Shown piece by piece: positions 1-64,000 of a stretch of DNA of 64,000 nt (position 1 is its first letter; each line of letters opens with the position of its first letter). Source of the stretch: Lutibacter sp. (lineage in GTDB: Bacteria; Bacteroidota; Bacteroidia; Flavobacteriales; Flavobacteriaceae); the NCBI RefSeq assembly GCF_030692605.1, contig NZ_JAUYUD010000017.1:1-64000 (forward strand). Reading direction: 5' to 3'. Below the pieces are notes generated by a model that made no database searches, was not told where the DNA came from, and worked only from the letters and a program-made list of their open reading frames with translations. Position numbers and translations under genes: made by a program.

Positions 1-155
1 GAACTGCCTTTTTTACCTTATTGCATTAATCTTATTGCTAATATGTTGGTCTCCACCAGAGCATATTTCCTCTTCAGATTAATGAGCATATAATACAAAT
101 TATTTTTATAAAATCCACCAACTATTTTTCAGTACATTACCCAAAAAATCAATTT

Positions 156-3100
156 ATGAAAAAGTACTTCGTATTTTTTTTATTTTTTTTATTTACTTTT
201 TTTGATGGATTTTGTCAATCTAATTGTACCGATGCACTACCTGTTTGTACCAATGCAAATTCTGGAGGTGTTGTAAATGGATTTGGCTTTGATGATTTTT
301 TTGGAAGATCTACTTCTGGCTGTTTAAAGAATGGATTAGGAGTAACTACCATTGAAACCAATTCCTTTTGGTTTCGTGTAAAATTGGCTGCAAGTGGCGA
401 GTTTGGATTTAATATTAAACCAAATAATTTAAGCGAAGATTGGGATTTTGCTGTATATGGACCCAATCCAATTTGTGGTGCTTTAGGTACGCCTATTGCC
501 TGTAATTACGATAAAGTTTCAACTACTGGCTATACAGGAGTTGGGGAAGACCCAAGTGGAAATCCTTCTACTGCCTATGAGTCTTGGATGAATGTTACTA
601 CTGGACAAGAATTTGTTGTTTTGGTAAACCAATATTCAGGTACCAATGCGGGATTTTCAATTGAATGGAAAGGAGCTGTTATAGACAATTATACGGCACC
701 GTTGGATTGTGAAATTTTATTAGATTTAGGGCCTGACAGAAATTTATGTGAAGGAAAAACATCTACCTTAAATGCTACTGTATTTGGACCATCTATAAGT
801 TATAGATGGTTTTTGTTTAATACCTTATCGGGCGCATTTGAACCAATGGTTCCATCAAGAACAACTGCCGCAATTGTTGTAAATACTACAGGTAGGTATA
901 AAGTTGAAGTAACAGATAATACTACGGGAGTAATATTAGAAGATGATATAAACATCACTTTTAACAGTATCCCAATTGCCACAACAGTTGGAAATATGGC
1001 ACTTTGCGATGTAAACGGTGATGGAATTGAAGGTTTTAATTTGGATTCAAACTCAAATGTAATCATTAATGGACAACCGAACATGACAGTGACTTATCAC
1101 ACCTCTCAACTTAATGCACAAGTTGGAGTTAACGCACTTTCTAGTCCTTATATAAGTGGAAGCAGAACTATTTGGGCGCGTTTAGAAAATAGTACCACTA
1201 AATGTTTTGATCTTACTTCCTTTGAAATTGCTGCCGTTCCAACTCCAATACCGGTAAAACCACCTGATTTGTATGAATGTGATGATAATTTGGATGGTGT
1301 AATGATTTTTAATTTAAACGTTCAGACTCCAATAATTTTAAACGGACAAGTTGGTGTTATAACGTATTATGAAGACCAAGCAAATGCAATTAATCGCAAG
1401 GGATGGATTGTTAATACCGCATCACATTCTTCCCAATCCAGAACAATATGGGTTAGAATTGAACCCAGTGCTGGTTCTAGTTGTTATCAGTTAATTTCAT
1501 TTGAATTAATTGTAATTGAAACTCCTATTGCAAATAGCATTACAAATTTATTAATTTGCGATACTAACAATGATGGATTTCATCAATTTGATTTTAGAGC
1601 CACCATAGATAGCCAAATCCTTAAAACTCAAAGCCCACTATTATTTGAGGTTAATTATTTTTCTTCTTTGGCAAATGCAAATACTAACAGTAACGCGCTC
1701 GTAGTGCCTTACATTAATGTTACACCATATGCACAAGAAAGAATTTTTGTTCGAATTCAAAATAAGAATTTCATAAATTGTTATAAAACCACAAGTTTTA
1801 CCTTGCAAGTTTTTGATACGCCTATTCATGCTCCGCCTAACGAGATTCCTATTCTGTCTTATTGCGACAATAATTTGGATGGAAATGATCGCAATGGTTT
1901 TATTCAATTTAATTTAGATGAAAGAAAGTTAGCCATACTTAAAGGACAGTCTGCTTTTGTTTTTAAAGTTGATTATTATGAAGATGCAGGTTATACCAAA
2001 AAAATCACAAATCCATTAACATATACAAATAAAATTGCTGGAGGTGGAACTATTTATGTAAGGGTGAGCAACGGCAATGCAAATAATATTTTATGCAATA
2101 CAGATACTTCTTTTCAAATTGAAGTAAGACAATTACCTAATGCGCTATTAACACCATTTGATTTAATACAATGTGATGAAGATGGGGTTACAAATGGTAT
2201 TACCGATTTTAATTTAGGGGAAGCAGATGAATATGTAACTTTAGGAAATCCCAATTTGAATGTAACATATCACCTTACTTCAAATGATGCAGCTTCTGAT
2301 ATTAATATTCTGGACAAATTTCCATTTTCTAATGGTAGAAGTCCAATAGTATTTGCACGAGTATCTAATATAAATGGATGTTATAGAATTGTACAAATTA
2401 ACTTATCAGTTTCTATTTCTTCTTTCCCTCTTGGGTATATGCATGAAATTGTTGCCTGTGATGATGATAATTTAAATGATGGAGTATATACCTTCAATTT
2501 AGCCCAATCAACTTCTGAAATATTATCACTATTTACTAATAATAATTTAAGACTTTCTTTTTTTAGAAATCAGACAGATGCTTTGTTAGAGAAGAACTCA
2601 ATTAGTAACACAAGTGCTTATTTAAATGAAATTGCTTACAGCCAAACTATTTGGGTAAGGGTTGAAAGTTCTATAGATGGTGGTTGTTTTGGAATTGCCC
2701 CAGTAATTCATTTAAAAGTAAACCCTAGACCAAAATTTGATTTGGATGAAACAGGTATAATTTGTTTAAATAACAAGCCATTAAGAATATCAACATATAA
2801 TTCAAATGGGATTTATACCTATGAATGGAGGGATAATTCGGGTACGATTGTAAGCATCCAACCTTTTGCTGATATTCTAAAAGAAGGGGTTTATTCTGTT
2901 TATGCAACTTCAAATTTAGGCTGTAAATCTTTTATTAAAAAAATAACAATTCAATCTTCTAACATTGCGAGTTTAGATGTGAATAATATTGAAATTACCG
3001 AAACTTCAAATTACACATCCGTCTCAATTACGGGCACGAATCAAGATCTTGGTATTGGTTTGTATGAATTTGCTATAGACGATGCATTAGGGACATATCA

Positions 3101-3476
3101 AGATAATTCAGTTTTTTTAGATGTAATTCCCGGTATTCACACTATTTATGTTCGTGATCAAAATGGATGTGGAACAGCTCAAGTTACATTTTATGTATTT
3201 GGTTTCCCTAAATTTTTTACACCAAATGATGATGGTCAAAATGATTATTGGAATGTACGTGGATTAGACCCTTCTGTTATACAAGAAGCCATTATTTATA
3301 TTTACGATAGGTACGGAAAAATGTTAACCACTTTTAACGCCTACCAAAGTGGATGGGATGGTTTTTATAATACTAAAAAAGCGAATTCATCAGATTATTG
3401 GTACTTAGCCAAAATGATTGATTTTAACGGAGTTGAAATAATACACAAAGGTCATTTTAGTTTGATAAGAAGGTAA
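156..3476 (+). CDS. T9SS type B sorting domain surface protein with six repeats
   Basis: A 1106-residue secreted protein. Residues 1-21 are a signal peptide (very Phe-rich, ending FCQS). The C-terminal ~85 residues begin FFTPNDDGQNDYW and contain IYIYDRYGK and GWDG, the hallmarks of the gliding-associated type B sorting domain (CHU_C), so export through T9SS to the cell surface is expected. Between them I count six units that each start with Cys-Asp-x-Asn-x-Asp-Gly followed by FNL, at about residues 282, 374, 467, 569, 672 and 767. The spacing is about 92-103 residues, and most units carry an IWVR-like strand. The Asp/Asn-rich CDxNxDG loops could bind calcium (inference). Residues ~22-180 form a separate Cys-containing N-terminal domain. 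A bidirectional terminator follows. Its usual partner, a PorP/SprF protein, is 9.5 kb away across the metal cassette. Ligand and role are unknown; adhesin is a reasonable guess. Confidence 0.9.
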   Translation: MKKYFVFFLFFLFTFFDGFCQSNCTDALPVCTNANSGGVVNGFGFDDFFGRSTSGCLKNGLGVTTIETNSFWFRVKLAASGEFGFNIKPNNLSEDWDFAVYGPNPICGALGTPIACNYDKVSTTGYTGVGEDPSGNPSTAYESWMNVTTGQEFVVLVNQYSGTNAGFSIEWKGAVIDNYTAPLDCEILLDLGPDRNLCEGKTSTLNATVFGPSISYRWFLFNTLSGAFEPMVPSRTTAAIVVNTTGRYKVEVTDNTTGVILEDDINITFNSIPIATTVGNMALCDVNGDGIEGFNLDSNSNVIINGQPNMTVTYHTSQLNAQVGVNALSSPYISGSRTIWARLENSTTKCFDLTSFEIAAVPTPIPVKPPDLYECDDNLDGVMIFNLNVQTPIILNGQVGVITYYEDQANAINRKGWIVNTASHSSQSRTIWVRIEPSAGSSCYQLISFELIVIETPIANSITNLLICDTNNDGFHQFDFRATIDSQILKTQSPLLFEVNYFSSLANANTNSNALVVPYINVTPYAQERIFVRIQNKNFINCYKTTSFTLQVFDTPIHAPPNEIPILSYCDNNLDGNDRNGFIQFNLDERKLAILKGQSAFVFKVDYYEDAGYTKKITNPLTYTNKIAGGGTIYVRVSNGNANNILCNTDTSFQIEVRQLPNALLTPFDLIQCDEDGVTNGITDFNLGEADEYVTLGNPNLNVTYHLTSNDAASDINILDKFPFSNGRSPIVFARVSNINGCYRIVQINLSVSISSFPLGYMHEIVACDDDNLNDGVYTFNLAQSTSEILSLFTNNNLRLSFFRNQTDALLEKNSISNTSAYLNEIAYSQTIWVRVESSIDGGCFGIAPVIHLKVNPRPKFDLDETGIICLNNKPLRISTYNSNGIYTYEWRDNSGTIVSIQPFADILKEGVYSVYATSNLGCKSFIKKITIQSSNIASLDVNNIEITETSNYTSVSITGTNQDLGIGLYEFAIDDALGTYQDNSVFLDVIPGIHTIYVRDQNGCGTAQVTFYVFGFPKFFTPNDDGQNDYWNVRGLDPSVIQEAIIYIYDRYGKMLTTFNAYQSGWDGFYNTKKANSSDYWYLAKMIDFNGVEIIHKGHFSLIRR

Positions 3477-3506
3477 TATTTTATTAAGTTGAAACTATTA
3501 TCATAA

Positions 3507-3535
3507 AAAAAATCAGGGTAGATCCCTGATTTTTT
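3507..3535. terminator. Bidirectional intrinsic terminator
   Basis: Perfect inverted repeat AAAAAATCAGGG - five-base loop TAGAT - CCCTGATTTTTT, with an A-run on one side and a T-run on the other. It lies between the convergent T9SS protein gene and the metal cassette, so it can serve both strands. Confidence 0.85.
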
Positions 3536-3556
3536 TATGATAATAAAAGCATTATA

Positions 3557-3994
3557 TTATTTAGTTTTGGTTGGCTTTAAATCCATCTTACATTTTGGGC
3601 AACTTCCTTCTTTTGAATACGCTTTATCTCCTTCGCATTTCATAGGACAAGCAAAAGTCATTTTAGCAGTTTCTTTAACTTTTATAACTTCTTTTATAAC
3701 TTCTGTTTTTTTGTCAGCACAACATGGTTTAGTGCAATCTGCTGCACACTCTTTCCCATCTTCTTTTGCTGCACAACATTCTTTAGATTTTTTTCCATGC
3801 TCGTGCTTATCGCCTTTACATTCAGCATGTTTTTCAGAATTTTTATCTGCACAACATGGCTTTGTACAATCTGCTGCACATTGTTTTACTTCTTTAGTTA
3901 TTTCTTTTTTTACAACTTTTTCTGCTTTTTCCTGAGCTGTTGAAATGGCAACAAAACTGAAAACCATTACTAATGATATTATTATTTTTTTCAT
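3557..3994 (-). CDS. Secreted Cys-rich metal-binding protein with HMBD-type C-terminus
   Basis: 145 residues. A signal peptide ends at STAQ (about residue 20). The middle holds two near-identical Cys-rich modules, CAADCTKPCCADK, about 44 residues apart and separated by a His/Cys segment (HAECKGDKHEHGKK, then ECCAAK). The last ~35 residues read FACPMKCEGDK..GSCPKCKMDL, the heavy-metal-binding domain (HMBD) pattern CPMx..G.CPKC.M.L. Density and spacing of Cys resemble a metallothionein-like scavenger, probably for Cu(I) in the periplasm (inference). It is the last gene of the copper cassette, 203 bp after the DUF2911 gene, with its own -7-like element at 4067-4074, so it may be transcribed alone. 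Clear family membership exists only for the C-terminal domain. Confidence 0.75.
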   Translation of the reverse strand: MKKIIISLVMVFSFVAISTAQEKAEKVVKKEITKEVKQCAADCTKPCCADKNSEKHAECKGDKHEHGKKSKECCAAKEDGKECAADCTKPCCADKKTEVIKEVIKVKETAKMTFACPMKCEGDKAYSKEGSCPKCKMDLKPTKTK

Positions 3995-4066
3995 TTCTTA
4001 TTAATTATTTTTTATTTGAATTAATTTATTTTTTACGTTTAATTAAGAGCTTTTTTGCTAAGGTAA

Positions 4067-4074
4067 CAAAGGTA
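4067..4074 (-). promoter_or_regulatory. Candidate -7 element for the Cys-rich metal protein
   Basis: The minus strand reads TACCTTTG, a full match to the Bacteroidota TAnnTTTG element, inside a short direct repeat (GGTAAC twice, 4062-4076). No TTG lies at the usual distance upstream. The long leader to the start at 3994 makes this a moderate call. Confidence 0.35.
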
Positions 4075-4197
4075 ACATAAAAAAGTATAAATTATTTCTT
4101 TACGTTTTTTAATTTAAATTTTTACACTTCTTAATCGTAATGAATTTGCAATCACAGAAACTAAATAAAACGCATTGCTAAATGAGAATGAATTCTA

Positions 4198-4767
4198 CTA
4201 TTTTATTTCAAATTCGAATTGAATTTCTATCTTTTCCCATGCAAAAGAAATGAATCCCTCGGTTTCACTTTTCTTAGAAATTCGGTATTCTAAATGATCT
4301 TTAACTACATTCAAATTATTTGGAATAATTTCAAATCTATGAACATCATCATTCTCATTATATTCATCTTTTCCATGCTGATCCCATTTATTGTTAAAAA
4401 TAATGGTCCAAGATTTTTGACCAGGAATAACGAAAAAACCATATTTCCCAGCAGGAATGACTTTTCCTTTTATAATTAAATCTTTATTAGATTCAATCCA
4501 AGTAGCTTTATGAGCACCTGCTTGCCAAACTTCATTATAAGGTAATAATCCACCAAAAATTAGGCGTCCTCGTACACTAGGCGATGAATAATCGATGTGA
4601 ATATGCGCTCCTCCAATCATTGCCATCGCAGACGTATGTGGACTAAGAGGTTTCTTTTTAGTCATTTCAGTCTTATCTGGATTTGAATTAGTATGATTGT
4701 GTTCTTGGGCATTTATATTTATGGTCACACAAAGTGTAACTAAAATAATGAATTTTATTTTTCTCAT
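4198..4767 (-). CDS. DUF2911 family secreted protein
   Basis: 189 residues with a signal peptide ending NINAQ. After a His-rich linker (EHNHTN) the body has the features of DUF2911: SPHTSAMAMIGG, the IHIDYSSPSVRGR segment with GGLLPYNEVWQAG, then HKATWIES and a PAGKYGFFVIPG strand. The family consists of small periplasmic or lipoprotein beta proteins common in Bacteroidota; its biochemical role is not established. It sits in the metal cassette 25 bp after the two-domain HMBD protein, so it is probably co-transcribed. The His-rich N-terminus (HNHTN) is compatible with metal contact, but that is inference. Confidence 0.8.
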   Translation of the reverse strand: MRKIKFIILVTLCVTININAQEHNHTNSNPDKTEMTKKKPLSPHTSAMAMIGGAHIHIDYSSPSVRGRLIFGGLLPYNEVWQAGAHKATWIESNKDLIIKGKVIPAGKYGFFVIPGQKSWTIIFNNKWDQHGKDEYNENDDVHRFEIIPNNLNVVKDHLEYRISKKSETEGFISFAWEKIEIQFEFEIK

Positions 4768-4792
4768 TTTATCGTTATTTCAAATTAAAATA

Positions 4793-5155
4793 TTAATGGT
4801 TATGCCCTTTATGAGAATCTTCTTTTTCCTTTTTCATTTCCATTTTCTTCTCAATAAGTTTCATACCACATTTTGGACATTCTCCTTTTTTATCACTCAC
4901 AACCTCAGGATGCATTGAACAAGTGTAAACCGGTTTCATCTCGGTCTTTTTAAGATCCATTTTGCATTTTGGACAATTTCCTAGCTTCTCATATTTTTTA
5001 TCTCCTTCACATTTCATTGGGCAAGAATACATTGCTTTCATTTCCATTTTTGTGGTGTCTTTTTTCATTTTAGAATGATCCATTTCTTGAGCTTTCATTG
5101 TTGAAGCTGTAAATAGTCCTATTGAAAGAATTGCAATTAAAATTTTTGTTTTCAT
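4793..5155 (-). CDS. Periplasmic protein with two heavy-metal-binding domains
   Basis: 120 residues: a signal peptide (to MKAQ, ~residue 23), then two HMBD modules. The first reads YSCPMKCEGDKKYEKLGNCPKCKMDL, split here as YSCPMKC..GNCPKCKMDL; the second reads YTCSMHPEVV..GECPKCGMKL. Each offers a C-x2-M/C and a CPxCxM set typical of Cu(I)/Ag(I) soft-ligand binding. The tail is Met/Lys/His-rich (KEDSHKGHNH). It lies 33 bp downstream of cusB in the same direction. A periplasmic copper carrier handing metal to the CusB adaptor, which carries the same domain at its N-terminus, is a plausible role (inference). Confidence 0.8.
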   Translation of the reverse strand: MKTKILIAILSIGLFTASTMKAQEMDHSKMKKDTTKMEMKAMYSCPMKCEGDKKYEKLGNCPKCKMDLKKTEMKPVYTCSMHPEVVSDKKGECPKCGMKLIEKKMEMKKEKEDSHKGHNH

Positions 5156-5188
5156 TTTTGTTTTTATTTTAAAATTAATACTATTTAT

Positions 5189-6964
5189 TTATTCAATTAT
5201 TGATTGTATAGTTCCACATTGTAACATGGATGCTCCAAAATATGGATTTATAATTTTTTCTTCAGTACTCAACCAAATAGCTCCTTTATCACTATTGGCC
5301 ATTGGGCAAAATTGTTCATATACTTTTTGATTGATTCCAAATAACTTTATACTTTTTGAAATGTTTTTGGACAAAACAATGAATTTCTCCCTTTGTACTT
5401 TAATTTCTGAATTTTTTGAAATTAATTCGGCAGAAGTTTTTAAATCTTTTTCAATGGTCATCCAATGAGTATGAGATTCTTTGTCTTTTAATAATTTCAT
5501 GTCTACATTTTTTAAGGATTTCAATAACTCAACAGCATATTTTTGTGAAGTTTTACCATCATCATTTGCAAGCGCATTTTTAATTTTAATGTAGTTGTTA
5601 AACACAAGTTTTAATTGTTGCTGAAAATTAGAAGAAACTTTTACTTTTTTAGTTATTTCAGTTGAGTTTTCAACTTTTGTTTCTTGTCTGCCGGTATGAT
5701 TTTCATGTCCAGTTGAAACTTTACCACCTTCAGTATTCATCATGCTTGGTTTGCCTTCTAACTGGGCAGCGGCATCAACACTAAAAGCACCTTGAGTTAC
5801 AATTTCTTCACCCTCTGTTAATCCTTTTTCAACAACATAACTATTCCCAAGCATAGGTCCTAATTCTATTTCTCTGATTTTAAAAATAGGATCATTGCCC
5901 GGTTTTTTAACATAAACAATAGAGCGTTTACCAGTCCACAATACTGCTGTTTTAGGAACAACCATTTTGTTTTGGTAGTGATCAAGATTTGCTTTTACAA
6001 AACCTGTTGCAAACATTTCAGGTTTTAATTTTCCGTCTTGGTTATTAATTTCTAAGCGAACTTTAGCCACACGAGTACTAGGGTCAATTACAGGATCAAT
6101 AAAACTGATAATTCCATTAAACGCCGAACCGGGCATTGCTTGAAGTGTAAAATCCATTTTATTTCCTTTTTTAAGAAAATGAAGATCACTTTCATAAGCA
6201 TCAAAAAGTACCCAAATGCGTGAAAGATCAGTAACTTCAAATAACACAGTCCCTTGCCCAACATAATCTCCCACATTAATTTGTTTGGCTGTAATTATAC
6301 CACTAGATGTAGCATAAACTTCTACATTCGTTTTAACTTTTTGGGTACTTTCAATGGTTGCAATCTGTTTTGAAGACAGTTTCCATTGAAATAATTTTTC
6401 TTTAGCAGCCTCATAAAATTCTGGATATGATTGTTTCGTTTTAACAGTTTCCAATAATTCTTGCTGTGCTGTAATTAAATCTGGCGCATAAATAAGTGCT
6501 AGCAATTGTCCTTTTCGAACACTTTCACCTGTAAAATTGACATATAATTTCTCAATTCTTCCGGGAATATATGCAACCTGACTTTGTACCAAACGCTCAT
6601 CTGCCTGAACTTTTCCAAAAAGACGAACTTCTTTAACAGATTCGTTTTTTGAAACTACTGAAGTCATAACATTGGCTAATTGAGCAGCTTCCTTTGTAAA
6701 ATGAATTTCATCAGGATCCATTGCTTCCGAAGAATTTTGATTCAATAAAATTAAATCCATCGCGCATAACGGGCATTTGCCTGGTTTATCCATTCTAATT
6801 TGAGGATGCATCGAACAAGTCCAAATTTCAGCTTTATTTTGTTCAGAAGCATGATTAAGTTCACTTTCAGAGGTTGCAGAAGAATGGAAAAATAACCATC
6901 CTAATAACAGGCCAATAATTATAAAGAGGCCATATCTGATATATTGATTTGAAAATAGTTTCAT
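5189..6964 (-). CDS. cusB: CusB-like RND efflux periplasmic adaptor with HMBD and DUF3347
   Basis: 591 residues in three parts. An N-terminal membrane anchor (residues ~9-27, IRYGLFIIIGLLLGWLFF) is followed by an HMBD (WTCSMHPQI..GKCPLCAMDL, ~48-73). The central HlyD/MFP adaptor (~90-400) has barrel-sandwich features such as VNVGDYVGQGTVL-type text and FIDPVIDPSTRVAKVR. The C-terminal ~150 residues match DUF3347, ending near the motif QFCPMA..GAIWLS and NPYFGASMLQCG. The adaptor links the inner-membrane pump CusA to the outer-membrane channel CusC and can take metal from periplasmic donors. It lies 11 bp after cusC, order cusA-cusC-cusB. Substrate Cu(I)/Ag(I) is inferred from the HMBD and CusA type rather than tested. 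Confidence 0.9.
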   Translation of the reverse strand: MKLFSNQYIRYGLFIIIGLLLGWLFFHSSATSESELNHASEQNKAEIWTCSMHPQIRMDKPGKCPLCAMDLILLNQNSSEAMDPDEIHFTKEAAQLANVMTSVVSKNESVKEVRLFGKVQADERLVQSQVAYIPGRIEKLYVNFTGESVRKGQLLALIYAPDLITAQQELLETVKTKQSYPEFYEAAKEKLFQWKLSSKQIATIESTQKVKTNVEVYATSSGIITAKQINVGDYVGQGTVLFEVTDLSRIWVLFDAYESDLHFLKKGNKMDFTLQAMPGSAFNGIISFIDPVIDPSTRVAKVRLEINNQDGKLKPEMFATGFVKANLDHYQNKMVVPKTAVLWTGKRSIVYVKKPGNDPIFKIREIELGPMLGNSYVVEKGLTEGEEIVTQGAFSVDAAAQLEGKPSMMNTEGGKVSTGHENHTGRQETKVENSTEITKKVKVSSNFQQQLKLVFNNYIKIKNALANDDGKTSQKYAVELLKSLKNVDMKLLKDKESHTHWMTIEKDLKTSAELISKNSEIKVQREKFIVLSKNISKSIKLFGINQKVYEQFCPMANSDKGAIWLSTEEKIINPYFGASMLQCGTIQSIIE

Positions 6965-6975
6965 AAGTATATATT

Positions 6976-8415
6976 TTATTGAATTTGTAAATAAGCCATT
7001 AAACGGTTCAATTTTGCAATTTCCGTATTAAAATCCGCTACAGCCTCTACTTGTTTTAATTCGTAATTAAGTGTTTGTTGTTGAATAATTAATAGGTCTG
7101 TTAAACCAACACCAGCAGATGAAAAACTTTTTATAAGAATATTTAAAGATTGGTTTGCCAAACTATATTGTTTTGCGTAAAGAACTATTTTACGTTGTGC
7201 ATCTTCATAGTTTTTAACAGCTTCATAATAGTCATTCGTAAGGGTATTAGCTGTTGCTTTTTGTTGGTGTTCTGTCGCAGTTTTGAGCTTTTCCACTTCG
7301 GTTTTCATTGCTTTATACTTTTTTCTGTAAATAGGAAGTGTAAGTGTAACCATTGGCATAATCATATCATTTCCATTCATTTCTAAAGTAGACATCGGGT
7401 TTTTGCCAATCAGAGCATAATTAAGTCCTAATCCAATCATTGGATATCCCATTTTAGTAACCATTACCTTACGAGCTTCAAGCGCCTGCTTTTCATAATT
7501 TAACATTGAAAGCATTGGGTTTTTAACTAAAATACTATCGGTAACATTCAATATTGGTATGTGCAATGAGTTCGAAATTAATGTATCAGGAATTTTTACC
7601 GATTCTTGAGCTTCTCTATTTAAAATAGAATTAAAGCGCACAATTAAAGTATTTTTTTGATCATTTAACAAAGCAATATTATTTTCTAAATCACTTGTTT
7701 CAATTTGAATTCTATACAAATCTATTAACCCAGAACCTGCCGAAGAATTCATAGGTTTATTTTGAATTGGAGCAGAAGGCTGTACTTTGCTTGGATTTGA
7801 GTTACTAGTATTTCCACTCATACTATTCATTCCTGAAGAACCAGATGAGGTTCTTTGAGAAATAGTATTTTGCATATTGCCACCTGCAGAAGAACTACTA
7901 ATACCACCAATAGATGCCGACTTAAATTTGATGAGTGAAAGCCTTTCAAGTGTATTTAAAATTTCTATATTTTTTTTTGAAATTTCAATGGCTTGTTGCA
8001 CTTTATATAAGTCGAACCACGTTTGTTGAGCTTCATAAATTACTTGTAGTTTTGCATCACGAAATGATTCATATTTTGCTTTTGCCATTAAACTCATCTC
8101 ATCTTTTGCAGCTTTTAAAGTTCCAAACCAAGGAAACATTTGCATCAACCGAAAATCAGCTAATTGTTTACCGTCAATCAATTCCATAGGGCTTAGAAAA
8201 ACGCCAGCATTTAATTCTGGGTCTGGTAAGCTCCCAACTTGAGGAACTTTTTGTAAAGCAGCTTCATATTCTGCATACTTCTGTAATACAGTTGGATTAT
8301 TTTTAGTTGCAATTTCAAGATAATTCATCAATGGATCAATTTCCTGACTAACCGCATCATTATAACTGTAAAATGTTATAATTATAATTAATATTATTTT
8401 GTTTAAATTCATCAT
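6976..8415 (-). CDS. cusC: CusC-like TolC family outer-membrane efflux channel
   Basis: 479 residues, signal peptide to DAVSQ. It has two OEP-type halves of long helices: MNYLEIATKNNPTVLQKYAEYEAAL at the N-terminus (seen in pieces) and a second half with NPMLSMLNYEKQALEARK and a final YELKQVEAVADFNTEIAKLNRL. It is the trimeric outer-membrane duct of the CusCBA pump. Residues ~165-235 are an unusual low-complexity insertion of Ser, Gly, Asn, Met and Pro (SSSAGGNMQN, SGMNSMSGNTSNSN) where the first half normally continues. The gene begins with two Met codons, either of which could start. It follows cusA after one base, so it is translationally coupled. Family assignment is firm; the insertion's role is unknown. 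Confidence 0.88.
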   Translation of the reverse strand: MMNLNKIILIIIITFYSYNDAVSQEIDPLMNYLEIATKNNPTVLQKYAEYEAALQKVPQVGSLPDPELNAGVFLSPMELIDGKQLADFRLMQMFPWFGTLKAAKDEMSLMAKAKYESFRDAKLQVIYEAQQTWFDLYKVQQAIEISKKNIEILNTLERLSLIKFKSASIGGISSSSAGGNMQNTISQRTSSGSSGMNSMSGNTSNSNPSKVQPSAPIQNKPMNSSAGSGLIDLYRIQIETSDLENNIALLNDQKNTLIVRFNSILNREAQESVKIPDTLISNSLHIPILNVTDSILVKNPMLSMLNYEKQALEARKVMVTKMGYPMIGLGLNYALIGKNPMSTLEMNGNDMIMPMVTLTLPIYRKKYKAMKTEVEKLKTATEHQQKATANTLTNDYYEAVKNYEDAQRKIVLYAKQYSLANQSLNILIKSFSSAGVGLTDLLIIQQQTLNYELKQVEAVADFNTEIAKLNRLMAYLQIQ

Positions 8416-8416
8416 A

Positions 8417-11400
8417 CTATTGATTTTGAATTAGTTGAGTTTCTTTTTTTGCGTCATTTGTAACCGCCCATTCTCTCCACATGGTCTGAAATAAAGGAAC
8501 TACAAATACGGTCATTACCTGAATAATCATTCCGCCAAATGTTGGAATCGCCATAGGAATCATAATATCTGCTCCTTTTCCTGTTGAAGATAATATCGGT
8601 AGCAATGCAATAACTGCAACTGCTGTTGTCATCATTGCTGGTCTGATTCTTTTTTTACCAGCTTCAACTACAGCTTCACGTACTTCATGAACAGTTGACG
8701 GCTTTTTTTCTTCAAATGTTTGATGAATATAGGTACCCATCATAACACCATCATCGGTTGCGATTCCGAATAAGGCTATAAATCCAACCCATACGGCTAC
8801 GCTTAAATTAATAGGATGAATTTGAAACATATCTCGCAAATTGACTCCAGAAACTGCAAAATTCAGGAACCAATCTTGTCCGTATAGCCAAATCATAATA
8901 AATCCACCAGCAAAAGCAACAAATACTCCTGAAAAATGAATCATCGAAGCAATAATCGTTTTAAATTGAAAATATAATAATAGTAGAATTAAGATTAAAC
9001 TTATTGGAATTACAATTGAAAGTCTTTTACTAGCCCTAATTTGTTGCTCATAATTGCCTGCGAATTTATAAGTAACACCTTTTGGAAGAATGAGATCTCC
9101 AGAAGCAATTTTTTCTTCTAATAGTTTAGCAGCATCTTCCACCACATCTACTTCGGCCTTTCCTTCATGTTTATCAAAAATAACATAGCCTAAAAGGAAC
9201 GTATTTTCACTTCTAATCATTTGGGCATCTTTGGTATAGGAAATATCAGCAATTTCTCCTAATGGAATTTGAACACCATTCATTGAAGGAATCAAAATGC
9301 GTTTTAAATCTTCAGGATTATCTCTCAACTCACGGGCATAACGCACGCGTATTGGAAAACGTTCACGACCTTCAACAGAATTACTTAATGCCATTCCGCC
9401 TACCGCTACCTGCAATACTTCTTGCACATCGCTAACCCTCATACCGTACCGCCCCATTGCTTCACGATTGAGTTTAATTTCGAGATAAGGTGCTCCAACA
9501 GCGCGATCATAAAATACCGTGGAAGCTTTAACAGTTGGCACCTCTTTTAAAGCTTTTTCAAATTGTAAACCAGCTTCTTCAATACTTTCTAAATCAGGCC
9601 CATAAACTTTTAGACCCATTGGCGCTCGCATTCCAGTTGAAAGCATAACTAAACGAGCTTCTATGGGTTGTAACTTAGGTGCGGAGGTTAACCCTGGAAT
9701 GTTGGTTACTTTTACAATTTCATTCCATATATCATTAGAATTTTTTATTTCTGGTCTCCACTGACGGAAATATTCTCCATTTGAAACTGCAATTAAACTG
9801 TCTTTTGAAATTAGTCTAAAACCTTCTTTTTCAGGATTGTATTTTTTACCACTTTTCAGAATAAAGCTATCGTCTTTATCAACTTTAAATTGTTGTTTAT
9901 GGCCATCTTCATCCAACATATATTCAGATCGATAATTAATGGTATTTTCAAACATTTGAACTGGAGCAGGATCTAATGCTGAATTTACACGTCCCCATTT
10001 ACCAACTGCAATTTCAACTTCTGGAATTACTGATAATCTTTTATCAAGTGTTTCAATGTACTCAAGGTTCTTTTCTATACTAGTATGAGGCATACTCGTT
10101 GGCATTAGCAGAAAAGAACCTTCATTGAGTGATGGCATAAATTCTTTACCAATACCAGGGAATTTACTTGTACTTCCTTCCCAAAAACTTGTTTGCCTAA
10201 CTGATTTCCATCCAATTTTTTCTAGTCCGTTTCCTATAAAACCAAAGGCTTGGTTGAAACCTAACCAAATTAAGATTCCAAATAAAAGGGTAATAGCTGG
10301 AAGTAATAAAAACTTCTTTTTGTTGATTAAAGCCCATCTAAGTATAGGTTCATAGTAATAAACCATCGACATTAATGCTCCAAGGATGAATACAATTATT
10401 CCAGCAACAAACAGGAAATTTACAAAAATGCTGTTATGTGCTCCTAAAGGCAACCACTCTTTTGATAAGAAAAATACAGCAACCAAAACAGTTATTGCAA
10501 CATTGATGTAATTAGTAAACTCTTTTTTATGTTCAGGCCAACGGTTTGCATATAAATTATTTACACCTATCGCAATTAAAGCGAGTGCAGGCCAAGAGAA
10601 CCATATTATAAAAATTAAAATTCCAGAAATAATGAGTCCTACGTTCCAAATTTTCTTAATTTTTTTGGAATCGAATTTAATATCAAATAGAATATGAACC
10701 AAGGTTGGCAACACTACAATTCCAAGTACTAAAGCTGCAATTAGTGCAAATGTTTTGGTTAAAGCAAGTGGATGGAACAATTTACCTTCTGCGGCTTCCA
10801 TTGCAAATACTGGCAAGAAACTTACAATAGTGGTAGCCATGGAGGTTATTACTGCGGCTCTAACTTCTGCAATTGCATTGTAGATAACCATCATTAATTT
10901 TTTTCCACGTATTCCCTTGTTTTCTGGCATCTCTAAGTGCCGGAGTATATTTTCAACATCAATAATTCCGACATCGACCATTACACCTATTGCAATTGCA
11001 ATACCAGATAAGGCCACCACATTAGCATCTACTCCAAAAAAGTGCATTAAAATAAAGGTCATTAACACACCAATTGGCAACAATCCTGCGACTATAAATG
11101 AGGCTCTTAAATTCATAACAAGGATAATAATTACTATGATACTTATTAAAATTTCATGTGAGAGCGCCGATTCAAGCGTACCTATAGTTTCTTTGATTAA
11201 ACCCGTTCTGTCATAAAAAGGGACAATGGTTACTTTGGAAACACTACCATCGGCTAATGTTTTTTGAGGTAAACCAGCTTCCAATTCCTTTATTTTAATT
11301 TTTACATTATCAATCACATCCATCGGATTAGAACCATAACGTGCAACAACTACAGCGCCAACTGCCTCTGTGCCTGCTTTATCCAAACCACCTCGTCTAG

Positions 11401-12265
11401 TTGCAGGTCCAAAAGAAACCGTAGACACGTCTTTTATTCGAACGGGAATTGTATTTCTGACTGTAATTACAGAATTTTCTAAATCGCTTAGGGTTTTCAC
11501 ATAACCTAAACCACGTATAATATATTCTACGCTATTTAATTCAATAGTTTCTGCACCAATGTCTAAATTGCTTTTACTAACAGCAGTCATAACGTCCATT
11601 ACGGAAACATTATAGGCTTTAAGGGCTTCTGGATTTAAATCTATTTGATATTCTTTTACAAAACCACCAACAGATGCTACTTCAGAAACACCTTCAGCTG
11701 TTGCGAGACCATATTTTACATAAAAATCTTGAACGGTTCTTAATTCTTGAGGATCCCAGCCTCCATTTGGTTCACCAGTTTCGGGATTTCGCCCTTCCAG
11801 AGTATACCAATAAATTTGACCCAAAGCTGTTGCATCAGGACCTAATGCTGGTTGTACTTCTTTAGGCAAAGTTCCAGTTGGTAAAGAATTTAGTTTTTCT
11901 AAAATCCTGGAACGACTCCAATAAAATTCTACATCATCTTTAAAAATTATATAAATGAATGACATACCAAACATGGATGTACTACGGATTGTCTGTACCC
12001 CAGGAATTCCTAATAAAGCGGTTGTAAGCGGATAGGTTATTTGATCTTGAATGTCTTTAGGCGATCGTCCCATCCATTCGGTTGCGATAATTTGCTGATT
12101 ATCACCTATATCTGGTATCGCATCTACCGGAATTGGATCACGAGGCAAAAAGCCGGTTTCAGTATTAAAAGGCATGGTTACCATTCCGAATACAACAAAA
12201 GTGATAAGGAAGATAAAAGTAATGAGCCTATTTTCGAGAAAATATTTTACAAGTCTATTAAACAT
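8417..12265 (-). CDS. cusA: CusA-like heavy-metal RND efflux pump
   Basis: 1282 residues, an inner-membrane proton-driven RND transporter of the HME (CusA/CzcA) type. Visible landmarks are the N-terminal TM, PVDAIPDIGDNQ, the VMVDVGIIDVEN segment in TM4 with acidic residues of the proton relay, ATDDGVMMGTY near TM10, and a Met-containing porter loop (MPTSMPHTS, DPAPVQMFE, TGMRAPMG) consistent with Cu(I)/Ag(I) specificity. It is longer than E. coli CusA (about 1050) because of an extra hydrophobic segment around residues 540-670 with several additional predicted TM helices, a form I believe is common in Bacteroidota. cusC follows after one base, and the HYC_CC_PP gene lies 135 bp upstream. Confidence 0.93.
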   Translation of the reverse strand: MFNRLVKYFLENRLITFIFLITFVVFGMVTMPFNTETGFLPRDPIPVDAIPDIGDNQQIIATEWMGRSPKDIQDQITYPLTTALLGIPGVQTIRSTSMFGMSFIYIIFKDDVEFYWSRSRILEKLNSLPTGTLPKEVQPALGPDATALGQIYWYTLEGRNPETGEPNGGWDPQELRTVQDFYVKYGLATAEGVSEVASVGGFVKEYQIDLNPEALKAYNVSVMDVMTAVSKSNLDIGAETIELNSVEYIIRGLGYVKTLSDLENSVITVRNTIPVRIKDVSTVSFGPATRRGGLDKAGTEAVGAVVVARYGSNPMDVIDNVKIKIKELEAGLPQKTLADGSVSKVTIVPFYDRTGLIKETIGTLESALSHEILISIIVIIILVMNLRASFIVAGLLPIGVLMTFILMHFFGVDANVVALSGIAIAIGVMVDVGIIDVENILRHLEMPENKGIRGKKLMMVIYNAIAEVRAAVITSMATTIVSFLPVFAMEAAEGKLFHPLALTKTFALIAALVLGIVVLPTLVHILFDIKFDSKKIKKIWNVGLIISGILIFIIWFSWPALALIAIGVNNLYANRWPEHKKEFTNYINVAITVLVAVFFLSKEWLPLGAHNSIFVNFLFVAGIIVFILGALMSMVYYYEPILRWALINKKKFLLLPAITLLFGILIWLGFNQAFGFIGNGLEKIGWKSVRQTSFWEGSTSKFPGIGKEFMPSLNEGSFLLMPTSMPHTSIEKNLEYIETLDKRLSVIPEVEIAVGKWGRVNSALDPAPVQMFENTINYRSEYMLDEDGHKQQFKVDKDDSFILKSGKKYNPEKEGFRLISKDSLIAVSNGEYFRQWRPEIKNSNDIWNEIVKVTNIPGLTSAPKLQPIEARLVMLSTGMRAPMGLKVYGPDLESIEEAGLQFEKALKEVPTVKASTVFYDRAVGAPYLEIKLNREAMGRYGMRVSDVQEVLQVAVGGMALSNSVEGRERFPIRVRYARELRDNPEDLKRILIPSMNGVQIPLGEIADISYTKDAQMIRSENTFLLGYVIFDKHEGKAEVDVVEDAAKLLEEKIASGDLILPKGVTYKFAGNYEQQIRASKRLSIVIPISLILILLLLYFQFKTIIASMIHFSGVFVAFAGGFIMIWLYGQDWFLNFAVSGVNLRDMFQIHPINLSVAVWVGFIALFGIATDDGVMMGTYIHQTFEEKKPSTVHEVREAVVEAGKKRIRPAMMTTAVAVIALLPILSSTGKGADIMIPMAIPTFGGMIIQVMTVFVVPLFQTMWREWAVTNDAKKETQLIQNQ

Positions 12266-12400
12266 TTTTTTTTGAATTTTTTAATTTTTTAATGTTGAGA
12301 GAATTCATTTTTATTAAAAAAAAATGATTCAATTGAAGCTAATAAAATTTTAAAGAGGAAAATACCTTATAAAAGATTTAGCCATTAAATAATTAATAAA

Positions 12401-12814
12401 TCAAATTCTGAAAACTTGATAAAGAATACTGATGTCTTTATCGACCAGAGGTGGTGAATAATATTTAAAAGGAATAACTTCGGTATCTATTCCTTCATAT
12501 AAATTTAAATAAGTAAAAGCATATAAAGCAATAAAATTTTGTTGATCAAAACTTAAAGAAGAAAAATCAATTTTTAAATCATCTTGACCTACAAATGTTT
12601 TAACTTCATCTTTACAACAATCTTTTTTTACACTACAATCTGAACCAGGTAATGCATTTTGTATATTCATTCCGCACGACTCAGCTTTTGAAAATAAAGC
12701 ACTATCTACCAGTAAATCACCACAAAAGTGCTCACTAAATGAAAATGACAATGTTGACAGTAAAACTATCAAAGCCATTAACATTGCAGATATTTTTTTA
12801 AATAGTTGCTTCAT
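12401..12814 (-). CDS. HYC_CC_PP family small secreted protein
   Basis: 137 residues with a hydrophobic N-terminal signal (~8-26). It shows the motifs that give this family its name: an aromatic-Cys motif after the signal (SEHFCGD), a Cys pair (KKDCCKDE) and YSPPLVDKDI near the C-terminus ending in YQVFRI. Such proteins are found in Bacteroidota next to copper efflux operons. It is upstream of cusA in the same orientation and probably leads the transcript, with a -7-like TATCTTTG just before the start. Role in metal sensing or binding is inferred from context only. Confidence 0.75.
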   Translation of the reverse strand: MKQLFKKISAMLMALIVLLSTLSFSFSEHFCGDLLVDSALFSKAESCGMNIQNALPGSDCSVKKDCCKDEVKTFVGQDDLKIDFSSLSFDQQNFIALYAFTYLNLYEGIDTEVIPFKYYSPPLVDKDISILYQVFRI

Positions 12815-12823
12815 AAGAGATTA

Positions 12824-12831
12824 CAAAGATA
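12824..12831 (-). promoter_or_regulatory. Candidate -7 element for the copper cassette
   Basis: The minus strand reads TATCTTTG, a full match to TAnnTTTG, ending 9 bases before the start codon at 12814. Transcripts would have a very short leader. No spaced TTG is visible, so the element may need an activator. Confidence 0.4.
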
Positions 12832-12935
12832 TAAATTTCAATTTATGAAGTCTAAATTTTTAGTTAATATTTATATAATTAATTTTTTAAGGAATTTAAA
12901 ATTTTGTTTTTAGGGTAAACGATATAATTATTTTT

Positions 12936-12943
12936 TATATTTG
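12936..12943 (+). promoter_or_regulatory. Candidate -7 element for the PorP/SprF gene
   Basis: TATATTTG, a full match to TAnnTTTG, 17 bases before the ATG at 12961. No -33 TTG lies at 17-20 bp, so only half of a typical promoter is present. Confidence 0.4.
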
Positions 12944-12960
12944 AATTCTATTAATGAAAT

Positions 12961-13932
12961 ATGAAAAAAGCACAATTTTTTAGTACCATTTTGTTATTAA
13001 TAGTCCCTTTTATATTAAAAGCTCAAGAAACCTTACCTATTTATTCTGATTATTTATCGGATAATGTTTTTTTAGTACACCCTTCAGCGGCTGGAATTGG
13101 AAATTGTGGAAAATTGAGATTTACAGCAAGGAGTCAATGGGCTGGAATAGAAGATGCTCCAGCGCTTCAAACTATAAGTGTTCACTCAAAGGTTGGAGAA
13201 AATATGGGTATTGGATTAATTGTTTTTAATGATAAAAACGGATACCATTCTCAACAAGGAATACAAGGAACCTATGCTTATCATATAGGGTTGGGTAGAC
13301 CAGATGAAGTAAATCAATTATCTTTTGGATTGTCGATAATGGCTGCAATTAATAGTGTAGATGAAAGTTCATTTATTATTCCAGATCCTGTGATTTCTCA
13401 AATTGTTCAAAGTGAAAATTATTTCAATGCTGATTTTAGTATGGCATACCACAGAAATGGTTTTTTCTCCTATTTTACTGCAAAAAACATCTTATTAAGT
13501 GCACGTAATTTGTACAATGACAGGTATGAATCTTTAAATTTAAGAAGATATCTTGTCACAATTGGTTATTATTTTGGACAAGATCAAGATCTACAATTTG
13601 AGCCATCCATTATGGCACAAACCATTGAAAGAACAGGAGAGAAATTTGTTGATTTTAACATGAAGGTGTATAAAGATGTTGCAGATGCTCAATTATGGGC
13701 AGCATTTTCGTATAGAAAAGGGTTTGACAATGCAGATACTGAAGAATTGAATTATCTTACCCCAATTGTTGGGGTAAATTATAAAAATTTTATGGCTTCA
13801 TATACTTATACTAAACAATCTGGAGAAATTTTATTTGATGATGCTGGCTATCATCAAATAACCTTAGGTTTTAATTTTGGATGTAGAGAACCGAGAAGAA
13901 GCGGTTGTCCAAATGTAAATTATTCATTTTAA
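12961..13932 (+). CDS. PorP/SprF family T9SS outer-membrane protein
   Basis: 323 residues. A signal peptide ends LKAQ. The mature start is YSDYLSDNVFLVHPSAAG, the characteristic PorP/SprF opening (tyrosine-rich, then an NPA/HPSAAG turn), followed by amphipathic strands such as GIGLIVFNDKNGYHS and an end rich in beta text (YHQITLGFNFGC). These barrels bind type B sorting domains of T9SS cargo and hold them at the outer membrane, and they are usually encoded directly beside the cargo gene. Here the probable cargo (156-3476) is separated by the copper cassette. The next gene downstream is the carbonic anhydrase homologue, 51 bp away. Confidence 0.9.
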   Translation: MKKAQFFSTILLLIVPFILKAQETLPIYSDYLSDNVFLVHPSAAGIGNCGKLRFTARSQWAGIEDAPALQTISVHSKVGENMGIGLIVFNDKNGYHSQQGIQGTYAYHIGLGRPDEVNQLSFGLSIMAAINSVDESSFIIPDPVISQIVQSENYFNADFSMAYHRNGFFSYFTAKNILLSARNLYNDRYESLNLRRYLVTIGYYFGQDQDLQFEPSIMAQTIERTGEKFVDFNMKVYKDVADAQLWAAFSYRKGFDNADTEELNYLTPIVGVNYKNFMASYTYTKQSGEILFDDAGYHQITLGFNFGCREPRRSGCPNVNYSF

Positions 13933-13983
13933 AAATTCTCAAATCTTTATAAAATTTTCAACTATTAATGCCAATCTATACTT

Positions 13984-14502
13984 ATGATTATTAAAGAATT
14001 AAATGGAAATAAACCAAAATTTGGAACCGATTGTTTTATTGCCGAAAATGCAGTGATAATTGGAGAAGTAACTATGGGAGACCAATGCAGTGTTTGGTAC
14101 AATGCTGTAGTTAGAGGAGATGTGCATTATATTAAGATAGGTAATAAGGTAAATATCCAAGATGGGGTTATTATTCATGCAACATTTCAAAAATCACCGA
14201 CAACTATCGGAAATAATGTTTCAATAGGGCATAATGCAATGGTACATGGTTGCACAGTTCATGATGATGTTTTGATAGGAATGGGAGCTATTATTATGGA
14301 TGATTGTATTGTTGAAAGCAATTCAATAATTGCTGCTGGAGCTGTGGTAACTAAAGGAACTCATATAAAATCAGGTAGTATTTATGCAGGGGTTCCTGCT
14401 GTAAAAGTTAAAGATATTAGCCAAGAATTAATTGCCGGTGAAATTCATAGAATTGCCGATAATTATATTAAATATGCAGGTTGGTATAAGGAGGAAAAAT
14501 AG
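13984..14502 (+). CDS. Gamma-carbonic anhydrase family protein (left-handed beta-helix)
   Basis: 172 residues of hexapeptide repeats forming a left-handed beta-helix (VIIGEVTMGDQCSVWYNAVVRGD, read in pieces). The metal-binding His pattern of gamma-class enzymes is present: one His in IIHATF and two in IGHNAMVHGC. RGDVHYIKIG and GAIIMDD are also typical. Family members trimerise and bind Zn or Fe/Co at subunit interfaces; many bacterial ones (YrdA/PaaY type) have weak or no carbonic anhydrase activity, so the reaction is not certain. Cytoplasmic, no signal peptide. It is convergent with murI across a 71-bp spacer containing a heptamer repeat. Confidence 0.88.
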   Translation: MIIKELNGNKPKFGTDCFIAENAVIIGEVTMGDQCSVWYNAVVRGDVHYIKIGNKVNIQDGVIIHATFQKSPTTIGNNVSIGHNAMVHGCTVHDDVLIGMGAIIMDDCIVESNSIIAAGAVVTKGTHIKSGSIYAGVPAVKVKDISQELIAGEIHRIADNYIKYAGWYKEEK

Positions 14503-14553
14503 TTATAAGTTCTAAGTTTTGAGTTGTAAGTAAAAACTTCAAATTTTAATCTT

Positions 14554-14574
14554 CGTAAATCGTAAATCGTAAAT
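14554..14574. repeat. Three tandem heptamers CGTAAAT
   Basis: CGTAAAT is repeated three times without interruption, reaching the stop codon of murI. It belongs with the other 7-bp arrays at 23.26 and 23.35 kb. Confidence 0.85.
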
Positions 14575-15359
14575 CAAAAATTCAGTTTTTCAACACTAAA
14601 ATTAACTAAAACATCGCTTAAAATTTCAGTTAATACATTGGTTTGTGTATTTGAATATAATTGATGGTTACCCGTTGTTAAAGAATTTGAACATAAATTA
14701 AATTTTTCTAAAACAGTCTTAGTTTGTCTCGCAACAGCTTCTCCTGAATCTATAATTGTAATATTATTACCAATAATTTTTTTTATTTGAGGAATGAGAT
14801 AAGGATAATGCGTGCAACCTAAAACAAGGTGATCTATATTAAATTGAAGCATTGGTTTTAAATAAATAGTTAATAATTTATCTAATTCTTTTGAACCTAA
14901 TTTCCCGTTTTCAATAAGAGCAACCAATCCTTCACCATCTTGTTTTATGGTAGTTATATTTTTGGTGTACTCATACGTTGTTTTTTCAAATAACTTACTT
15001 GTTAGAGTTCCTTTTGTTGCCAAAATACCGATTGCTCCAGTTTTACTAAATAATGCGGCAGGTTTTATGGCTGGTTCAATTCCAATAAAAGGTATGGTAT
15101 AATTTTTTCTTAAAAAATCAATTGAATTTGTTGTTGCTGTATTACAAGCGACTACAATTAATTTGCAACCTTTTGAAATTAAAAATTCGGTGTTTTTTAC
15201 AGACAGTGCAATTATTTCGTCATTTGATTTTTCACCGTAGGGAGCGTTAATGCTATCGGCTAGATATATGGTATTTTCATTGGGCAATATTTTTATAACT
15301 TCTTTCCAAATAGAAGTACCACCTATTCCTGAGTCAAAAAAACCTATGGGTTGTTTCAT
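14574..15359 (-). CDS. murI: Glutamate racemase
   Basis: 261 residues. It converts L- to D-glutamate for peptidoglycan precursors in the cytoplasm. Both catalytic cysteines are visible in their family motifs: VACNTATT (~residues 73-80) and LGCTHYPYL (~182-190). The N-terminus carries the FFDSGIGGTSI glycine motif, and NAPYGEK follows. Length is normal for MurI. It follows the skp gene on the same strand but is separated from it by a strong terminator, so it probably has its own promoter or depends on readthrough. The C-terminal stop overlaps the heptamer repeat end. Confidence 0.95.
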   Translation of the reverse strand: MKQPIGFFDSGIGGTSIWKEVIKILPNENTIYLADSINAPYGEKSNDEIIALSVKNTEFLISKGCKLIVVACNTATTNSIDFLRKNYTIPFIGIEPAIKPAALFSKTGAIGILATKGTLTSKLFEKTTYEYTKNITTIKQDGEGLVALIENGKLGSKELDKLLTIYLKPMLQFNIDHLVLGCTHYPYLIPQIKKIIGNNITIIDSGEAVARQTKTVLEKFNLCSNSLTTGNHQLYSNTQTNVLTEILSDVLVNFSVEKLNF

Positions 15360-15371
15360 TTGAATAAAGCT

Positions 15372-15404
15372 AAAAAAAAATCCCGCAAGTGCGGGATTTT
15401 TTTT
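15372..15404 (-). terminator. Intrinsic terminator after skp
   Basis: TCCCGC-AAGT-GCGGGA stem (15381-15396) flanked by an A-run of nine and a T-run of eight. On the minus strand it follows the skp stop codon directly and precedes murI. Confidence 0.88.
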
Positions 15405-15415
15405 GAAGTATTTTT

Positions 15416-15916
15416 TTATTGAATACCTAGTTTTGTTTTAACTGCAGCTAACAAATCGGTACCATTTGCTACAATTAGGGATGAAGCATCTAACACATAG
15501 GTTAAACCTTGTTCTTTAGCCACATCTTCTATTGCTTTTTTAGCTTTATCTAATATCGGTTTTAGTTTTTCGTTTCTCTTTTTAGTAATTTCTTCTCTAG
15601 CAATTTGAGAAGCTTGGTACAAGCTTTGTTGATCTTGTTGTACTTCAACACTTCTTTGTTGATTAACTTCGTCTGTTTGAGAACCTACTTCAGCCTCATA
15701 TTTTTTTAATTTTGCTTCTAATTTTGCTTCTTCGGCTTTTAATTCGGTCTCATAAGTTTTACCTAATTTTTCTAATTCTGCGTTTAAAGTTTTAGTTTCG
15801 GGCATTAAACTTAAAAGTAAGTCCGTATTAATGTGACCAATTTTAGTTTGTGCTTGCGCAGTATTAAATCCTAATGCAATTATTGCTATTACTACTAAAG
15901 TTCTAATTTGTTTCAT
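15416..15916 (-). CDS. skp: OmpH/Skp family periplasmic chaperone
   Basis: 166 residues with a signal peptide ending AQAQ. The mature start is KIGHINTDLLLSLMPET, then a long coiled coil (~residues 45-120, rich in Glu, Lys and Gln) and a C-terminal return strand, TYVLDASSLIVANG. Skp trimers hold unfolded outer-membrane proteins in transit to BamA. It is the last gene of the DUF6089-uppS-bamA-skp-skp series, 16 bp after its paralogue, and is followed by a strong terminator. Length is usual for the family. Confidence 0.9.
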   Translation of the reverse strand: MKQIRTLVVIAIIALGFNTAQAQTKIGHINTDLLLSLMPETKTLNAELEKLGKTYETELKAEEAKLEAKLKKYEAEVGSQTDEVNQQRSVEVQQDQQSLYQASQIAREEITKKRNEKLKPILDKAKKAIEDVAKEQGLTYVLDASSLIVANGTDLLAAVKTKLGIQ

Positions 15917-15932
15917 TGTTTTTGTTATTAAA

Positions 15933-16712
15933 TTAATTGTTCTCTTTTTTTTCTTCTTTGGCTTTTTTAGCCTCTTCTATTTCTTTAATTCTTTTTAGTC
16001 TTTTCTCTTCTATCGCTTTTTTTAAATCTTCTCTCTTTTTTAATTGTGCTGCTTTTCGTTCTTCAATTTTATTTTTAATAGCTTCTTGGGCTGCTTCCTT
16101 ATCTTCTGCAATAGCCTGAGCTTTGTCATTTACAATATCTGTGCCATTTATCGTTTCACTTTCTTCAGAACCGCCTTTTATTTCATTTATTTTTTTATCT
16201 CTAATAATACTATTTAAAACTAATTCACTAATATCATATTCTTTATTGGTATATAACATGATTAAAGCACTTGATTTGTCTAAAACAAAATCGAACTTTC
16301 TTTTTGATGCTATATCTTGAACGGCATTATAAACCAAATCCTGAATTGGTTTTACCAATTGCTGTCTTAAAAAGAATAAATCGCCAGTTGCACCAAAATA
16401 ATCTGCTTGAATCTTCTTTAAATCAAGTTCTTTAATATGTATATCTTCCTCTTTTTCTTCAATTAATTCTTTTGTTAACAGCACCTTTTCATTATTCAAA
16501 TCATTCTTAAGTTGTTCAATTTCTTTCTGTTGAGATTCAATAGTTTGTTGCCAAACCATTGCTTTTGAATTAATTTTTGATTGAGCATCATTATATTCTG
16601 GAATATTTTCTAAAATATATTCCATATCTATATAACCAATTCTTTGAGTTTTTTGAGCGAACAGCATTACACTACTTATCAAAATCGCAAATAAAAGAAC
16701 TTTTTTTGTCAT
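15933..16712 (-). CDS. Second OmpH/Skp family protein with extended charged tail
   Basis: 259 residues. After a signal peptide ending LFAQ it starts QRIGYIDMEYILENIPEY, as Skp/OmpH proteins do. It has a coiled coil to about residue 115 and the family strand FDFVLDKSSALIMLYTN. Unlike its 166-residue neighbour, it continues for ~85 residues as a highly charged Lys/Glu helix (KAKEEKKENN at the end). That tail probably forms an extra coiled coil, perhaps binding the barrel-assembly machinery or peptidoglycan (inference). It lies between bamA and the shorter skp and is probably co-transcribed with them. Confidence 0.87.
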   Translation of the reverse strand: MTKKVLLFAILISSVMLFAQKTQRIGYIDMEYILENIPEYNDAQSKINSKAMVWQQTIESQQKEIEQLKNDLNNEKVLLTKELIEEKEEDIHIKELDLKKIQADYFGATGDLFFLRQQLVKPIQDLVYNAVQDIASKRKFDFVLDKSSALIMLYTNKEYDISELVLNSIIRDKKINEIKGGSEESETINGTDIVNDKAQAIAEDKEAAQEAIKNKIEERKAAQLKKREDLKKAIEEKRLKRIKEIEEAKKAKEEKKENN

Positions 16713-16779
16713 AACTTATATGTTTTTAGAAAAACTGTGGTATTTTAAAAAACCATCTAACAAATATAACTCAAATTGC

Positions 16780-19341
16780 TTAAAATTGTTGTCCTATAAT
16801 AAAGTGAGTTTGCCATCCTGATTTTACAGTTGTTCCCGGTAAAGCATCAAATCCATGTGCAAAGTCAATTCCTAATAAACCAAAAGCTGGCATAAAAATT
16901 CTAAGTCCTAATCCTGCAGATCTTTTCAATTGGAATGGATTAAAGTTGTTAAAACCGTCGTAAGAATTACCTGCTTCTAAAAACCCAAGCACATAAATAG
17001 ATGCTGAAGGTTTTAAAGTTATGGGGTATCTTAATTCCATTTGAAACTTATTGTAAACTGTTCCTCCATCAATAGATGATAATCTAGAGTTTTCGTAACC
17101 TCTTAATGCTACTGTTTCTCGACCGTCTAACTGATAGGATGCCATACCATCTCCTCCAACAAAAAAGCGTTCAAAAGGTGAATCACCTAATTTTGAATTA
17201 TAATTACCTAAAAATCCAAATTCAGCATTAGACATTAAAACCAAGTCTGCAACAATATTAGTGTACCATTTTCCTTTAAAACTAGCTTTGTAATATTCTA
17301 ACCATTTATACTTATCTGCCAATTCTATGTTTGTATAATCTTTTTCATTAAATAAAGAATATGGAAGTGTAAATTTTGCTCCTATACTAAATTCATTACC
17401 TGATTTTGGAAAAATGGGGTTAGGCCCAGCTGAACTTCTACCCAAGGTAATACTATACGATAAATTATTTAAATTCCCATCGCTTAACGTTAAATTTCCA
17501 ATACGCATTCCGTATTCTTTTAGGTCGTATAATTGATAGCTGATACCTTGAGAAAGGGTAAAATAGTTATCTGGCCATCGCAAACGTTTTCCTAATCCTA
17601 TAGAAGCTCCAACAATATTTAAACGTTGATCTTTGTCAACTCTATTCGTAAAATAATCGTATCTAAATTGTTTAGAATTATAGATTGAAAACGATAATGA
17701 TTGAGGTTTTTTACCTCCTAACCATGGTTCAGTAAACGAAAAACTTGACGTGGTATAATACCTACTTTTTTGTAAACGTAGAGATAATGTCTGTCCATCT
17801 CCCATTGGAAGTGGTCTGTAAGCTTTTTTGTTCCAAATGTTTCTGATAGAAAAGTTATTAAATGAAAGTCCAAGGGTCCCAATAAATGAACCACCACCGT
17901 AACCACCTTGCAGTTCAATTTGACTAGAGCCTTTTTCGGCAACGGTATAGTCAATATCAACAGTTTTATCTTGATAGTTTGGATTAATGTCTGGAGAAAT
18001 AGCTTCAGCATCGAAAAAGCCCAGTTGACCAATTTCTCTTATCGTTCTTATAATATCACTTTTACTATAAAGATACCCTGGTTTTGTTGTAATTTCTCGA
18101 TAAACAACGTGGTCGTTAGTTCTATCGTTTCCGTTAACCGTAACTTTTCTAATGCGCGTTGGCTGATCTTCGTATATTCTAATTTCAACATCAATAGAGT
18201 CGTTTACAATTTTAGTTTCTACAGGTAAAATTCTAGAAAATAAATAACCATTATCTTGGTAAAGTGTTGTAATATCTTCAGAGTCGGGTTTGCCATCTCC
18301 CAAAACTCTTTCTTTTAAAATTTTTCCATTATAGGTGTCTCCTTTTTCAATTCGTAACAAACTTTGAAGTTGTAAATCTGTATATTTACTATTACCTAAG
18401 AAACTAATATTTCCGAAGAAATATTTTTTCCCTTCGTCAACTTTTATGTCTAAATTTAAGGTATTATCGCTATTTAAAGAATAAGAATGATCTAATACGC
18501 GTGCATCTCGATATCCTTTTTCGCTATACGAAACAATTAAATTTTCAAGATCTTCTTTAAAATCGGCTTCAATATATTTAGATGATTTCCAAAACCTACC
18601 AATCATGGCTTTTTTGGTTTTTTTAAGCGTTTTTCTTAATTTTTTTTGTGGAATTTCTTTGTTTCCGCTAAAAGTGATGTTTTTAATTTTTACTTTTTCA
18701 CCTTTATCAATATGAACAAGCATATTAACAATATTAACTCCACTAGTATCTTTTTTGGTGTTTAAGGTAACTTTTGAATTTAAAAAACCTTTTTCTTGAT
18801 ATTTCTTTTTGAAATAATTTTTTGAGGTTACAATTAAGTTATCTGTAACCATAGTGCCTTTTTTAAGCTCTGCATCTTTTTGCAACTCTTTAGCTTTATT
18901 ATTTTTAACACCAGAAATAGTTACATTGTTAAGTTGTGGTAATTCTTCTACATCAAATTCGAGATATACTGTATTTCCATCTATTTTTCCAACATACACT
19001 TCAACATTACTAAATTGCTTTGTTTCGTATAATTTTTTAATGGCTGAAGTTAATTTATCACCAGGAAGTTTAATTTCTTGTCCAACTATTAAACCGGTAA
19101 AAACAATAACAGTTTGTTCTTCAAATTTTTGAAGCCCTTTAACAGTCATACCACCAAGTTCGTAGGTTTTTTCTTTAATAAATTCGGAAGTGCCAGAGAC
19201 AGGATTGATGCTATCTTTTTTTATGGTATCATTTATAATTTCAATCTCTTTTGTGCTTTTTATGGTGTTTTCCTGAGCTTTTAAAAGCGTTCCAGTTAAT
19301 GTAAATGCAAAAAGTAATAGGGCTAATTTTATTTTATTCAT
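16780..19341 (-). CDS. bamA: BamA/Omp85 outer-membrane assembly factor
   Basis: 853 residues from the chosen start MNKIKLALLLF, which gives a clean signal peptide ending LLKAQ and an 8-bp overlap with uppS; an in-frame Met 11 codons upstream (19374) would add a charged stretch. Five POTRA-like repeats occupy about residues 60-430 (for example VEVYVGKIDGNTVYLEFDVEE), then the C-terminal 16-strand barrel with the signature VALRGYENSRLSSIDGG and a final FIIGQQF ending in Phe. It inserts barrel proteins into the outer membrane. Neighbouring skp genes supply its chaperones, a conserved arrangement. Confidence 0.95.
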   Translation of the reverse strand: MNKIKLALLLFAFTLTGTLLKAQENTIKSTKEIEIINDTIKKDSINPVSGTSEFIKEKTYELGGMTVKGLQKFEEQTVIVFTGLIVGQEIKLPGDKLTSAIKKLYETKQFSNVEVYVGKIDGNTVYLEFDVEELPQLNNVTISGVKNNKAKELQKDAELKKGTMVTDNLIVTSKNYFKKKYQEKGFLNSKVTLNTKKDTSGVNIVNMLVHIDKGEKVKIKNITFSGNKEIPQKKLRKTLKKTKKAMIGRFWKSSKYIEADFKEDLENLIVSYSEKGYRDARVLDHSYSLNSDNTLNLDIKVDEGKKYFFGNISFLGNSKYTDLQLQSLLRIEKGDTYNGKILKERVLGDGKPDSEDITTLYQDNGYLFSRILPVETKIVNDSIDVEIRIYEDQPTRIRKVTVNGNDRTNDHVVYREITTKPGYLYSKSDIIRTIREIGQLGFFDAEAISPDINPNYQDKTVDIDYTVAEKGSSQIELQGGYGGGSFIGTLGLSFNNFSIRNIWNKKAYRPLPMGDGQTLSLRLQKSRYYTTSSFSFTEPWLGGKKPQSLSFSIYNSKQFRYDYFTNRVDKDQRLNIVGASIGLGKRLRWPDNYFTLSQGISYQLYDLKEYGMRIGNLTLSDGNLNNLSYSITLGRSSAGPNPIFPKSGNEFSIGAKFTLPYSLFNEKDYTNIELADKYKWLEYYKASFKGKWYTNIVADLVLMSNAEFGFLGNYNSKLGDSPFERFFVGGDGMASYQLDGRETVALRGYENSRLSSIDGGTVYNKFQMELRYPITLKPSASIYVLGFLEAGNSYDGFNNFNPFQLKRSAGLGLRIFMPAFGLLGIDFAHGFDALPGTTVKSGWQTHFIIGQQF

Positions 19342-20089
19342 TGATTTTTTCAATTTGTTCACTCGTTTTTCCAAACCTTCTTTCTCTATTTTGATATTCT
19401 AATATGGCATTAAATAAATGTTCTTTTCTAAAATCTGGCCAAAAAGTATCTGTAAAATACAATTCAGCGTATGCAATTTGCCATAATAAAAAATTGCTGA
19501 TTCTTTTTTCGCCGCTGGTTCTAATTAAAAAATCAACATCAGGCAAAGAAAATGTATATAAATGATTATTTATAACATTTTCGTTAATTTCTTCAACACC
19601 AAGTTCATTATTAACAACTTTTTTTGATAAATTTTTGATAACATTAACAATTTCATCTCGAGAGCCGTAACTGAGGGCAAGTGTAAGTGTTAATGCCGTA
19701 TTATTTTCCGTTTTTTTAATCACTTCAGATAGTTCTTTCTGAGCTTTTTCGGGCAAGTCATTTAAATTCCCAATGGTATTTAGTTTAATATTGTTTTTTT
19801 GAAGTGATTTTAATTCTTTTTTAAGTGAAGAAACTAATAGGCTCATTAAAGTTTTAACTTCAATTTTAGGGCGTTTCCAATTTTCAGTGGAAAAAGCATA
19901 TAGTGTAAGGTAGTTTATACCAATTTCTCCACATCCTTCAATTACTTCACGAACTGAGTTTACACCGTTTTTATGTCCAAAAATTCTTGGCTGACCTTTG
20001 CTTTGAGCCCATCGTCCATTGCCATCCATAATAATTGCAATATGGTTTGGGACCTTGTTTTTTGCTATTTCAGTTTTTAAGATTTCCAT
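19334..20089 (-). CDS. uppS: Undecaprenyl diphosphate synthase (isoprenyl transferase)
   Basis: 251 residues. It condenses isopentenyl diphosphate onto farnesyl diphosphate to make the C55 lipid carrier for peptidoglycan and surface polysaccharides. cis-Prenyltransferase motifs are clear: IAIIMDGNGRWAQ with the catalytic Asp (~residue 22), GHKNG, LTLYAFSTENWKRP, and the C-terminal IRTSGEKRISNFLLWQ followed by AYAELYFTD. It overlaps the preceding DUF6089 stop by one base (TAATG) and the following bamA start by 8 bp, so translation is coupled in a cell-envelope operon. Confidence 0.96.
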   Translation of the reverse strand: MEILKTEIAKNKVPNHIAIIMDGNGRWAQSKGQPRIFGHKNGVNSVREVIEGCGEIGINYLTLYAFSTENWKRPKIEVKTLMSLLVSSLKKELKSLQKNNIKLNTIGNLNDLPEKAQKELSEVIKKTENNTALTLTLALSYGSRDEIVNVIKNLSKKVVNNELGVEEINENVINNHLYTFSLPDVDFLIRTSGEKRISNFLLWQIAYAELYFTDTFWPDFRKEHLFNAILEYQNRERRFGKTSEQIEKINE

Positions 20090-20769
20090 TATTTAGGGGT
20101 GGCATAACAAGGAGGTCTACCAAAAGAATATACTATAGAAACACCACTTAGTATATACCAATCATTACTTTTAGGATTTCCAAAAATTAAAGAATTAATA
20201 GCTGAATTATTATAATCTAAATCATCTTCAAAAGTATAGCGAGCCCTTATTTCAAGTGCAATTGCAACTTGATGCATCAATTTTGTTTTATAACCAATAC
20301 CAAATGGAATTGCATAAGACGTTTTAGACTCGTACTCATAATTTCTTACACTGGTTTCCGATTTTACTACATTGTAATTAAATGTGGCAATTTCTAAAAG
20401 CAAATAGGGTGTATGTTTTTTTGAATAATCGTTTAGGTCATATTCAAAATAATTAAACTCTAAACCAAGAGCCAATTCTTTTATGCTATTATTAAAACCA
20501 ATTCCTCTATTATAGCGTTCTATATTTGTTGCGTCAGCATCATCTGCATTAATTTGTGCATAGGTAAAAGTTCCTCTTAAGGCCAAGCGGGGATTTATAT
20601 TGTGTTTATAAATTAAACCGCCCATTAGGTTATTAGGATTGATATAATACTCAGATCCAATATCACCAATATAGTTACTACCACCAACAAAAAAACCAAC
20701 TTCATATGTTTGAGCATTGGAAAAGGCTGTAAAACAAAGATATACAATAAAAAAAGTATAGTTTTTCAT
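20089..20769 (-). CDS. DUF6089 family outer-membrane beta-barrel protein
   Basis: 226 residues from MKNYTFFIVYL, which makes a normal signal peptide ending SNAQ; another Met six codons upstream is possible. The mature protein starts YEVGFFVGGSNYIGDIG and keeps an alternating amphipathic pattern (LALGLEFNYFEYDL, IALEIRARYTFEDDL), ending with SIVYSFGRPP. This is the DUF6089 family that precedes uppS and bamA in many Bacteroidota. It may be a small barrel or periplasmic beta-sandwich; function is unknown. It is the first gene of the uppS-bamA-skp operon, with a -7 element TATATTTG just upstream. Confidence 0.82.
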   Translation of the reverse strand: MKNYTFFIVYLCFTAFSNAQTYEVGFFVGGSNYIGDIGSEYYINPNNLMGGLIYKHNINPRLALRGTFTYAQINADDADATNIERYNRGIGFNNSIKELALGLEFNYFEYDLNDYSKKHTPYLLLEIATFNYNVVKSETSVRNYEYESKTSYAIPFGIGYKTKLMHQVAIALEIRARYTFEDDLDYNNSAINSLIFGNPKSNDWYILSGVSIVYSFGRPPCYATPK

Positions 20770-20784
20770 AAATAAAATAGCGTG

Positions 20785-20792
20785 CAAATATA
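20785..20792 (-). promoter_or_regulatory. -7 element of the DUF6089-uppS-bamA-skp operon
   Basis: The minus strand reads TATATTTG, a full TAnnTTTG match, 15 bases before the chosen DUF6089 start. This supports the start at 20769 over 20787, because an mRNA beginning after this element would barely include the upstream Met. No TTG at 17-20 bp. Confidence 0.5.
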
Positions 20793-20901
20793 AATAAATC
20801 TATTAGTTTATAGTAGTTTATGATGTGCCTTTTTTGATAAACTCATTAAAAATCAATTTATTGTAGGTAGAAATTGACAAAATAAATGAAATTAACTTTA
20901 A

Positions 20902-21783
20902 TTAATTTCGGGTATCCTGCCCCCATAATAATTTTTCACGAAGTGTTTTTATAAATGTTTGATGATTAATTTGTACCATTTTTAATTTAAAATCTGATTT
21001 TTTTATGAGAATTTCGGTTCCATTTTTTAATGAAATAATTCGAGAGTCTAATGAAAGAAAAAATTCATCTTCCCTACCATTAACAATTAATTTTATGGTA
21101 GTATCTTCTGGAATTACAAGAGGTCTGGCATTTAAATTATGAGGGGCAATGGGTGTAATTGCAAAACTTTTTGATTTTGGGATTATTATGGGACCTCCAC
21201 AGCTTAAAGAATAACCTGTAGAGCCTGTTGGAGTGGCAATTATTAGTCCATCTGCCCAATATGAAGTTAAGTATTCATCATCAATAAAAGTTTCAATAGT
21301 AATCATAGATGCAGTATTTTTTCTGCTAACGGAAACTTCGTTTAACGCAAAGTTAAATTCTTCCAATTTCTTAATTTTAGGGGTAGTGATTACACTTAAC
21401 ATAGTTCTCTCTCTAATTAAAAAGTGGTTTGAAATTAATAATTGAACGACATGGCTAATTTCTTCTTTTTGCACCGTTGCTAAAAAACCGAGACGTCCTG
21501 TATTTATACCAACAATTGGGATGTTAGAATTTCGAATAAAAGTTACTGCTCTTAAAATAGTTCCATCACCCCCAATAGTAATCATGAAATTGAAGGAATC
21601 ATTAAGATCTAAATGAGTTTTAAAAGTTTTTGGGCTAGTTACTTTAATAAATTTTTTTAACTCTTGATAATAATTATTTTCAATAAAAAAATCAATGCCA
21701 TTACTTTCAAAAGTTGAAAATAATTCTTCGACATAATGTCGATCTTCTATTTTATAATATTGGCCATATATAGCAACCTTCAT
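20902..21783 (-). CDS. nadK: NAD kinase
   Basis: 293 residues, cytoplasmic. It phosphorylates NAD to NADP with ATP or polyphosphate. Landmarks are the GGDGTILRAV motif (~residues 73-82), the NTGRLGFLA segment, and the family signature ADGLIIATPTGSTGYSLSCGGP, which is written here in two parts, ADGLIIATP and TGSTGYSLSCGGP. Length matches bacterial NadK. It starts two bases after the CBS-domain gene ends, so the two are co-transcribed, a pairing seen in other Bacteroidota; whether the CBS protein regulates NADK is unknown. Confidence 0.95.
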   Translation of the reverse strand: MKVAIYGQYYKIEDRHYVEELFSTFESNGIDFFIENNYYQELKKFIKVTSPKTFKTHLDLNDSFNFMITIGGDGTILRAVTFIRNSNIPIVGINTGRLGFLATVQKEEISHVVQLLISNHFLIRERTMLSVITTPKIKKLEEFNFALNEVSVSRKNTASMITIETFIDDEYLTSYWADGLIIATPTGSTGYSLSCGGPIIIPKSKSFAITPIAPHNLNARPLVIPEDTTIKLIVNGREDEFFLSLDSRIISLKNGTEILIKKSDFKLKMVQINHQTFIKTLREKLLWGQDTRN

Positions 21784-21785
21784 GG

Positions 21786-22454
21786 TTAAATATTTAAGTA
21801 TTTTTGTAAGTAATTAGTTCTATCTATTAGTTCTTCTAAAAAAGCATCCTCTTTATGATTAGTGATTATGTTATAATTATAGCGTCTGAATGATTGAATT
21901 ATTTCATTAACGTCCATAGTGCTAAATTTTACCATAATTTTTGCGGTGGCTGGACTGATTTCGAATACAAAAACACCCAACATTTTAGCACCATTACTTT
22001 CAATAATCTGACAAATTTCGCTGAAAGAATAATCTATAATTTCTTTTTCAATTAATAACACAACACCTTCGGTACTTAAAAAAGGAGTTTGATTATAAAT
22101 TTGTAAAATATCAAGTAAATCGTAGTACCCTAAATATTCTTTTTTGTGGTTAATTACAGGAATTACATTGGAATAGTTGGATGAAAAAATTGCTATAATT
22201 TCAACCAAACTTAGCGTATCAGAAGCATAGAATAGGTTGAATAAATATTGATGATTTCCGATTTCTTTATTAGTATTTTCAAGATCAATAAGGTCATCCT
22301 TGGCAATTAAACCTAATAATTGTTTAGTTTCTTTATTTTTTAAAATTGGAAAATGTGTATAAGTAGTTTCATTAAAAAATGCTTGAATTTCATCAATTGA
22401 ACTATTTAAAGTAAATGCTTTAAATTCATTTAATATGTACGGGGTTGCTTCCAT
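21786..22454 (-). CDS. CBS-domain protein
   Basis: 222 residues, cytoplasmic, no signal or TM. Two CBS-like halves are visible: residues ~15-75 (FNETTYTHFPILKNK, LLGLIAKDDLIDLE) and ~80-140 (SNYSNVIPVINHKKEYLGYYDLLDIL). An ACT-like C-terminal part (~145-215) contains MLGVFVFEISPATAKIMVKF. CBS pairs bind adenine nucleotides and usually act as sensors. The gene is immediately upstream of nadK (2-bp gap), so an NAD(P)- or ATP-linked regulatory role is a reasonable hypothesis but not demonstrated. Transcription probably starts from the TATTTTTG at 22483-22490. Confidence 0.8.
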   Translation of the reverse strand: MEATPYILNEFKAFTLNSSIDEIQAFFNETTYTHFPILKNKETKQLLGLIAKDDLIDLENTNKEIGNHQYLFNLFYASDTLSLVEIIAIFSSNYSNVIPVINHKKEYLGYYDLLDILQIYNQTPFLSTEGVVLLIEKEIIDYSFSEICQIIESNGAKMLGVFVFEISPATAKIMVKFSTMDVNEIIQSFRRYNYNIITNHKEDAFLEELIDRTNYLQKYLNI

Positions 22455-22482
22455 TGTATATTGAATTGTAGTGCAAATTAAT

Positions 22483-22490
22483 CAAAAATA
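22483..22490 (-). promoter_or_regulatory. Candidate -7 element for the CBS-nadK operon
   Basis: The minus strand reads TATTTTTG, matching TAnnTTTG, 28 bases before the CBS start. It is paired back to back with the pdxJ element. Confidence 0.4.
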
Positions 22491-22515
22491 AAACCAAAAA
22501 CATATTCTTAGTTTG

Positions 22516-22523
22516 TAAATTTG
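22516..22523 (+). promoter_or_regulatory. Candidate -7 element for pdxJ
   Basis: TAAATTTG matches TAnnTTTG, 31 bases before the pdxJ ATG. It forms a divergent pair with 22483-22490 in a 100-bp intergenic region. Confidence 0.45.
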
Positions 22524-22554
22524 CGAACGAGTTAGAAAATTTAATTTTTTTATA

Positions 22555-23277
22555 ATGATAAAACTTAGTGTTAATATAAATAAAATTGCAACATTACGGA
22601 ATGCAAGAGGTGGTAATTTTCCAAATGTGGTTAAAGTTGCAAGTGATATTCAGGATTTTGGAGCGCAAGGAATAACCATTCATCCAAGACCAGATGAGCG
22701 GCACATAAGATATCAAGATGCATACGATTTAAAAAAAGTAGTAACTACCGAATTCAATATTGAAGGAAATCCTATTCAAAAATTTATGGATATGGTGTTA
22801 ACTATTAAGCCAGATCAAGTTACGTTGGTACCTGATGGGATTGATGCTATAACATCTAATTCTGGTTGGGATACTATTAAAAATCTTGATTTTTTAAAAG
22901 AAATTATTGCTGAATTTAAATTAAAAGGAATAAGAACTTCAATTTTTATAGACACCAATTTAAAATTTATTGAAGCCGCCGCAAAAACAGGTACTGATAG
23001 GATTGAATTGTATACTGAAGAATACGCAACACAGTATGAATTAGGTAATAAAGAAGCTATTAAACCCTATATTGAAAGTGCAATTTTGGCTTCAAACTTA
23101 GGAATGGGTATTAATGCTGGGCACGATTTAAGTTTGAATAACATTCAATATTTTGCACAAAACATTCCAAATTTAATGGAAGTTTCTATCGGACATGCAT
23201 TAATAACCGAATCGTTATATTATGGGTTAGATAATGTAATTAATATGTATAAATATAAGTTAAAAGTTAAAAGTTAA
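22555..23277 (+). CDS. pdxJ: Pyridoxine 5'-phosphate synthase
   Basis: 240 residues, a TIM-barrel enzyme that joins 3-amino-2-oxopropyl phosphate with deoxyxylulose phosphate to form pyridoxine 5'-phosphate. Family motifs are [17 protein letters not shown] at the N-terminus, [29 protein letters not shown] and [10 protein letters not shown]. Length is usual. The last four codons and stop fall inside a 7-bp tandem repeat (GTTAAAA x3), so the C-terminal KVKS is repeat-encoded and probably dispensable. Divergent from the CBS-nadK pair. Confidence 0.95.
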
Positions 23278-23279
23278 AA
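23259..23279. repeat. Three tandem heptamers GTTAAAA over the pdxJ stop
   Basis: GTTAAAA occurs three times in tandem; the pdxJ stop codon (23275-23277) is within the third copy. Confidence 0.85.
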
Positions 23280-23348
23280 GCAAAAAAGAAAGGCAATAGG
23301 CAAAAGCAGTTGAATTATCTATTTTTTATGGTATTTTAAACTTATTTC

Positions 23349-23390
23349 TTAAAACTTAAAACTTAAAACTTAAGACTTAAAACTTAAAAC
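23349..23390. repeat. Six tandem heptamers TTAAAAC
   Basis: Six consecutive 7-bp units, five TTAAAAC and one variant TTAAGAC (fourth). Decayed copies continue to about 23420, just before the hydrolase start at 23438. The 160-bp space between pdxJ and the hydrolase consists mainly of such text. Confidence 0.9.
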
Positions 23391-23437
23391 TCATTTCTTA
23401 AAACTTACTTCTTAAAGCTCAAAATTCACAACTCAAA

Positions 23438-24208
23438 ATGAAACTTTTACATTCAACAATTATTGGAAATGGACAGCCTTTTATCATTCTTCATGGATAT
23501 TTTGGAATGAGTGATAATTGGAAATCATTGGGAATTCAGTTTGCTGAAAATTTTGAAGTGCATTTAGTTGATCAACGTAATCATGGACGAAGTTTTCACA
23601 CAGATGAATTTGATTATGAACTTTTAGTGGAAGATTTATACAATTATATTAATCATTATAAATTAAATAAAGTTGTACTTCTCGGACACTCTATGGGAGG
23701 GAAGGTTGCAATGTTATTTGCCACAACCTATCCTGAAATAGTGGATAAATTGATAGTTGCAGATATTAGCCCTAAGTTTTACAAACCACATCATCAACAA
23801 ATATTAGCAGCATTAAATGCTGTTAATTTTTCAATACATAATTCACGTCAAAAGGTTGAAGAAATTTTAAGAATCTATATAAAAGAAGAAGAAATTTTAC
23901 AGTTTATGTTAAAAAATTTATATTGGGAATCAAAAGGTAAATTGGCATTTCGTTTTAATTTAACTAGTTTAACAGAAAATAATTCGGAAGTGGGTGAAGC
24001 GTTGGCATCATTTAGTTATTTTGATGAGAAAACGTTATTTTTAAAAGGAGAAAACTCGAATTATATTATTAAAGAAGATGAACCATTGATTAAAACTCAT
24101 TTTTCAAATTCAATAATTGAAACAATAAAAAAAGCAGGACATTGGTTACATGCCGAAAATCCAACCCAATTTCATAAAAAAGTTTTGTCTTTTTTGTCAA
24201 ATAAGTAA
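23438..24208 (+). CDS. Alpha/beta-fold hydrolase (YbfF-like esterase)
   Basis: 256 residues, cytoplasmic. It has the alpha/beta hydrolase layout: an oxyanion-loop region (ILHGYFGMSDNW, ~residues 18-29), DQRNHGRS (~46-53), the nucleophile elbow GHSMGG (Ser ~residue 88), a cap region and the C-terminal catalytic His in KAGHWLHAENP. The closest type I recognise is the YbfF/acyl-CoA esterase group; substrate is unknown. The upstream spacer is a decayed heptamer repeat and shows no clear promoter; the downstream neighbour is a small membrane protein on the same strand. Confidence 0.85.
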   Translation: MKLLHSTIIGNGQPFIILHGYFGMSDNWKSLGIQFAENFEVHLVDQRNHGRSFHTDEFDYELLVEDLYNYINHYKLNKVVLLGHSMGGKVAMLFATTYPEIVDKLIVADISPKFYKPHHQQILAALNAVNFSIHNSRQKVEEILRIYIKEEEILQFMLKNLYWESKGKLAFRFNLTSLTENNSEVGEALASFSYFDEKTLFLKGENSNYIIKEDEPLIKTHFSNSIIETIKKAGHWLHAENPTQFHKKVLSFLSNK

Positions 24209-24283
24209 GTTGAATATCCTTATTAATATTGCAGAAAGTGATTAAATTTTACAAACAACCAATTAATAATTAATTAGAAATAA

Positions 24284-24634
24284 ATGAAAACAGTTTTAAG
24301 AATGTTATTAACAGCAATTGCAGTTGTTATAATCGCAAAATATTTACCAGGTGTAGAGGTAACCAATTTCACAAATGCTATGTTTGTAGCAATTGTATTG
24401 GGCTTTTTAAGAATAACAGTACAACCCATTCTTGTAATTTTAACATTGCCTGCAACTATTTTAACACTGGGACTATTTTTGCTGGTAATAAATGCAGTAA
24501 TTATAATGTTAGCAGGTTATTTTGTAACTGGTTTTAGTGTTTCTGGATTTTGGACAGCATTACTGTTCAGTATATTATTATCAATGTTTCAATCCATATT
24601 ATTTTCTTTTTTGAAAGAAAAAGAACAAAAATAG
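24284..24634 (+). CDS. Small four-TM membrane protein, phage holin family 4 (DUF360)
   Basis: 116 residues with four hydrophobic segments (about residues 5-22, 28-45, 54-78 and 88-108). It shows the family pattern IAKYLPGVEV near the N-terminus and TLPATILTLGLFLLVINA in the middle. The family is named for a weak relation to mycobacteriophage holins, but members are ordinary chromosomal proteins of unknown function; no phage genes are nearby. Inner membrane location is expected. It is followed by the tig promoter 26 bp after its stop. Confidence 0.82.
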   Translation: MKTVLRMLLTAIAVVIIAKYLPGVEVTNFTNAMFVAIVLGFLRITVQPILVILTLPATILTLGLFLLVINAVIIMLAGYFVTGFSVSGFWTALLFSILLSMFQSILFSFLKEKEQK

Positions 24635-24659
24635 TTGAAATTGAGTGTGTTAAATATTG

Positions 24660-24687
24660 TTGAAATACATAAAAAGTAGTACTTTTG
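24660..24687 (+). promoter_or_regulatory. tig promoter (TTG-N17-TACTTTTG)
   Basis: A TTG at 24660-24662 and TACTTTTG at 24680-24687, separated by exactly 17 bases, match the Bacteroidota housekeeping sigma consensus. The tig ATG is 38 bases downstream. Confidence 0.75.
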
Positions 24688-24725
24688 CACCCAATTTTTA
24701 ATGATTATAGTAAAAAAAGTATAAG

Positions 24726-26048
24726 ATGAATATTACAAAAGAAAATATTGATGCGTTAAATGCAGTAGTGAAGGTTGAAATTACAGCGGAAGATTATCAA
24801 GAAAAAGTAGCCAAAATTCTTCAAGATTACCGTCAAAAAGCAAATATTCCTGGTTTTAGAAAGGGTCATGTACCTATGGGCTTAGTGAAAAAACAATATG
24901 GTAAATCTATTATGATAGATGAGGTTAATAAATTACTTCAAGATTCTTTGAATAAATTTTTAACTGAAGAAAAGTTAGATATATTAGGGAATCCTTTACC
25001 TAAAATTCAAGATAATTTTTCATGGGAAGAAGACAATTATTCATTTGAATTTGAATTAGGTCTTGCTCCTCAATTTGATGTTAAATTAGATGCTAAAAAG
25101 AAAATCACTAAATATAATATTGTTGCAGATAAAGAGCTTTTAGCAAAAGAAGTTGAAAACATTCAAAAACGTTATGGTAAAATAGTTACTAAAAATGTTG
25201 TTGAAGAAGGTGTAACTATTGCTGGGACTTTTGTGAATGAAGAAAAAGAAATTAATAAAAAATCTACCATTTCTTTAGAGTCCATTAAGGGTAAAATCAA
25301 TCAAAAGAAATTTATTGGCAAAAAAGTAGGTGATGTAGTTGTGGTTTCTACTAAAGGTCTTTTTGATGATGATCATAAATTAATGGGAGCTCTTGGTGTT
25401 TCGCATGATGAAATACATGGTTTAGATATTGAAGTTTCAATTACCATTGAAGAAATTAATGTAACGGAATTAGCTGAAATTAACCAAGAATTATTCGATA
25501 AAATATTTGGACCTGAAGTTGTAAAATCCAAAGAAGAATTAAACGCTAAAATCAAAGAAGATGCTGAGAAGCAATTTCAAACACAAGCTGATCAGCAATT
25601 ATTAAATGCAGTTACTGAATATTTGATTGAAAACACAAAATTCGATTTGCCATCTGAATTTTTGAAAAAATGGTTGGCTGTTGCTGGGGAAAAACCAATG
25701 ACTCCTGAACAAGCTTCTGAAGAATTTGAAAAATCTGAAAAAGGGTTGCGTTATCAATTGATTGAGGGTAAAGTAATGAAAGATAACGAAATTCAAATTA
25801 ATTTTGACGAATTGAAAGAATATGCTAAGGGCTTTGTAAAGTCTCAAATGGCTCAATACGGACAATTAAATCCTGAGGAGAAAGATTTAGAAGATATTGT
25901 ACAACGTGTATTAAGTAATCAAGATGAAGCAAAAAGATTACAAGACCAGTTAGTAAGTCAGAAATTACTAAATTTCTATAAAGAGAATATAACTTTTAAA
26001 GAAAAAGAAGTTAACTACGAAGAATTTGTAAAAGAAGTTTATAAATAA
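24726..26048 (+). CDS. tig: Trigger factor ribosome-associated chaperone/PPIase
   Basis: 440 residues, close to the usual ~430. It has three parts: an N-terminal ribosome-binding domain (~1-115) with the signature IPGFRKGHVP, a divergent FKBP-type PPIase domain (~150-240, lacking much of the classical GYG text), and a C-terminal helical arm (~250-440) rich in Lys/Glu/Gln. It binds nascent chains at the ribosome exit. A strong promoter precedes it and an intrinsic terminator follows. In many bacteria tig lies next to clpP-clpX; here these are 19 kb away, with a 17-kb insert beginning right at the tig terminator. Confidence 0.95.
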   Translation: MNITKENIDALNAVVKVEITAEDYQEKVAKILQDYRQKANIPGFRKGHVPMGLVKKQYGKSIMIDEVNKLLQDSLNKFLTEEKLDILGNPLPKIQDNFSWEEDNYSFEFELGLAPQFDVKLDAKKKITKYNIVADKELLAKEVENIQKRYGKIVTKNVVEEGVTIAGTFVNEEKEINKKSTISLESIKGKINQKKFIGKKVGDVVVVSTKGLFDDDHKLMGALGVSHDEIHGLDIEVSITIEEINVTELAEINQELFDKIFGPEVVKSKEELNAKIKEDAEKQFQTQADQQLLNAVTEYLIENTKFDLPSEFLKKWLAVAGEKPMTPEQASEEFEKSEKGLRYQLIEGKVMKDNEIQINFDELKEYAKGFVKSQMAQYGQLNPEEKDLEDIVQRVLSNQDEAKRLQDQLVSQKLLNFYKENITFKEKEVNYEEFVKEVYK

Positions 26049-26071
26049 TAGTTTTTCATTTCCCTATAATT

Positions 26072-26120
26072 AAAAACGTCTTGAAGAATTTCTTTAAGGC
26101 GTTTTTTTATGTGGTTTTAT
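26072..26120. terminator. tig terminator; left copy of the island-flanking direct repeat
   Basis: Hairpin AAACGTCTTGAAGA / TCTTTAAGGCGTTT (two G-U pairs in RNA) followed by a T-run. The 49 bases match 42939-42987 at 46 positions. The last 31 bases (26090-26120) are identical and extend 10-12 bases past the T-run, so the likeness is not just shared terminator shape. Confidence 0.85.
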
Positions 26121-26287
26121 CGAAATCTTAACAAAATAAACTCCCAAGAATTAAATTCAATTGTGCACAATAAAAATGGAAACAAAAAAAACTGTATTTT
26201 AACCGCGATCTAAATTGGGTTCATTTTAATAGTAGGATTTTAAACAAGAAATCAATCTAAATACGTAACTAATTAATCAATGGCATC

Positions 26288-27040
26288 ATGTCTTTACAAA
26301 TTGAAATCAACAAACTAACGGCAATCATAGTTGATGATGAACTTCACGGCAGGGAAAATCTTAAATTGATTATTAAAAATTACTGTCCGGAGATTGAAGT
26401 TAAGGGAAGTGCTGATTCGGTTGTTTCGGCAATAGCTTTGGTAAAAAATCATTCGCCCGACGTTGTTTTTCTAGATATTAATATGCCGGTACTTGATGGA
26501 TTTGACTTTCTTAACGAATTTGAAGATCGAAAATTTATGGTGGTATTTGTGAGTGCTCATGATGAATTTGGAATCAATGCGGTAAAAGTTGGTGCAGCAG
26601 ATTATCTCTTAAAACCAATAAATATCAAAGAACTCAAACAGTGCGTTAAAAAACTGTTGTGTATAAATGGTAAAAAAAACAGTGCCAAACCTGTTTTAGA
26701 AAACAATAAACTGATTATTTCTGCTTCCCGTGGATTTAACATTCTCAATATCGACGATATTTTGCGTCTGGAAGCTGATGGTTGTTATACCACAATTCTC
26801 ACTAAGGACAAAAAAAACTCCGTAATATCGCGCACCTTAAAAGATTTCGAAGAATCATTGCCAAAAGAATATTTTTTTCGGATTCACAAATCCCATCTTA
26901 TTAACTTGAAATATATCAAGGACTATTCGAACTTTAGCGGAAACTTTGTTACGATGACCGACGGCAGTAAAGTTGAAATATCTCGCCGAAAAACACCAGA
27001 ATTTATCCAGCGGGTAAAAACATTTCTAAATACCGTTTAG
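26288..27040 (+). CDS. LytTR-type response regulator
   Basis: 250 residues. The N-terminal receiver domain (~10-128) has the acidic pair VDDE (~16-19), the phospho-acceptor Asp in VVFLDINMP (~residue 62), the conserved Ser in VFVSAHDE and Lys in LLKPI. The C-terminal LytTR DNA-binding domain (~148-245) shows ILRLEADGCYTTI, LPKEYFFRIHKSHLINL and SRRKTPEF. LytTR proteins bind tandem direct repeats about two helical turns apart, and exactly such arrays occur at 30058-30109 and 31121-31172. The partner kinase starts two bases after the stop. First gene of the island; no full -33/-7 pair is visible in the 167 bases before it. Confidence 0.93.
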   Translation: MSLQIEINKLTAIIVDDELHGRENLKLIIKNYCPEIEVKGSADSVVSAIALVKNHSPDVVFLDINMPVLDGFDFLNEFEDRKFMVVFVSAHDEFGINAVKVGAADYLLKPINIKELKQCVKKLLCINGKKNSAKPVLENNKLIISASRGFNILNIDDILRLEADGCYTTILTKDKKNSVISRTLKDFEESLPKEYFFRIHKSHLINLKYIKDYSNFSGNFVTMTDGSKVEISRRKTPEFIQRVKTFLNTV

Positions 27041-27042
27041 AG

Positions 27043-30042
27043 ATGCTTAAAAAAAATATAATTTTTGCTGTATTTTTTCTTTTTTGTTTCTCAAATATTC
27101 ATTCGCAAACCCCATCTTATTATCATTATACTTCATCCGACGGATTGGCTTCTTCCACCGTTTACGACATTATTCAAGATAAAGACGGATTTATGTGGTT
27201 TGCCACCGCAAATGGAATAAGTAAGTTTGACGGCAATCACTTTGCCACATTTCGAACCAAAGATGGTTTAAATTCCAACTCAATTATTTCTCTTTTGGAA
27301 GGAAGAAAAGGCGAATTATACATCGGTAATTTTGAAAAGGGAATTAATGTTTTAAAAAATGGTAAAATTGAAAATTATTGCAGTGTAATTGACGGCAAAA
27401 GTTTGGTGATTTCTTACTTAATATTTGACACTTCAAAAAAAAATGAACAGAAAATTATTGCATATAATGGTTGGGGTGATATTAATTTAATCAGTGAAAC
27501 CGCATCGGGTAAACTGAGTACAAAAATTATTAAGGCCTTTCCCGTTTACATCAATAAATTAGAAAAACTGGCAAATAGTGATTTAATGGCTTTAACTACA
27601 ACGGGTTTGTATGATTTTAAAGTTGAATCACTTTCAAAATTGAACATCAAAGGTTTGCCCGAAACTTCAGTTTTTTGTCTCGCCAACGGCAATGACGGGA
27701 GTTACTATATCGGCACAAAAGGAACAATTTACCAATTAAAAAACAAGGCTATAATTGGCACATATAAAATAGATTTAGCGAGCAACAATGAGGTTACCGC
27801 TATTTTAAGCGATAAAAATAATAATATTTGGTTTTCAAACAGAAATTCGGGTTTTTATATGATTCCAAACGGTTCAAACAAAATAATAGATATTGGAAGT
27901 AAATTAGACCTACAAAATACGTTGGTAAATAAATATTTTGAAGATAAGGAAGGTAATATTTGGATCAGTACTTTTGGAAAAGGCGTTTATTGCATTAACA
28001 ATCTTTACCTAAAAAGTTATAATGAAAATGACGGATTGCACAATAATAACGTTTATGCTATTGCTAAAGTAAGTTCGGGAAAATTATTATTGGGTACTTT
28101 TAATGGCGTAAGTATTTTAGAAAACGGAAAATTCGACCAGATCAAAAATAAAAATGATAAAACTTTATCGGAATATATTTATAACATTAAAAATTTAAAT
28201 AATGAATTTTATGTTTGTGGGTCAGTTGTAAAAAACGACACATCCACTATTTCTTATAAAGACATAAAATTGCATTTGTTTGATGGACTTTCATTTTGCA
28301 AATTAAGCAATGGATTGTACTTGTTTGGAGGAAGAACAAATTACATAAGAGTGCAAAATAAGTTTAATGATGATCAAAACCAAGCATCACAAGTCTTTGT
28401 TTTTGGTGAAGATCGCAGTGCAAACCGAATCAATCAAATTTTTGAGGATTCAGAAAAAACACTTTGGATTGGCACCGGACATGGTTTGTGCAAAGCATCA
28501 GTTTTGCTTGATAAAACTGGGAAACTAACTTTAAAGAAAACCTTTTTTAAATCCAATTCAATTTTAAATTCGAAAATAAATGCCATTATTCAAGATAATG
28601 ACCACAACATTTGGGTTGCAGGCGAAAAAGGGATTGTTCGTTATAATCTAAAAAACAATTCCATTACAGACTATGAAAATATTGGGGATCAGGATTTATC
28701 ATCGTCTACTTCAGTTGTTTCCGACAAAAAAAACAGAATTTGGGTTGGAAATATGAAGGGTCTTTATTTGGTTGATGGCAACACAATTAAATATTTTAAT
28801 AAGCAAACCGGCCTTCCGTCGGATGAAGTTTATTCACTCTTTTACGATGAGGAAAAAAATCAGTTAGTAATTGGTTCAAGTGCAGGTATTACATTTTTGG
28901 ATATTGATTTATTTGACAAGGATATTTCTCCAAAGCTCCAAGTGAAAATTATGGGCGTAAAAGCAGGGGATTCAGTTTACACAAATTATAACCATTTGGT
29001 TTTTGGGCCTGAACAACGGAATGTTTCCATTAACTTTAAAGCGCTAAACTTTTCTTCTTCAGGCTCTGTGAGATATCAGTATAGATTAGATGACAGCAAA
29101 TGGAAAGAAACGCACGATGATGTTCTTAATTTTCTTTCCCTAAAAAACGGAAAATACAATCTTCTCATTAGAGCAAAATCCCAAAATGGAAATTGGAGCA
29201 ATCCGGCCCAGATTTCCTTTGAAGTGAAACCTCGTTTTACAGAAACCGTTTGGTTTAAATTTTTGATGTTATTGATTGTTGCACTGGTTTCCAGCTTAAT
29301 GGTGGCTTGGCAAGCCAGAATTCAACAGCGTAAAACACGTAAAAAACTAAAATTGAATCAGAGAATTAACGACCTAAAACATCAAGCTTTGTCGGCCATG
29401 ATGAATCCGCATTTTATTTTTAATTCCCTTAATTCCGTACAATATCTTATCAACAGCAACAGGAATGAAGAAGCCAATGATTATATAGCGATGATGGCTA
29501 AATTGATTCGAAAAAATTTGGAAACCGCCGGAAGCGGATTTATACTTTTATCCGAAGAAGTCAACCGGCTGAAACTTTATTTGAATTTGGAGAAGCTCCG
29601 ATTTCAGGAAAGGTTTTCTTATGAGATTATAATAGGGAATGACATAGATTCAAATGCAATAATGATTCCAAATATGATTCTTCAGCCCTTTGTTGAAAAC
29701 GCACTTTGGCATGGCATTATTAACTCGGGTGTCAAGGGGATGGTGAGCATTTCTTTTTCTTTTGAAAATGTAGAAATTGATGCTGAAATTTGTAAATCGT
29801 TAATGATAAAAGTTACCGACAATGGTATTGGAATTATTGAAGCCAGAAAACATAAAAAAGCGAATCATATTTCAAAAGGCATTGAAATTATTGAAGAACG
29901 TCTCCGGTTGTTGAGCGAAAAAATGGAATTGCCCCAGCCAATTATGATTGACGATTTAAGCAACCAAAATAATAATACACATGGTACCGAAGTTATCATT
30001 TCTCTGCCGCCACCTCTTTATCAAATAATTCAAAAGGGATAA
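27043..30042 (+). CDS. LytS-type histidine kinase with periplasmic propeller sensor
   Basis: 999 residues. Signal peptide to HSQ (~22), then Reg_prop beta-propeller repeats through ~residue 630 (for example DGLASSTVYDIIQDKDGFMW, GNIWISTFGKGVY, KTLWIGTGHGL, NRIWVGNMKGLY), a Y_Y_Y domain (~640-735), one TM helix (~740-762) and a cytoplasmic His_kinase (LytS/YehU family) domain. The H-box reads AMMNPHFIFNSLN with the phospho-His near residue 790; the ATP-binding part has ILQPFVENALWHG and VTDNGIGI. The large periplasmic sensor suggests an extracellular or envelope cue. Propeller sensors of this kind are best known from polysaccharide utilisation hybrids, but there are no SusC/SusD or glycosidase genes here. 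Paired with the LytTR regulator (2-bp gap). Confidence 0.93.
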   Translation: MLKKNIIFAVFFLFCFSNIHSQTPSYYHYTSSDGLASSTVYDIIQDKDGFMWFATANGISKFDGNHFATFRTKDGLNSNSIISLLEGRKGELYIGNFEKGINVLKNGKIENYCSVIDGKSLVISYLIFDTSKKNEQKIIAYNGWGDINLISETASGKLSTKIIKAFPVYINKLEKLANSDLMALTTTGLYDFKVESLSKLNIKGLPETSVFCLANGNDGSYYIGTKGTIYQLKNKAIIGTYKIDLASNNEVTAILSDKNNNIWFSNRNSGFYMIPNGSNKIIDIGSKLDLQNTLVNKYFEDKEGNIWISTFGKGVYCINNLYLKSYNENDGLHNNNVYAIAKVSSGKLLLGTFNGVSILENGKFDQIKNKNDKTLSEYIYNIKNLNNEFYVCGSVVKNDTSTISYKDIKLHLFDGLSFCKLSNGLYLFGGRTNYIRVQNKFNDDQNQASQVFVFGEDRSANRINQIFEDSEKTLWIGTGHGLCKASVLLDKTGKLTLKKTFFKSNSILNSKINAIIQDNDHNIWVAGEKGIVRYNLKNNSITDYENIGDQDLSSSTSVVSDKKNRIWVGNMKGLYLVDGNTIKYFNKQTGLPSDEVYSLFYDEEKNQLVIGSSAGITFLDIDLFDKDISPKLQVKIMGVKAGDSVYTNYNHLVFGPEQRNVSINFKALNFSSSGSVRYQYRLDDSKWKETHDDVLNFLSLKNGKYNLLIRAKSQNGNWSNPAQISFEVKPRFTETVWFKFLMLLIVALVSSLMVAWQARIQQRKTRKKLKLNQRINDLKHQALSAMMNPHFIFNSLNSVQYLINSNRNEEANDYIAMMAKLIRKNLETAGSGFILLSEEVNRLKLYLNLEKLRFQERFSYEIIIGNDIDSNAIMIPNMILQPFVENALWHGIINSGVKGMVSISFSFENVEIDAEICKSLMIKVTDNGIGIIEARKHKKANHISKGIEIIEERLRLLSEKMELPQPIMIDDLSNQNNNTHGTEVIISLPPPLYQIIQKG

Positions 30043-30057
30043 AATTTCTTTCACACT

Positions 30058-30109
30058 TACCGTTAAATTACCAAAACCTACCGTTCGTTTATTGGGTGCT
30101 ACCGCAAAA
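30058..30109 (+). promoter_or_regulatory. Triple LytTR operator upstream of the DUF3592 gene
   Basis: Three direct repeats ACCGTTAAA (30059), ACCGTTCGT (30080) and ACCGCAAAA (30101) start exactly 21 bp apart. The central copy fits the published LytTR site pattern [TA][AC][CA]GTTN[AG][TG] at every position, and 9-bp sites with 12-bp gaps are the known LytTR layout. A near-identical array precedes the 83-residue gene at 31234. Confidence 0.8.
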
Positions 30110-30119
30110 TTATTAACTG

Positions 30120-30149
30120 TTGCAATGATTGATATTATAGTTAAATTTG
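30120..30149 (+). promoter_or_regulatory. Promoter of the DUF3592 gene (TTG-N19-TAAATTTG)
   Basis: TTG at 30120-30122 and TAAATTTG at 30142-30149, 19-bp spacer. The last operator repeat ends 10-11 bases upstream of the TTG, a usual position for an activator. The ATG is at 30166. Confidence 0.7.
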
Positions 30150-30165
30150 AATAAAAGCTATCAAA

Positions 30166-31065
30166 ATGAATTGGATTGGCTGGCTATTAAGCCTTATCAT
30201 TATGCTATTGTTGTTTGTTGCGGGAGCCATTTTGTGGAATCCCTTGCGCTTATTAATTTCAGGAAAAAAAGTTGAAGGAGTTGTAATTGGATTGGCCAAA
30301 TCACCTGGATCAGCTGGGCAGGATTCACTAAAAGCGCCAATTTTTGAATTTACAACCTTAAATGGAGAAAAAACAAAAGTGAGCGGTCGGGATTTTTCAA
30401 ATTCTACCTCCGTATATATTGGTAAAACTGTTCCCGTGGCTTATGAGCAATCAAATCCAAAAAATGCCCAAATAATGTTATTCAAGGAATTTCCAATAGG
30501 AATTGTGGCTACTTTATTTGGTTTTGCAGTTTTCATTTTATTGATTTGGATTTCTGGCATTCTCATTTCCGGGGATCCAAGATTGGATGATCCGTTCCAT
30601 CTTTTACCTATGTTAATTGCCAATTTACAATTAAATCCATATCGTTTCCCCGTTTATTTTTTGTTGTCAATAGTGATTCCTGTTAGTGGCACTGGTACTT
30701 ATTTGCTTACCGCAAGTGCGCTTGATTTACGTGCCAATGGAATTAAAACTGTTGGAGAAGTATTGAGATTTGAAAGAATAATTTCAAAAACAAATGATGG
30801 CAGAGCTACGAGTGGCATATTTCCTATGGTTACTTATAAAGACGCTTCTGGCAATTCTCATATTATTAAAAGATCAATGGCAAAACCGCTAACCCGCTTA
30901 AAACCCGGTGATTTGGTTTCAGTAATCTACCCAGCTGAACATCCTGATCAAGGCGTTGTAAATACGTGGGACGAGTTTTGGCCACCTCCTATCTTTTTTG
31001 GCTTTGTGATGATTGCTTTTCTATGGCTGCTTTATTTAATGCTGACTGGGAAAATTCAGCTCTAA
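30166..31065 (+). CDS. DUF3592 membrane protein
   Basis: 299 residues with about four TM helices (roughly residues 5-25, 113-133, 158-180 and 272-292). Two soluble DUF3592-like beta modules lie between them: residues ~33-107 (GKKVEGVVIGLAK, VPVAYEQSNPKNAQIM) and ~198-262 (VGEVLRFERI, DLVSVIYPAEHPDQGVV). DUF3592 proteins are inner-membrane proteins of unknown role, some fused to OB-like folds. Here the gene is transcribed from its own LytTR-type promoter, which suggests that it works with, or tunes, the neighbouring envelope operon. No enzymatic motif seen. Confidence 0.8.
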   Translation: MNWIGWLLSLIIMLLLFVAGAILWNPLRLLISGKKVEGVVIGLAKSPGSAGQDSLKAPIFEFTTLNGEKTKVSGRDFSNSTSVYIGKTVPVAYEQSNPKNAQIMLFKEFPIGIVATLFGFAVFILLIWISGILISGDPRLDDPFHLLPMLIANLQLNPYRFPVYFLLSIVIPVSGTGTYLLTASALDLRANGIKTVGEVLRFERIISKTNDGRATSGIFPMVTYKDASGNSHIIKRSMAKPLTRLKPGDLVSVIYPAEHPDQGVVNTWDEFWPPPIFFGFVMIAFLWLLYLMLTGKIQL

Positions 31066-31120
31066 TTTATTGAATATTAGTAATAGAATCGCATTTTTTT
31101 ATTTTTAATTGTCACATTTT

Positions 31121-31172
31121 TACCGTTAAATTAGAAATACCTACCGTTAGTTTATTAATACCTGCCGTACGC
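31121..31172 (+). promoter_or_regulatory. Triple LytTR operator upstream of the large envelope operon
   Basis: Repeats ACCGTTAAA (31122), ACCGTTAGT (31143) and GCCGTACGC (31164) at exact 21-bp steps. The central copy again fits the LytTR pattern at all constrained positions. The surrounding ~100 bp is related to 30050-30160, so the two regulatory regions probably arose by duplication. Confidence 0.8.
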
Positions 31173-31182
31173 TTGTTAGCTA

Positions 31183-31213
31183 TTGCGATAACCGATTCTT
31201 GTATTTAGATTTG
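31183..31213 (+). promoter_or_regulatory. Promoter of the envelope operon (TTG-N20-TAGATTTG)
   Basis: TTG at 31183-31185 and TAGATTTG at 31206-31213 with a 20-bp spacer, in the same position relative to the operator repeats as at 30120-30149. The ATG of the first gene is at 31234. Confidence 0.7.
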
Positions 31214-31233
31214 ATACAAAAGCCAAAGCTCCC

Positions 31234-31485
31234 ATGTGGAATTTTCTAAAAAATTTGAAGCATTTATTTACAAGGAAGCAATCTGTTTCCACACCGCTTT
31301 TAATTATTAAAAAAGGGGCTGATAATGCTAATGTGAAAGAATACAACTCAATTGAAGAAGCCATTGCCGATATAGAAAACGACCCGAACGTTCCCGCGGA
31401 AAAAATAGAAAAGCTAAAATCGTCCATCAGAATGTTAAAGGACAAAACTTCCATAAAAATCAGAAATGGTGAAATCATAAAATAA
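31234..31485 (+). CDS. Small protein of unknown function (83 aa)
   Basis: 83 residues, not recognised. No signal peptide or TM helix. The N-terminus is basic (MWNFLKNLKHLFTRK). The middle contains a short helix with acidic residues (SIEEAIADIENDPNVP), then a Lys-rich helix (AEKIEKLKSSIRMLKD). It is the first gene after the second LytTR promoter and lies 12 bp before the 1628-residue gene, so it is probably translated from the same mRNA. Real-gene evidence is position, promoter and a coding-like codon pattern. It may be a cytoplasmic accessory or regulator of the operon (inference). Confidence 0.65.
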   Translation: MWNFLKNLKHLFTRKQSVSTPLLIIKKGADNANVKEYNSIEEAIADIENDPNVPAEKIEKLKSSIRMLKDKTSIKIRNGEIIK

Positions 31486-31497
31486 AACAGAACAATT

Positions 31498-34400
31498 ATG
31501 AAGAAATATCTTGCACTTCTATTATTGGCAATTTCTTTTCAAGGTTTTGCGCAATCCAATCTTATTACCGGTATCAACATTTCACTGCCTGCCAATCCGG
31601 ATGCAAATATTGCCGAATGGTCTAAATCAATGCCGCCGCTTATGATTTCTGCACAAACCAGAATGGAACAAGGAAAAGTGTCGCCGATGGTTCAGGAAAG
31701 CAGTATTTTGGTTTCCATAAAAGGCAATGGTGTCGTTTGTGGTCATTATTCGATTGACAATGCTCCGGCAAGTAATTTTAATTCCCCTGCAAAAGTATGG
31801 TCGGGCGAAACAGCGCTTAACTTATTGGGCGAGGCTTGTGTTTTAAAACCGGGTATTTATGAATTTTGTGTAAAGTTCTATGGCAATGGCGCTGCTGGCC
31901 AGGTTTTGATTGGTGAAGCTTGTAAGTCATTCACCATAAAAGAAACTGAGCGTAAATCTTATCAGCCACCTCAGGCTTTAGCGCCCGTAAATGGACTTTC
32001 CTATACAACTGGTGACTTCGCGCAACCACAGTTGTTTCGTTGGACGCCCGTAATACCAAAACCACAAGAGCCTGTAACGTATCGATTAAAAGTTTGGCAA
32101 ATGATGCAAGGACAAACAAGTACACAAGCCATGCAAGTTAATCAGCCTATTATTACCAAAGATGTTGAAAATATGACACAAATTGTCATAAATAATATTT
32201 TAGATGATCCTTGCAAGCCACCATACCTCTGCGATTTTGTTTGGAATGTGCAAGCGTTGAACAGGGAAGGAAACCCAATTGGGGATAATAAAGGAATGAG
32301 CAGCCCTTTTCAGTTTGCAGTAAATAAAGCTGCTCCAAATGTTAATAAATCGCAGCCTGTTGTTGAAGAGGAGGTAGTGGTTCCAACAGGAAGCCTTGCG
32401 GCTAACGACACCATTTATGCCGGTTACAATGGCGAATTTGCCATTATTACAACACAAGTTAGCGGCACCAATAAATTTTCAGGAAAAGGGACCGCCTTCA
32501 TAAATTGGCTAAAGGCGCGAGTGAGCGTTAAATTTGACAGTATTACTGTTGATGCCAATAAAAAATTGCTTACAGGAAAAATTTCAGCGGAAATTGATGA
32601 TACTGCACCTGTTTATCCGCAAGATTGGGCTTTAGAAATTGCGGCAAACAATCCTTGGTTAAATAATATGGTTACAAGTCATGTAACTTGGGTTGAAAGC
32701 AAAATCAATCAAACAATTCCCTATAATAATTTAACAGAAGTAACAACTCCGGTGAAATTGCCTTTGGGACTTAATTTTCCAAACGGAGATCAATTGGCGA
32801 TTACTGAAATGGTTTTTAGAAATAACAAATCTGAATTCAATATGGTAACTTCTAAAACTACGCCTCAAGACTGGGGAAATCCTGTTCAATTGGTTGGTTT
32901 TATCGCTAAAAATATTGAATTTCATCCCAGCAATATTAAAATGCCACCCAATAGAATAGAACTTGTTGAAGATGTCACCATTATTGCAAATCCTAAAATT
33001 AATTTCACCTTTAAAAAACCCACAAATTCAAATACGGGCTGTTTTGTTGAATGGGGCGAAAATGGATTTTCGCAATTCGGAATCGAAATACATTCTGAGT
33101 TTACGAGAGATTGGTTATTGCCTTCTCCTGATGACGGAATCTCAAAAACCAAGGCAAAACTATTTGCTTTAGGCACTGCATGGAATGATTTGGTTTTAAC
33201 AGGTACTTTGGAAAAGTCTGAAATAGTTTCCGCACAAGGAATGACGGTTTTGGCAGATAGTTTGTCTTATGATATGTCGGATGTTTTAAATCCGCCAAGC
33301 ATCACTTTTCCGCAAAATTATGATGGAGAAACCTCTAACTTATTCAGGGGTTTTTATATGAAAGAACTGGTGGTGGAAATGCCGGCAACTTGGCAAACCC
33401 ATTCTGGCGGCAAACCTCAAATTTCAGTGCAAAATATGATTATTGACAATACCGGTATCACGCTATTTGCGGAAGCCACCAATGTTGTTCAGTTTCCCAA
33501 CGCAAACGTTGCCGATTTGGTAGCAAGCATTGATACGGTTCATGTGGAAATTGAATCGAGTTCACTTGTTGAAGCAAGTGTTAAAGGCCGAATTGGATTG
33601 CCGGTAAGCAAAGCAGATTCTATCCAAAATCCTTTAAAATACATAGCGCTATTCAATAACGCGCAATTGCCTTCCCAAACAAGCTATTTTCAATTAACCA
33701 TTGAACCGACGGGTCCAATTTATGCAAATTTGTTAAAAGGCGTCATGACGCTTGCCCAAACCTCAAATATTGTTGCCTATGTTGATAAAAATAAAAAAAC
33801 ATTTAATACAATGCTCAATGGAAATTTTGTTTGGAACAACGTGAAATTAGGGCCGGTGAAAAATGTAAATATGAACTTAGGGTTTCAAGGGATTGCCATG
33901 AATTATGACTCAAGTTTGGCAAGCAATAAATTTACTTTCAATGCGGGCGCATGGTCATTTGCGAGCCCTCAAAAATTCTTGGCAAATTTTCCGGTTACCA
34001 TAGACAATATCGGATTTAAGCAATTGACAACTACAGGCAATCAGTTACTTCATGGAAAATTAAATTTCGACGTAATTTTTAATTTGTCGACAGATGTGGG
34101 AGGGCAATCTAAATTGGCCGTTGAATTGGCAATTGAAGACAATCAAAATGCTTCAGGATTGGGAAAATTTAAACCAAAATATATTGGAACCAGTATTTCT
34201 GACATCAGTGTTTATGCTAATTTACCGGCCGTTTCTATTGATGGAACTATTCAATTCAGAAATGACGATCCCGTTTTTGGAAATGGTTTCAAAGGAACGC
34301 TTCAAGCAACTTTTAAAGCCCCAAAAGTGAGTATTTCAGCCTTGGCTGAATTTGGAAACACCAGTTATCTTCATACCTCAACCTACAGATATTGGCGTGT

Positions 34401-36384
34401 GGAAGCAGCGGCAATTTTTCAGCCTGGCTTGCCATTTTTACCGGGAGTTGCTTTTTATGGCTTTGGAGGAGGAGCCTCTAACAATATGTTGGCTACAATT
34501 AATAACAGCACCAAAAAATATGACTTTACGCCTAAAAAAGGTTCTTTAGGATTTAAAGTGCTTGCCGTTATAGGAACTACGCCTAAAGTTGAAACCTTTA
34601 ATGCTGATGTTGGGTTAAACGGACAATTTTCAGCAGGCCAAGGAATGTACAATATTGGTTTTACGGGCGATTTTTATATTGGCGCGCCATTACTTCCCCT
34701 AATAGACAGAAATAAAGCGCAAATTAAAGGAAGTGTTATTGCCGACTATAATTTTCCTGACAAGCATTTTTATATGTACGCGGCAGTTACTGTAAATGCG
34801 CCGCCAATCACCACACCAAGCCCGGCAGAATTAACCTTGGACACAAACGGGAAAACAAACAAATGGTTTTTTAAGTTTGGAGAGCCTACCGACACTAATG
34901 TTGTAACTATTTTTGGTGTAAATTTATATGAATATTTAATGTTTGGAAATGACATTAAGGCTCCCGTAAATGGTTTTACCGAAGGTTTTAGAAACAGCTA
35001 TTACAGTGTTGTGAATCAATATCCGGGCATACCTTCATTTCCTGGCGTAGATGGTAATTCTGCTACCGGAAGAGGTTTTGCTTTGGGCGTGGGAATAAAA
35101 ATCGATAAAAATTTTAATGAACATATTGTAAATGGATACTATTTAAATCTTATACTGGCTGCAGGAGCAGAAGTCAATTTAAGTATGATGGAATACCTTG
35201 GACAAAATTGTGCCAATCCTTCACAACGTATTGGTTTAAATGGTTGGAGGGCAAGGGGAAATATAGGTTTTTATGTTGATGCAGCCGCAAAAGTGGTTAA
35301 AGGAAATGACACCTGGAACTTGGCAAATTTAAAAGCAGGTGGCTGGTTAGACGCTAAATTTCCAAGACCAACTTATGTGGCCGGTGCCGTTCAGGGAAAT
35401 ATACAAATTGGACACTCAACAGCAAGGGCTCATACGTTTGCCCCCGGCCAATGTACAGATAAATATTGCACGCACAAGTGGCCTAATGGTAATTTAAAAC
35501 ATACACTTATTAATGGAGTAACTGGACTTTTATGCAGTAATATCACAAATACTTGCTCGCATATTATAAATAATTATCTTGTAAACCAATCGTTTAATAA
35601 AACTTTTGACTGGGGTGATAATTGCGGAAGCGGTGACACAACACAGCCAGCAAGCACTGGGCCTGCGATTGCGCAACAAGATGCTGCGGCAGACCAAGAA
35701 CAGCTGCTAATAAAATATGTGCATCCCGGCACCACTTATAATTTTCCTATAACCATGCCAATTGCCGTAAAATATGGCTTGCCGCTAAATGAGGAATTTG
35801 ATATTTCCGAACAGCAAAGTAGCGGCAGCATCATCAACAGAACATTTAAATTGGTGACTACGGTAACGCTTCAAGAAAAAAATGAAACTACCGGCGTATA
35901 TGCAACCATCAATAAAAAATTCAGCAAAAATAATTTAGGGGAATATTTGTATGTAAAACTTGGTGCAATTCAAGCTCAATCTATTGTGGCGCCTGTCACA
36001 AATAGTAAAAATAATCCGCTCACACCACAATCGGCTGTTCAGCAAATTGCAAGTATGCCGGTTAGCAATGTGCCTAATAATATCAGCAATGTTAGTTTGT
36101 CTAAAAATGTTGCATTGCAAACTTTTTATCCTGCCCCTGAAGTCGGTGAATATGATAATTTACCTCCAGAACCGGCCGCTGTCGTAAATTCTCTTGAGGT
36201 AAATAAATGGTATAAAATTATTGTGACAGCCAATTTAAAGGAATTTAAAAATAACGTTTGGGTAAATGCGCTAAAATCAAATGGAAGTCCGGTTACGCAA
36301 ACAGTAATCAAAACTTTCAGAACAGGGCCAATGCAACTGGTTAGCACTAATAAAGTCATTAATAACAATATTAAAAGCAACTAA
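31498..36384 (+). CDS. Giant secreted beta-rich protein with TANFOR-like N-terminus
   Basis: 1628 residues. Signal peptide ends QGFAQ (~19). Residues ~20-270 are related to the 295-residue protein encoded later in the operon: both have a short beta domain with W and PP turns, then P-x-x-G followed by FRWTPVIPKPQEPVTYRL versus FRWTGLVPNTAELPTYRV and a GQTxxQA segment. I recognise this as resembling the TANFOR-domain proteins of Bacteroidota (memory-based, not searched). Residues ~300-1300 are long beta text with many Asn, Thr and Gly; ~1310-1370 has a Cys/His cluster (QCTDKYCTHKW, LLCSNITNTCSHI). No type A or B T9SS sorting domain at the C-terminus. Probably outer-membrane associated or exposed; function unknown. 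Confidence 0.75.
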   Translation: MKKYLALLLLAISFQGFAQSNLITGINISLPANPDANIAEWSKSMPPLMISAQTRMEQGKVSPMVQESSILVSIKGNGVVCGHYSIDNAPASNFNSPAKVWSGETALNLLGEACVLKPGIYEFCVKFYGNGAAGQVLIGEACKSFTIKETERKSYQPPQALAPVNGLSYTTGDFAQPQLFRWTPVIPKPQEPVTYRLKVWQMMQGQTSTQAMQVNQPIITKDVENMTQIVINNILDDPCKPPYLCDFVWNVQALNREGNPIGDNKGMSSPFQFAVNKAAPNVNKSQPVVEEEVVVPTGSLAANDTIYAGYNGEFAIITTQVSGTNKFSGKGTAFINWLKARVSVKFDSITVDANKKLLTGKISAEIDDTAPVYPQDWALEIAANNPWLNNMVTSHVTWVESKINQTIPYNNLTEVTTPVKLPLGLNFPNGDQLAITEMVFRNNKSEFNMVTSKTTPQDWGNPVQLVGFIAKNIEFHPSNIKMPPNRIELVEDVTIIANPKINFTFKKPTNSNTGCFVEWGENGFSQFGIEIHSEFTRDWLLPSPDDGISKTKAKLFALGTAWNDLVLTGTLEKSEIVSAQGMTVLADSLSYDMSDVLNPPSITFPQNYDGETSNLFRGFYMKELVVEMPATWQTHSGGKPQISVQNMIIDNTGITLFAEATNVVQFPNANVADLVASIDTVHVEIESSSLVEASVKGRIGLPVSKADSIQNPLKYIALFNNAQLPSQTSYFQLTIEPTGPIYANLLKGVMTLAQTSNIVAYVDKNKKTFNTMLNGNFVWNNVKLGPVKNVNMNLGFQGIAMNYDSSLASNKFTFNAGAWSFASPQKFLANFPVTIDNIGFKQLTTTGNQLLHGKLNFDVIFNLSTDVGGQSKLAVELAIEDNQNASGLGKFKPKYIGTSISDISVYANLPAVSIDGTIQFRNDDPVFGNGFKGTLQATFKAPKVSISALAEFGNTSYLHTSTYRYWRVEAAAIFQPGLPFLPGVAFYGFGGGASNNMLATINNSTKKYDFTPKKGSLGFKVLAVIGTTPKVETFNADVGLNGQFSAGQGMYNIGFTGDFYIGAPLLPLIDRNKAQIKGSVIADYNFPDKHFYMYAAVTVNAPPITTPSPAELTLDTNGKTNKWFFKFGEPTDTNVVTIFGVNLYEYLMFGNDIKAPVNGFTEGFRNSYYSVVNQYPGIPSFPGVDGNSATGRGFALGVGIKIDKNFNEHIVNGYYLNLILAAGAEVNLSMMEYLGQNCANPSQRIGLNGWRARGNIGFYVDAAAKVVKGNDTWNLANLKAGGWLDAKFPRPTYVAGAVQGNIQIGHSTARAHTFAPGQCTDKYCTHKWPNGNLKHTLINGVTGLLCSNITNTCSHIINNYLVNQSFNKTFDWGDNCGSGDTTQPASTGPAIAQQDAAADQEQLLIKYVHPGTTYNFPITMPIAVKYGLPLNEEFDISEQQSSGSIINRTFKLVTTVTLQEKNETTGVYATINKKFSKNNLGEYLYVKLGAIQAQSIVAPVTNSKNNPLTPQSAVQQIASMPVSNVPNNISNVSLSKNVALQTFYPAPEVGEYDNLPPEPAAVVNSLEVNKWYKIIVTANLKEFKNNVWVNALKSNGSPVTQTVIKTFRTGPMQLVSTNKVINNNIKSN

Positions 36385-36434
36385 TGAAACGAGCATTACA
36401 AATTTTGATATACAAAGGAATAATTAATGGCGAA

Positions 36435-36454
36435 CCTGCCAGCCGGCAGGCAGG
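36435..36454. repeat. GC-rich REP-like palindrome
   Basis: CCTGCCAGCCGGCAGGCAGG, 20 bases palindromic at 18 positions around GCCGGC, in a 108-bp spacer of otherwise AT-rich sequence. It resembles interspersed REP-type palindromes (family not identified). In RNA it would form a stable hairpin within the operon mRNA. Confidence 0.6.
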
Positions 36455-36492
36455 CAGCCATCTGTTACCGCTAAAAAATAAAATTTAAACAG

Positions 36493-38607
36493 ATGAAAAA
36501 ATCTATAAATAAATATTCGATCCTATCAATGGTGCTATTTATGTTTTTTTCAAGCATAAATGCACAAGAAAGCAATGAGGAACAGCCAACAAGCATTATC
36601 AATATGGTTGCGCGTTACTTACCAGATAACAATGCGGTAGAAATGCGATTTTTTCCCGACAAGAAATCTATTTTATACTCTGGCATAAAAAATGGCTTTG
36701 TGGTAGAAAGAGCAGAAATTTCTGAAGGAATAGCTGTTGAAGCAGATTTAAAATATATCAAAATTGCTGAAGTTTTTCCCTTTGATGAAGCGCAATGGAC
36801 TGCCGCTTTTTCAAAAGGAAACCAAGAAACAAAGCACAGCTTAAACCTTGCAAAAGACTTTTTTGACAATATAGAAAAACAAACTGGAGGAAAATTCAAT
36901 TTTGATGAGGGTATCAAAGAAATGAAAGAACAAAAAAGCAAGGAAGATTTTGAATACTTAATTTTTGTGATGAATGCCATTAAAGATAAGGATGTAGCCG
37001 AAGCCATTGGATTATCATATACAGATAAAAGCGTCCAAAAGGATAAAAATTACTTGTATCGGATTAAATTAAGCAAAGAACCAAAATCTGCTTACAAAGT
37101 GGTTGGTTTGCCTTTTAATATTGAAACTTCCGTAAATAAAAAGCAAGAAGCACGAAAAATATACACGGTAACAGGCGATAAAGAACTGTCTTTCCTTTGG
37201 GAAGAAAACGATATGGTTTCCGGCGCTTTGGTTGAACGAAAAAACAACAAAACCGGAAAATATGAACCGTTGAATGAAACGCCTGTATACACGCTGGGTG
37301 AAACATCAAATCGCAATGGCTATAAAGATGAAAATTTAACAAATTACCAATGGTATGAATACCGTTTTTATGGGCACAATCCTTTTGGGGAAAAAATACT
37401 TTTTGGTTCGGCCAAAGCAATGCCTAAAGATCTTACGCCTCCAAAAAAACCGCAGCTTATTAAAGCCAAACATGAAAAATTTGATGAGGTATTGATTGAG
37501 TGGAATATTACAGATCCAATTGATAGTGATTTAAAAGGATTTATAGTGGCTCGCGGTGAAACCAATGATGGAAATTTTCAAATTCTGCATCAAAATTTAT
37601 TGTCAAAAAGCACAAGAAGTTTTACCGATAAAACTTTTAATAGTGTAAAAAGCAATTATTATGTGATTCAGGCAATTGACACCAGCGGAAATATAAGTTC
37701 TACAACACCTGCTTTTGTAACAATTACAGATTCAATTCCGCCCGTAAAACCTAAATTTATTTCAGGAAAAATAGATTCTTTGGGCATTGTTACCATAAAC
37801 ATTGAGTTAAACAAAGAAATAGATTTAATGGGCTACAGATTGTACAAGTCCAACAGCGATGAACATGAATTTTCTTTGATACGTGAAGGTTTTAGTGAAA
37901 ACGATTCAATAGTTAAGCCAGTTCAAATAATTTTTAAGGATACGGTTACTTTAAACTCACTAACGCCTTATATTTATTATAAAATTATTGCGCTCGATTA
38001 TAATTTTAACCAATCAGAATCTTCCGAAATATTAAAAGTGAAACGTCCAGATAAAATTCCACCAACAACACCGGTATTCAAAAATGTAATTGTTAAACAA
38101 AATGAAATAGAACTGCATTTTGCATTAAGCGAAAGTGAAGATGTTGTGGAACAATATCTCTATCGAAAATTAAAAGCAGAAGCGCCTTGGGAATTGCTCA
38201 GCAAATTGGACAATAAGTTAACATCCTATACCGATAAAAAGTTAAAGCAGGCTACCGTTTATTTTTATTCTTTGCGCGCAAAAGACGACAGCAATTTATT
38301 TTCTGAATATGCAAAACCTGTTGTTGGAAAACCATTTGACAATGGCGTACGGCCACCTATAAAAAACCTTGTCATTAAAAAGGACGATAAGGATATTTCA
38401 CTTTCTTGGGAATATGAATTCTTGAATGACAATACCTATTTTGTAATTTATAAAGCAGATAAAAAGGGCAATTTAATTCAGTATAAAAACACCACCAAAC
38501 TTCTTTTTAAAGAACCTGTTGGCAAAGAAACAAACAGTTATGCGGTTAAAGTATTCACAAAAGATGGCGGCCAGTCAAAAATTAGCAATACGGTAATCAT
38601 TAGATAA
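36493..38607 (+). CDS. Secreted protein with FN3-like domains
   Basis: 704 residues, signal peptide ending INAQ. Residues ~25-300 are an N-terminal domain I do not recognise, mixing helices (SLNLAKDFFDNIEKQ) and strands. From about residue 310, four fibronectin type III-like units follow, each opening with a proline pair: TPPKKPQLIKA, SIPPVKPKFISG, KIPPTTPVFKNV and VRPPIKNLVIKK. Each contains the core W or Tyr and a YYVIQAIDTSGN-type G-strand. FN3 arrays in secreted bacterial proteins usually serve as spacers or binding modules. No C-terminal sorting domain. It follows the 1628-residue gene and belongs to the same set; partner contact is inferred. Confidence 0.8.
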   Translation: MKKSINKYSILSMVLFMFFSSINAQESNEEQPTSIINMVARYLPDNNAVEMRFFPDKKSILYSGIKNGFVVERAEISEGIAVEADLKYIKIAEVFPFDEAQWTAAFSKGNQETKHSLNLAKDFFDNIEKQTGGKFNFDEGIKEMKEQKSKEDFEYLIFVMNAIKDKDVAEAIGLSYTDKSVQKDKNYLYRIKLSKEPKSAYKVVGLPFNIETSVNKKQEARKIYTVTGDKELSFLWEENDMVSGALVERKNNKTGKYEPLNETPVYTLGETSNRNGYKDENLTNYQWYEYRFYGHNPFGEKILFGSAKAMPKDLTPPKKPQLIKAKHEKFDEVLIEWNITDPIDSDLKGFIVARGETNDGNFQILHQNLLSKSTRSFTDKTFNSVKSNYYVIQAIDTSGNISSTTPAFVTITDSIPPVKPKFISGKIDSLGIVTINIELNKEIDLMGYRLYKSNSDEHEFSLIREGFSENDSIVKPVQIIFKDTVTLNSLTPYIYYKIIALDYNFNQSESSEILKVKRPDKIPPTTPVFKNVIVKQNEIELHFALSESEDVVEQYLYRKLKAEAPWELLSKLDNKLTSYTDKKLKQATVYFYSLRAKDDSNLFSEYAKPVVGKPFDNGVRPPIKNLVIKKDDKDISLSWEYEFLNDNTYFVIYKADKKGNLIQYKNTTKLLFKEPVGKETNSYAVKVFTKDGGQSKISNTVIIR

Positions 38608-38735
38608 CAGAAGACGGTTGGCGTGAAAATTTCAATTTAAAAATGTTATTTATGTTTTTAATGAATTTAAAAAAATATGCAAAATGAAGGATTCCTGTTT
38701 CATCATTAAGCAACATAATTTTTAATCAAAACCAA

Positions 38736-40469
38736 ATGAAGCAACTCAAACTAACGGCAGTAATTATTATTTTGTTGCTTGCGTTTAAAGCAAACGCCCA
38801 AGAAAAGAAATATGCTTTTTCCATAAAAGGCGATATGGGAATTTGGTATGAGGGTTATGGGCTCGATAAAAATCCAAGTCCGGCCGTACCCGATTTTTAT
38901 TCCGCCAGAAAGCCATGGAATTTAGTGCGATATTCCTTCAATCCAACTTTTTCAATTGGCAAATGGGAAATTCCCATGAATTTTAATTTCAGCCCTATGA
39001 TAACCAATTTCATCACACCGGCTGGAACGAAACAAAATGTGTGGCAATTTTTAACAAATCCGGCTAATAATTTTGGTTTGCGCCCTAAAATTGGAACCAC
39101 AGAATTTCTGTTGGGTACACAAACCCTGAAATACAGTGATTTAAGTACAGGAGATTTGGGTGTTTTTGGTTACGGCGTAAATTTATCGCCGGGAAAATTC
39201 AGAATAAAATTATTTAAAGGCGTATCACAAAGTCCTGTCAATTACGAAGCGCCAACGCTTCCTAATCCTGCTGGCGTTATTGGTGCTTATCAACGCAACC
39301 AATGGATGGCACAAATTGGTCTTGAAAAAGAAGGAAGCTATTTTACCGGATTCAATTTTGTAAAATCTATAGATAAACGAAATTCCGTAACGTCGCCGCC
39401 ATTAACGCCTATTGATCCGCAGGAAAACATGGTCGTTACTTTTTTAACTACGGCCAATTCAGAAAACGGATGGAAATATCATATTGAACTCGGACAAAGT
39501 TTTCATACGCTTAATTTAAATACGCCGTTATCTTCTGTGCCGGTGGAAGATTTTAAGCCTTTTATCAACGCCCATACTTCCTCTTCTATGGACCATGCAG
39601 TTTTATTGAGCCTTGCCAAAAAAGGACAAGATTGGGAAATTGGCACAAAATTTAAATATTTTGGTGCCGGCTATTTTACCGCGGGATATCCTTTTATGAA
39701 CAATGACCTGATTGATTATTTAATTGATGCGCGGTTTAACGCATGGAAAAAGAAAGTGAATGTCGTTGCCAGTGTCGGCGAGCGTTTTGGAAATTTAAGC
39801 CTTACTTCTGGTCCGGACAAAACCAGACAAATTATTGCCAATGTGAATGTATTTACGCAATTTAGCGACAAACTTAGTTTGAATATGAGTTTTAATAATT
39901 TTGGTTATGATGCACCTGATTTATCAGGATATAAAAGCGTAAGCAATGAACTCAGTGTAAATCCTTCCTATACTTGGAGCAACACTAAAATGAGCCACTT
40001 GATAAGCGCAACTTACACACAAAGCACGTATGATGAAACCATTGTTTTTGTTACCACACATAACAATACACAAACAGCATTGCTTCTTTATGTTCCAACA
40101 TTTTTTGAAAAAAAAATAAGTCCGGATTTTAGTTTAATGTGGTTCAAAAATACAGCACCTGCAATTGACCTTTCTTTGTTTACCGCTTCAAGCGGATTGA
40201 AATGGAAGGTGAACCAAAAATTTAACTTAAAAGGTCAAGTGCAATACAATTTAACCACGATGAAACCTTTTACCGCCAATAAAAATTTATTGGCAACTGC
40301 GGGCTATGAGTGGGAAATTTATAAAAAATTGTCTTGGCAATTTTCGTTGACGGCCAATGTTTTCAAATTTGGAACAGAATTGCCCGGAAACTCTTTAATT
40401 CCAATTTACTCAGGCAATCCACAGTATTTTGAGACGACTATGCGGACAGGTTTGCGTTATAAATTTTAA
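38736..40469 (+). CDS. Outer-membrane beta-barrel protein (577 aa)
   Basis: 577 residues. Signal peptide ends KANAQ. The mature protein shows alternating amphipathic strands with aromatic ends throughout (YSFNPTFSIGKWEIPMNFNF, FGYGVNLSPGKFRIKLF, LNMSFNNFGYDAP) and finishes with RTGLRYKF, a terminal Phe typical of BamA-inserted barrels. I estimate more than 20 strands from length, so it is a large barrel. No plug, SusC or T9SS sorting domain was seen. It is 24 bp before the 295-residue gene and is the best candidate for a pore or anchor in this system. Family not identified. Confidence 0.75.
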   Translation: MKQLKLTAVIIILLLAFKANAQEKKYAFSIKGDMGIWYEGYGLDKNPSPAVPDFYSARKPWNLVRYSFNPTFSIGKWEIPMNFNFSPMITNFITPAGTKQNVWQFLTNPANNFGLRPKIGTTEFLLGTQTLKYSDLSTGDLGVFGYGVNLSPGKFRIKLFKGVSQSPVNYEAPTLPNPAGVIGAYQRNQWMAQIGLEKEGSYFTGFNFVKSIDKRNSVTSPPLTPIDPQENMVVTFLTTANSENGWKYHIELGQSFHTLNLNTPLSSVPVEDFKPFINAHTSSSMDHAVLLSLAKKGQDWEIGTKFKYFGAGYFTAGYPFMNNDLIDYLIDARFNAWKKKVNVVASVGERFGNLSLTSGPDKTRQIIANVNVFTQFSDKLSLNMSFNNFGYDAPDLSGYKSVSNELSVNPSYTWSNTKMSHLISATYTQSTYDETIVFVTTHNNTQTALLLYVPTFFEKKISPDFSLMWFKNTAPAIDLSLFTASSGLKWKVNQKFNLKGQVQYNLTTMKPFTANKNLLATAGYEWEIYKKLSWQFSLTANVFKFGTELPGNSLIPIYSGNPQYFETTMRTGLRYKF

Positions 40470-40493
40470 AAAACTAACGAATATTCAACTGAA

Positions 40494-41381
40494 ATGAAAA
40501 AATATAATTTAATAACAGCCCTCGGATTTTTTCTGATTTTTCAGATGGCCCAGTCGCAAATTACCGTAAACTTGGCGTTAAACAGCAGGCCGCAACCTTG
40601 GTTGTCGCAATGGGTAAATCCGATAAACGGACAAATGATTATCACCTATATGAAAGGACCTGTGCAAGGCGAGGCACAGGTTAAACTCAGAACAACTTTA
40701 TTGGATGAAAGCGGAAGTGTTGTTGGCGCCTCAAATATAAATGCATCTCGTGTTTATACTTTAAGAGAAGGCGTAAACCTATATACCATGGCCGATGCTT
40801 TGCAATTGCAAAATTTGGTGTTGTCGGGAAAAGTGCAAAATACGCTGCAACGCACGGGGCGATTGGCCGCTGGTCAATATCAGTTAAAAGTTGAAGTGAT
40901 GAATGTTTCTGGCGAGGTGGTTTTTGCGCGTCAAACCCATTCGTTTTTTATCACTTCTTACCAATTGCCTAAGTTAATGGTTCCGGCTGATGGTGCTGAA
41001 TTGGACGCACTTGTTGCCCAAAGTTTAATTACTTTTCGCTGGACTGGATTGGTGCCAAATACTGCGGAACTTCCCACTTACCGGGTACAGGTTTTTGAAA
41101 TTCTGCCCGGACAAACGCCAATGCAGGCATTTCGTGGAAACTTTCCCATTTTAGATGAACCCGCTTTGCGTGGCACAACACAATATATTTGGAGAACCAG
41201 TCTGCCGATGTTAGACGACACCGCCAACCAAAAATTTATCTGGACGGTACAAACACTCGATATGGAAGGACACCCAATTCCAACCAATGATATGAATATT
41301 CAGGGAAGAAGTGAACCCGCCGTTTTCACCATCATAAACCAAATGGGCGCCGGCAAACAAGATAAAACGGACGAAGATTAA
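40494..41381 (+). CDS. TANFOR-like secreted protein related to the giant protein's N-terminus
   Basis: 295 residues, signal peptide ending AQSQ. N-terminal domain (~20-155) with NPINGQMIITYMKGP and GRLAAGQYQLKVEVMN; second domain (~160-285) starting LPKLMVPADGAEL and continuing FRWTGLVPN, TYRVQVFEILPGQTPMQAF and QYIWRTSLPML. Both domains are recognisably similar, in order, to residues ~20-270 of the 1628-residue protein, which suggests duplication inside the cluster or a shared binding function. The C-terminus is acidic (QDKTDED). It sits between the barrel and OmpA-like genes with gaps of 24 and 10 bp, so tight co-translation. Confidence 0.75.
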   Translation: MKKYNLITALGFFLIFQMAQSQITVNLALNSRPQPWLSQWVNPINGQMIITYMKGPVQGEAQVKLRTTLLDESGSVVGASNINASRVYTLREGVNLYTMADALQLQNLVLSGKVQNTLQRTGRLAAGQYQLKVEVMNVSGEVVFARQTHSFFITSYQLPKLMVPADGAELDALVAQSLITFRWTGLVPNTAELPTYRVQVFEILPGQTPMQAFRGNFPILDEPALRGTTQYIWRTSLPMLDDTANQKFIWTVQTLDMEGHPIPTNDMNIQGRSEPAVFTIINQMGAGKQDKTDED

Positions 41382-41391
41382 ATAAAAGCGC

Positions 41392-42912
41392 ATGAAAAAA
41401 ATTATCAGCATCATCGTTTTGGGAATTTTAGCACTTCAACTAACTGCCCAAGTATCGGAAGAAAGAAAGCCTTCAACTTTGGCGTTTCATGTTTTTTATA
41501 ACGATTTTAATACCGCGCAGCAAATCAAAATAAGCTCTTTAAATAATGTGCTTAAAAATCATCTTTGGAGCAAAATTGGAGCTATGCAAACAGGATTTGG
41601 AATTAATTACTTAAAGGGAATTCGCAATAAAATTGATTTTGTCGCCACGCTTGATGGCAGTTGGACAGATTATCTTTATGACGACGGAACATCTTACGGA
41701 AGCAATCAATTTTTATTGGACGCCAATGCTGCACTGAATTTTAAAATGTTGACCGATCGGCATACGCTTGTGCCATATATTTCAAGTGGCGTTGGGGTTT
41801 CGTTATATCAGGGCAAAACGGGTTTTTATGTTCCCGTTGGCGCCGGATTGCAATTCAATGTATTTGATGAAGCTTTTATTTTTACCAATATTCAGTACCG
41901 TTATGCGTTGACTTCCGCTGTCAATGATCATTTTTATTATACAATTGGCATCGCTATAAGCATCGGTAAAAATAAAGTAAAACCAGCGGAAATAGTTGAA
42001 CCAATAATCAAAGAAATATCGAACAAGAATATGGTGGTTTCTGTTTATGACGAAGCTACAGGCTTGCCTTTAGCCAATGTGGAAGTTACGATTGGCGGAG
42101 CAGACAATCAAAAACGAAATGCGTTTACCGATGCCGACGGAAAAGCAATTTTTTCTTCAATTGCGCCTTCAGATTATAGCGTTTCGGGTTTGTTAAATCA
42201 TATCAATTCTTCAACCCAAAATATTGAAAAATCAGCTTTTGAGACGGAAGAAAATCAAATTAATATCAGTTTAACGCACAATGATCCGAAGTTTACATTG
42301 AAAGGAGTGGCAATTAATAAGACTCAAAATATTCCCGAAGGCAATGTGGTTATCAAAATCACCAACGATACAAAACAGACGATGGTTTCCGAGCAAAGCC
42401 ATTCAGAAAATGGTGTTTTTCAAACCCAACTGGAAGCTGAAAGCGATTTTACGCTTGTTGGAAAAAAAGCCAATTATATCTCTAACATTGTAAAAGTAAG
42501 CACTAAAGGTTTAAACAGAAGCGCAACGCTTTTTGTCAATTTAGAATTGGCCATTGAAGAAGCAAAAGTTGGACAAAGCATTGTTTTGAACAATATTTAT
42601 TTTGAAGTTGGCAAAGCAACTGTTAATACTGCTTTTTCAACAGATTTGGATAAATTAATACAATTTCTTAAAGACAATACCGAAACAAAGCTTGAGATAC
42701 AAGGACATTCAGACAATACAGGAAGTTTGAACCTTAATAACAAACTAAGTCAAGCTCGCGCAAACAGTATTGTGGATTATTTGGTAAAGCAAGGAATTGA
42801 CAGTCTCCGACTTTCAGCAAAAGGTTTTGGGCCATCGTTGCCAATAGCCGACAATACAACGGCGGATGGCAGAGCCAAAAACCGACGTGTGGTTATTAAA
42901 GTGATGCAATAA
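41392..42912 (+). CDS. OmpA-family peptidoglycan-binding outer-membrane protein
   Basis: 506 residues. Signal peptide ends LTAQ. Residues ~25-195 look like a small eight-strand barrel (FGINYLKGIRNKIDF, FIFTNIQYRYALTS). Residues ~205-390 hold two carboxypeptidase-regulatory-like beta domains (SVYDEATGLPLANVEVTIGG; KGVAINKTQNIPEGNVVIKI). Residues ~395-506 form the OmpA C-terminal domain with IYFEVGKATV, LEIQGHSDNTG, LSQARANSIVDYL and DGRAKNRRVVI; the Asp and Arg that grip diaminopimelate are present. It can tie the system to the cell wall. It is the last gene of the island, and the right-hand repeat/terminator follows 26 bp later. Confidence 0.88.
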   Translation: MKKIISIIVLGILALQLTAQVSEERKPSTLAFHVFYNDFNTAQQIKISSLNNVLKNHLWSKIGAMQTGFGINYLKGIRNKIDFVATLDGSWTDYLYDDGTSYGSNQFLLDANAALNFKMLTDRHTLVPYISSGVGVSLYQGKTGFYVPVGAGLQFNVFDEAFIFTNIQYRYALTSAVNDHFYYTIGIAISIGKNKVKPAEIVEPIIKEISNKNMVVSVYDEATGLPLANVEVTIGGADNQKRNAFTDADGKAIFSSIAPSDYSVSGLLNHINSSTQNIEKSAFETEENQINISLTHNDPKFTLKGVAINKTQNIPEGNVVIKITNDTKQTMVSEQSHSENGVFQTQLEAESDFTLVGKKANYISNIVKVSTKGLNRSATLFVNLELAIEEAKVGQSIVLNNIYFEVGKATVNTAFSTDLDKLIQFLKDNTETKLEIQGHSDNTGSLNLNNKLSQARANSIVDYLVKQGIDSLRLSAKGFGPSLPIADNTTADGRAKNRRVVIKVMQ

Positions 42913-42938
42913 AGTTGGATTATACGTTTTATAAATCA

Positions 42939-42987
42939 AAAAACGCCTTAAAGAAATTCTTTAAGGCGTTTTTTTATGTGGTTTTAT
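42939..42987. terminator. Bidirectional terminator; right copy of the island-flanking repeat
   Basis: Perfect inverted repeat AACGCCTTAAAGA / TCTTTAAGGCGTT with A- and T-runs on the two sides. It serves the OmpA-like gene and the convergent DEAD-box gene. It matches 26072-26120 at 46 of 49 positions; 42957-42987 is identical to 26090-26120. Confidence 0.88.
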
Positions 42988-43005
42988 GCTTTTAATTTGG
43001 CGGGA

Positions 43006-44331
43006 TTACTTCCGCTTTTGTCCGCGTGTGAGCGGTTTTTTGTATTTTTTCGCAATTTCTCTTCGATACGAACCGCCTAAATTTGTTTTTTTGTTTTTAT
43101 CTTTCTTTTCGTGAAAACCGGAACCAATAGTTGTTGAGCGTCTGTCATTATTACTTTCTCGAATTGATTTAGGCATTTCTTCATCAATCATTGCTTCAGA
43201 AATTTCAATGGTTAAAGGAAGATCTAATACTTCAATTTCAGTAAACATTAAAACTTCGATTTCACTCAAATACTCAGCTTCTTCTTCAGTAAATAATGAT
43301 ATTGATGTTCCTTTTTGCTCAGCTCTACCTGTTCTTCCAATTCTGTGAATATAATTTTCAGGCTTTTTAGGAATATTAAAATTGATTACATGGCTTACAT
43401 TCGTTAAATCGATTCCACGTGCAACAATATCAGTTGCAATTAAAAAGGAGAAAAGATTATTTTCAAAATTATGAACTGATCGTAATCTGTAATTTTGAGT
43501 TTTGTTTGAATGTATTACTTGTGTTTGTTTTGGGAATGCAAGTTCAAATTCATTAAATAAAATGGTAGCCTGATTTTTATTTTTTACAAATATCAATACT
43601 TTTCTAAAGGTAGTTTTATCTTTTAAAAGTGTTGTTAAAAAGTTAACTTTGGTATAAAAATTAGGTACTGGATAAGCTAGTTGGGTTATTGTATCCAACG
43701 GACTACCGCTAGCTGAAACTTCAATTTTTATGGGAGATTTAAAGAATTCGTTTAATAATTTATCTACTTCAAAAGTTAAGGTTGCAGAAAATAATATATT
43801 CTGACGGTTTTTTGGCAACAAATCGAGCAACGTAATTAGTTGAGGTCTAAAACCTAAATCTAACATTTCATCAACTTCATCGATCACTAATTTTCGAATA
43901 GTTTTTAATTTTAAAATACCATCTAAGGTCAGATCTAATAACCTACCTGGAGTAGCAACCAAAATGTCTAACCCAGCAAAAACAACTTGTTTATCGTTAT
44001 TTATATTAGTACCACCATAAATTCCGGCATATCTAATATTTATATAAGGTGTTAATTTTTTTAGTTCTTCAACAACTTGAACTACTAATTCTCTTGTTGG
44101 AACCACAATTAAAACACGTGGATGTTTTTGTTTTGAAAATGTAATTTGTCTAAGAATAGGTAATAAATAAGCGTATGTTTTACCTGTTCCAGTTTGAGCA
44201 ATTCCAATAACATCTTTACTACTCATTATTACAGAAAATGCTTTTTCTTGAATAGGTGTTGGTGTAACAAATCCCATATCATCCAAGGCATTTAATAAGG
44301 ATCGGTTTAAATTTAAGTCAGAAAAAGTCAT
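43006..44331 (-). CDS. DEAD-box RNA helicase (DEVD variant)
   Basis: 441 residues with the complete helicase motif set: Q motif (FVTPTPIQEKA), I (AQTGTGKT), Ia (PTRELVVQV), TPGRLLDL, II (VIDEVDEMLD), III (SATL), and VI (HRIGRTGRAEQKG). Motif II is DEVD rather than DEAD, a tolerated change of the third residue. The C-terminal ~60 residues are basic (KKYKKPLTRGQKRK) and likely bind RNA. It remodels RNA, perhaps in ribosome assembly or cold growth, but no specific orthologue is assignable. It is convergent with the island and has a strong promoter (44348-44376). Confidence 0.93.
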   Translation of the reverse strand: MTFSDLNLNRSLLNALDDMGFVTPTPIQEKAFSVIMSSKDVIGIAQTGTGKTYAYLLPILRQITFSKQKHPRVLIVVPTRELVVQVVEELKKLTPYINIRYAGIYGGTNINNDKQVVFAGLDILVATPGRLLDLTLDGILKLKTIRKLVIDEVDEMLDLGFRPQLITLLDLLPKNRQNILFSATLTFEVDKLLNEFFKSPIKIEVSASGSPLDTITQLAYPVPNFYTKVNFLTTLLKDKTTFRKVLIFVKNKNQATILFNEFELAFPKQTQVIHSNKTQNYRLRSVHNFENNLFSFLIATDIVARGIDLTNVSHVINFNIPKKPENYIHRIGRTGRAEQKGTSISLFTEEEAEYLSEIEVLMFTEIEVLDLPLTIEISEAMIDEEMPKSIRESNNDRRSTTIGSGFHEKKDKNKKTNLGGSYRREIAKKYKKPLTRGQKRK

Positions 44332-44347
44332 TAAAAAGTATTTTTTG

Positions 44348-44377
44348 CAAATGTAATACTTAATTAATTAAAACAAA
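44348..44377 (-). promoter_or_regulatory. DEAD-box gene promoter (TTTG-N18-TACATTTG)
   Basis: On the minus strand, TTTG (44377-44374) lies 18 bases before TACATTTG (44355-44348). Both elements match the Bacteroidota consensus. The start codon is 16 bases further on. Confidence 0.7.
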
Positions 44378-44499
44378 GAGTAGTAGAATAGTGTGAAAAA
44401 TAAGACGAAATAAATAAATAAAATTATTATTTAGAAGGAATGTAGGTTGGTATGTGTTAATATGAGTGTTTTAAAATTAGGAATGGTAGCGCATAAGTC

Positions 44500-44535
44500 A
44501 AAAAAAAGCTCAAAGATTTTATATCTATGAGCTTT
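44500..44535 (-). terminator. Terminator of the 168-residue gene
   Basis: On the minus strand, AAAGCTCA...TTGAGCTTT stem followed by a T-run (A-run 44500-44507 on the plus strand), 20 bases after the stop codon. Confidence 0.7.
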
Positions 44536-44554
44536 ACCCAACTAAAACTAAATT

Positions 44555-45061
44555 TCAACCTTTGTTGTACAAGTCAACAAGTTCCTTAATGTCTGAATTA
44601 TTTTCAGAACTAATTTGATGTGATACTGCTTGTGAGTTGCTTAAAAAATCTCCAATTACTTTTTTGAATTTTGAAGAAGAAGATGGAACTTTTATAAGTT
44701 CATCATATACTTTTTCAATATAATGAATAGTCAATCCATTGTAATTTCTTTCGTAAAGATTCAATTTTGGTCCTGCAACAATTTTTTTAACCATAATCAT
44801 TTCTCCACTATTATAAATACGTGTAAAAGTATCATTTCCTCTAGTATAACATTTTATACTTTCAATAGCAGGTTTTTGCTCATTACCATTTTTATCGATA
44901 TAGGTAATTTGAAGTAAACTTTTAAAATCGCTTACATTCTTAATGTCAACATCCGAAATAGTATCATAACGACAGGTTATAATGGTTCCTTTCGAAAATT
45001 CTTGTGCCATACTTTTTACTGAAATTACAAGTAAAGCAATTAATAATATTTTTGTTTTCAT
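44555..45061 (-). CDS. Secreted protein of unknown function (168 aa)
   Basis: 168 residues, not recognised. Signal peptide MKTKILLIALLVISVKSMAQ. The body reads as beta structure (GTIITCRYDTISD, DFKSLLQITYIDKNGNEQKP, IESIKCYTRGNDTFTRIY), then a helical C-terminal part (FKKVIGDFLSNSQAVS, DIKELVDLYNKG). Two Cys are present. It is likely periplasmic. It is monocistronic with its own terminator. Its promoter region holds a perfect 32-bp palindrome immediately upstream of a TATATTTG -7 element, so expression is probably controlled by a dimeric DNA-binding protein. Divergent from clpP. Confidence 0.75.
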   Translation of the reverse strand: MKTKILLIALLVISVKSMAQEFSKGTIITCRYDTISDVDIKNVSDFKSLLQITYIDKNGNEQKPAIESIKCYTRGNDTFTRIYNSGEMIMVKKIVAGPKLNLYERNYNGLTIHYIEKVYDELIKVPSSSSKFKKVIGDFLSNSQAVSHQISSENNSDIKELVDLYNKG

Positions 45062-45101
45062 GGTATAACTGTTAATTTTTTGATAATCATTTTTGACACA
45101 T

Positions 45102-45109
45102 CAAATATA
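45102..45109 (-). promoter_or_regulatory. -7 element of the 168-residue gene
   Basis: The minus strand reads TATATTTG, a full TAnnTTTG match, 40 bases before the start. The adjoining palindrome occupies the place of the -33 element. Confidence 0.5.
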
Positions 45110-45110
45110 A

Positions 45111-45142
45111 TCAATTTTATTATGCGCGCATAATAAAATTGA
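45111..45142. promoter_or_regulatory. Perfect 32-bp palindrome, candidate operator
   Basis: Arms TCAATTTTATTATGCG and CGCATAATAAAATTGA are exact reverse complements with no loop, centred on GCGC. It lies in the divergent region between the 168-residue gene and clpP, one base upstream of a -7 element. No T-run follows on either strand, which argues against a terminator. Confidence 0.75.
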
Positions 45143-45261
45143 TAAAAAAAAGTATTTTTTTAAACGAAAAAATTTGGTTGTATTTATTCAATAATTGATT
45201 TAACTTTTTAATAAAGAAATACTTCTTATCTTTACAAACTAAAATTTAAAAACCCTGTAAA

Positions 45262-45921
45262 ATGGATTACGGAAAAGAATTTAAAAAATTTGCTACCAAA
45301 CATCAAGGTATTAGTAGTATGTATTATGATAAGTTAGTGAGTAGTGTTACACCATATATTATTGAGGAACGACAATTAAACGTTGCACAAATGGATGTTT
45401 TTTCTCGTTTAATGATGGATAGAATAATATTTTTAGGAACAGGAATAGACGATTATGTGGCAAATATAATTCAAGCTCAGTTGTTGTTTTTGGAAAGCGT
45501 AGATAATTCTAAAGATATTTCTATTTATATAAATTCTCCAGGAGGTGGCGTTTATGCCGGTTTAGGAATTTATGACACCATGCAATTTATAAAACCCGAA
45601 GTTTCAACAATTTGTACTGGTATGGCAGCTTCAATGGGAGCGGTGTTAATGTGTGCTGGCGAAAAGGGTAAACGTTCAGCGTTGCCACATTCGCGTATTA
45701 TGATTCATCAACCATTAGGAGGTGCACAAGGGCAAGCTAGTGATATTGAAATTACTGCACGTGAAATTATGAAACTGAAAGATGAATTATATCAAATAAT
45801 TTCAAAGCATTCTGGACAAACTATGGATAAGGTTCATGCAGATTCTGATAGAGATTATTGGATGAAGGCTGATGAAGCTTTAGCATACGGTATGATTGAC
45901 GAAATTTTAATTAGAAAATAA
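45262..45921 (+). CDS. clpP: ATP-dependent Clp protease proteolytic subunit
   Basis: 219 residues. Serine peptidase forming the ClpP double heptamer. The catalytic triad is visible: Ser in GMAASMGAVLMCAG (~residue 124), His in SRIMIHQPLGG (~148) and Asp in DRDYWM (~197). SPGGGVYAGLGIYDTMQ and GGAQGQASDIEI are family signatures. A 25-residue N-terminal extension precedes the core. clpX starts 25 bp later. The upstream region shows only a near match, TATCTTTA (45227-45234). Confidence 0.97.
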   Translation: MDYGKEFKKFATKHQGISSMYYDKLVSSVTPYIIEERQLNVAQMDVFSRLMMDRIIFLGTGIDDYVANIIQAQLLFLESVDNSKDISIYINSPGGGVYAGLGIYDTMQFIKPEVSTICTGMAASMGAVLMCAGEKGKRSALPHSRIMIHQPLGGAQGQASDIEITAREIMKLKDELYQIISKHSGQTMDKVHADSDRDYWMKADEALAYGMIDEILIRK

Positions 45922-45946
45922 TATTTAAGTAAAAACCACATAGATT

Positions 45947-47185
45947 ATGGCGAAAGATGAAGTATTAGAATGTTCATTTTGTGGAAGAAAAAAACCTGAA
46001 ACCGACTTGCTTATTGCTGGGCTAGATGCTCATATTTGCGATAAATGTATTGAACAAGCCCATGGAATAGTTATGGAAGAAATTGCAGAGAACAAACCTA
46101 CTGCATTTTCTACTGATTTGATTTTAAAAAAACCTAAAGATATTAAGGAATTTATTGATCAATATATGATTGGTCAGGATCAAGCAAAACGTGTTATGGC
46201 TGTTGCGGTATACAATCACTATAAAAGATTGCTTCAACCTGCATCAAAAGAAGAAGAAATTGAAATTGAAAAGAGTAACATTATAATTGTAGGAGATACT
46301 GGAACTGGAAAAACATTAATAGCAAGAACCATTGCGCGCATGTTAAATGTTCCTTTTTGTATTGTTGATGCTACCGTTTTAACTGAGGCTGGTTATGTTG
46401 GAGAAGATGTTGAGACTATATTAACTAGGTTATTACAAGCTGCTGATTATGATGTTAAAAAGGCTGAAAAAGGAATTGTTTTTATTGATGAGATAGACAA
46501 AATTGCACGTAAAGGAGATAATCCTTCAATTACAAGAGATGTCTCAGGTGAAGGTGTTCAACAAGCATTATTAAAATTATTGGAAGGTGCTGTTGTGAAT
46601 GTGCCACCAAAAGGAGGAAGAAAACATCCAGATCAAAAGTTTATTGAGGTTGATACAACAAATATTTTATTTATTGCTGGTGGAGCATTTTCAGGCATAG
46701 ATAAAGTAATTGGGAAAAGATTAAATAGGCAAGCCGTAGGTTATAGTGCTTCTATTAAAGAAAATAAAATAGAACAAAATAATTTACTTCAATATATTGT
46801 CCCTAAAGATTTAAAAGATTTCGGATTAATTCCAGAAATTATAGGAAGGTTACCTGTGTTAACACATATGGATCCGTTAGACGCTTTAACATTGAGAGCC
46901 ATTTTAACCGAACCTAAAAATTCCATTATTAAACAATACGAGAAATTATTTGAAATGGATGGAATTAAATTTAGCATTAAAGAAAGCGCGTTGGAATTTA
47001 TTGTAGAAAAAGCTGTAGAATATAAGTTAGGGGCGAGAGGATTACGATCTTTATGTGAAGCAATATTGACCGATGCAATGTTTGAACTTCCTGGTTCTGA
47101 AGAAAAAGAACTGGTGGTTTCTAAACAATATGCCGAAGATAAAATAAATAAATCCACGTTAAAAAGGCTGAAAGCAGTTTCTTAA
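45947..47185 (+). CDS. clpX: ClpX ATPase, specificity subunit of ClpXP
   Basis: 412 residues. The N-terminal zinc-binding domain has C9-x2-C12 and C31-x2-C34 (CSFC, CDKC). AAA+ core: Walker A GDTGTGKT (~117-124), Walker [10 protein letters not shown], the pore loop [11 protein letters not shown], sensor text [11 protein letters not shown] and the IGF-like loop region for ClpP docking further on (~residue 265-275, not clearly identifiable). It unfolds tagged substrates and feeds them into ClpP. Co-transcribed with clpP. Length matches other bacterial ClpX. Confidence 0.97.
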
Positions 47186-47294
47186 TTTTTAACAAACCTT
47201 GTAAAATAGCTAATTTAAAGAAGAATAATTGTCAGTCAAAATTTCTTAAAAAAGATGAGATTGTCAAAAATTTAAAACCTTTTTAATTAGCTTT

Positions 47295-47302
47295 TATTTT
47301 TG
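47295..47302 (+). promoter_or_regulatory. Candidate -7 element for dnaG
   Basis: TATTTTTG matches TAnnTTTG, 44 bases before the dnaG TTG start. A TTG lies 31 bp upstream, too far for the usual spacing. Confidence 0.35.
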
Positions 47303-47346
47303 CGACAAATTATTGTATTTTTATAAATTATAATAACAAAATTACC

Positions 47347-49326
47347 TTGATTTTAAGAAGTACCATAGATAAAGTTTTTGAAACGGCTCAGGTTGAAGAA
47401 GTTATTGGGGAGTTTGTTAACTTAAAGAAATCTGGAAGCAATTTCAAAGGTTTAAGTCCTTTTTCAGAAGAGCGGACTCCTTCTTTTATGGTATCTCCAG
47501 TAAAACAAATTTGGAAAGACTTTAGCACAGGCAAAGGAGGAAATGTAGTTACGTTTTTAATGGAACATGAGCATTATTCCTATCCAGAGGCTATTAAGTA
47601 CCTTGCGAAAAAATACAATATCGAAATTGAAGAAACTGAACAAACTGATGTTCAAAAAATTGAAGCCGATGAACGTGAAAGTATGTTTATTGTTTCAGAA
47701 TTTGCAAGAGATTATTTTCATAAAATATTACTTCATAGTGAAGAAGGTAAAGCTATTGGATTAAGTTATTTTAAAGAAAGAGGTTTTCGCCAAGAAATAA
47801 TTGAGAAATTTCAATTAGGGTATTCATTAAATGAATGGGAAGCTTTTACCACAGAAGCCTTAAACAGTGGATATAATTTAAAATATTTAGAATCTTCGGG
47901 CTTAACTATTGTAAAACAAAATGATGTAATATTTGATGAAACTAAACATTTTGACCGATTTAAAGGAAGAGTAATGTTCCCTATTCATAGTATGAGCGGT
48001 AGGGTTTTGGGTTTTGGGGGAAGAATTTTAACTAGTGATAAAAAAGCTTCAAAATATGTTAATTCACCTGAAAGTCTCATATATCATAAGAGCAACATTT
48101 TATACGGGTTACATTTTGCTAAACAGCAAATTGCTAAAGAAGATAATTGTTTTTTAGTAGAAGGTTATACAGATGTCATTACATTGTTTCAAAATGGTAT
48201 AGAAAACGTAGTTTCATCTTCAGGAACAGCACTTACTGAAAATCAGATTAGGTTAATAAATAGGCTCACAAAAAACATTACTATTTTATTTGATGGTGAC
48301 GCGGCAGGCGTAAGAGCTTCATTTAGAGGAATCGATCTTATTTTGGAGCAAGGTATGAATGTTAAAGTGGTGTCTTTTCCTGATGGTGATGATCCCGATA
48401 GTTTTGCTAAAAAAGTTACTTCAGAAGAATTAAAAGATTATTTAGACCATAACGCTCAAGATTTTATAAATTTTAAGGTATCTCTATTAATGGAAGATGC
48501 TCAGAGCGATCCTGTTAAAAAAGCTGGTTTAATTAGAGATATTGTTATTAGTATTGCTAAAATTCCTGATAGAATTCAACGCGAAGTTTATTTGAAAGAA
48601 TGTTCCAGAATTATGGATATTTCTGAAAACGTGCTGTTTAATGAGTTGGCACAAATTGATAAGAAGGAATTTAGAGATGCCAATGCCGCATACCAACAAG
48701 AAAAACCATTAGCTCCTGTTTTACAGAAAACAGCACAAATTGTGGAAGTTGATGAACTTAAAAAATATGAAAGAGAAATAATAAAAATTTTATTATTGTA
48801 TGGTAATAATACTGTAAATTTTGTTGATTTTGTGGCTGGGGAAGAGTTTGATGAATCGGAGGTTGAAAAATCAAAAAAGGTGAAATTTAGCAATGAAGTT
48901 TCTAAAGAAATTTACCTTAATCTTCAAGATGATGAAATTGAATTTACCGATGAATTGTTCAAGCAAATTTATTATGACGTAATTCTTCAATTGAATCAAG
49001 AAAAAACAATTTCTGTAGATGAATTAATAAATGGAACCAATATTGACATTGCGAACTTAGTCACTAATATTATTATGGATGAAGAAAAATATGTTTTGAG
49101 CGATTGGGAACGGAAAGATATTTTTATAAAAACTAAAGAAAGCGACATCTCAAAAATGGTTTTAGATGCTATTTATAATTTAAGAAGAGTATTAATTGAA
49201 CAAAAAATAAATAATTTAATTGCAAATGAAAATGAAAACCTAGATAGTCAACAAATACTGGAAACAATTAAAAATTACACCAATTTAAAATTACGACTTT
49301 TTGAACGTCTTAATCGAGTTGTTTAA
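47347..49326 (+). CDS. dnaG: DNA primase with degenerate zinc-binding domain
   Basis: 659 residues; the start is TTG, as no in-frame ATG lies upstream before non-coding sequence and the text ILRSTIDKVFETAQVEEVIG is the standard primase beginning. In the zinc-binding domain the usual CPFH and CFGCG ligands read SPFS (37-40) and DFSTG (58-62), so all four metal ligands are gone although the surrounding fold text (ERTPSFMVSP, GKGGNVVTFLMEHE) is kept. The TOPRIM domain (~255-345) is intact with EGYTDVI and FDGDAAGVRAS. The C-terminal region binds DnaB helicase. It makes RNA primers at the replication fork. Its stop overlaps the convergent SPOR gene by 4 bp. Confidence 0.95.
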   Translation: MILRSTIDKVFETAQVEEVIGEFVNLKKSGSNFKGLSPFSEERTPSFMVSPVKQIWKDFSTGKGGNVVTFLMEHEHYSYPEAIKYLAKKYNIEIEETEQTDVQKIEADERESMFIVSEFARDYFHKILLHSEEGKAIGLSYFKERGFRQEIIEKFQLGYSLNEWEAFTTEALNSGYNLKYLESSGLTIVKQNDVIFDETKHFDRFKGRVMFPIHSMSGRVLGFGGRILTSDKKASKYVNSPESLIYHKSNILYGLHFAKQQIAKEDNCFLVEGYTDVITLFQNGIENVVSSSGTALTENQIRLINRLTKNITILFDGDAAGVRASFRGIDLILEQGMNVKVVSFPDGDDPDSFAKKVTSEELKDYLDHNAQDFINFKVSLLMEDAQSDPVKKAGLIRDIVISIAKIPDRIQREVYLKECSRIMDISENVLFNELAQIDKKEFRDANAAYQQEKPLAPVLQKTAQIVEVDELKKYEREIIKILLLYGNNTVNFVDFVAGEEFDESEVEKSKKVKFSNEVSKEIYLNLQDDEIEFTDELFKQIYYDVILQLNQEKTISVDELINGTNIDIANLVTNIIMDEEKYVLSDWERKDIFIKTKESDISKMVLDAIYNLRRVLIEQKINNLIANENENLDSQQILETIKNYTNLKLRLFERLNRVV

Positions 49327-49694
49327 AATTTATCTTCAGTTACAATTGCCCCTATAAATTGAATTTTAATTAAATTCAATGCTCTATCAGCTTCTAACCT
49401 TGTTTTAAAATTTATTACTTGAGTTTTCCATTCAGGAGATTTATATGTAACCTTGGTTTGATATTCTGGAAAAAGAGCATCAAAATTTAATTTTGTTTTA
49501 TAAGCTTGAGTCTCATTTCCAGTATAAAGTTGAATTTTATAGGTAGAAAAATTTTTACTTATTTTATTATGGCTTCTTTTTTGTTCAATTAATTCAGCTA
49601 TTTTCTCATTTTCTGATTGGGAATAACAGGTGTTTATTCCTAATAAAACGCTGAGTAAAATTAGAATAATTGAAGTATTTAAGGATTTTTTCAT
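49323..49694 (-). CDS. Small secreted SPOR-like protein
   Basis: 123 residues. Signal peptide to CYSQ (~26). Residues ~45-120 have a SPOR-like pattern: FSTYKIQLYTGNETQAYKTK, then WKTQVINFKTRLEADRALNLIK and IGAIVTED. SPOR domains bind denuded peptidoglycan, so a periplasmic location near the septum or wall is possible. The homology call is from pattern only, and the sequence is shorter than many SPOR proteins. It is convergent with dnaG (4-bp overlap) and divergent from actA. Confidence 0.7.
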   Translation of the reverse strand: MKKSLNTSIILILLSVLLGINTCYSQSENEKIAELIEQKRSHNKISKNFSTYKIQLYTGNETQAYKTKLNFDALFPEYQTKVTYKSPEWKTQVINFKTRLEADRALNLIKIQFIGAIVTEDKF

Positions 49695-49821
49695 GTTAAA
49701 ATTAATTTTTAGTCAAAATTATAGCTATTCACTTAATTTGCAATGCAAAGATGTGTTATTTAGAATCATTATAAATTACAATTAACGGTATCTTTACACT
49801 TTTAGTTTTATTATTTAATAC

Positions 49822-49829
49822 TATTTTTG
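49822..49829 (+). promoter_or_regulatory. Candidate -7 element of the act operon
   Basis: TATTTTTG matches TAnnTTTG, 39 bases before the first possible actA ATG. No well-spaced TTG. Confidence 0.4.
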
Positions 49830-49868
49830 TCAAATCGTTTAAAAATGACATAAGTCATATACTTTTAA

Positions 49869-51476
49869 ATGAAAATATTGTACCAAACTCGAAAGAAAAG
49901 ATTTTTTTTAAATATGAAAAGTGTGAAACACATTACATTATCAAGATTAATTAATACTGGTCTTGCTTTCCTTTTATTATTTTCTATTAATTTATCGGCT
50001 CAAGATGGGAACGTTGCAAATGGCGAAAAGCTATTTAAAAGTACCTGCGCAGCTTGTCATAAATTAGATAAAAAATTGGTGGGTCCTGCTTTACAGGGCA
50101 TTACTGAAAAAAGAGATCAAGAATGGTTAATTAAGTGGATTAAAGATAGTCCTGGAATGATTAAATCTGGCGACAAATTAGCAATTCAAGTTTTTGAAGA
50201 GAATAATAAGTTACCAATGACTGCTAATCCTCAATTATCTGACCAAGATATTATTGATATTTTAGCATATACCAAAGGAGAACCTTCAAGTACTGCAGTC
50301 ACATCTGTTCCTGCTGAAATAGATCCAGGTGTTGCCCTTGGAAAACAGTTATTTAATAGCAATTGTGCTGCTTGCCATAAATTGCAGGGTAATTTAATTG
50401 GTCCCGAATTATTTAAAATTGGCGATAAAAGAGATGCTGCTTGGTTAAAACTTTGGATAAAAGACAATAATGCATTAATTGCATCAGGCGATAAATTGGC
50501 AAAAGAGGTTGCTGATAGTAATCCAGCTGCAATGACTCCTTTTCCTCAATTTTCTGATGAAGATATAGAGAATATTTTAAAATATTTAAATACGGGTGAT
50601 GTTCAAGTTGCGGTGGTAGGAGCAAGTGGAAAGGATGAAGAAATTTTTAACAAACCAGGATTAGGTGTTTTACCTACATTGTTGGTAACACTGTTAATAT
50701 TCATAGCACTTACGGTTGTTGTTTCGGCTACAACAAACAGAAAAGTTGTAGAAGGAGAAGAAGATACAACAAGCATGTTGAAATCTATTTTTTACAGTCC
50801 TTTTTTACGTTTTTTATCTGTGATATTCTTCTTATTGTTAGGTGCATGGTTAGTATTTGGATTTTTAATGCAAATTGATGTGAACGAAGGTTATCAACCA
50901 ATTCAACCAATTGCATTTTCGCACACTGTTCATTCAGGTGATAATAAAATAGATTGTCAATATTGTCATTCTTCTGCAAAACATAGTAAGACTTCTGGTA
51001 TTCCTTCAGTAAATGTTTGTATGAACTGTCATAAATCAATTTCTGAATATAAAGGAGAATTATTTGGAGATTATTCAAAAGAAGATTTAGATAAAGAAAT
51101 TCAAAAAATATATGATGCTGTTGGTTGGGATAAAGAAAATCTAAAATATATTGAAGGATTTGAGCAAATACCTATTGAATGGGTGCGTATTCATAACTTG
51201 GCAGATTTTGCTTATTACAATCACTCTCAGCACGTAACGGTTGCTGGAATTGAATGTCAAAAATGCCACGGACCTGTTGAAACAATGCATGAAATGAAAC
51301 AATTTTCGCCACTTACAATGGGTTGGTGTATAGATTGTCACAGACAAACTCAAGTTGATATGAAGGATAGCGGTTATTACAAAAATATCCACGATCAGTT
51401 AGCTAAAAAATACGGAGTTGAAAAAGTAACCGCAGCAGAAATGGGTGGTTTAGAGTGTGGTAAATGCCACTATTAA
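49869..51476 (+). CDS. actA: ActA multiheme cytochrome c of alternative complex III, with two extra cytochrome c domains
   Basis: 535 residues. A second Met at 49914 (MKSVKHITLSRL) would give a cleaner signal peptide ending LSAQ, so the true start may be there. Two class I cytochrome c domains come first, each with CAACHK (heme Cys ~residues 60 and 166), then a TM helix (~312-335), then five CxxCH sites (CQYCH ~363, CMNCH ~383, CQKCH ~463, CIDCH ~489, CGKCH ~531) in the usual ActA pentaheme part. Total of seven heme sites. ActA carries electrons from quinol oxidation toward cytochrome oxidase on the periplasmic side. First of actABCDEF. Confidence 0.92.
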   Translation: MKILYQTRKKRFFLNMKSVKHITLSRLINTGLAFLLLFSINLSAQDGNVANGEKLFKSTCAACHKLDKKLVGPALQGITEKRDQEWLIKWIKDSPGMIKSGDKLAIQVFEENNKLPMTANPQLSDQDIIDILAYTKGEPSSTAVTSVPAEIDPGVALGKQLFNSNCAACHKLQGNLIGPELFKIGDKRDAAWLKLWIKDNNALIASGDKLAKEVADSNPAAMTPFPQFSDEDIENILKYLNTGDVQVAVVGASGKDEEIFNKPGLGVLPTLLVTLLIFIALTVVVSATTNRKVVEGEEDTTSMLKSIFYSPFLRFLSVIFFLLLGAWLVFGFLMQIDVNEGYQPIQPIAFSHTVHSGDNKIDCQYCHSSAKHSKTSGIPSVNVCMNCHKSISEYKGELFGDYSKEDLDKEIQKIYDAVGWDKENLKYIEGFEQIPIEWVRIHNLADFAYYNHSQHVTVAGIECQKCHGPVETMHEMKQFSPLTMGWCIDCHRQTQVDMKDSGYYKNIHDQLAKKYGVEKVTAAEMGGLECGKCHY

Positions 51477-51556
51477 ATAAATAATTAAATAGTTAAAAAT
51501 TGAAGAAAGTTAATTTATTCAATCTTTTAATCTTTCAATAATAAATATAAAAATCA

Positions 51557-54500
51557 ATGGCATCAAACAAAAAATACTGGAAAAGTGTTGAAGAGCTAAA
51601 CGAAAACAGCTCTATTGTTGATACGTTAAAAAATAACGAGTTTGTTGAAGAATTACCTTTAGATCAATTTTTGGGTAATAAAGAAAATTTAGAATCTTCA
51701 TCAACAACACGTAGAGACTTTCTAAAATATGTTGGATTTACAACAGCAGCTGCATCTTTGGCGTCTTGTGAAGGACCAGTTGTAAAATCAATTCCATATT
51801 TAATTAAACCAGATGATATTATACCAGGTGTAGCCGAATATTATGCTACAACAATGGCAGATGGTTTTGATTTTGCCAACATATTGGTAAAAGTTAGAGA
51901 AGGACGACCAATAAAAATTGAACCAAATAAAGAAGCAAATGGAAGAACAAATGCTCGTATTCAAGCATCTGTACTTTCTTTATATGATAGTGGAAGATTA
52001 AAAGAGCCAATGATTGGTGGTACTGTAAGTTCTTGGAATGATGTTGATACTCAAATTATAGCTAAATTAAATGAAGTTAAATCTGCAGGATTACCAATTG
52101 TAGTTTTAACTGGAACATGCGCAAGTCCTTCAACCAAAAAATTAATTGGATATTTAAACGAGTCTTACGGCAATGTTTCCCATGTAATTTACGATTCTGT
52201 TTCAGAATCAGCGGCATTAGATGCTTTTGAAGCTATGTATGGGTCACGTGCATTACCAGATTATAATTTAGAAAAAGCAGAAGTTATTGTTTCAATAGGA
52301 GCAGATTTCTTGGCTGATTGGCAAGGTGGAGGTTTTGATGCGGGTTATGCATTAGGACGAATTCCTAAAGAAGGTAAAATGTCTCATCATATTCAGTTTG
52401 AAGCGAATATGACTTTATCTGGTGCAAATGCAGATAAACGTGTAATGATGAAGCCTTCTGACCAGATTTCAGCGCTGGTTAAATTATACAATGCAGTAGT
52501 ATTTGGTACAAGTACCATGGAAGAATCTCCAATTAATAGTGCTGTACAAATAGCGGCAGCTCAACTTAAAAAAGCGGGTGCCAAAGGAATTTTATTAACA
52601 GGAATTCAAGATAAAAATGCACAACTAATTGCGCTTGCAATAAATAAAGCACTTAATAGTGAGGTTATTGATGTTGTTGCAACAAAAAATATTAGAAAAG
52701 GTAATGACGCTCAAGTTTTAAAACTTGTTTCAGATATGAACGCTGGAAAAATTGGAGCAGTTATTATGAATAATATAAACCCTGTGTTTACTTTATCAAA
52801 CTCTAAAGAGTTTGTTGCTGGATTGAAAAAAGTTAAATTGTCTGTAGCCATTTCACAAGAACATAATGAAACTGTTAAAACAGTGCAATATGCCTTAGCT
52901 GCACCTCATTATTTAGAATCTTGGGGAGATGCTGTAATTAAAAAAGGAACATATAGTTTAATTCAACCTACCATTAATACATTATTTAATACAAGGCAAT
53001 TTCAGGATTCCTTATTAAAATGGACTGGTAGCACTGCTTCTTATTATGATTTTATTAAAGAAACATGGAATGCAGAGGTTTTAAATGGAAAATCGTGGAA
53101 TCAAGCGTTGCACGATGGTGTGTTTAGTTTTGAGTCTGTAGGAAGTATTAATGCTTTAGAAGTGGATTTAAATGAGGCTATAAAATCCTTGTTAGATGTT
53201 AAAGGCAGTGAGTTTGAACTATCATTATATACCAAAGTTGGAATGGGTGATGGTCAAATGGCAAATAACCCTTGGCTTCAAGAATTTCCAGATCCAATTA
53301 CTAGAACTTCTTGGGATAATTATTTAACAATTTCGCAATCTGATGCTAAAAATTTAGGTATCATTAATGAAAATGTTGCTAATGGAGCTTTAAATGGTAG
53401 TTTAGTAGAAGTTGGGTTAAACGGAATTTCAATAACCATACCTGCTTTAATTCAACCAGGACAAGCTAAAGGATCTGTTGGATTGGCTTTAGGATATGGT
53501 AGAAAAGAAGGTTTGAAAGCAGAAATGCAAACCGGAGTTAATTCTTATAGTTTATACAATAATTTCAATACTTTTCAACCAAACATTTCCCTTAAAACAG
53601 TAAGTGGAATGCACGAATTTGCTTGTGTTCAGTTACAAAATACCTTAATGGGTAGAGGCGATATTATAAAAGAAACTACGTTAGAAACATATAACGATGC
53701 TTCGTTAGACCCTAAACGTTCTTGGAACAAAGTTCCAATGGTTTCTCTAGACCATAATGAGGTAGAGGCAACTACGGTTGATTTGTGGGAGTCTTTCGAT
53801 AGATCTTTGGGTCATCATTTTAATTTATCAATAGATTTAAATGCTTGTACAGGTTGTGGTGCATGTGTTATAGCTTGTCACGCAGAAAATAATGTGCCTG
53901 TAGTTGGAAAATCTGAGATTAGAAAATCTCGTGATCTTCATTGGTTACGTATTGACCGTTATTATTCACATGAAGAAGATTTTGAGGGCGATAATGAGTT
54001 AAAAAAGAATGGAAAAGGAGTAATGGGATATAAAAACACGATGTCTGATTTAGAGGACCCTTCGGAAAATCCATCAGTTGCTTTTCAACCTGTGATGTGT
54101 CAACATTGCAATCACGCACCTTGTGAAACAGTTTGCCCGGTTGCAGCTACATCACATGGACGTCAAGGTCAAAATCAAATGGCTTATAATCGTTGTGTAG
54201 GTACTCGTTATTGTGCTAACAACTGTCCTTATAAAGTAAGAAGATTCAATTGGTTTAATTATGCCAATAACAATGAATTTGATTACAATATGAATGACGA
54301 TTTAGGAAAAATGGTATTAAACCCAGATGTAACTGTTCGTTCTAGAGGGGTCATGGAAAAATGTTCTATGTGTATTCAAATGACGCAAGGAACTATTTTA
54401 AAAGCTAAAAACGAAGGCAGACCAGTTAATATTAATGAGTTTGAAACAGCTTGTTCAAACGCATGTAATACTGGAGCAATGGTTTTTGGAGATATTAATG

Positions 54501-54622
54501 TAAGTGAAAATAAGATAACAGCCCTTACAAAAGATAATAGAGCATATCATTTACTTGAAAACGTTGGTACAAAACCAAATGTAGTGTATCATGTAAAAGT
54601 TAGAAATACACAAGAAGCGTAA
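51557..54622 (+). CDS. actB: ActB molybdopterin-like/iron-sulfur subunit of ACIII
   Basis: 1021 residues. The N-terminus has a Tat-type motif TRRDFLKYVG (twin Arg 52-53) and a lipobox LASC with Cys71, so it is exported folded and lipid-anchored. Residues ~75-740 resemble a molybdopterin oxidoreductase domain that, in characterised ACIII, lacks the cofactor. Residues ~760-1000 are a four-cluster iron-sulfur domain: CTGCGACVIACH (~764), CQHCNHAPCETVCP, CVGTRYCANNCP and CSMCIQM with CSNACN. Electrons pass from the quinol site in ActC through these clusters to ActA. Located 80 bp after actA and 35 bp before actC. Confidence 0.95.
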   Translation: MASNKKYWKSVEELNENSSIVDTLKNNEFVEELPLDQFLGNKENLESSSTTRRDFLKYVGFTTAAASLASCEGPVVKSIPYLIKPDDIIPGVAEYYATTMADGFDFANILVKVREGRPIKIEPNKEANGRTNARIQASVLSLYDSGRLKEPMIGGTVSSWNDVDTQIIAKLNEVKSAGLPIVVLTGTCASPSTKKLIGYLNESYGNVSHVIYDSVSESAALDAFEAMYGSRALPDYNLEKAEVIVSIGADFLADWQGGGFDAGYALGRIPKEGKMSHHIQFEANMTLSGANADKRVMMKPSDQISALVKLYNAVVFGTSTMEESPINSAVQIAAAQLKKAGAKGILLTGIQDKNAQLIALAINKALNSEVIDVVATKNIRKGNDAQVLKLVSDMNAGKIGAVIMNNINPVFTLSNSKEFVAGLKKVKLSVAISQEHNETVKTVQYALAAPHYLESWGDAVIKKGTYSLIQPTINTLFNTRQFQDSLLKWTGSTASYYDFIKETWNAEVLNGKSWNQALHDGVFSFESVGSINALEVDLNEAIKSLLDVKGSEFELSLYTKVGMGDGQMANNPWLQEFPDPITRTSWDNYLTISQSDAKNLGIINENVANGALNGSLVEVGLNGISITIPALIQPGQAKGSVGLALGYGRKEGLKAEMQTGVNSYSLYNNFNTFQPNISLKTVSGMHEFACVQLQNTLMGRGDIIKETTLETYNDASLDPKRSWNKVPMVSLDHNEVEATTVDLWESFDRSLGHHFNLSIDLNACTGCGACVIACHAENNVPVVGKSEIRKSRDLHWLRIDRYYSHEEDFEGDNELKKNGKGVMGYKNTMSDLEDPSENPSVAFQPVMCQHCNHAPCETVCPVAATSHGRQGQNQMAYNRCVGTRYCANNCPYKVRRFNWFNYANNNEFDYNMNDDLGKMVLNPDVTVRSRGVMEKCSMCIQMTQGTILKAKNEGRPVNINEFETACSNACNTGAMVFGDINVSENKITALTKDNRAYHLLENVGTKPNVVYHVKVRNTQEA

Positions 54623-54657
54623 AAAATAATATTAATAGATAATAATTGAATTAAATT

Positions 54658-56049
54658 ATGGCGTCTCATTACGAAGCACCTATTAGAAAGCCTTTAATTA
54701 TTGGGGATAAAAGCTATCACGATATTACTGTTGATGTGGCTGCTCCAGTTGAAGGCAAAGCAAATAAATTATGGTGGACCGCATTTTATATTTCCCTTTT
54801 AGCATTTCTTTGGGGAATTGGTTGCATTATATATACCATTGGAACTGGAATTGGAGTTTGGGGATTAAATAAAACCGTTGGATGGGCCTGGGATATTACC
54901 AACTTTGTATGGTGGGTAGGAATCGGTCATGCAGGAACACTTATTTCTGCTGTACTTTTATTATTTCGCCAAAAATGGAGAATGGGTATTAACCGATCTG
55001 CTGAAGCAATGACAATTTTCTCTGTTATTCAAGCGGGTTTATTTCCAGTTATTCACATGGGTCGTGTTTGGAATGCACATTTTGTATTGCCTTTACCAAA
55101 CCAATTCGGAACATTATGGACTAACTTTAACTCACCATTATTATGGGACGTTTTTGCTATTTCAACGTACTTATCGGTTTCATTGGTTTTTTGGTGGACG
55201 GGATTACTTCCTGATTTTGCTATGTTACGTGATAGAGCTGTAAAACCGTTTCAAAAGAAAATATATAGTTTATTAAGTTTTGGGTGGAGCGGTAGAGCAA
55301 AAGACTGGCAACGATTTGAAGAGGTGTCTTTGGTTTTAGCAGGTTTGGCAACACCTCTTGTACTTTCAGTTCATACTATTGTATCCTTTGACTTTGCTAC
55401 TTCAGTAATTCCAGGATGGCATACTACAATATTTCCTCCTTACTTTGTTGCAGGAGCTGTGTTTTCTGGTTTTGCTATGGTAAATACGTTGCTTATTATT
55501 ATGAGGAAAGTGTCGAACCTTGAAGCATACATTACAGTTCAGCACATTGAACTTATGAACATTGTAATTATGATTACGGGTTCAATTGTTGGTTGCGCAT
55601 ACATTACAGAGTTATTTATTGCTTGGTATTCAGGAGTAGAATATGAACAATATGCGTTTTTGAATAGAGCAACTGGACCATATTGGTGGGCGTATTTATT
55701 AATGATGTCTTGCAACGTTTTTTCTCCACAGTTAATGTGGTTTAAAAAATTAAGAACAAGTATCATGTTCTCATTCATTATTTCAATTGTTGTAAATGTT
55801 GGAATGTGGTTTGAACGTTTTGTAATTATTGTAACTTCATTACATAGAGATTATTTACCATCTTCTTGGACAATGTTTTCTCCAACTTTTGTTGATATAG
55901 GTATTTTTGTGGGAACTATTGGTTTTTTCTTTTTTCTTTTCTTATTATATGCTAGAACATTCCCTGTAATTGCACAAGCAGAAGTAAAATCTATTTTAAA
56001 ATCATCGGGTGATAATTATAAAAAATTAAGAGACTTAAATCATGACTAA
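54658..56049 (+). CDS. actC: ActC NrfD-like quinol-binding membrane subunit of ACIII
   Basis: 463 residues with about ten TM helices (for example LWWTAFYISLLAFLWGIGCI, split LWWTAFYISL/LAFLWGIGCI; NFVWWVGIGHAGTLISA; FVAGAVFSGFAMVNTLLI). NrfD/PsrC family features include NFVWWVGIGHAG near the periplasmic quinol pocket and the FPVIHMGR segment. It oxidises menaquinol and passes electrons to ActB. The stop codon lies within actD (8-bp overlap), implying coupled translation. Confidence 0.95.
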   Translation: MASHYEAPIRKPLIIGDKSYHDITVDVAAPVEGKANKLWWTAFYISLLAFLWGIGCIIYTIGTGIGVWGLNKTVGWAWDITNFVWWVGIGHAGTLISAVLLLFRQKWRMGINRSAEAMTIFSVIQAGLFPVIHMGRVWNAHFVLPLPNQFGTLWTNFNSPLLWDVFAISTYLSVSLVFWWTGLLPDFAMLRDRAVKPFQKKIYSLLSFGWSGRAKDWQRFEEVSLVLAGLATPLVLSVHTIVSFDFATSVIPGWHTTIFPPYFVAGAVFSGFAMVNTLLIIMRKVSNLEAYITVQHIELMNIVIMITGSIVGCAYITELFIAWYSGVEYEQYAFLNRATGPYWWAYLLMMSCNVFSPQLMWFKKLRTSIMFSFIISIVVNVGMWFERFVIIVTSLHRDYLPSSWTMFSPTFVDIGIFVGTIGFFFFLFLLYARTFPVIAQAEVKSILKSSGDNYKKLRDLNHD

Positions 56050-56566
56050 TAAAGTAATACAAGCGATGTATAATGATGATGATGTATTAATGCATGCTGT
56101 TAAAGAAGTGCGTGCAGCAAATCATCATATAGCAGAAATATATACACCATTTCCTGTTCATGGGCTTGATAAAGCGATGGGACTTAAAGAAACTCGAATA
56201 GCAATTACTTCCTTTCTTTATGGATGCGTTGGATTTTCCTTTGCTATTTGGATGATGAATTATATGATGATAGAGCAGTGGCCTCAAGACATTGGAGGAA
56301 AACCAAGTTTTAGTTTCTTTTTAAATGTGCCAGCATTTGTACCAGTCATTTTTGAAATGACAGTATTTTTTGCAGCGCATTTAATGGTTATTACTTTTTA
56401 TATGAGAAGTAAATTATGGCCATTTAAAGAAGCTGAAAATCCTGATCCTAGAACAACAGATGATATGTTTGTAATGGAAGTTTCTGTTGATGGAAACGAA
56501 GATGAATTAGTTGCATTTCTTGAAAAAACAGGAACTGTTGAAATTAAAGTAACTGAAAAGCATTGA
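56042..56566 (+). CDS. actD: ActD subunit of ACIII (DUF3341)
   Basis: 174 residues with two TM helices (~residues 55-77 and 93-117). It has the DUF3341 pattern: an N-terminal soluble part with IYTPFPVHGLDKAMGLKETR, the first TM after a basic turn, then FVPVIFEMTVFFAAHLMVI and a soluble C-terminus ending in acidic text (ELVAFLEKTGTVEIKV). Structural subunit that holds ActC and the periplasmic parts. Overlaps actC by 8 bp. Confidence 0.93.
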   Translation: MTNKVIQAMYNDDDVLMHAVKEVRAANHHIAEIYTPFPVHGLDKAMGLKETRIAITSFLYGCVGFSFAIWMMNYMMIEQWPQDIGGKPSFSFFLNVPAFVPVIFEMTVFFAAHLMVITFYMRSKLWPFKEAENPDPRTTDDMFVMEVSVDGNEDELVAFLEKTGTVEIKVTEKH

Positions 56567-56571
56567 TTAAA

Positions 56572-57126
56572 ATGAAAAACATTTTAAAAATAATAGCAAC
56601 ATTTGGTTTATTAGTGAGTTTATCATCTTGTTGGGGCGATAAAACAAAACCAAATTATCAATATATGCCAGATATGTACAAGTCTGTTGGATATGAAACA
56701 TATACTGAAAACCCAAATTATAAAAATGGGATGACTTCTCAAAATCCAATGGCAGGAACTATTGCTCGAGGGCAAGTACCTTTTGAGTATCCCAATTCAA
56801 TAGAAGGTTATGAAGCAGCCAAAGCAAGTTTAACCAATCCGTATGAATTAAACGAGATAAATCTAGAGAACGGAAAAAAAATGTATGGAATTTATTGTAT
56901 TTCTTGTCATGGAGATGTAGGTGCAGGAAATGGAGTTTTAGTTCAAAGAGAAAAATTCTTAGGAGTTCCTAACTATAAAGATAGAGAAATTACATCTGGT
57001 AGTATTTACCACGTAATTATGTATGGTAGAAACTTAATGGGTTCTCATTCTTCTCAATTAACAGTTAAGGAACGCTGGCAAGTAACCATGTATGTGGAAC
57101 AATTGAGAACAGAATTATTAAAATAA
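56572..57126 (+). CDS. actE: ActE monoheme cytochrome c lipoprotein of ACIII
   Basis: 184 residues from the ATG at 56572, 5 bp after actD; a TTG nine bases upstream is also in frame but the ATG gives a better signal. Lipoprotein signal MKNILKIIATFGLLVSLSSC with Cys20. Class I cytochrome c: CISCHG (heme Cys ~109) and a later Met axial ligand candidate in IMYGRNLMGSHSSQL. It is anchored in the periplasm and shuttles electrons from ActA toward the oxidase. Usual length for ActE. Confidence 0.93.
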   Translation: MKNILKIIATFGLLVSLSSCWGDKTKPNYQYMPDMYKSVGYETYTENPNYKNGMTSQNPMAGTIARGQVPFEYPNSIEGYEAAKASLTNPYELNEINLENGKKMYGIYCISCHGDVGAGNGVLVQREKFLGVPNYKDREITSGSIYHVIMYGRNLMGSHSSQLTVKERWQVTMYVEQLRTELLK

Positions 57127-57152
57127 AAATTACACCGATAGAAATTAAAAAT

Positions 57153-58454
57153 ATGTATACATTTTCAAGTAAATTAAAAACGTTTTCATTTGCTTTAATG
57201 ATAATAGGACTGTTAGGTGTTGGATATGGTTTTTTAACTACACCTAGTTCAGTAGAAGATGTTAAAGTAATATTGCAAGATAGTCATGATTCTCATGAAG
57301 AAGTTGCAACACAAAATCATGCTGAGAACGTTGATACCCATGCAAATGATGCACACGCCGAACATGTTTATCACTTATTAAAAAACAAACCATGGTCTGC
57401 ACTTTATGTAGCTCTGTTTTTCTTTTTTATGTTAGCTCTGGGCGCTTTGGCATTTTACGCTATTCAACATGCGGCTCAAGCTGGATGGTCAGTTGTTTTA
57501 TTTAGAGTTATGGAAGGAATAACCGCTTATTTACCAGTTGGGGGTATTTTATTATTTGTATTTTTTGTGCTTTCTTCCCTTCATTTTAACCATTTATTTG
57601 TTTGGATGGATCCTGAGGTTGTTGCAAATGATGAATTAATTCAAAATAAAAGTGGTTATTTAAATGTGCCATTTTTTCTATTGAGAGCTGCAATTTATAT
57701 AGGAGGATGGATTTTTTATCGTCAGCATGCTCGTAAATTAACGTTAGCTCAAGATAGTGCGACAGATAATAGTAATTATACTAAATTATTTAAGCGTTCA
57801 GCTGCGTTTCTAGTATTCTTTTTGGTTACAGAATCTATGATGTCTTGGGATTGGATTATGTCTCTAGACCCTCACTGGTTTAGTACTTTATTTGGGTGGT
57901 ATGTATTCTCAAGCATGATAGTTTCAGCAATTACCACCATTGCATTAGTTTCTATCTACTTAAAAAGTCAAGGCTATTTAGAATTTGTAAATAATAGCCA
58001 TATGCATGATTTAGCAAAATTTATGTTTGGTTTTAGTGTATTCTGGACCTATTTATGGTTCTCACAATTTATGTTAATATGGTATGCTAATATTCCAGAA
58101 GAGGTTACATATTTTGTATCAAGATTTAATGATTATAAGATTCCGTTTTTAGGAATGGTTGTTTTAAACTTTGTTTTTCCTTTATTAGTATTAATGAATA
58201 GCGATTTTAAACGTGTAAATTGGTTTATTGTTTGTACAGGAATTATCATATTAATAGGACATTATATTGATATTTATGTAATGATTATGCCAGCAACTGT
58301 TGGTGATCAATGGTTTATTGGAATTTCTGAAATAAGTTCAGTTTTATTAATATTAGGAATATTTATTTACGTGGTTTTCTCTGCTTTAACAAAAGCACCA
58401 TTATTAGCAAAAGGAAGCCCATTCTTAAAAGAAAGTGAACATTTTCATTATTAA
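57153..58454 (+). CDS. actF: ActF membrane subunit of ACIII
   Basis: 433 residues with about ten TM helices; quinol:cytochrome c oxidoreductase membrane subunit, paralogous in fold to ActC. The segment between TM1 and TM2 (~residues 45-75) is strikingly His-rich (HDSHEEVATQNHAEN, HANDAHAEHVYH), periplasmic by topology. The helix text MEGITAYLPVGGILLFVFFVL and MMSWDWIMSLDPHWFSTLFG is typical of the family. Ends the act operon; a terminator follows 26 bp later. Confidence 0.94.
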   Translation: MYTFSSKLKTFSFALMIIGLLGVGYGFLTTPSSVEDVKVILQDSHDSHEEVATQNHAENVDTHANDAHAEHVYHLLKNKPWSALYVALFFFFMLALGALAFYAIQHAAQAGWSVVLFRVMEGITAYLPVGGILLFVFFVLSSLHFNHLFVWMDPEVVANDELIQNKSGYLNVPFFLLRAAIYIGGWIFYRQHARKLTLAQDSATDNSNYTKLFKRSAAFLVFFLVTESMMSWDWIMSLDPHWFSTLFGWYVFSSMIVSAITTIALVSIYLKSQGYLEFVNNSHMHDLAKFMFGFSVFWTYLWFSQFMLIWYANIPEEVTYFVSRFNDYKIPFLGMVVLNFVFPLLVLMNSDFKRVNWFIVCTGIIILIGHYIDIYVMIMPATVGDQWFIGISEISSVLLILGIFIYVVFSALTKAPLLAKGSPFLKESEHFHY

Positions 58455-58480
58455 AATTTAAAAATATTTAATAGGAAGGA

Positions 58481-58510
58481 TCCTGAATGTCAATTATTCA
58501 GGATTTTTTT
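58481..58510 (+). terminator. Terminator of the act operon
   Basis: TCCTGAAT - 7-base loop - ATTCAGGA followed by seven T. It separates actF from coxB, so the oxidase genes may need their own promoter or readthrough. Confidence 0.85.
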
Positions 58511-58545
58511 ATATTTTACGCCACTAAAACAACTAACAAAAAAAT

Positions 58546-59556
58546 ATGACAGCATTACTTTATGTTTTATTAGCAATTATCGTAGCCATTGCAATTTGGC
58601 AAATAACAAATATTTTTAATCTGAAAGGAACAATAGCAACAGATAAGGATAACAATACGCAAGGTATTTTATTTGCCGTTTTTGGAGTTTTCTTTTATGG
58701 ATTAATGATTTTTTCATTTTGGAAATATTCGGTAATATTATTACCTGAAGCTGCCTCTGTGGAAGGTGAACAATATGACACATTGTATTTAATTACAATG
58801 TTATTAATTTTATTTGTTCAAGCAGTTACGCAATTTTTGTTATTTTACTTTTCATTTAAATATCGAGGAATAAAAGGTAGAAAAGCATTGTTTTATGCAG
58901 ATAGCCACAAGTTAGAAATGATTTGGACTATTGTTCCTGCGGTTGTTTTAGCTGGATTAGTATTGTACGGTTTAACCGTTTGGAATGACGTTATGGATTC
59001 TTCAGATGCCGAAAATCCGTTAATTGTTGAAGTATATGCAAAACAATTTCAGTGGGAAGCTAGATATGCAGGTGCTGATAATGAATTAGGAAAAGCAAAT
59101 GTTCGTTTAATTGAAGGAATAAATACAATGGGTGTAGATATGACGGATAAAAATGCGAATGATGATATTGCTGTTAGAGAATTAAGGTTGCCAAAAGGAA
59201 GAAAAGTTATTTTTAAATTTCGTTCACAAGATGTATTGCATTCTGCATATATGCCCCACTTTAGGGCTCAGATGAATTGTGTACCTGGAATGGTAACTCA
59301 GTTTGCGTTTACACCTAAATTAACAACTTCAGAAATGAGAGCCAATGAAGAAACAATTGCAAAAGTTGAAGGCATCAATAAAATAAGGGCCGAAAAAGGA
59401 GAAGATCCTTATGAGTTCGATTATTTGTTATTATGCAATAAAATTTGTGGTGCATCTCATTACAATATGCAAATGAAAATTATAGTTGAAGAAGAGGCTG
59501 CTTTTAATTCATGGTTAAAAGGGCAACAAACTTTGGCACAAGCAATCTCTCAATAA
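58546..59556 (+). CDS. coxB: Cytochrome c oxidase subunit II (CuA)
   Basis: 336 residues. Three hydrophobic segments are seen (~residues 3-22, 42-65 and 83-105), one more than the usual two, then the periplasmic cupredoxin. CuA ligands are visible: His in DVLHSAYMP, and C-x3-C-x3-H-x2-M in CNKICGASHYNM (~residues 298-309). KQFQWEARYAG and FRSQDVLHS are conserved. It receives electrons from cytochrome c and passes them to subunit I. No cytochrome c fusion at its C-terminus. Lies 91 bp after actF past a terminator and 32 bp before coxA. Confidence 0.95.
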   Translation: MTALLYVLLAIIVAIAIWQITNIFNLKGTIATDKDNNTQGILFAVFGVFFYGLMIFSFWKYSVILLPEAASVEGEQYDTLYLITMLLILFVQAVTQFLLFYFSFKYRGIKGRKALFYADSHKLEMIWTIVPAVVLAGLVLYGLTVWNDVMDSSDAENPLIVEVYAKQFQWEARYAGADNELGKANVRLIEGINTMGVDMTDKNANDDIAVRELRLPKGRKVIFKFRSQDVLHSAYMPHFRAQMNCVPGMVTQFAFTPKLTTSEMRANEETIAKVEGINKIRAEKGEDPYEFDYLLLCNKICGASHYNMQMKIIVEEEAAFNSWLKGQQTLAQAISQ

Positions 59557-59588
59557 AAAATAAAGTAGGACTACTAAAAAAAATAAAT

Positions 59589-61340
59589 ATGTCAGATCAT
59601 CATCATAAAGAAACATTTATAACAAAATACGTTTTTAGTACGGATCATAAAATGATTTCAAAACAGTACCTAGTTACTGGTATTTTTATGGGAATTATTG
59701 GTGTGTTTATGTCAATGCTTTTTCGCTTACAAATTGCTTGGCCCGACACTTCTTTTAGTATTATAGAGGCTTTTTTAGGTCGTCACCAAGATGGTGGAGT
59801 TATGACTCCAGATATTTATTTGGCCTTGGTAACAATTCATGGTACCATTATGGTATTCTTTGTATTAACAGCCGGATTAAGTGGAACATTTAGTAATTTA
59901 TTAATTCCATTACAAATTGGAGCAAGGGATATGGCATCTGGATTTTTAAATATGGTGTCGTATTGGTTATTCTTTATCTCTAGTGTAATCATGGTGCTTT
60001 CGCTTTTTATTGAAGCTGGACCAGCATCAGCAGGGTGGACTATTTACCCTCCTTTAAGTGCATTGCCACAAGCAATCCCTGGTTCTGGATTAGGAATGAC
60101 AATGTGGTTGATTTCAATGGCAATTTTTGTAGCTTCCTCTCTTTTGGGATCATTAAACTACATTGTTACAGTGCTTAATTTACGAACAGTAGGAATGAAA
60201 ATGACAAGACTTCCACTTACTATTTGGGCATTTTTTGTAACTGCAATTATTGGAGTGGTTTCATTTCCAGTGTTGTTATCGGCAGCTTTATTATTGATTT
60301 TTGATAGAAGTTTTGGAACTTCTTTTTATTTATCAGATATATTTATTCAAGGAGAAGTATTGCATTATCAAGGTGGTTCACCGGTATTATTTGAACATTT
60401 ATTTTGGTTCTTAGGTCATCCTGAAGTATATATTGTGTTATTACCAGCATTAGGAATTACTTCTGAAATAATTGCAACAAACTCCAGAAAACCAATTTTT
60501 GGATATAGAGCAATGATAGGTTCAATTATTGCTATTGCATTTTTATCGACAATAGTTTGGGGGCATCACATGTTTGTGTCTGGAATGAATCCATTTTTAG
60601 GTTCGGTATTTACATTTACAACATTGTTAATTGCAATTCCGTCTGCCGTAAAAGCTTTTAATTATATAACCACTTTGTGGAAAGGAAATTTACAGATGAA
60701 TCCAGCTATGTTGTTTTCAATTGGTTTGGTTTCAACATTTATTTCTGGGGGTTTAACAGGATTGGTATTAGGAGATAGTGCTTTAGATATTAATGTGCAC
60801 GATACTTATTTTGTTGTTGCGCATTTTCATTTAGTTATGGGTGTATCGGCAATTTATGGAATGTTTGCAGGGGTATACCATTGGTTTCCAAAAATGTTTG
60901 GAAGAATGATGAATAAAACCCTTGGTTATTGGCATTTTTGGATAACTGCCGTGGCAGCTTACGGAGTATTTTTTCCAATGCACTTTATTGGGTTGGCAGG
61001 TTTGCCTAGAAGATATTATAATAACACCGCTTTTCCATTGTTTGACGATGTTTCTGATGTGAATATTTTAATAACATGGTTCGCCATTTTGGGTGGTTTG
61101 GCACAAATAATATTTTTAGCCAACTTTTTCATAAGTATATACAAAGGTAAAAAAGCAGAACAAAATCCTTGGAGATCAAATACCTTGGAATGGACCACAC
61201 CCGTTGAACATATACATGGAAACTGGCCAGGTGAAATCCCAGCGGTACATCGTTGGGCTTACGATTATAGCAAGCCTGGACATGATGAAGATTTTGTGTT
61301 ACAAACAATACCGTTAAAAGAAGGAGAAGAAGAATCTTAA
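59589..61340 (+). CDS. coxA: Cytochrome c oxidase subunit I
   Basis: 583 residues from MSDHHHKE at 59589; an upstream in-frame ATG would overlap coxB and adds non-conserved text. About 12 TM helices. The CuB/tyrosine site reads GHPEVYIVLLPALG (~276), HH in VWGHHMFVSGMNP (~324) and the heme a3/a His pair in VHDTYFVVAHFHLVMG (~411). It reduces oxygen and pumps protons. The H-P-E-V-Y motif marks an A-type oxidase. No subunit III gene lies next to it in this window. Confidence 0.96.
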   Translation: MSDHHHKETFITKYVFSTDHKMISKQYLVTGIFMGIIGVFMSMLFRLQIAWPDTSFSIIEAFLGRHQDGGVMTPDIYLALVTIHGTIMVFFVLTAGLSGTFSNLLIPLQIGARDMASGFLNMVSYWLFFISSVIMVLSLFIEAGPASAGWTIYPPLSALPQAIPGSGLGMTMWLISMAIFVASSLLGSLNYIVTVLNLRTVGMKMTRLPLTIWAFFVTAIIGVVSFPVLLSAALLLIFDRSFGTSFYLSDIFIQGEVLHYQGGSPVLFEHLFWFLGHPEVYIVLLPALGITSEIIATNSRKPIFGYRAMIGSIIAIAFLSTIVWGHHMFVSGMNPFLGSVFTFTTLLIAIPSAVKAFNYITTLWKGNLQMNPAMLFSIGLVSTFISGGLTGLVLGDSALDINVHDTYFVVAHFHLVMGVSAIYGMFAGVYHWFPKMFGRMMNKTLGYWHFWITAVAAYGVFFPMHFIGLAGLPRRYYNNTAFPLFDDVSDVNILITWFAILGGLAQIIFLANFFISIYKGKKAEQNPWRSNTLEWTTPVEHIHGNWPGEIPAVHRWAYDYSKPGHDEDFVLQTIPLKEGEEES

Positions 61341-61362
61341 AAAAACATTTAATGAATAATTA

Positions 61363-61404
61363 AAACTCAGCATAATTCTTTTAGAAATGTACTGAGTTTT
61401 TTTT
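61363..61404 (+). terminator. Terminator after coxA
   Basis: AAACTCAG (61363-61370) and CTGAGTTT (61392-61399) pair across a 21-base loop, followed by a T-run. Located 22 bp after the coxA stop. Confidence 0.8.
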
Positions 61405-61472
61405 ATGAATTATTATATATACGACAGCGGTTGAATTTTTTTAATTATTCATTATTAATTATTTTACTTCAT

Positions 61473-61480
61473 TATCTTTG
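61473..61480 (+). promoter_or_regulatory. -7 element of ruvB
   Basis: TATCTTTG matches TAnnTTTG and ends only 5 bases before the ruvB ATG, so the mRNA would be essentially leaderless. Confidence 0.45.
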
Positions 61481-61485
61481 TTTTT

Positions 61486-62508
61486 ATGAACGAAAACTTA
61501 AATCCTGATAAAGAGAATTTTTCACCAGAAGAATTAGACGTTGAAAAAAAACTACGCCCCTTAACTTTTGATGATTTTACAGGACAAGAGCAAATTTTAG
61601 AAAATTTAAAAGTTTTTGTTGAAGCAGCCAATTTAAGGAACGAAGCGCTAGATCACACCTTGTTTCATGGTCCTCCAGGACTTGGAAAAACGACACTTGC
61701 ACATATTTTAGCTAATGAATTGAATGCCAATTTAAAAATTACTTCAGGTCCTGTTTTGGATAAACCGGGTGATTTGGCTGGATTATTGACCAATTTGGGA
61801 AATAGAGATGTTTTATTTATCGATGAAATACATAGGTTAAGTCCTATTGTTGAAGAATATTTATATTCTGCCATGGAAGATTATCGAATTGATATTATGA
61901 TTGAATCCGGGCCAAATGCTCGAACAGTGCAAATTGATTTAGAACCTTTTACATTAATTGGGGCAACAACACGATCGGGACTTTTAACTGCACCTATGCG
62001 AGCTCGTTTTGGAATTAGTAGTAGATTACAATATTATTCTGCAGAACTTTTAACTACAATTATTCAACGAAGTTCATTAATATTAAATGTACCAATTTCT
62101 ATGGAAGCTGCAATTGAAATAGCAGGTAGGAGTAGAGGAACTCCTCGTATTGCAAATGCACTTTTGAGAAGGGTACGTGATTTTGCTCAAATAAAAGGAA
62201 ATGGAAATATTACTATTGAAATAGCTAGGTATGCGTTAGGAGCTTTGCATGTAGATGCTCATGGACTGGATGAAATGGATACGAAGATATTAAATACTAT
62301 TATTGATAAGTTTAAAGGCGGGCCTGTTGGCATTAGCACTATTGCAACTGCTGTTGGTGAGAATATTGAAACAATTGAAGAAGTATATGAACCTTTTTTA
62401 ATTCAAGAAGGGTTTATTATGCGTACTCCCAGAGGAAGAGAAGTAACGGAAAGAGCATATTTGCATTTAGGTAAAATTAAAGGCAAAAGCCAAGGAGAAC
62501 TATTTTAA
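61486..62508 (+). CDS. ruvB: Holliday junction branch-migration ATPase RuvB
   Basis: 340 residues, cytoplasmic. It forms hexameric rings that drive branch migration with RuvA. Visible motifs: [15 protein letters not shown] near the N-terminus, Walker [10 protein letters not shown] (~62-70), Walker [10 protein letters not shown] (~107-115), sensor [10 protein letters not shown] (~155-163), the arginine finger region [10 protein letters not shown] and the winged-helix end ([20 protein letters not shown]). Length as in other bacteria. Separated from coxA by a terminator. In other flavobacteria a queG gene often follows, but here the next gene is SulP (context from memory). Confidence 0.97.
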
Positions 62509-62512
62509 ATTA

Positions 62513-62528
62513 AGTGATCCTCATCACA
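62513..62528. promoter_or_regulatory. CRP/FNR-family palindrome upstream of the SulP gene
   Basis: AGTGATCCTCATCACA: GTGA-N6-TCAC is perfectly symmetric and matches the CRP consensus TGTGA-N6-TCACA at 9 of 10 positions; it also contains TGAT-N4-ATCA, the FNR core. Its centre is about 40 bases before the expected transcription start set by the -7 element at 62549-62556, the class II activator position. Confidence 0.55.
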
Positions 62529-62548
62529 TTTTAAAATTAGAAGCAACG

Positions 62549-62556
62549 TACTTTTG
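62549..62556 (+). promoter_or_regulatory. -7 element of the SulP gene
   Basis: TACTTTTG matches TAnnTTTG, 30 bases before the start codon. No -33 TTG; the CRP/FNR-like site sits where an activator would replace it. Confidence 0.5.
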
Positions 62557-62586
62557 TATGACGCGATAATTCTTATATTTTTAAAA

Positions 62587-64000
62587 ATGAATTTTAAAAA
62601 TTTATTTCCTTTTTTAAAGTGGCTTCCGTTAGTAAAAAAAACTTGGAAAGATGATTTAATTGCTGGTATCACAGGTACTATAATTGTAATTCCACAGGCG
62701 GTAGCTTTCGCTATGATAGCTGGCTTACCTCCAATATATGGGTTTTATACGGCAATGATTACACCCATAATTGCTGCTTTATTTGGCAGCTCATACCATT
62801 TAATTTCGGGACCAACTACGGCAATTTCAATAGTTGTTTATTCAACTTTAATAAAAATTGTTTCACCAGAATCCGATTTAGAAACATATATTTCTTTAGC
62901 CTTGGTTCTTACTTTTTTGGCTGGGTTATTTCAGTTTTTGATGGGTGTTTTTAGAATGGGGAAACTAGTAAATTTTGTATCTCACTCAGTAATTATTGGT
63001 TTTACCGCTGGAGCAGGAATCTTAATCGCATTTAAACAACTAAAACATGTTTTTGGAATTCAAGTACCTCAAGGAAGCACAATAGTTGATATTGTATTGC
63101 ACATTAGTCGAAATATATTCGATACAAATTGGTATGTTTTTGGAGTAGCATTGGGCACTTTAGTAATTGCCGTATTAGTTAAAATAGTAATAAAACCACT
63201 GTCTAGATATTATATGTTAATTGCTATGATATTGGGAAGTGTTGGTGCAATATTGTTAGGTGGAGAAGCACATGGCATAGAAACAGTAGGTAATATTCCG
63301 TCAAATTTACCACCATTTAATGTGCCAGATATTAATTTTAATACTATAAATTTATTGAGTTCGGGAGCAATGGTTCTTGCACTTTTAGGCTTAATTGAAG
63401 CTGTCGCAATTGGTAGATCTATAGGATTACATACTCATCAAAAAATTGATGGCAATCAAGAGTTTATAGGACAAGGGCTGTCAAATTTAATTGGTAGTTT
63501 CTTTTCTAGCTATGCTGGATCTGGATCGTTTACCCGTTCTGGAGTTAATCATCAGGCGGGTGCAAAAACACCTTTTGCAGCAATAATTGCTTCATTATTT
63601 TTAATGATTGTTTTGTTACTTTTAGCTTCTTATGCTTCTTATTTACCAAAAGCTGCTATGGGCGGTATTATTTTATTGGTAGGTTATAATTTAATTGATT
63701 TTCATCATATAAAGCAAGTATATAAAAGTAGTAGACGGGAGTTGATAATTTTGCTTACTACCTTATTGGGAACTTTATTTTTCGATTTAGAGTTTGCTTT
63801 AATAACAGGAATTTTTGTTTCGTTTTTCTTTTACTTGGAGCGTACGTCCAAGCCAAATATTGCAATTTTAGGCCTAAACAAGAAAGGTAGGTTTGTAAAT
63901 ATTATTAGAGATAAAAATGCAAAAGAATGTTCTAATTTAAAAATTATTAGAATTGATGGTTCTATCTATTTTGGATCTATTGAAAAAATTTCTGATTACC
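62587..64000 (+). CDS. SulP family anion transporter (3' end outside window)
   Basis: The open frame runs from an ATG at 62587 off the window; 471 residues are visible. SulP signature text: DLIAGITGTIIVIPQAVAFA near residue 22 (read in pieces), LPPIYGFYTAMITP, GSSYHLISGPTTA and later GSFTRSGVNHQAG. About 10-12 TM helices are present, and residues ~420 onward begin a STAS domain (ILGLNKKGRFVNIIRD, IIRIDGSIYFGSIE). Substrates in this family include sulfate, bicarbonate and dicarboxylates; not decidable here. Inner membrane. Probably controlled by a CRP/FNR-type regulator. Confidence 0.88.
   Translation, partial: MNFKNLFPFLKWLPLVKKTWKDDLIAGITGTIIVIPQAVAFAMIAGLPPIYGFYTAMITPIIAALFGSSYHLISGPTTAISIVVYSTLIKIVSPESDLETYISLALVLTFLAGLFQFLMGVFRMGKLVNFVSHSVIIGFTAGAGILIAFKQLKHVFGIQVPQGSTIVDIVLHISRNIFDTNWYVFGVALGTLVIAVLVKIVIKPLSRYYMLIAMILGSVGAILLGGEAHGIETVGNIPSNLPPFNVPDINFNTINLLSSGAMVLALLGLIEAVAIGRSIGLHTHQKIDGNQEFIGQGLSNLIGSFFSSYAGSGSFTRSGVNHQAGAKTPFAAIIASLFLMIVLLLLASYASYLPKAAMGGIILLVGYNLIDFHHIKQVYKSSRRELIILLTTLLGTLFFDLEFALITGIFVSFFFYLERTSKPNIAILGLNKKGRFVNIIRDKNAKECSNLKIIRIDGSIYFGSIEKISDY

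What the first reader, a model, noticed from the sequence alone, without database searches (positions are those of the whole stretch)
26121..42987. LytTR-controlled nine-gene envelope system of unknown function
Seen in sequence: a LytTR regulator, a propeller-type histidine kinase, a DUF3592 membrane protein, a small protein, then five secreted or outer-membrane proteins (1628 aa beta-rich, 704 aa FN3-like, 577 aa barrel, 295 aa, 506 aa OmpA-like), all on one strand with short gaps. Known families cover the regulator, the sensor and the OmpA domain only. There are no SusC/D, glycosidase, transposon or T9SS sorting genes that would place it in a known system. Inference: the barrel and OmpA-like protein anchor the system, the giant and TANFOR-like proteins are surface or periplasmic parts, and the kinase senses an envelope or external cue.
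Basis: partly seen in the sequence, partly recalled or inferred. Interest (0 to 1): 0.88.

Follow-up and report, generated by a model that had tools for sequence, protein, structure and literature searches.

The report
Switchable outer-membrane system from TANFOR-toxin kin
A Lutibacter-type bacterium carries an inserted, switch-controlled set of genes for a large outer-membrane apparatus whose three core parts recur across the Bacteroidota and, in Flavobacterium relatives, sit beside known toxin genes, so it may be the missing machinery of that toxin class, here in a version without a toxin.

Summary
The nine genes are real, on one strand, ending in a terminator. They form a 16.9-kb island inserted at the tig terminator: 49-bp direct repeats (46/49) flank it, and three of ten related genomes show the uninterrupted site. 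The nine-gene set is not conserved as such. What is conserved across Bacteroidota is a triad: wide outer-membrane barrel, giant beta-protein, FN3 protein. The giant's N-terminus and the 295-aa protein share a TANFOR-like domain. In ten of ten sampled Flavobacteriaceae genomes with the split form, the triad lies with a TANFOR-like protein; eleven such proteins have hypervariable C-termini (one a colicin/pyocin-type DNase). TANFOR polymorphic toxins were described in 2020; barrel and giant core are not mentioned in the parts I read. The window's giant has a conserved C-terminus and no immunity gene, so it is not itself such a toxin. LytTR control is supported: triple repeats of 21-bp period precede the small gene and DUF3592, with no other exact match in the held genome. 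The regulatory cassette (LytTR, kinase, operator, 83-aa protein) evolves separately from the structural genes. Most likely: an inducible surface-display or export apparatus; function inferred. New variant of a known kind.

The parts
26072..26120 (.). left flanking direct repeat = terminator of tig (trigger factor)
   Evidence: 46 of 49 identical to 42939-42987
26288..27040 (+). LytTR response regulator
   Evidence: Response_reg E 6.7e-22, LytTR E 3e-21
27043..30042 (+). propeller-type sensor histidine kinase with signal peptide
   Evidence: Reg_prop E 1e-39, His_kinase E 6.7e-20
30058..30106 (+). LytTR operator copy 0 (21-bp-period repeats) ahead of DUF3592
30166..31065 (+). DUF3592 membrane protein, lineage-specific passenger under its own operator
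   Evidence: DUF3592 E 2.3e-7; no relative labelled in the 46 loci
31121..31172 (+). LytTR operator copy 1 (three repeats, 21-bp period) ahead of the small-giant operon
31183..31213 (+). putative Bacteroidota-type promoter (TTG ... TAGATTTG); consensus recalled
   Evidence: sequence read; consensus not tested by a tool
31234..31485 (+). 83-aa protein without signal peptide, travels with the regulatory cassette
   Evidence: 12 of 316 genomes, own included; 74% identical in L063 where the giant is 31%
31498..36384 (+). giant secreted protein: TANFOR-like N-terminus (1-~290), conserved beta core (~295-1304), C-terminal domain (~1361-1628)
36493..38607 (+). FN3-type secreted protein, core triad member
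   Evidence: family in 43 of 46 giant loci; alignment A2
38736..40469 (+). outer-membrane beta-barrel of about 25-26 strands, core triad member
   Evidence: AF2 pLDDT 85.2, pTM 0.73; VIA Z 20.1 to MtrB 6r2q_B
40494..41381 (+). stand-alone TANFOR-like protein, paralogue of the giant's N-terminus
   Evidence: E 2.3e-14, 31% identity; such a domain is fused to the barrel in 4 of 46 loci
41392..42912 (+). OmpA-domain protein, probable peptidoglycan anchor
   Evidence: OmpA E 1.7e-21 at 403-498
42939..42987 (.). right flanking direct repeat; its stem 42938-42974 is the operon's terminator-like site

Best explanation
A horizontally acquired, two-component-switched outer-membrane display or export apparatus. 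Shown by computation: the island sits between duplicated copies of the tig terminator; triple 21-bp-period repeats of LytTR-operator type lie ahead of the small-giant operon and ahead of DUF3592; barrel, giant and FN3 protein are a conserved triad; the same families lie with TANFOR-like, variable-ended proteins in Flavobacteriaceae. Inferred: the propeller kinase senses an external cue; phosphorylated LytTR switches on the operon; Sec exports the secreted proteins; the wide barrel inserts in the outer membrane and holds or passes the giant, whose TANFOR-like N-terminus (or the separate 295-aa protein) docks at the barrel; the FN3 protein extends or caps the assembly; the OmpA protein ties it to peptidoglycan. 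In Flavobacteriaceae the TANFOR part is a separate protein with a variable, toxin-type end; in the window it is fused to the core and carries no toxin, so the device most likely works as a surface contact or adhesion apparatus, or exports a cargo encoded elsewhere.
For: Triad: fn704 family in 43 of 46 and barrel in 38 of 46 loci chosen by a giant hit, usually barrel-giant-FN3 with short gaps. From the partners' side: of 74 fn704 places typed in, 56 have a barrel and 50 a giant or TANFOR-like place within 16 kb, the nearest always on the same strand. Toxin link: in 10 of 10 Flavobacteriaceae genomes with the split giant core, barrel, FN3 and a TANFOR-like protein lie within about 25 kb; among 11 such TANFOR-like proteins the N-terminus aligns in 110 of 110 ordered pairs and the last 200 residues in 2 of 110; one ends in a colicin/pyocin DNase domain (E 3.9e-41). 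Docking: TANFOR-like domain fused to the barrel in 4 of 46 loci. Regulation: the operator pattern has 6 exact matches in 15 genomes, all at this locus type; the pattern was written from these sites, so the informative part is that there is none elsewhere; a looser pattern, applied afterwards, finds the element near the 83-aa gene in 3 of 9 further loci. Island: 49-bp flanking repeat, and intact sites with 72-120 bp between tig and helicase in 3 of 10 genomes.
Against: No experiment. Export, display and docking are inferred from folds, fusions and linkage. The barrel family also occurs apart: of 42 strong barrels 12 had neither partner; 5 of these 12 do have a TANFOR-like neighbour by HMM (L113, L116, L207, L211, L213), 7 do not (L204, L205, L206, L208, L209, L210, L212). 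TIGR02542 does not hit the window's proteins nor the Flavobacteriaceae proteins of L084, L085, L089, L199, L201, and no place in 395 genomes passes its cut-off, so the TANFOR homology rests on profile A6, built from window-type N-termini. That N-terminus aligns by BLAST in only 92 of 156 pairs of window-type giants. The giant-core model has pTM 0.47 and its structural matches superpose badly. Most of the variable C-termini scanned have no recognised toxin domain. A related LytTR is in 10 and a related kinase in 13 of 46 loci only.
Confidence: 0.55

Rival explanations
1. The giant is itself a TANFOR polymorphic toxin with an unrecognised C-terminal toxin domain.
For: TANFOR-like N-terminus, Sec signal and large size fit the class (PMC7073777).
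Against: Its last 200 residues align in 139 of 156 ordered pairs of 13 window-type giants (picked from the nearer relatives), against 2 of 110 for TANFOR-like effectors; no toxin family at E<=0.05 in 25 giants scanned, window included; no immunity-like gene downstream, only FN3, barrel, TANFOR-like and OmpA genes, a terminator and a DEAD-box helicase on the other strand.
Confidence: 0.07
2. A lipid- or LPS-handling envelope system: the giant core is an amphipathic beta groove or belt (LptD, AsmA, ApoB-like) working with the barrel.
For: Foldseek's best rows for the core are LptD chains (E down to 1.9e-7) and ApoB100; a weak AsmA family match (E 0.061 in the window, 0.0031 in one relative).
Against: LptD rows have TM 0.09-0.16 and rmsd 21-34 A; VIA rows have rmsd 9-15 A; signal peptide and Ig/FN3-type ends suit the surface better; linkage to toxin-type proteins is unexplained.
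Confidence: 0.15
3. A passive surface adhesin or coat complex with no export role; linkage to toxins in Flavobacteriaceae is secondary.
For: FN3, TANFOR-like and OmpA modules are adhesion or anchor types; no separate cargo was recognised in the window's genome (A6 finds only the giant and the 295-aa protein).
Against: 10 of 10 linkage with TANFOR-like proteins in Flavobacteriaceae and the barrel fusions suggest a working relation.
Confidence: 0.2
4. An extracellular electron conduit: the barrel is an MtrB-like sheath.
For: MtrB is the top fold match of the barrel (Z 20.1, 452 aligned, rmsd 4.9; E 7.4e-10, TM 0.49).
Against: No CXXCH haem motif in any of the nine proteins; likeness to MtrB may only mean a barrel of that width, and porins and ushers follow closely.
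Confidence: 0.02

Closest known systems
TANFOR polymorphic toxin loci of Bacteroidetes (Jana, Salomon and Bosis 2020, PMC7073777; TIGR02542)
   Same: TANFOR-like N-terminal domain, Sec-type signal, FN3 neighbour (that paper reports FN3/COG3401 enrichment beside TANFOR genes); in Flavobacteriaceae the same barrel, giant-core and FN3 families lie in the cluster.
   Different: No toxin end or immunity gene seen in the window, no SprB or T9SS CTD match among the nine proteins; TIGR02542 does not hit; TANFOR-like domain fused to the giant core; LytTR switch, OmpA protein and tig-site insertion.
Type IX secretion substrates and their partners
   Same: The host genome has SprA; a Flavobacteriaceae cluster carries a CTD protein (L199, E 2.3e-11).
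   Different: None of the window's nine proteins has a recognised T9SS sorting domain.
LytTR / propeller-kinase two-component systems
   Same: Domain make-up and 9-bp repeats with 12-bp spacers, as quoted in PMC2766830 (passages read).
   Different: Three repeats instead of two, a companion 83-aa gene, and a history separate from the structural genes.
MtrB and other wide outer-membrane barrels (FimD/PapC ushers)
   Same: Barrel fold and approximate strand number.
   Different: No PDB sequence match below E 0.1, no cytochrome motif, no recognised pilin or chaperone among the nine proteins.

Membership tests
TANFOR polymorphic toxin | TIGR02542 match at the N-terminus | tested here: not met
   No match at E<=1 in the window's giant or 295-aa protein; 4 of 25 giants match at E<=0.05. 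Remote homology: profile A6 matches 9 of 9 proteins examined at TIGR02542 places (of 15 places).
TANFOR polymorphic toxin | variable C-terminal toxin domain | tested here: not met
TANFOR polymorphic toxin | immunity gene next downstream | tested here: not met
   Downstream genes are FN3, barrel, TANFOR-like and OmpA proteins, then a helicase on the other strand
T9SS substrate | C-terminal sorting domain (TIGR04183 type) | tested here: not met
   NCBIfam scan of the nine proteins, E<=1
LytTR two-component system | receiver plus LytTR regulator next to a His_kinase sensor | tested here: met
LytTR two-component system | direct-repeat operator (9-bp repeats, 12-bp spacer) upstream of target | tested here: met
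   spacing as quoted in PMC2766830; binding itself not tested
Outer-membrane beta-barrel | signal peptide, antiparallel barrel, terminal aromatic residue | tested here: met
   AF2 model, listed fold matches are outer-membrane barrels, signal peptide by reading and terminal Phe
MtrB family | partner decahaem cytochrome | tested here: not met
   No CXXCH in the nine proteins
CHU_0125 / PorE OmpA families | score above the family cut-off | tested here: not met
   123.8 of 620 and 101.6 of 600 bits for the 506-aa protein
LptD / AsmA lipid-transfer families | shared fold of the giant core | tested here: inconclusive
   Foldseek E 1.9e-7 but TM about 0.12; LptD is at rank 48 of the VIA rows

The most novel reading that the evidence does not exclude
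Barrel, giant core and FN3 protein form an undescribed outer-membrane export or display pathway of the Bacteroidota that recognises TANFOR-type domains and delivers TANFOR toxins; the window holds a toxin-free, LytTR-inducible version spread as a mosaic island.
Probability: 0.3. Interest if true: 0.85.

Novelty: new variant of a known kind. Interest (0 to 1): 0.62.

Why it matters
How TANFOR toxins, a class described in 2020, leave the cell was left open by the authors, who hypothesised T9SS (PMC7073777). A recurring set of three envelope genes beside them gives named candidates that can be deleted. The window also shows a dedicated regulator with a readable operator, so the switch and its cue can be studied, and a regulatory cassette that appears to be exchanged between different surface systems.

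Tried and rejected
Giant as toxin: rejected. Mobility on plasmids: one plasmid record with a 22.5%-identity match over half the giant. MtrB electron conduit: no haem motif. Phage origin: PHROGs gave one tail-fibre row for the FN3 protein (E 1.1e-7) and six OmpA-type rows at E<=0.01. PDB sequence search: nothing below E 0.1 for giant or barrel. A broader LytTR regulon: with up to 3 mismatches the pattern is no commoner than its reversed control (46 against 51 places in the own genome), so only exact sites were used. Simple sigma-70 scan: 73 sites against 58.8 (sd 6.5) in shuffles, terminators 11 against 14.3; not used, except for the long stem after ompA. Foldseek and VIA rows for the giant core were not taken as family membership because superpositions are poor.

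Literature for the triad: searches for 'TANFOR domain' (1 paper), 'TANFOR' (3), LytTR with FN3 terms (0), polymorphic toxin with T9SS (3), propeller with LytTR (24, 15 listed) and Flavobacterium with polymorphic toxin terms (30, 10 listed) showed no title or abstract on this triad; only PMC7073777 (parts 1-3 of 6) and passages of PMC2766830 were read. The supplements of PMC7073777 were not read.
Full report
OBSERVATION. The nine ORFs are present as described. Known domains are LytTR response regulator, propeller kinase, DUF3592 and OmpA; the 1628-, 577- and 295-aa proteins have no Pfam row at E<=1, and the giant's only NCBIfam row is AsmA at E 0.061. By reading, the kinase and the five secreted proteins begin with Sec-type signal peptides. 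A 17-pair terminator-like stem follows ompA at 42938-42974.

GENOME AND ISLAND. Nearest named relatives of the locus are Lutibacter and Flavobacteriaceae MAGs. The island lies between tig (trigger factor named by reading; homologues found in 10 of 10 genus relatives) and a DEAD-box helicase on the other strand. A 49-bp sequence containing the tig terminator is repeated at both ends (46 of 49 identical; 26072-26120 and 42939-42987). In L045 and L046 (same genus) tig and helicase also flank the island and each end has its own terminator copy; L047 shows the helicase side only. Of 10 genus relatives examined, 3 have tig followed by one terminator and the helicase after 72, 88 and 120 bp, 4 have the helicase 1.9-2.2 kb away, and in 3 it was not found within the stretch fetched. 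GC is 0.34-0.39 at 30001-42000 against 0.28-0.31 at 12001-26000 and 0.27-0.34 at 44001-64000. The giant is matched in 8 of 60 genomes, own included, 7 of 37 in the genus, so it is accessory. None of the nine genes is an integrase.

REGULATION. Upstream of the small gene lies ACCGTTAAA-N12-ACCGTTAGT-N12-GCCGTACGC at 31122-31172, period 21 bp, and a second copy lies ahead of DUF3592 at 30058-30106. In the window a 21-base unit with up to 3 mismatches has 4 matches, 3 of them here, against 0.40 expected. LytTR regulators are said to bind 9-bp repeats with 12-bp spacers (PMC2766830, passages). A 28-base pattern written from the sites of the window, L045, L046, L048 and L063 has two exact places in the held own genome, both here; in 14 other genomes exact places are one each in G001, G026, G353 and G324, all at the homologous locus; 10 of the 15 genomes have none, among them G029, whose contig starts inside the giant. 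Because the pattern came from these loci, only the absence of other exact sites is independent. Independent recurrence: around the 83-aa gene in other families a looser pattern hits in 3 of 9 loci (L191, L195, L196), and L191 and L195 (family f31) show all three repeats by eye. A Bacteroidota-type promoter (TTG, then TAnnTTTG; consensus recalled) follows in the window.

MOSAIC. Window against L048: giant 91%, FN3 95%, barrel 93%, 295-aa 89%, OmpA 86% identical, but LytTR 75% and kinase 66%. L048 against L063: LytTR 80%, kinase 75%. Window against L063: LytTR 74%, kinase 62%, 83-aa protein 74%, but giant 31% and FN3 34%. So the cassette LytTR-kinase-operator-83-aa protein seems to be exchanged separately from the structural genes; no tree was built. 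The 83-aa protein occurs in 12 of 316 genomes, own included; in 7 of the 9 further loci fetched around such places a LytTR gene (E<=6e-98) and a kinase of this type lie nearby, and in L191 and L193 the next gene encodes a protein whose end reads, by eye, like a T9SS sorting domain.

THE TRIAD. The giant is matched in 64 of 395 genomes of the phylum at E<=0.001, own included; part of these match the N-terminus only. Of 46 loci (40 stretches that I chose around places, and 6; 2 of the 46, L074 and L086, have no core) the FN3 family is in 43, the barrel in 38, a related kinase in 13 and LytTR in 10; order is mostly barrel-giant-FN3. Starting from the partners: 56 of 74 fn704 places have a barrel and 50 of 74 a giant or TANFOR-like place within 16 kb, and 50 of 103 barrel places have a giant; the nearest partner is on the same strand every time (weaker and fragment rows left out). 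Failures: 12 of 42 strong barrels have neither partner in that tally; L113, L116, L207 and L213 show a TANFOR-like neighbour, as does L211 (there the barrel is placed; an opposite ORF hides it in the map), while L204, L205, L206, L208, L209, L210 and L212 show none. Full-length OmpA-protein relatives are in L045-L048 and L074/L203; other loci have an OmpA domain only (L064, L075, L079). The 295-aa protein is the best match of ORFs in L045-L048, L065 and L074; other short TANFOR-like proteins exist (L211, L218).

TANFOR LINK. The giant's N-terminus and the 295-aa protein are paralogues and belong to one profile, A6. TIGR02542 reaches E<=0.001 in 12 of 395 genomes and its cut-off in none; of its 15 places I examined nine, and A6 recognises all nine proteins (L106, L108, L109, L111-L116). 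In L055, L056, L063 and L065 the TANFOR-like domain is fused to the barrel. Ten Flavobacteriaceae genomes (G079, G083, G239, G255, G259, G279, G302, G342, G369, G373) have the giant core without the TANFOR-like part; in 10 of 10 a separate TANFOR-like protein, barrel and FN3 gene lie within about 25 kb. Eleven of these TANFOR-like proteins align at residues 30-330 in 110 of 110 ordered pairs and at the last 200 residues in 2 of 110. Thirteen window-type giants align at 30-330 in 92 of 156 and at the last 200 residues in 139 of 156; nine Flavobacteriaceae giant-core proteins in 72 of 72 for both. One variable end is a colicin/pyocin DNase; reprolysin-like peptidase matches are weak and lie inside two others (E 9.2e-5; 0.0017); the rest of those scanned are unrecognised. 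L199 also holds a 2217-aa T9SS-CTD protein. This fits the polymorphic-toxin class of Jana et al. 2020 (PMC7073777, parts 1-3 of 6 read), which reported FN3 and T9SS-substrate enrichment around TANFOR genes and left the export route as a hypothesis.

STRUCTURE. The barrel model is good (pLDDT 85.2, pTM 0.73) with 25-26 strands; best match MtrB. The giant core is mostly beta, with long strands in its second half (pLDDT 83.7, pTM 0.47); Foldseek ranks LptD first, with TM 0.09-0.16, and VIA lists porins, ApoB and ushers with rmsd 9-15 A. I take this only as an amphipathic-looking beta meander of unknown closure.

VERDICT. The window holds an inducible, horizontally acquired, toxin-free relative of TANFOR loci. 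Anatomy, linkage, insertion and operator sequence are shown by computation; display or export, docking, binding by LytTR and cue sensing are inferred.

Noticed in passing
26072-26120 and 42939-42987: Near-identical terminator copies bracket the island; in L046 the two copies share changes with each other by eye, as if kept alike within a genome.
   Followed up: partly
L190, L191, L192, L193, L195, L196, L197: The same LytTR-kinase-83-aa cassette sits in other families; in L191 and L193 ahead of genes whose protein ends look like T9SS sorting domains.
   Followed up: partly
L106, L109: Strings of small genes after the TANFOR-like protein gene look like spare immunity or toxin cassettes.
   Followed up: no
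L074 and L203: A class-level relative has barrel, 295-aa and OmpA homologues but two shorter TANFOR-like proteins and other large genes instead of the giant core.
   Followed up: no
30058-31065: DUF3592 gene with its own copy of the operator, not labelled in any of the 46 loci: an operator-gene unit that looks added to the regulon.
   Followed up: partly
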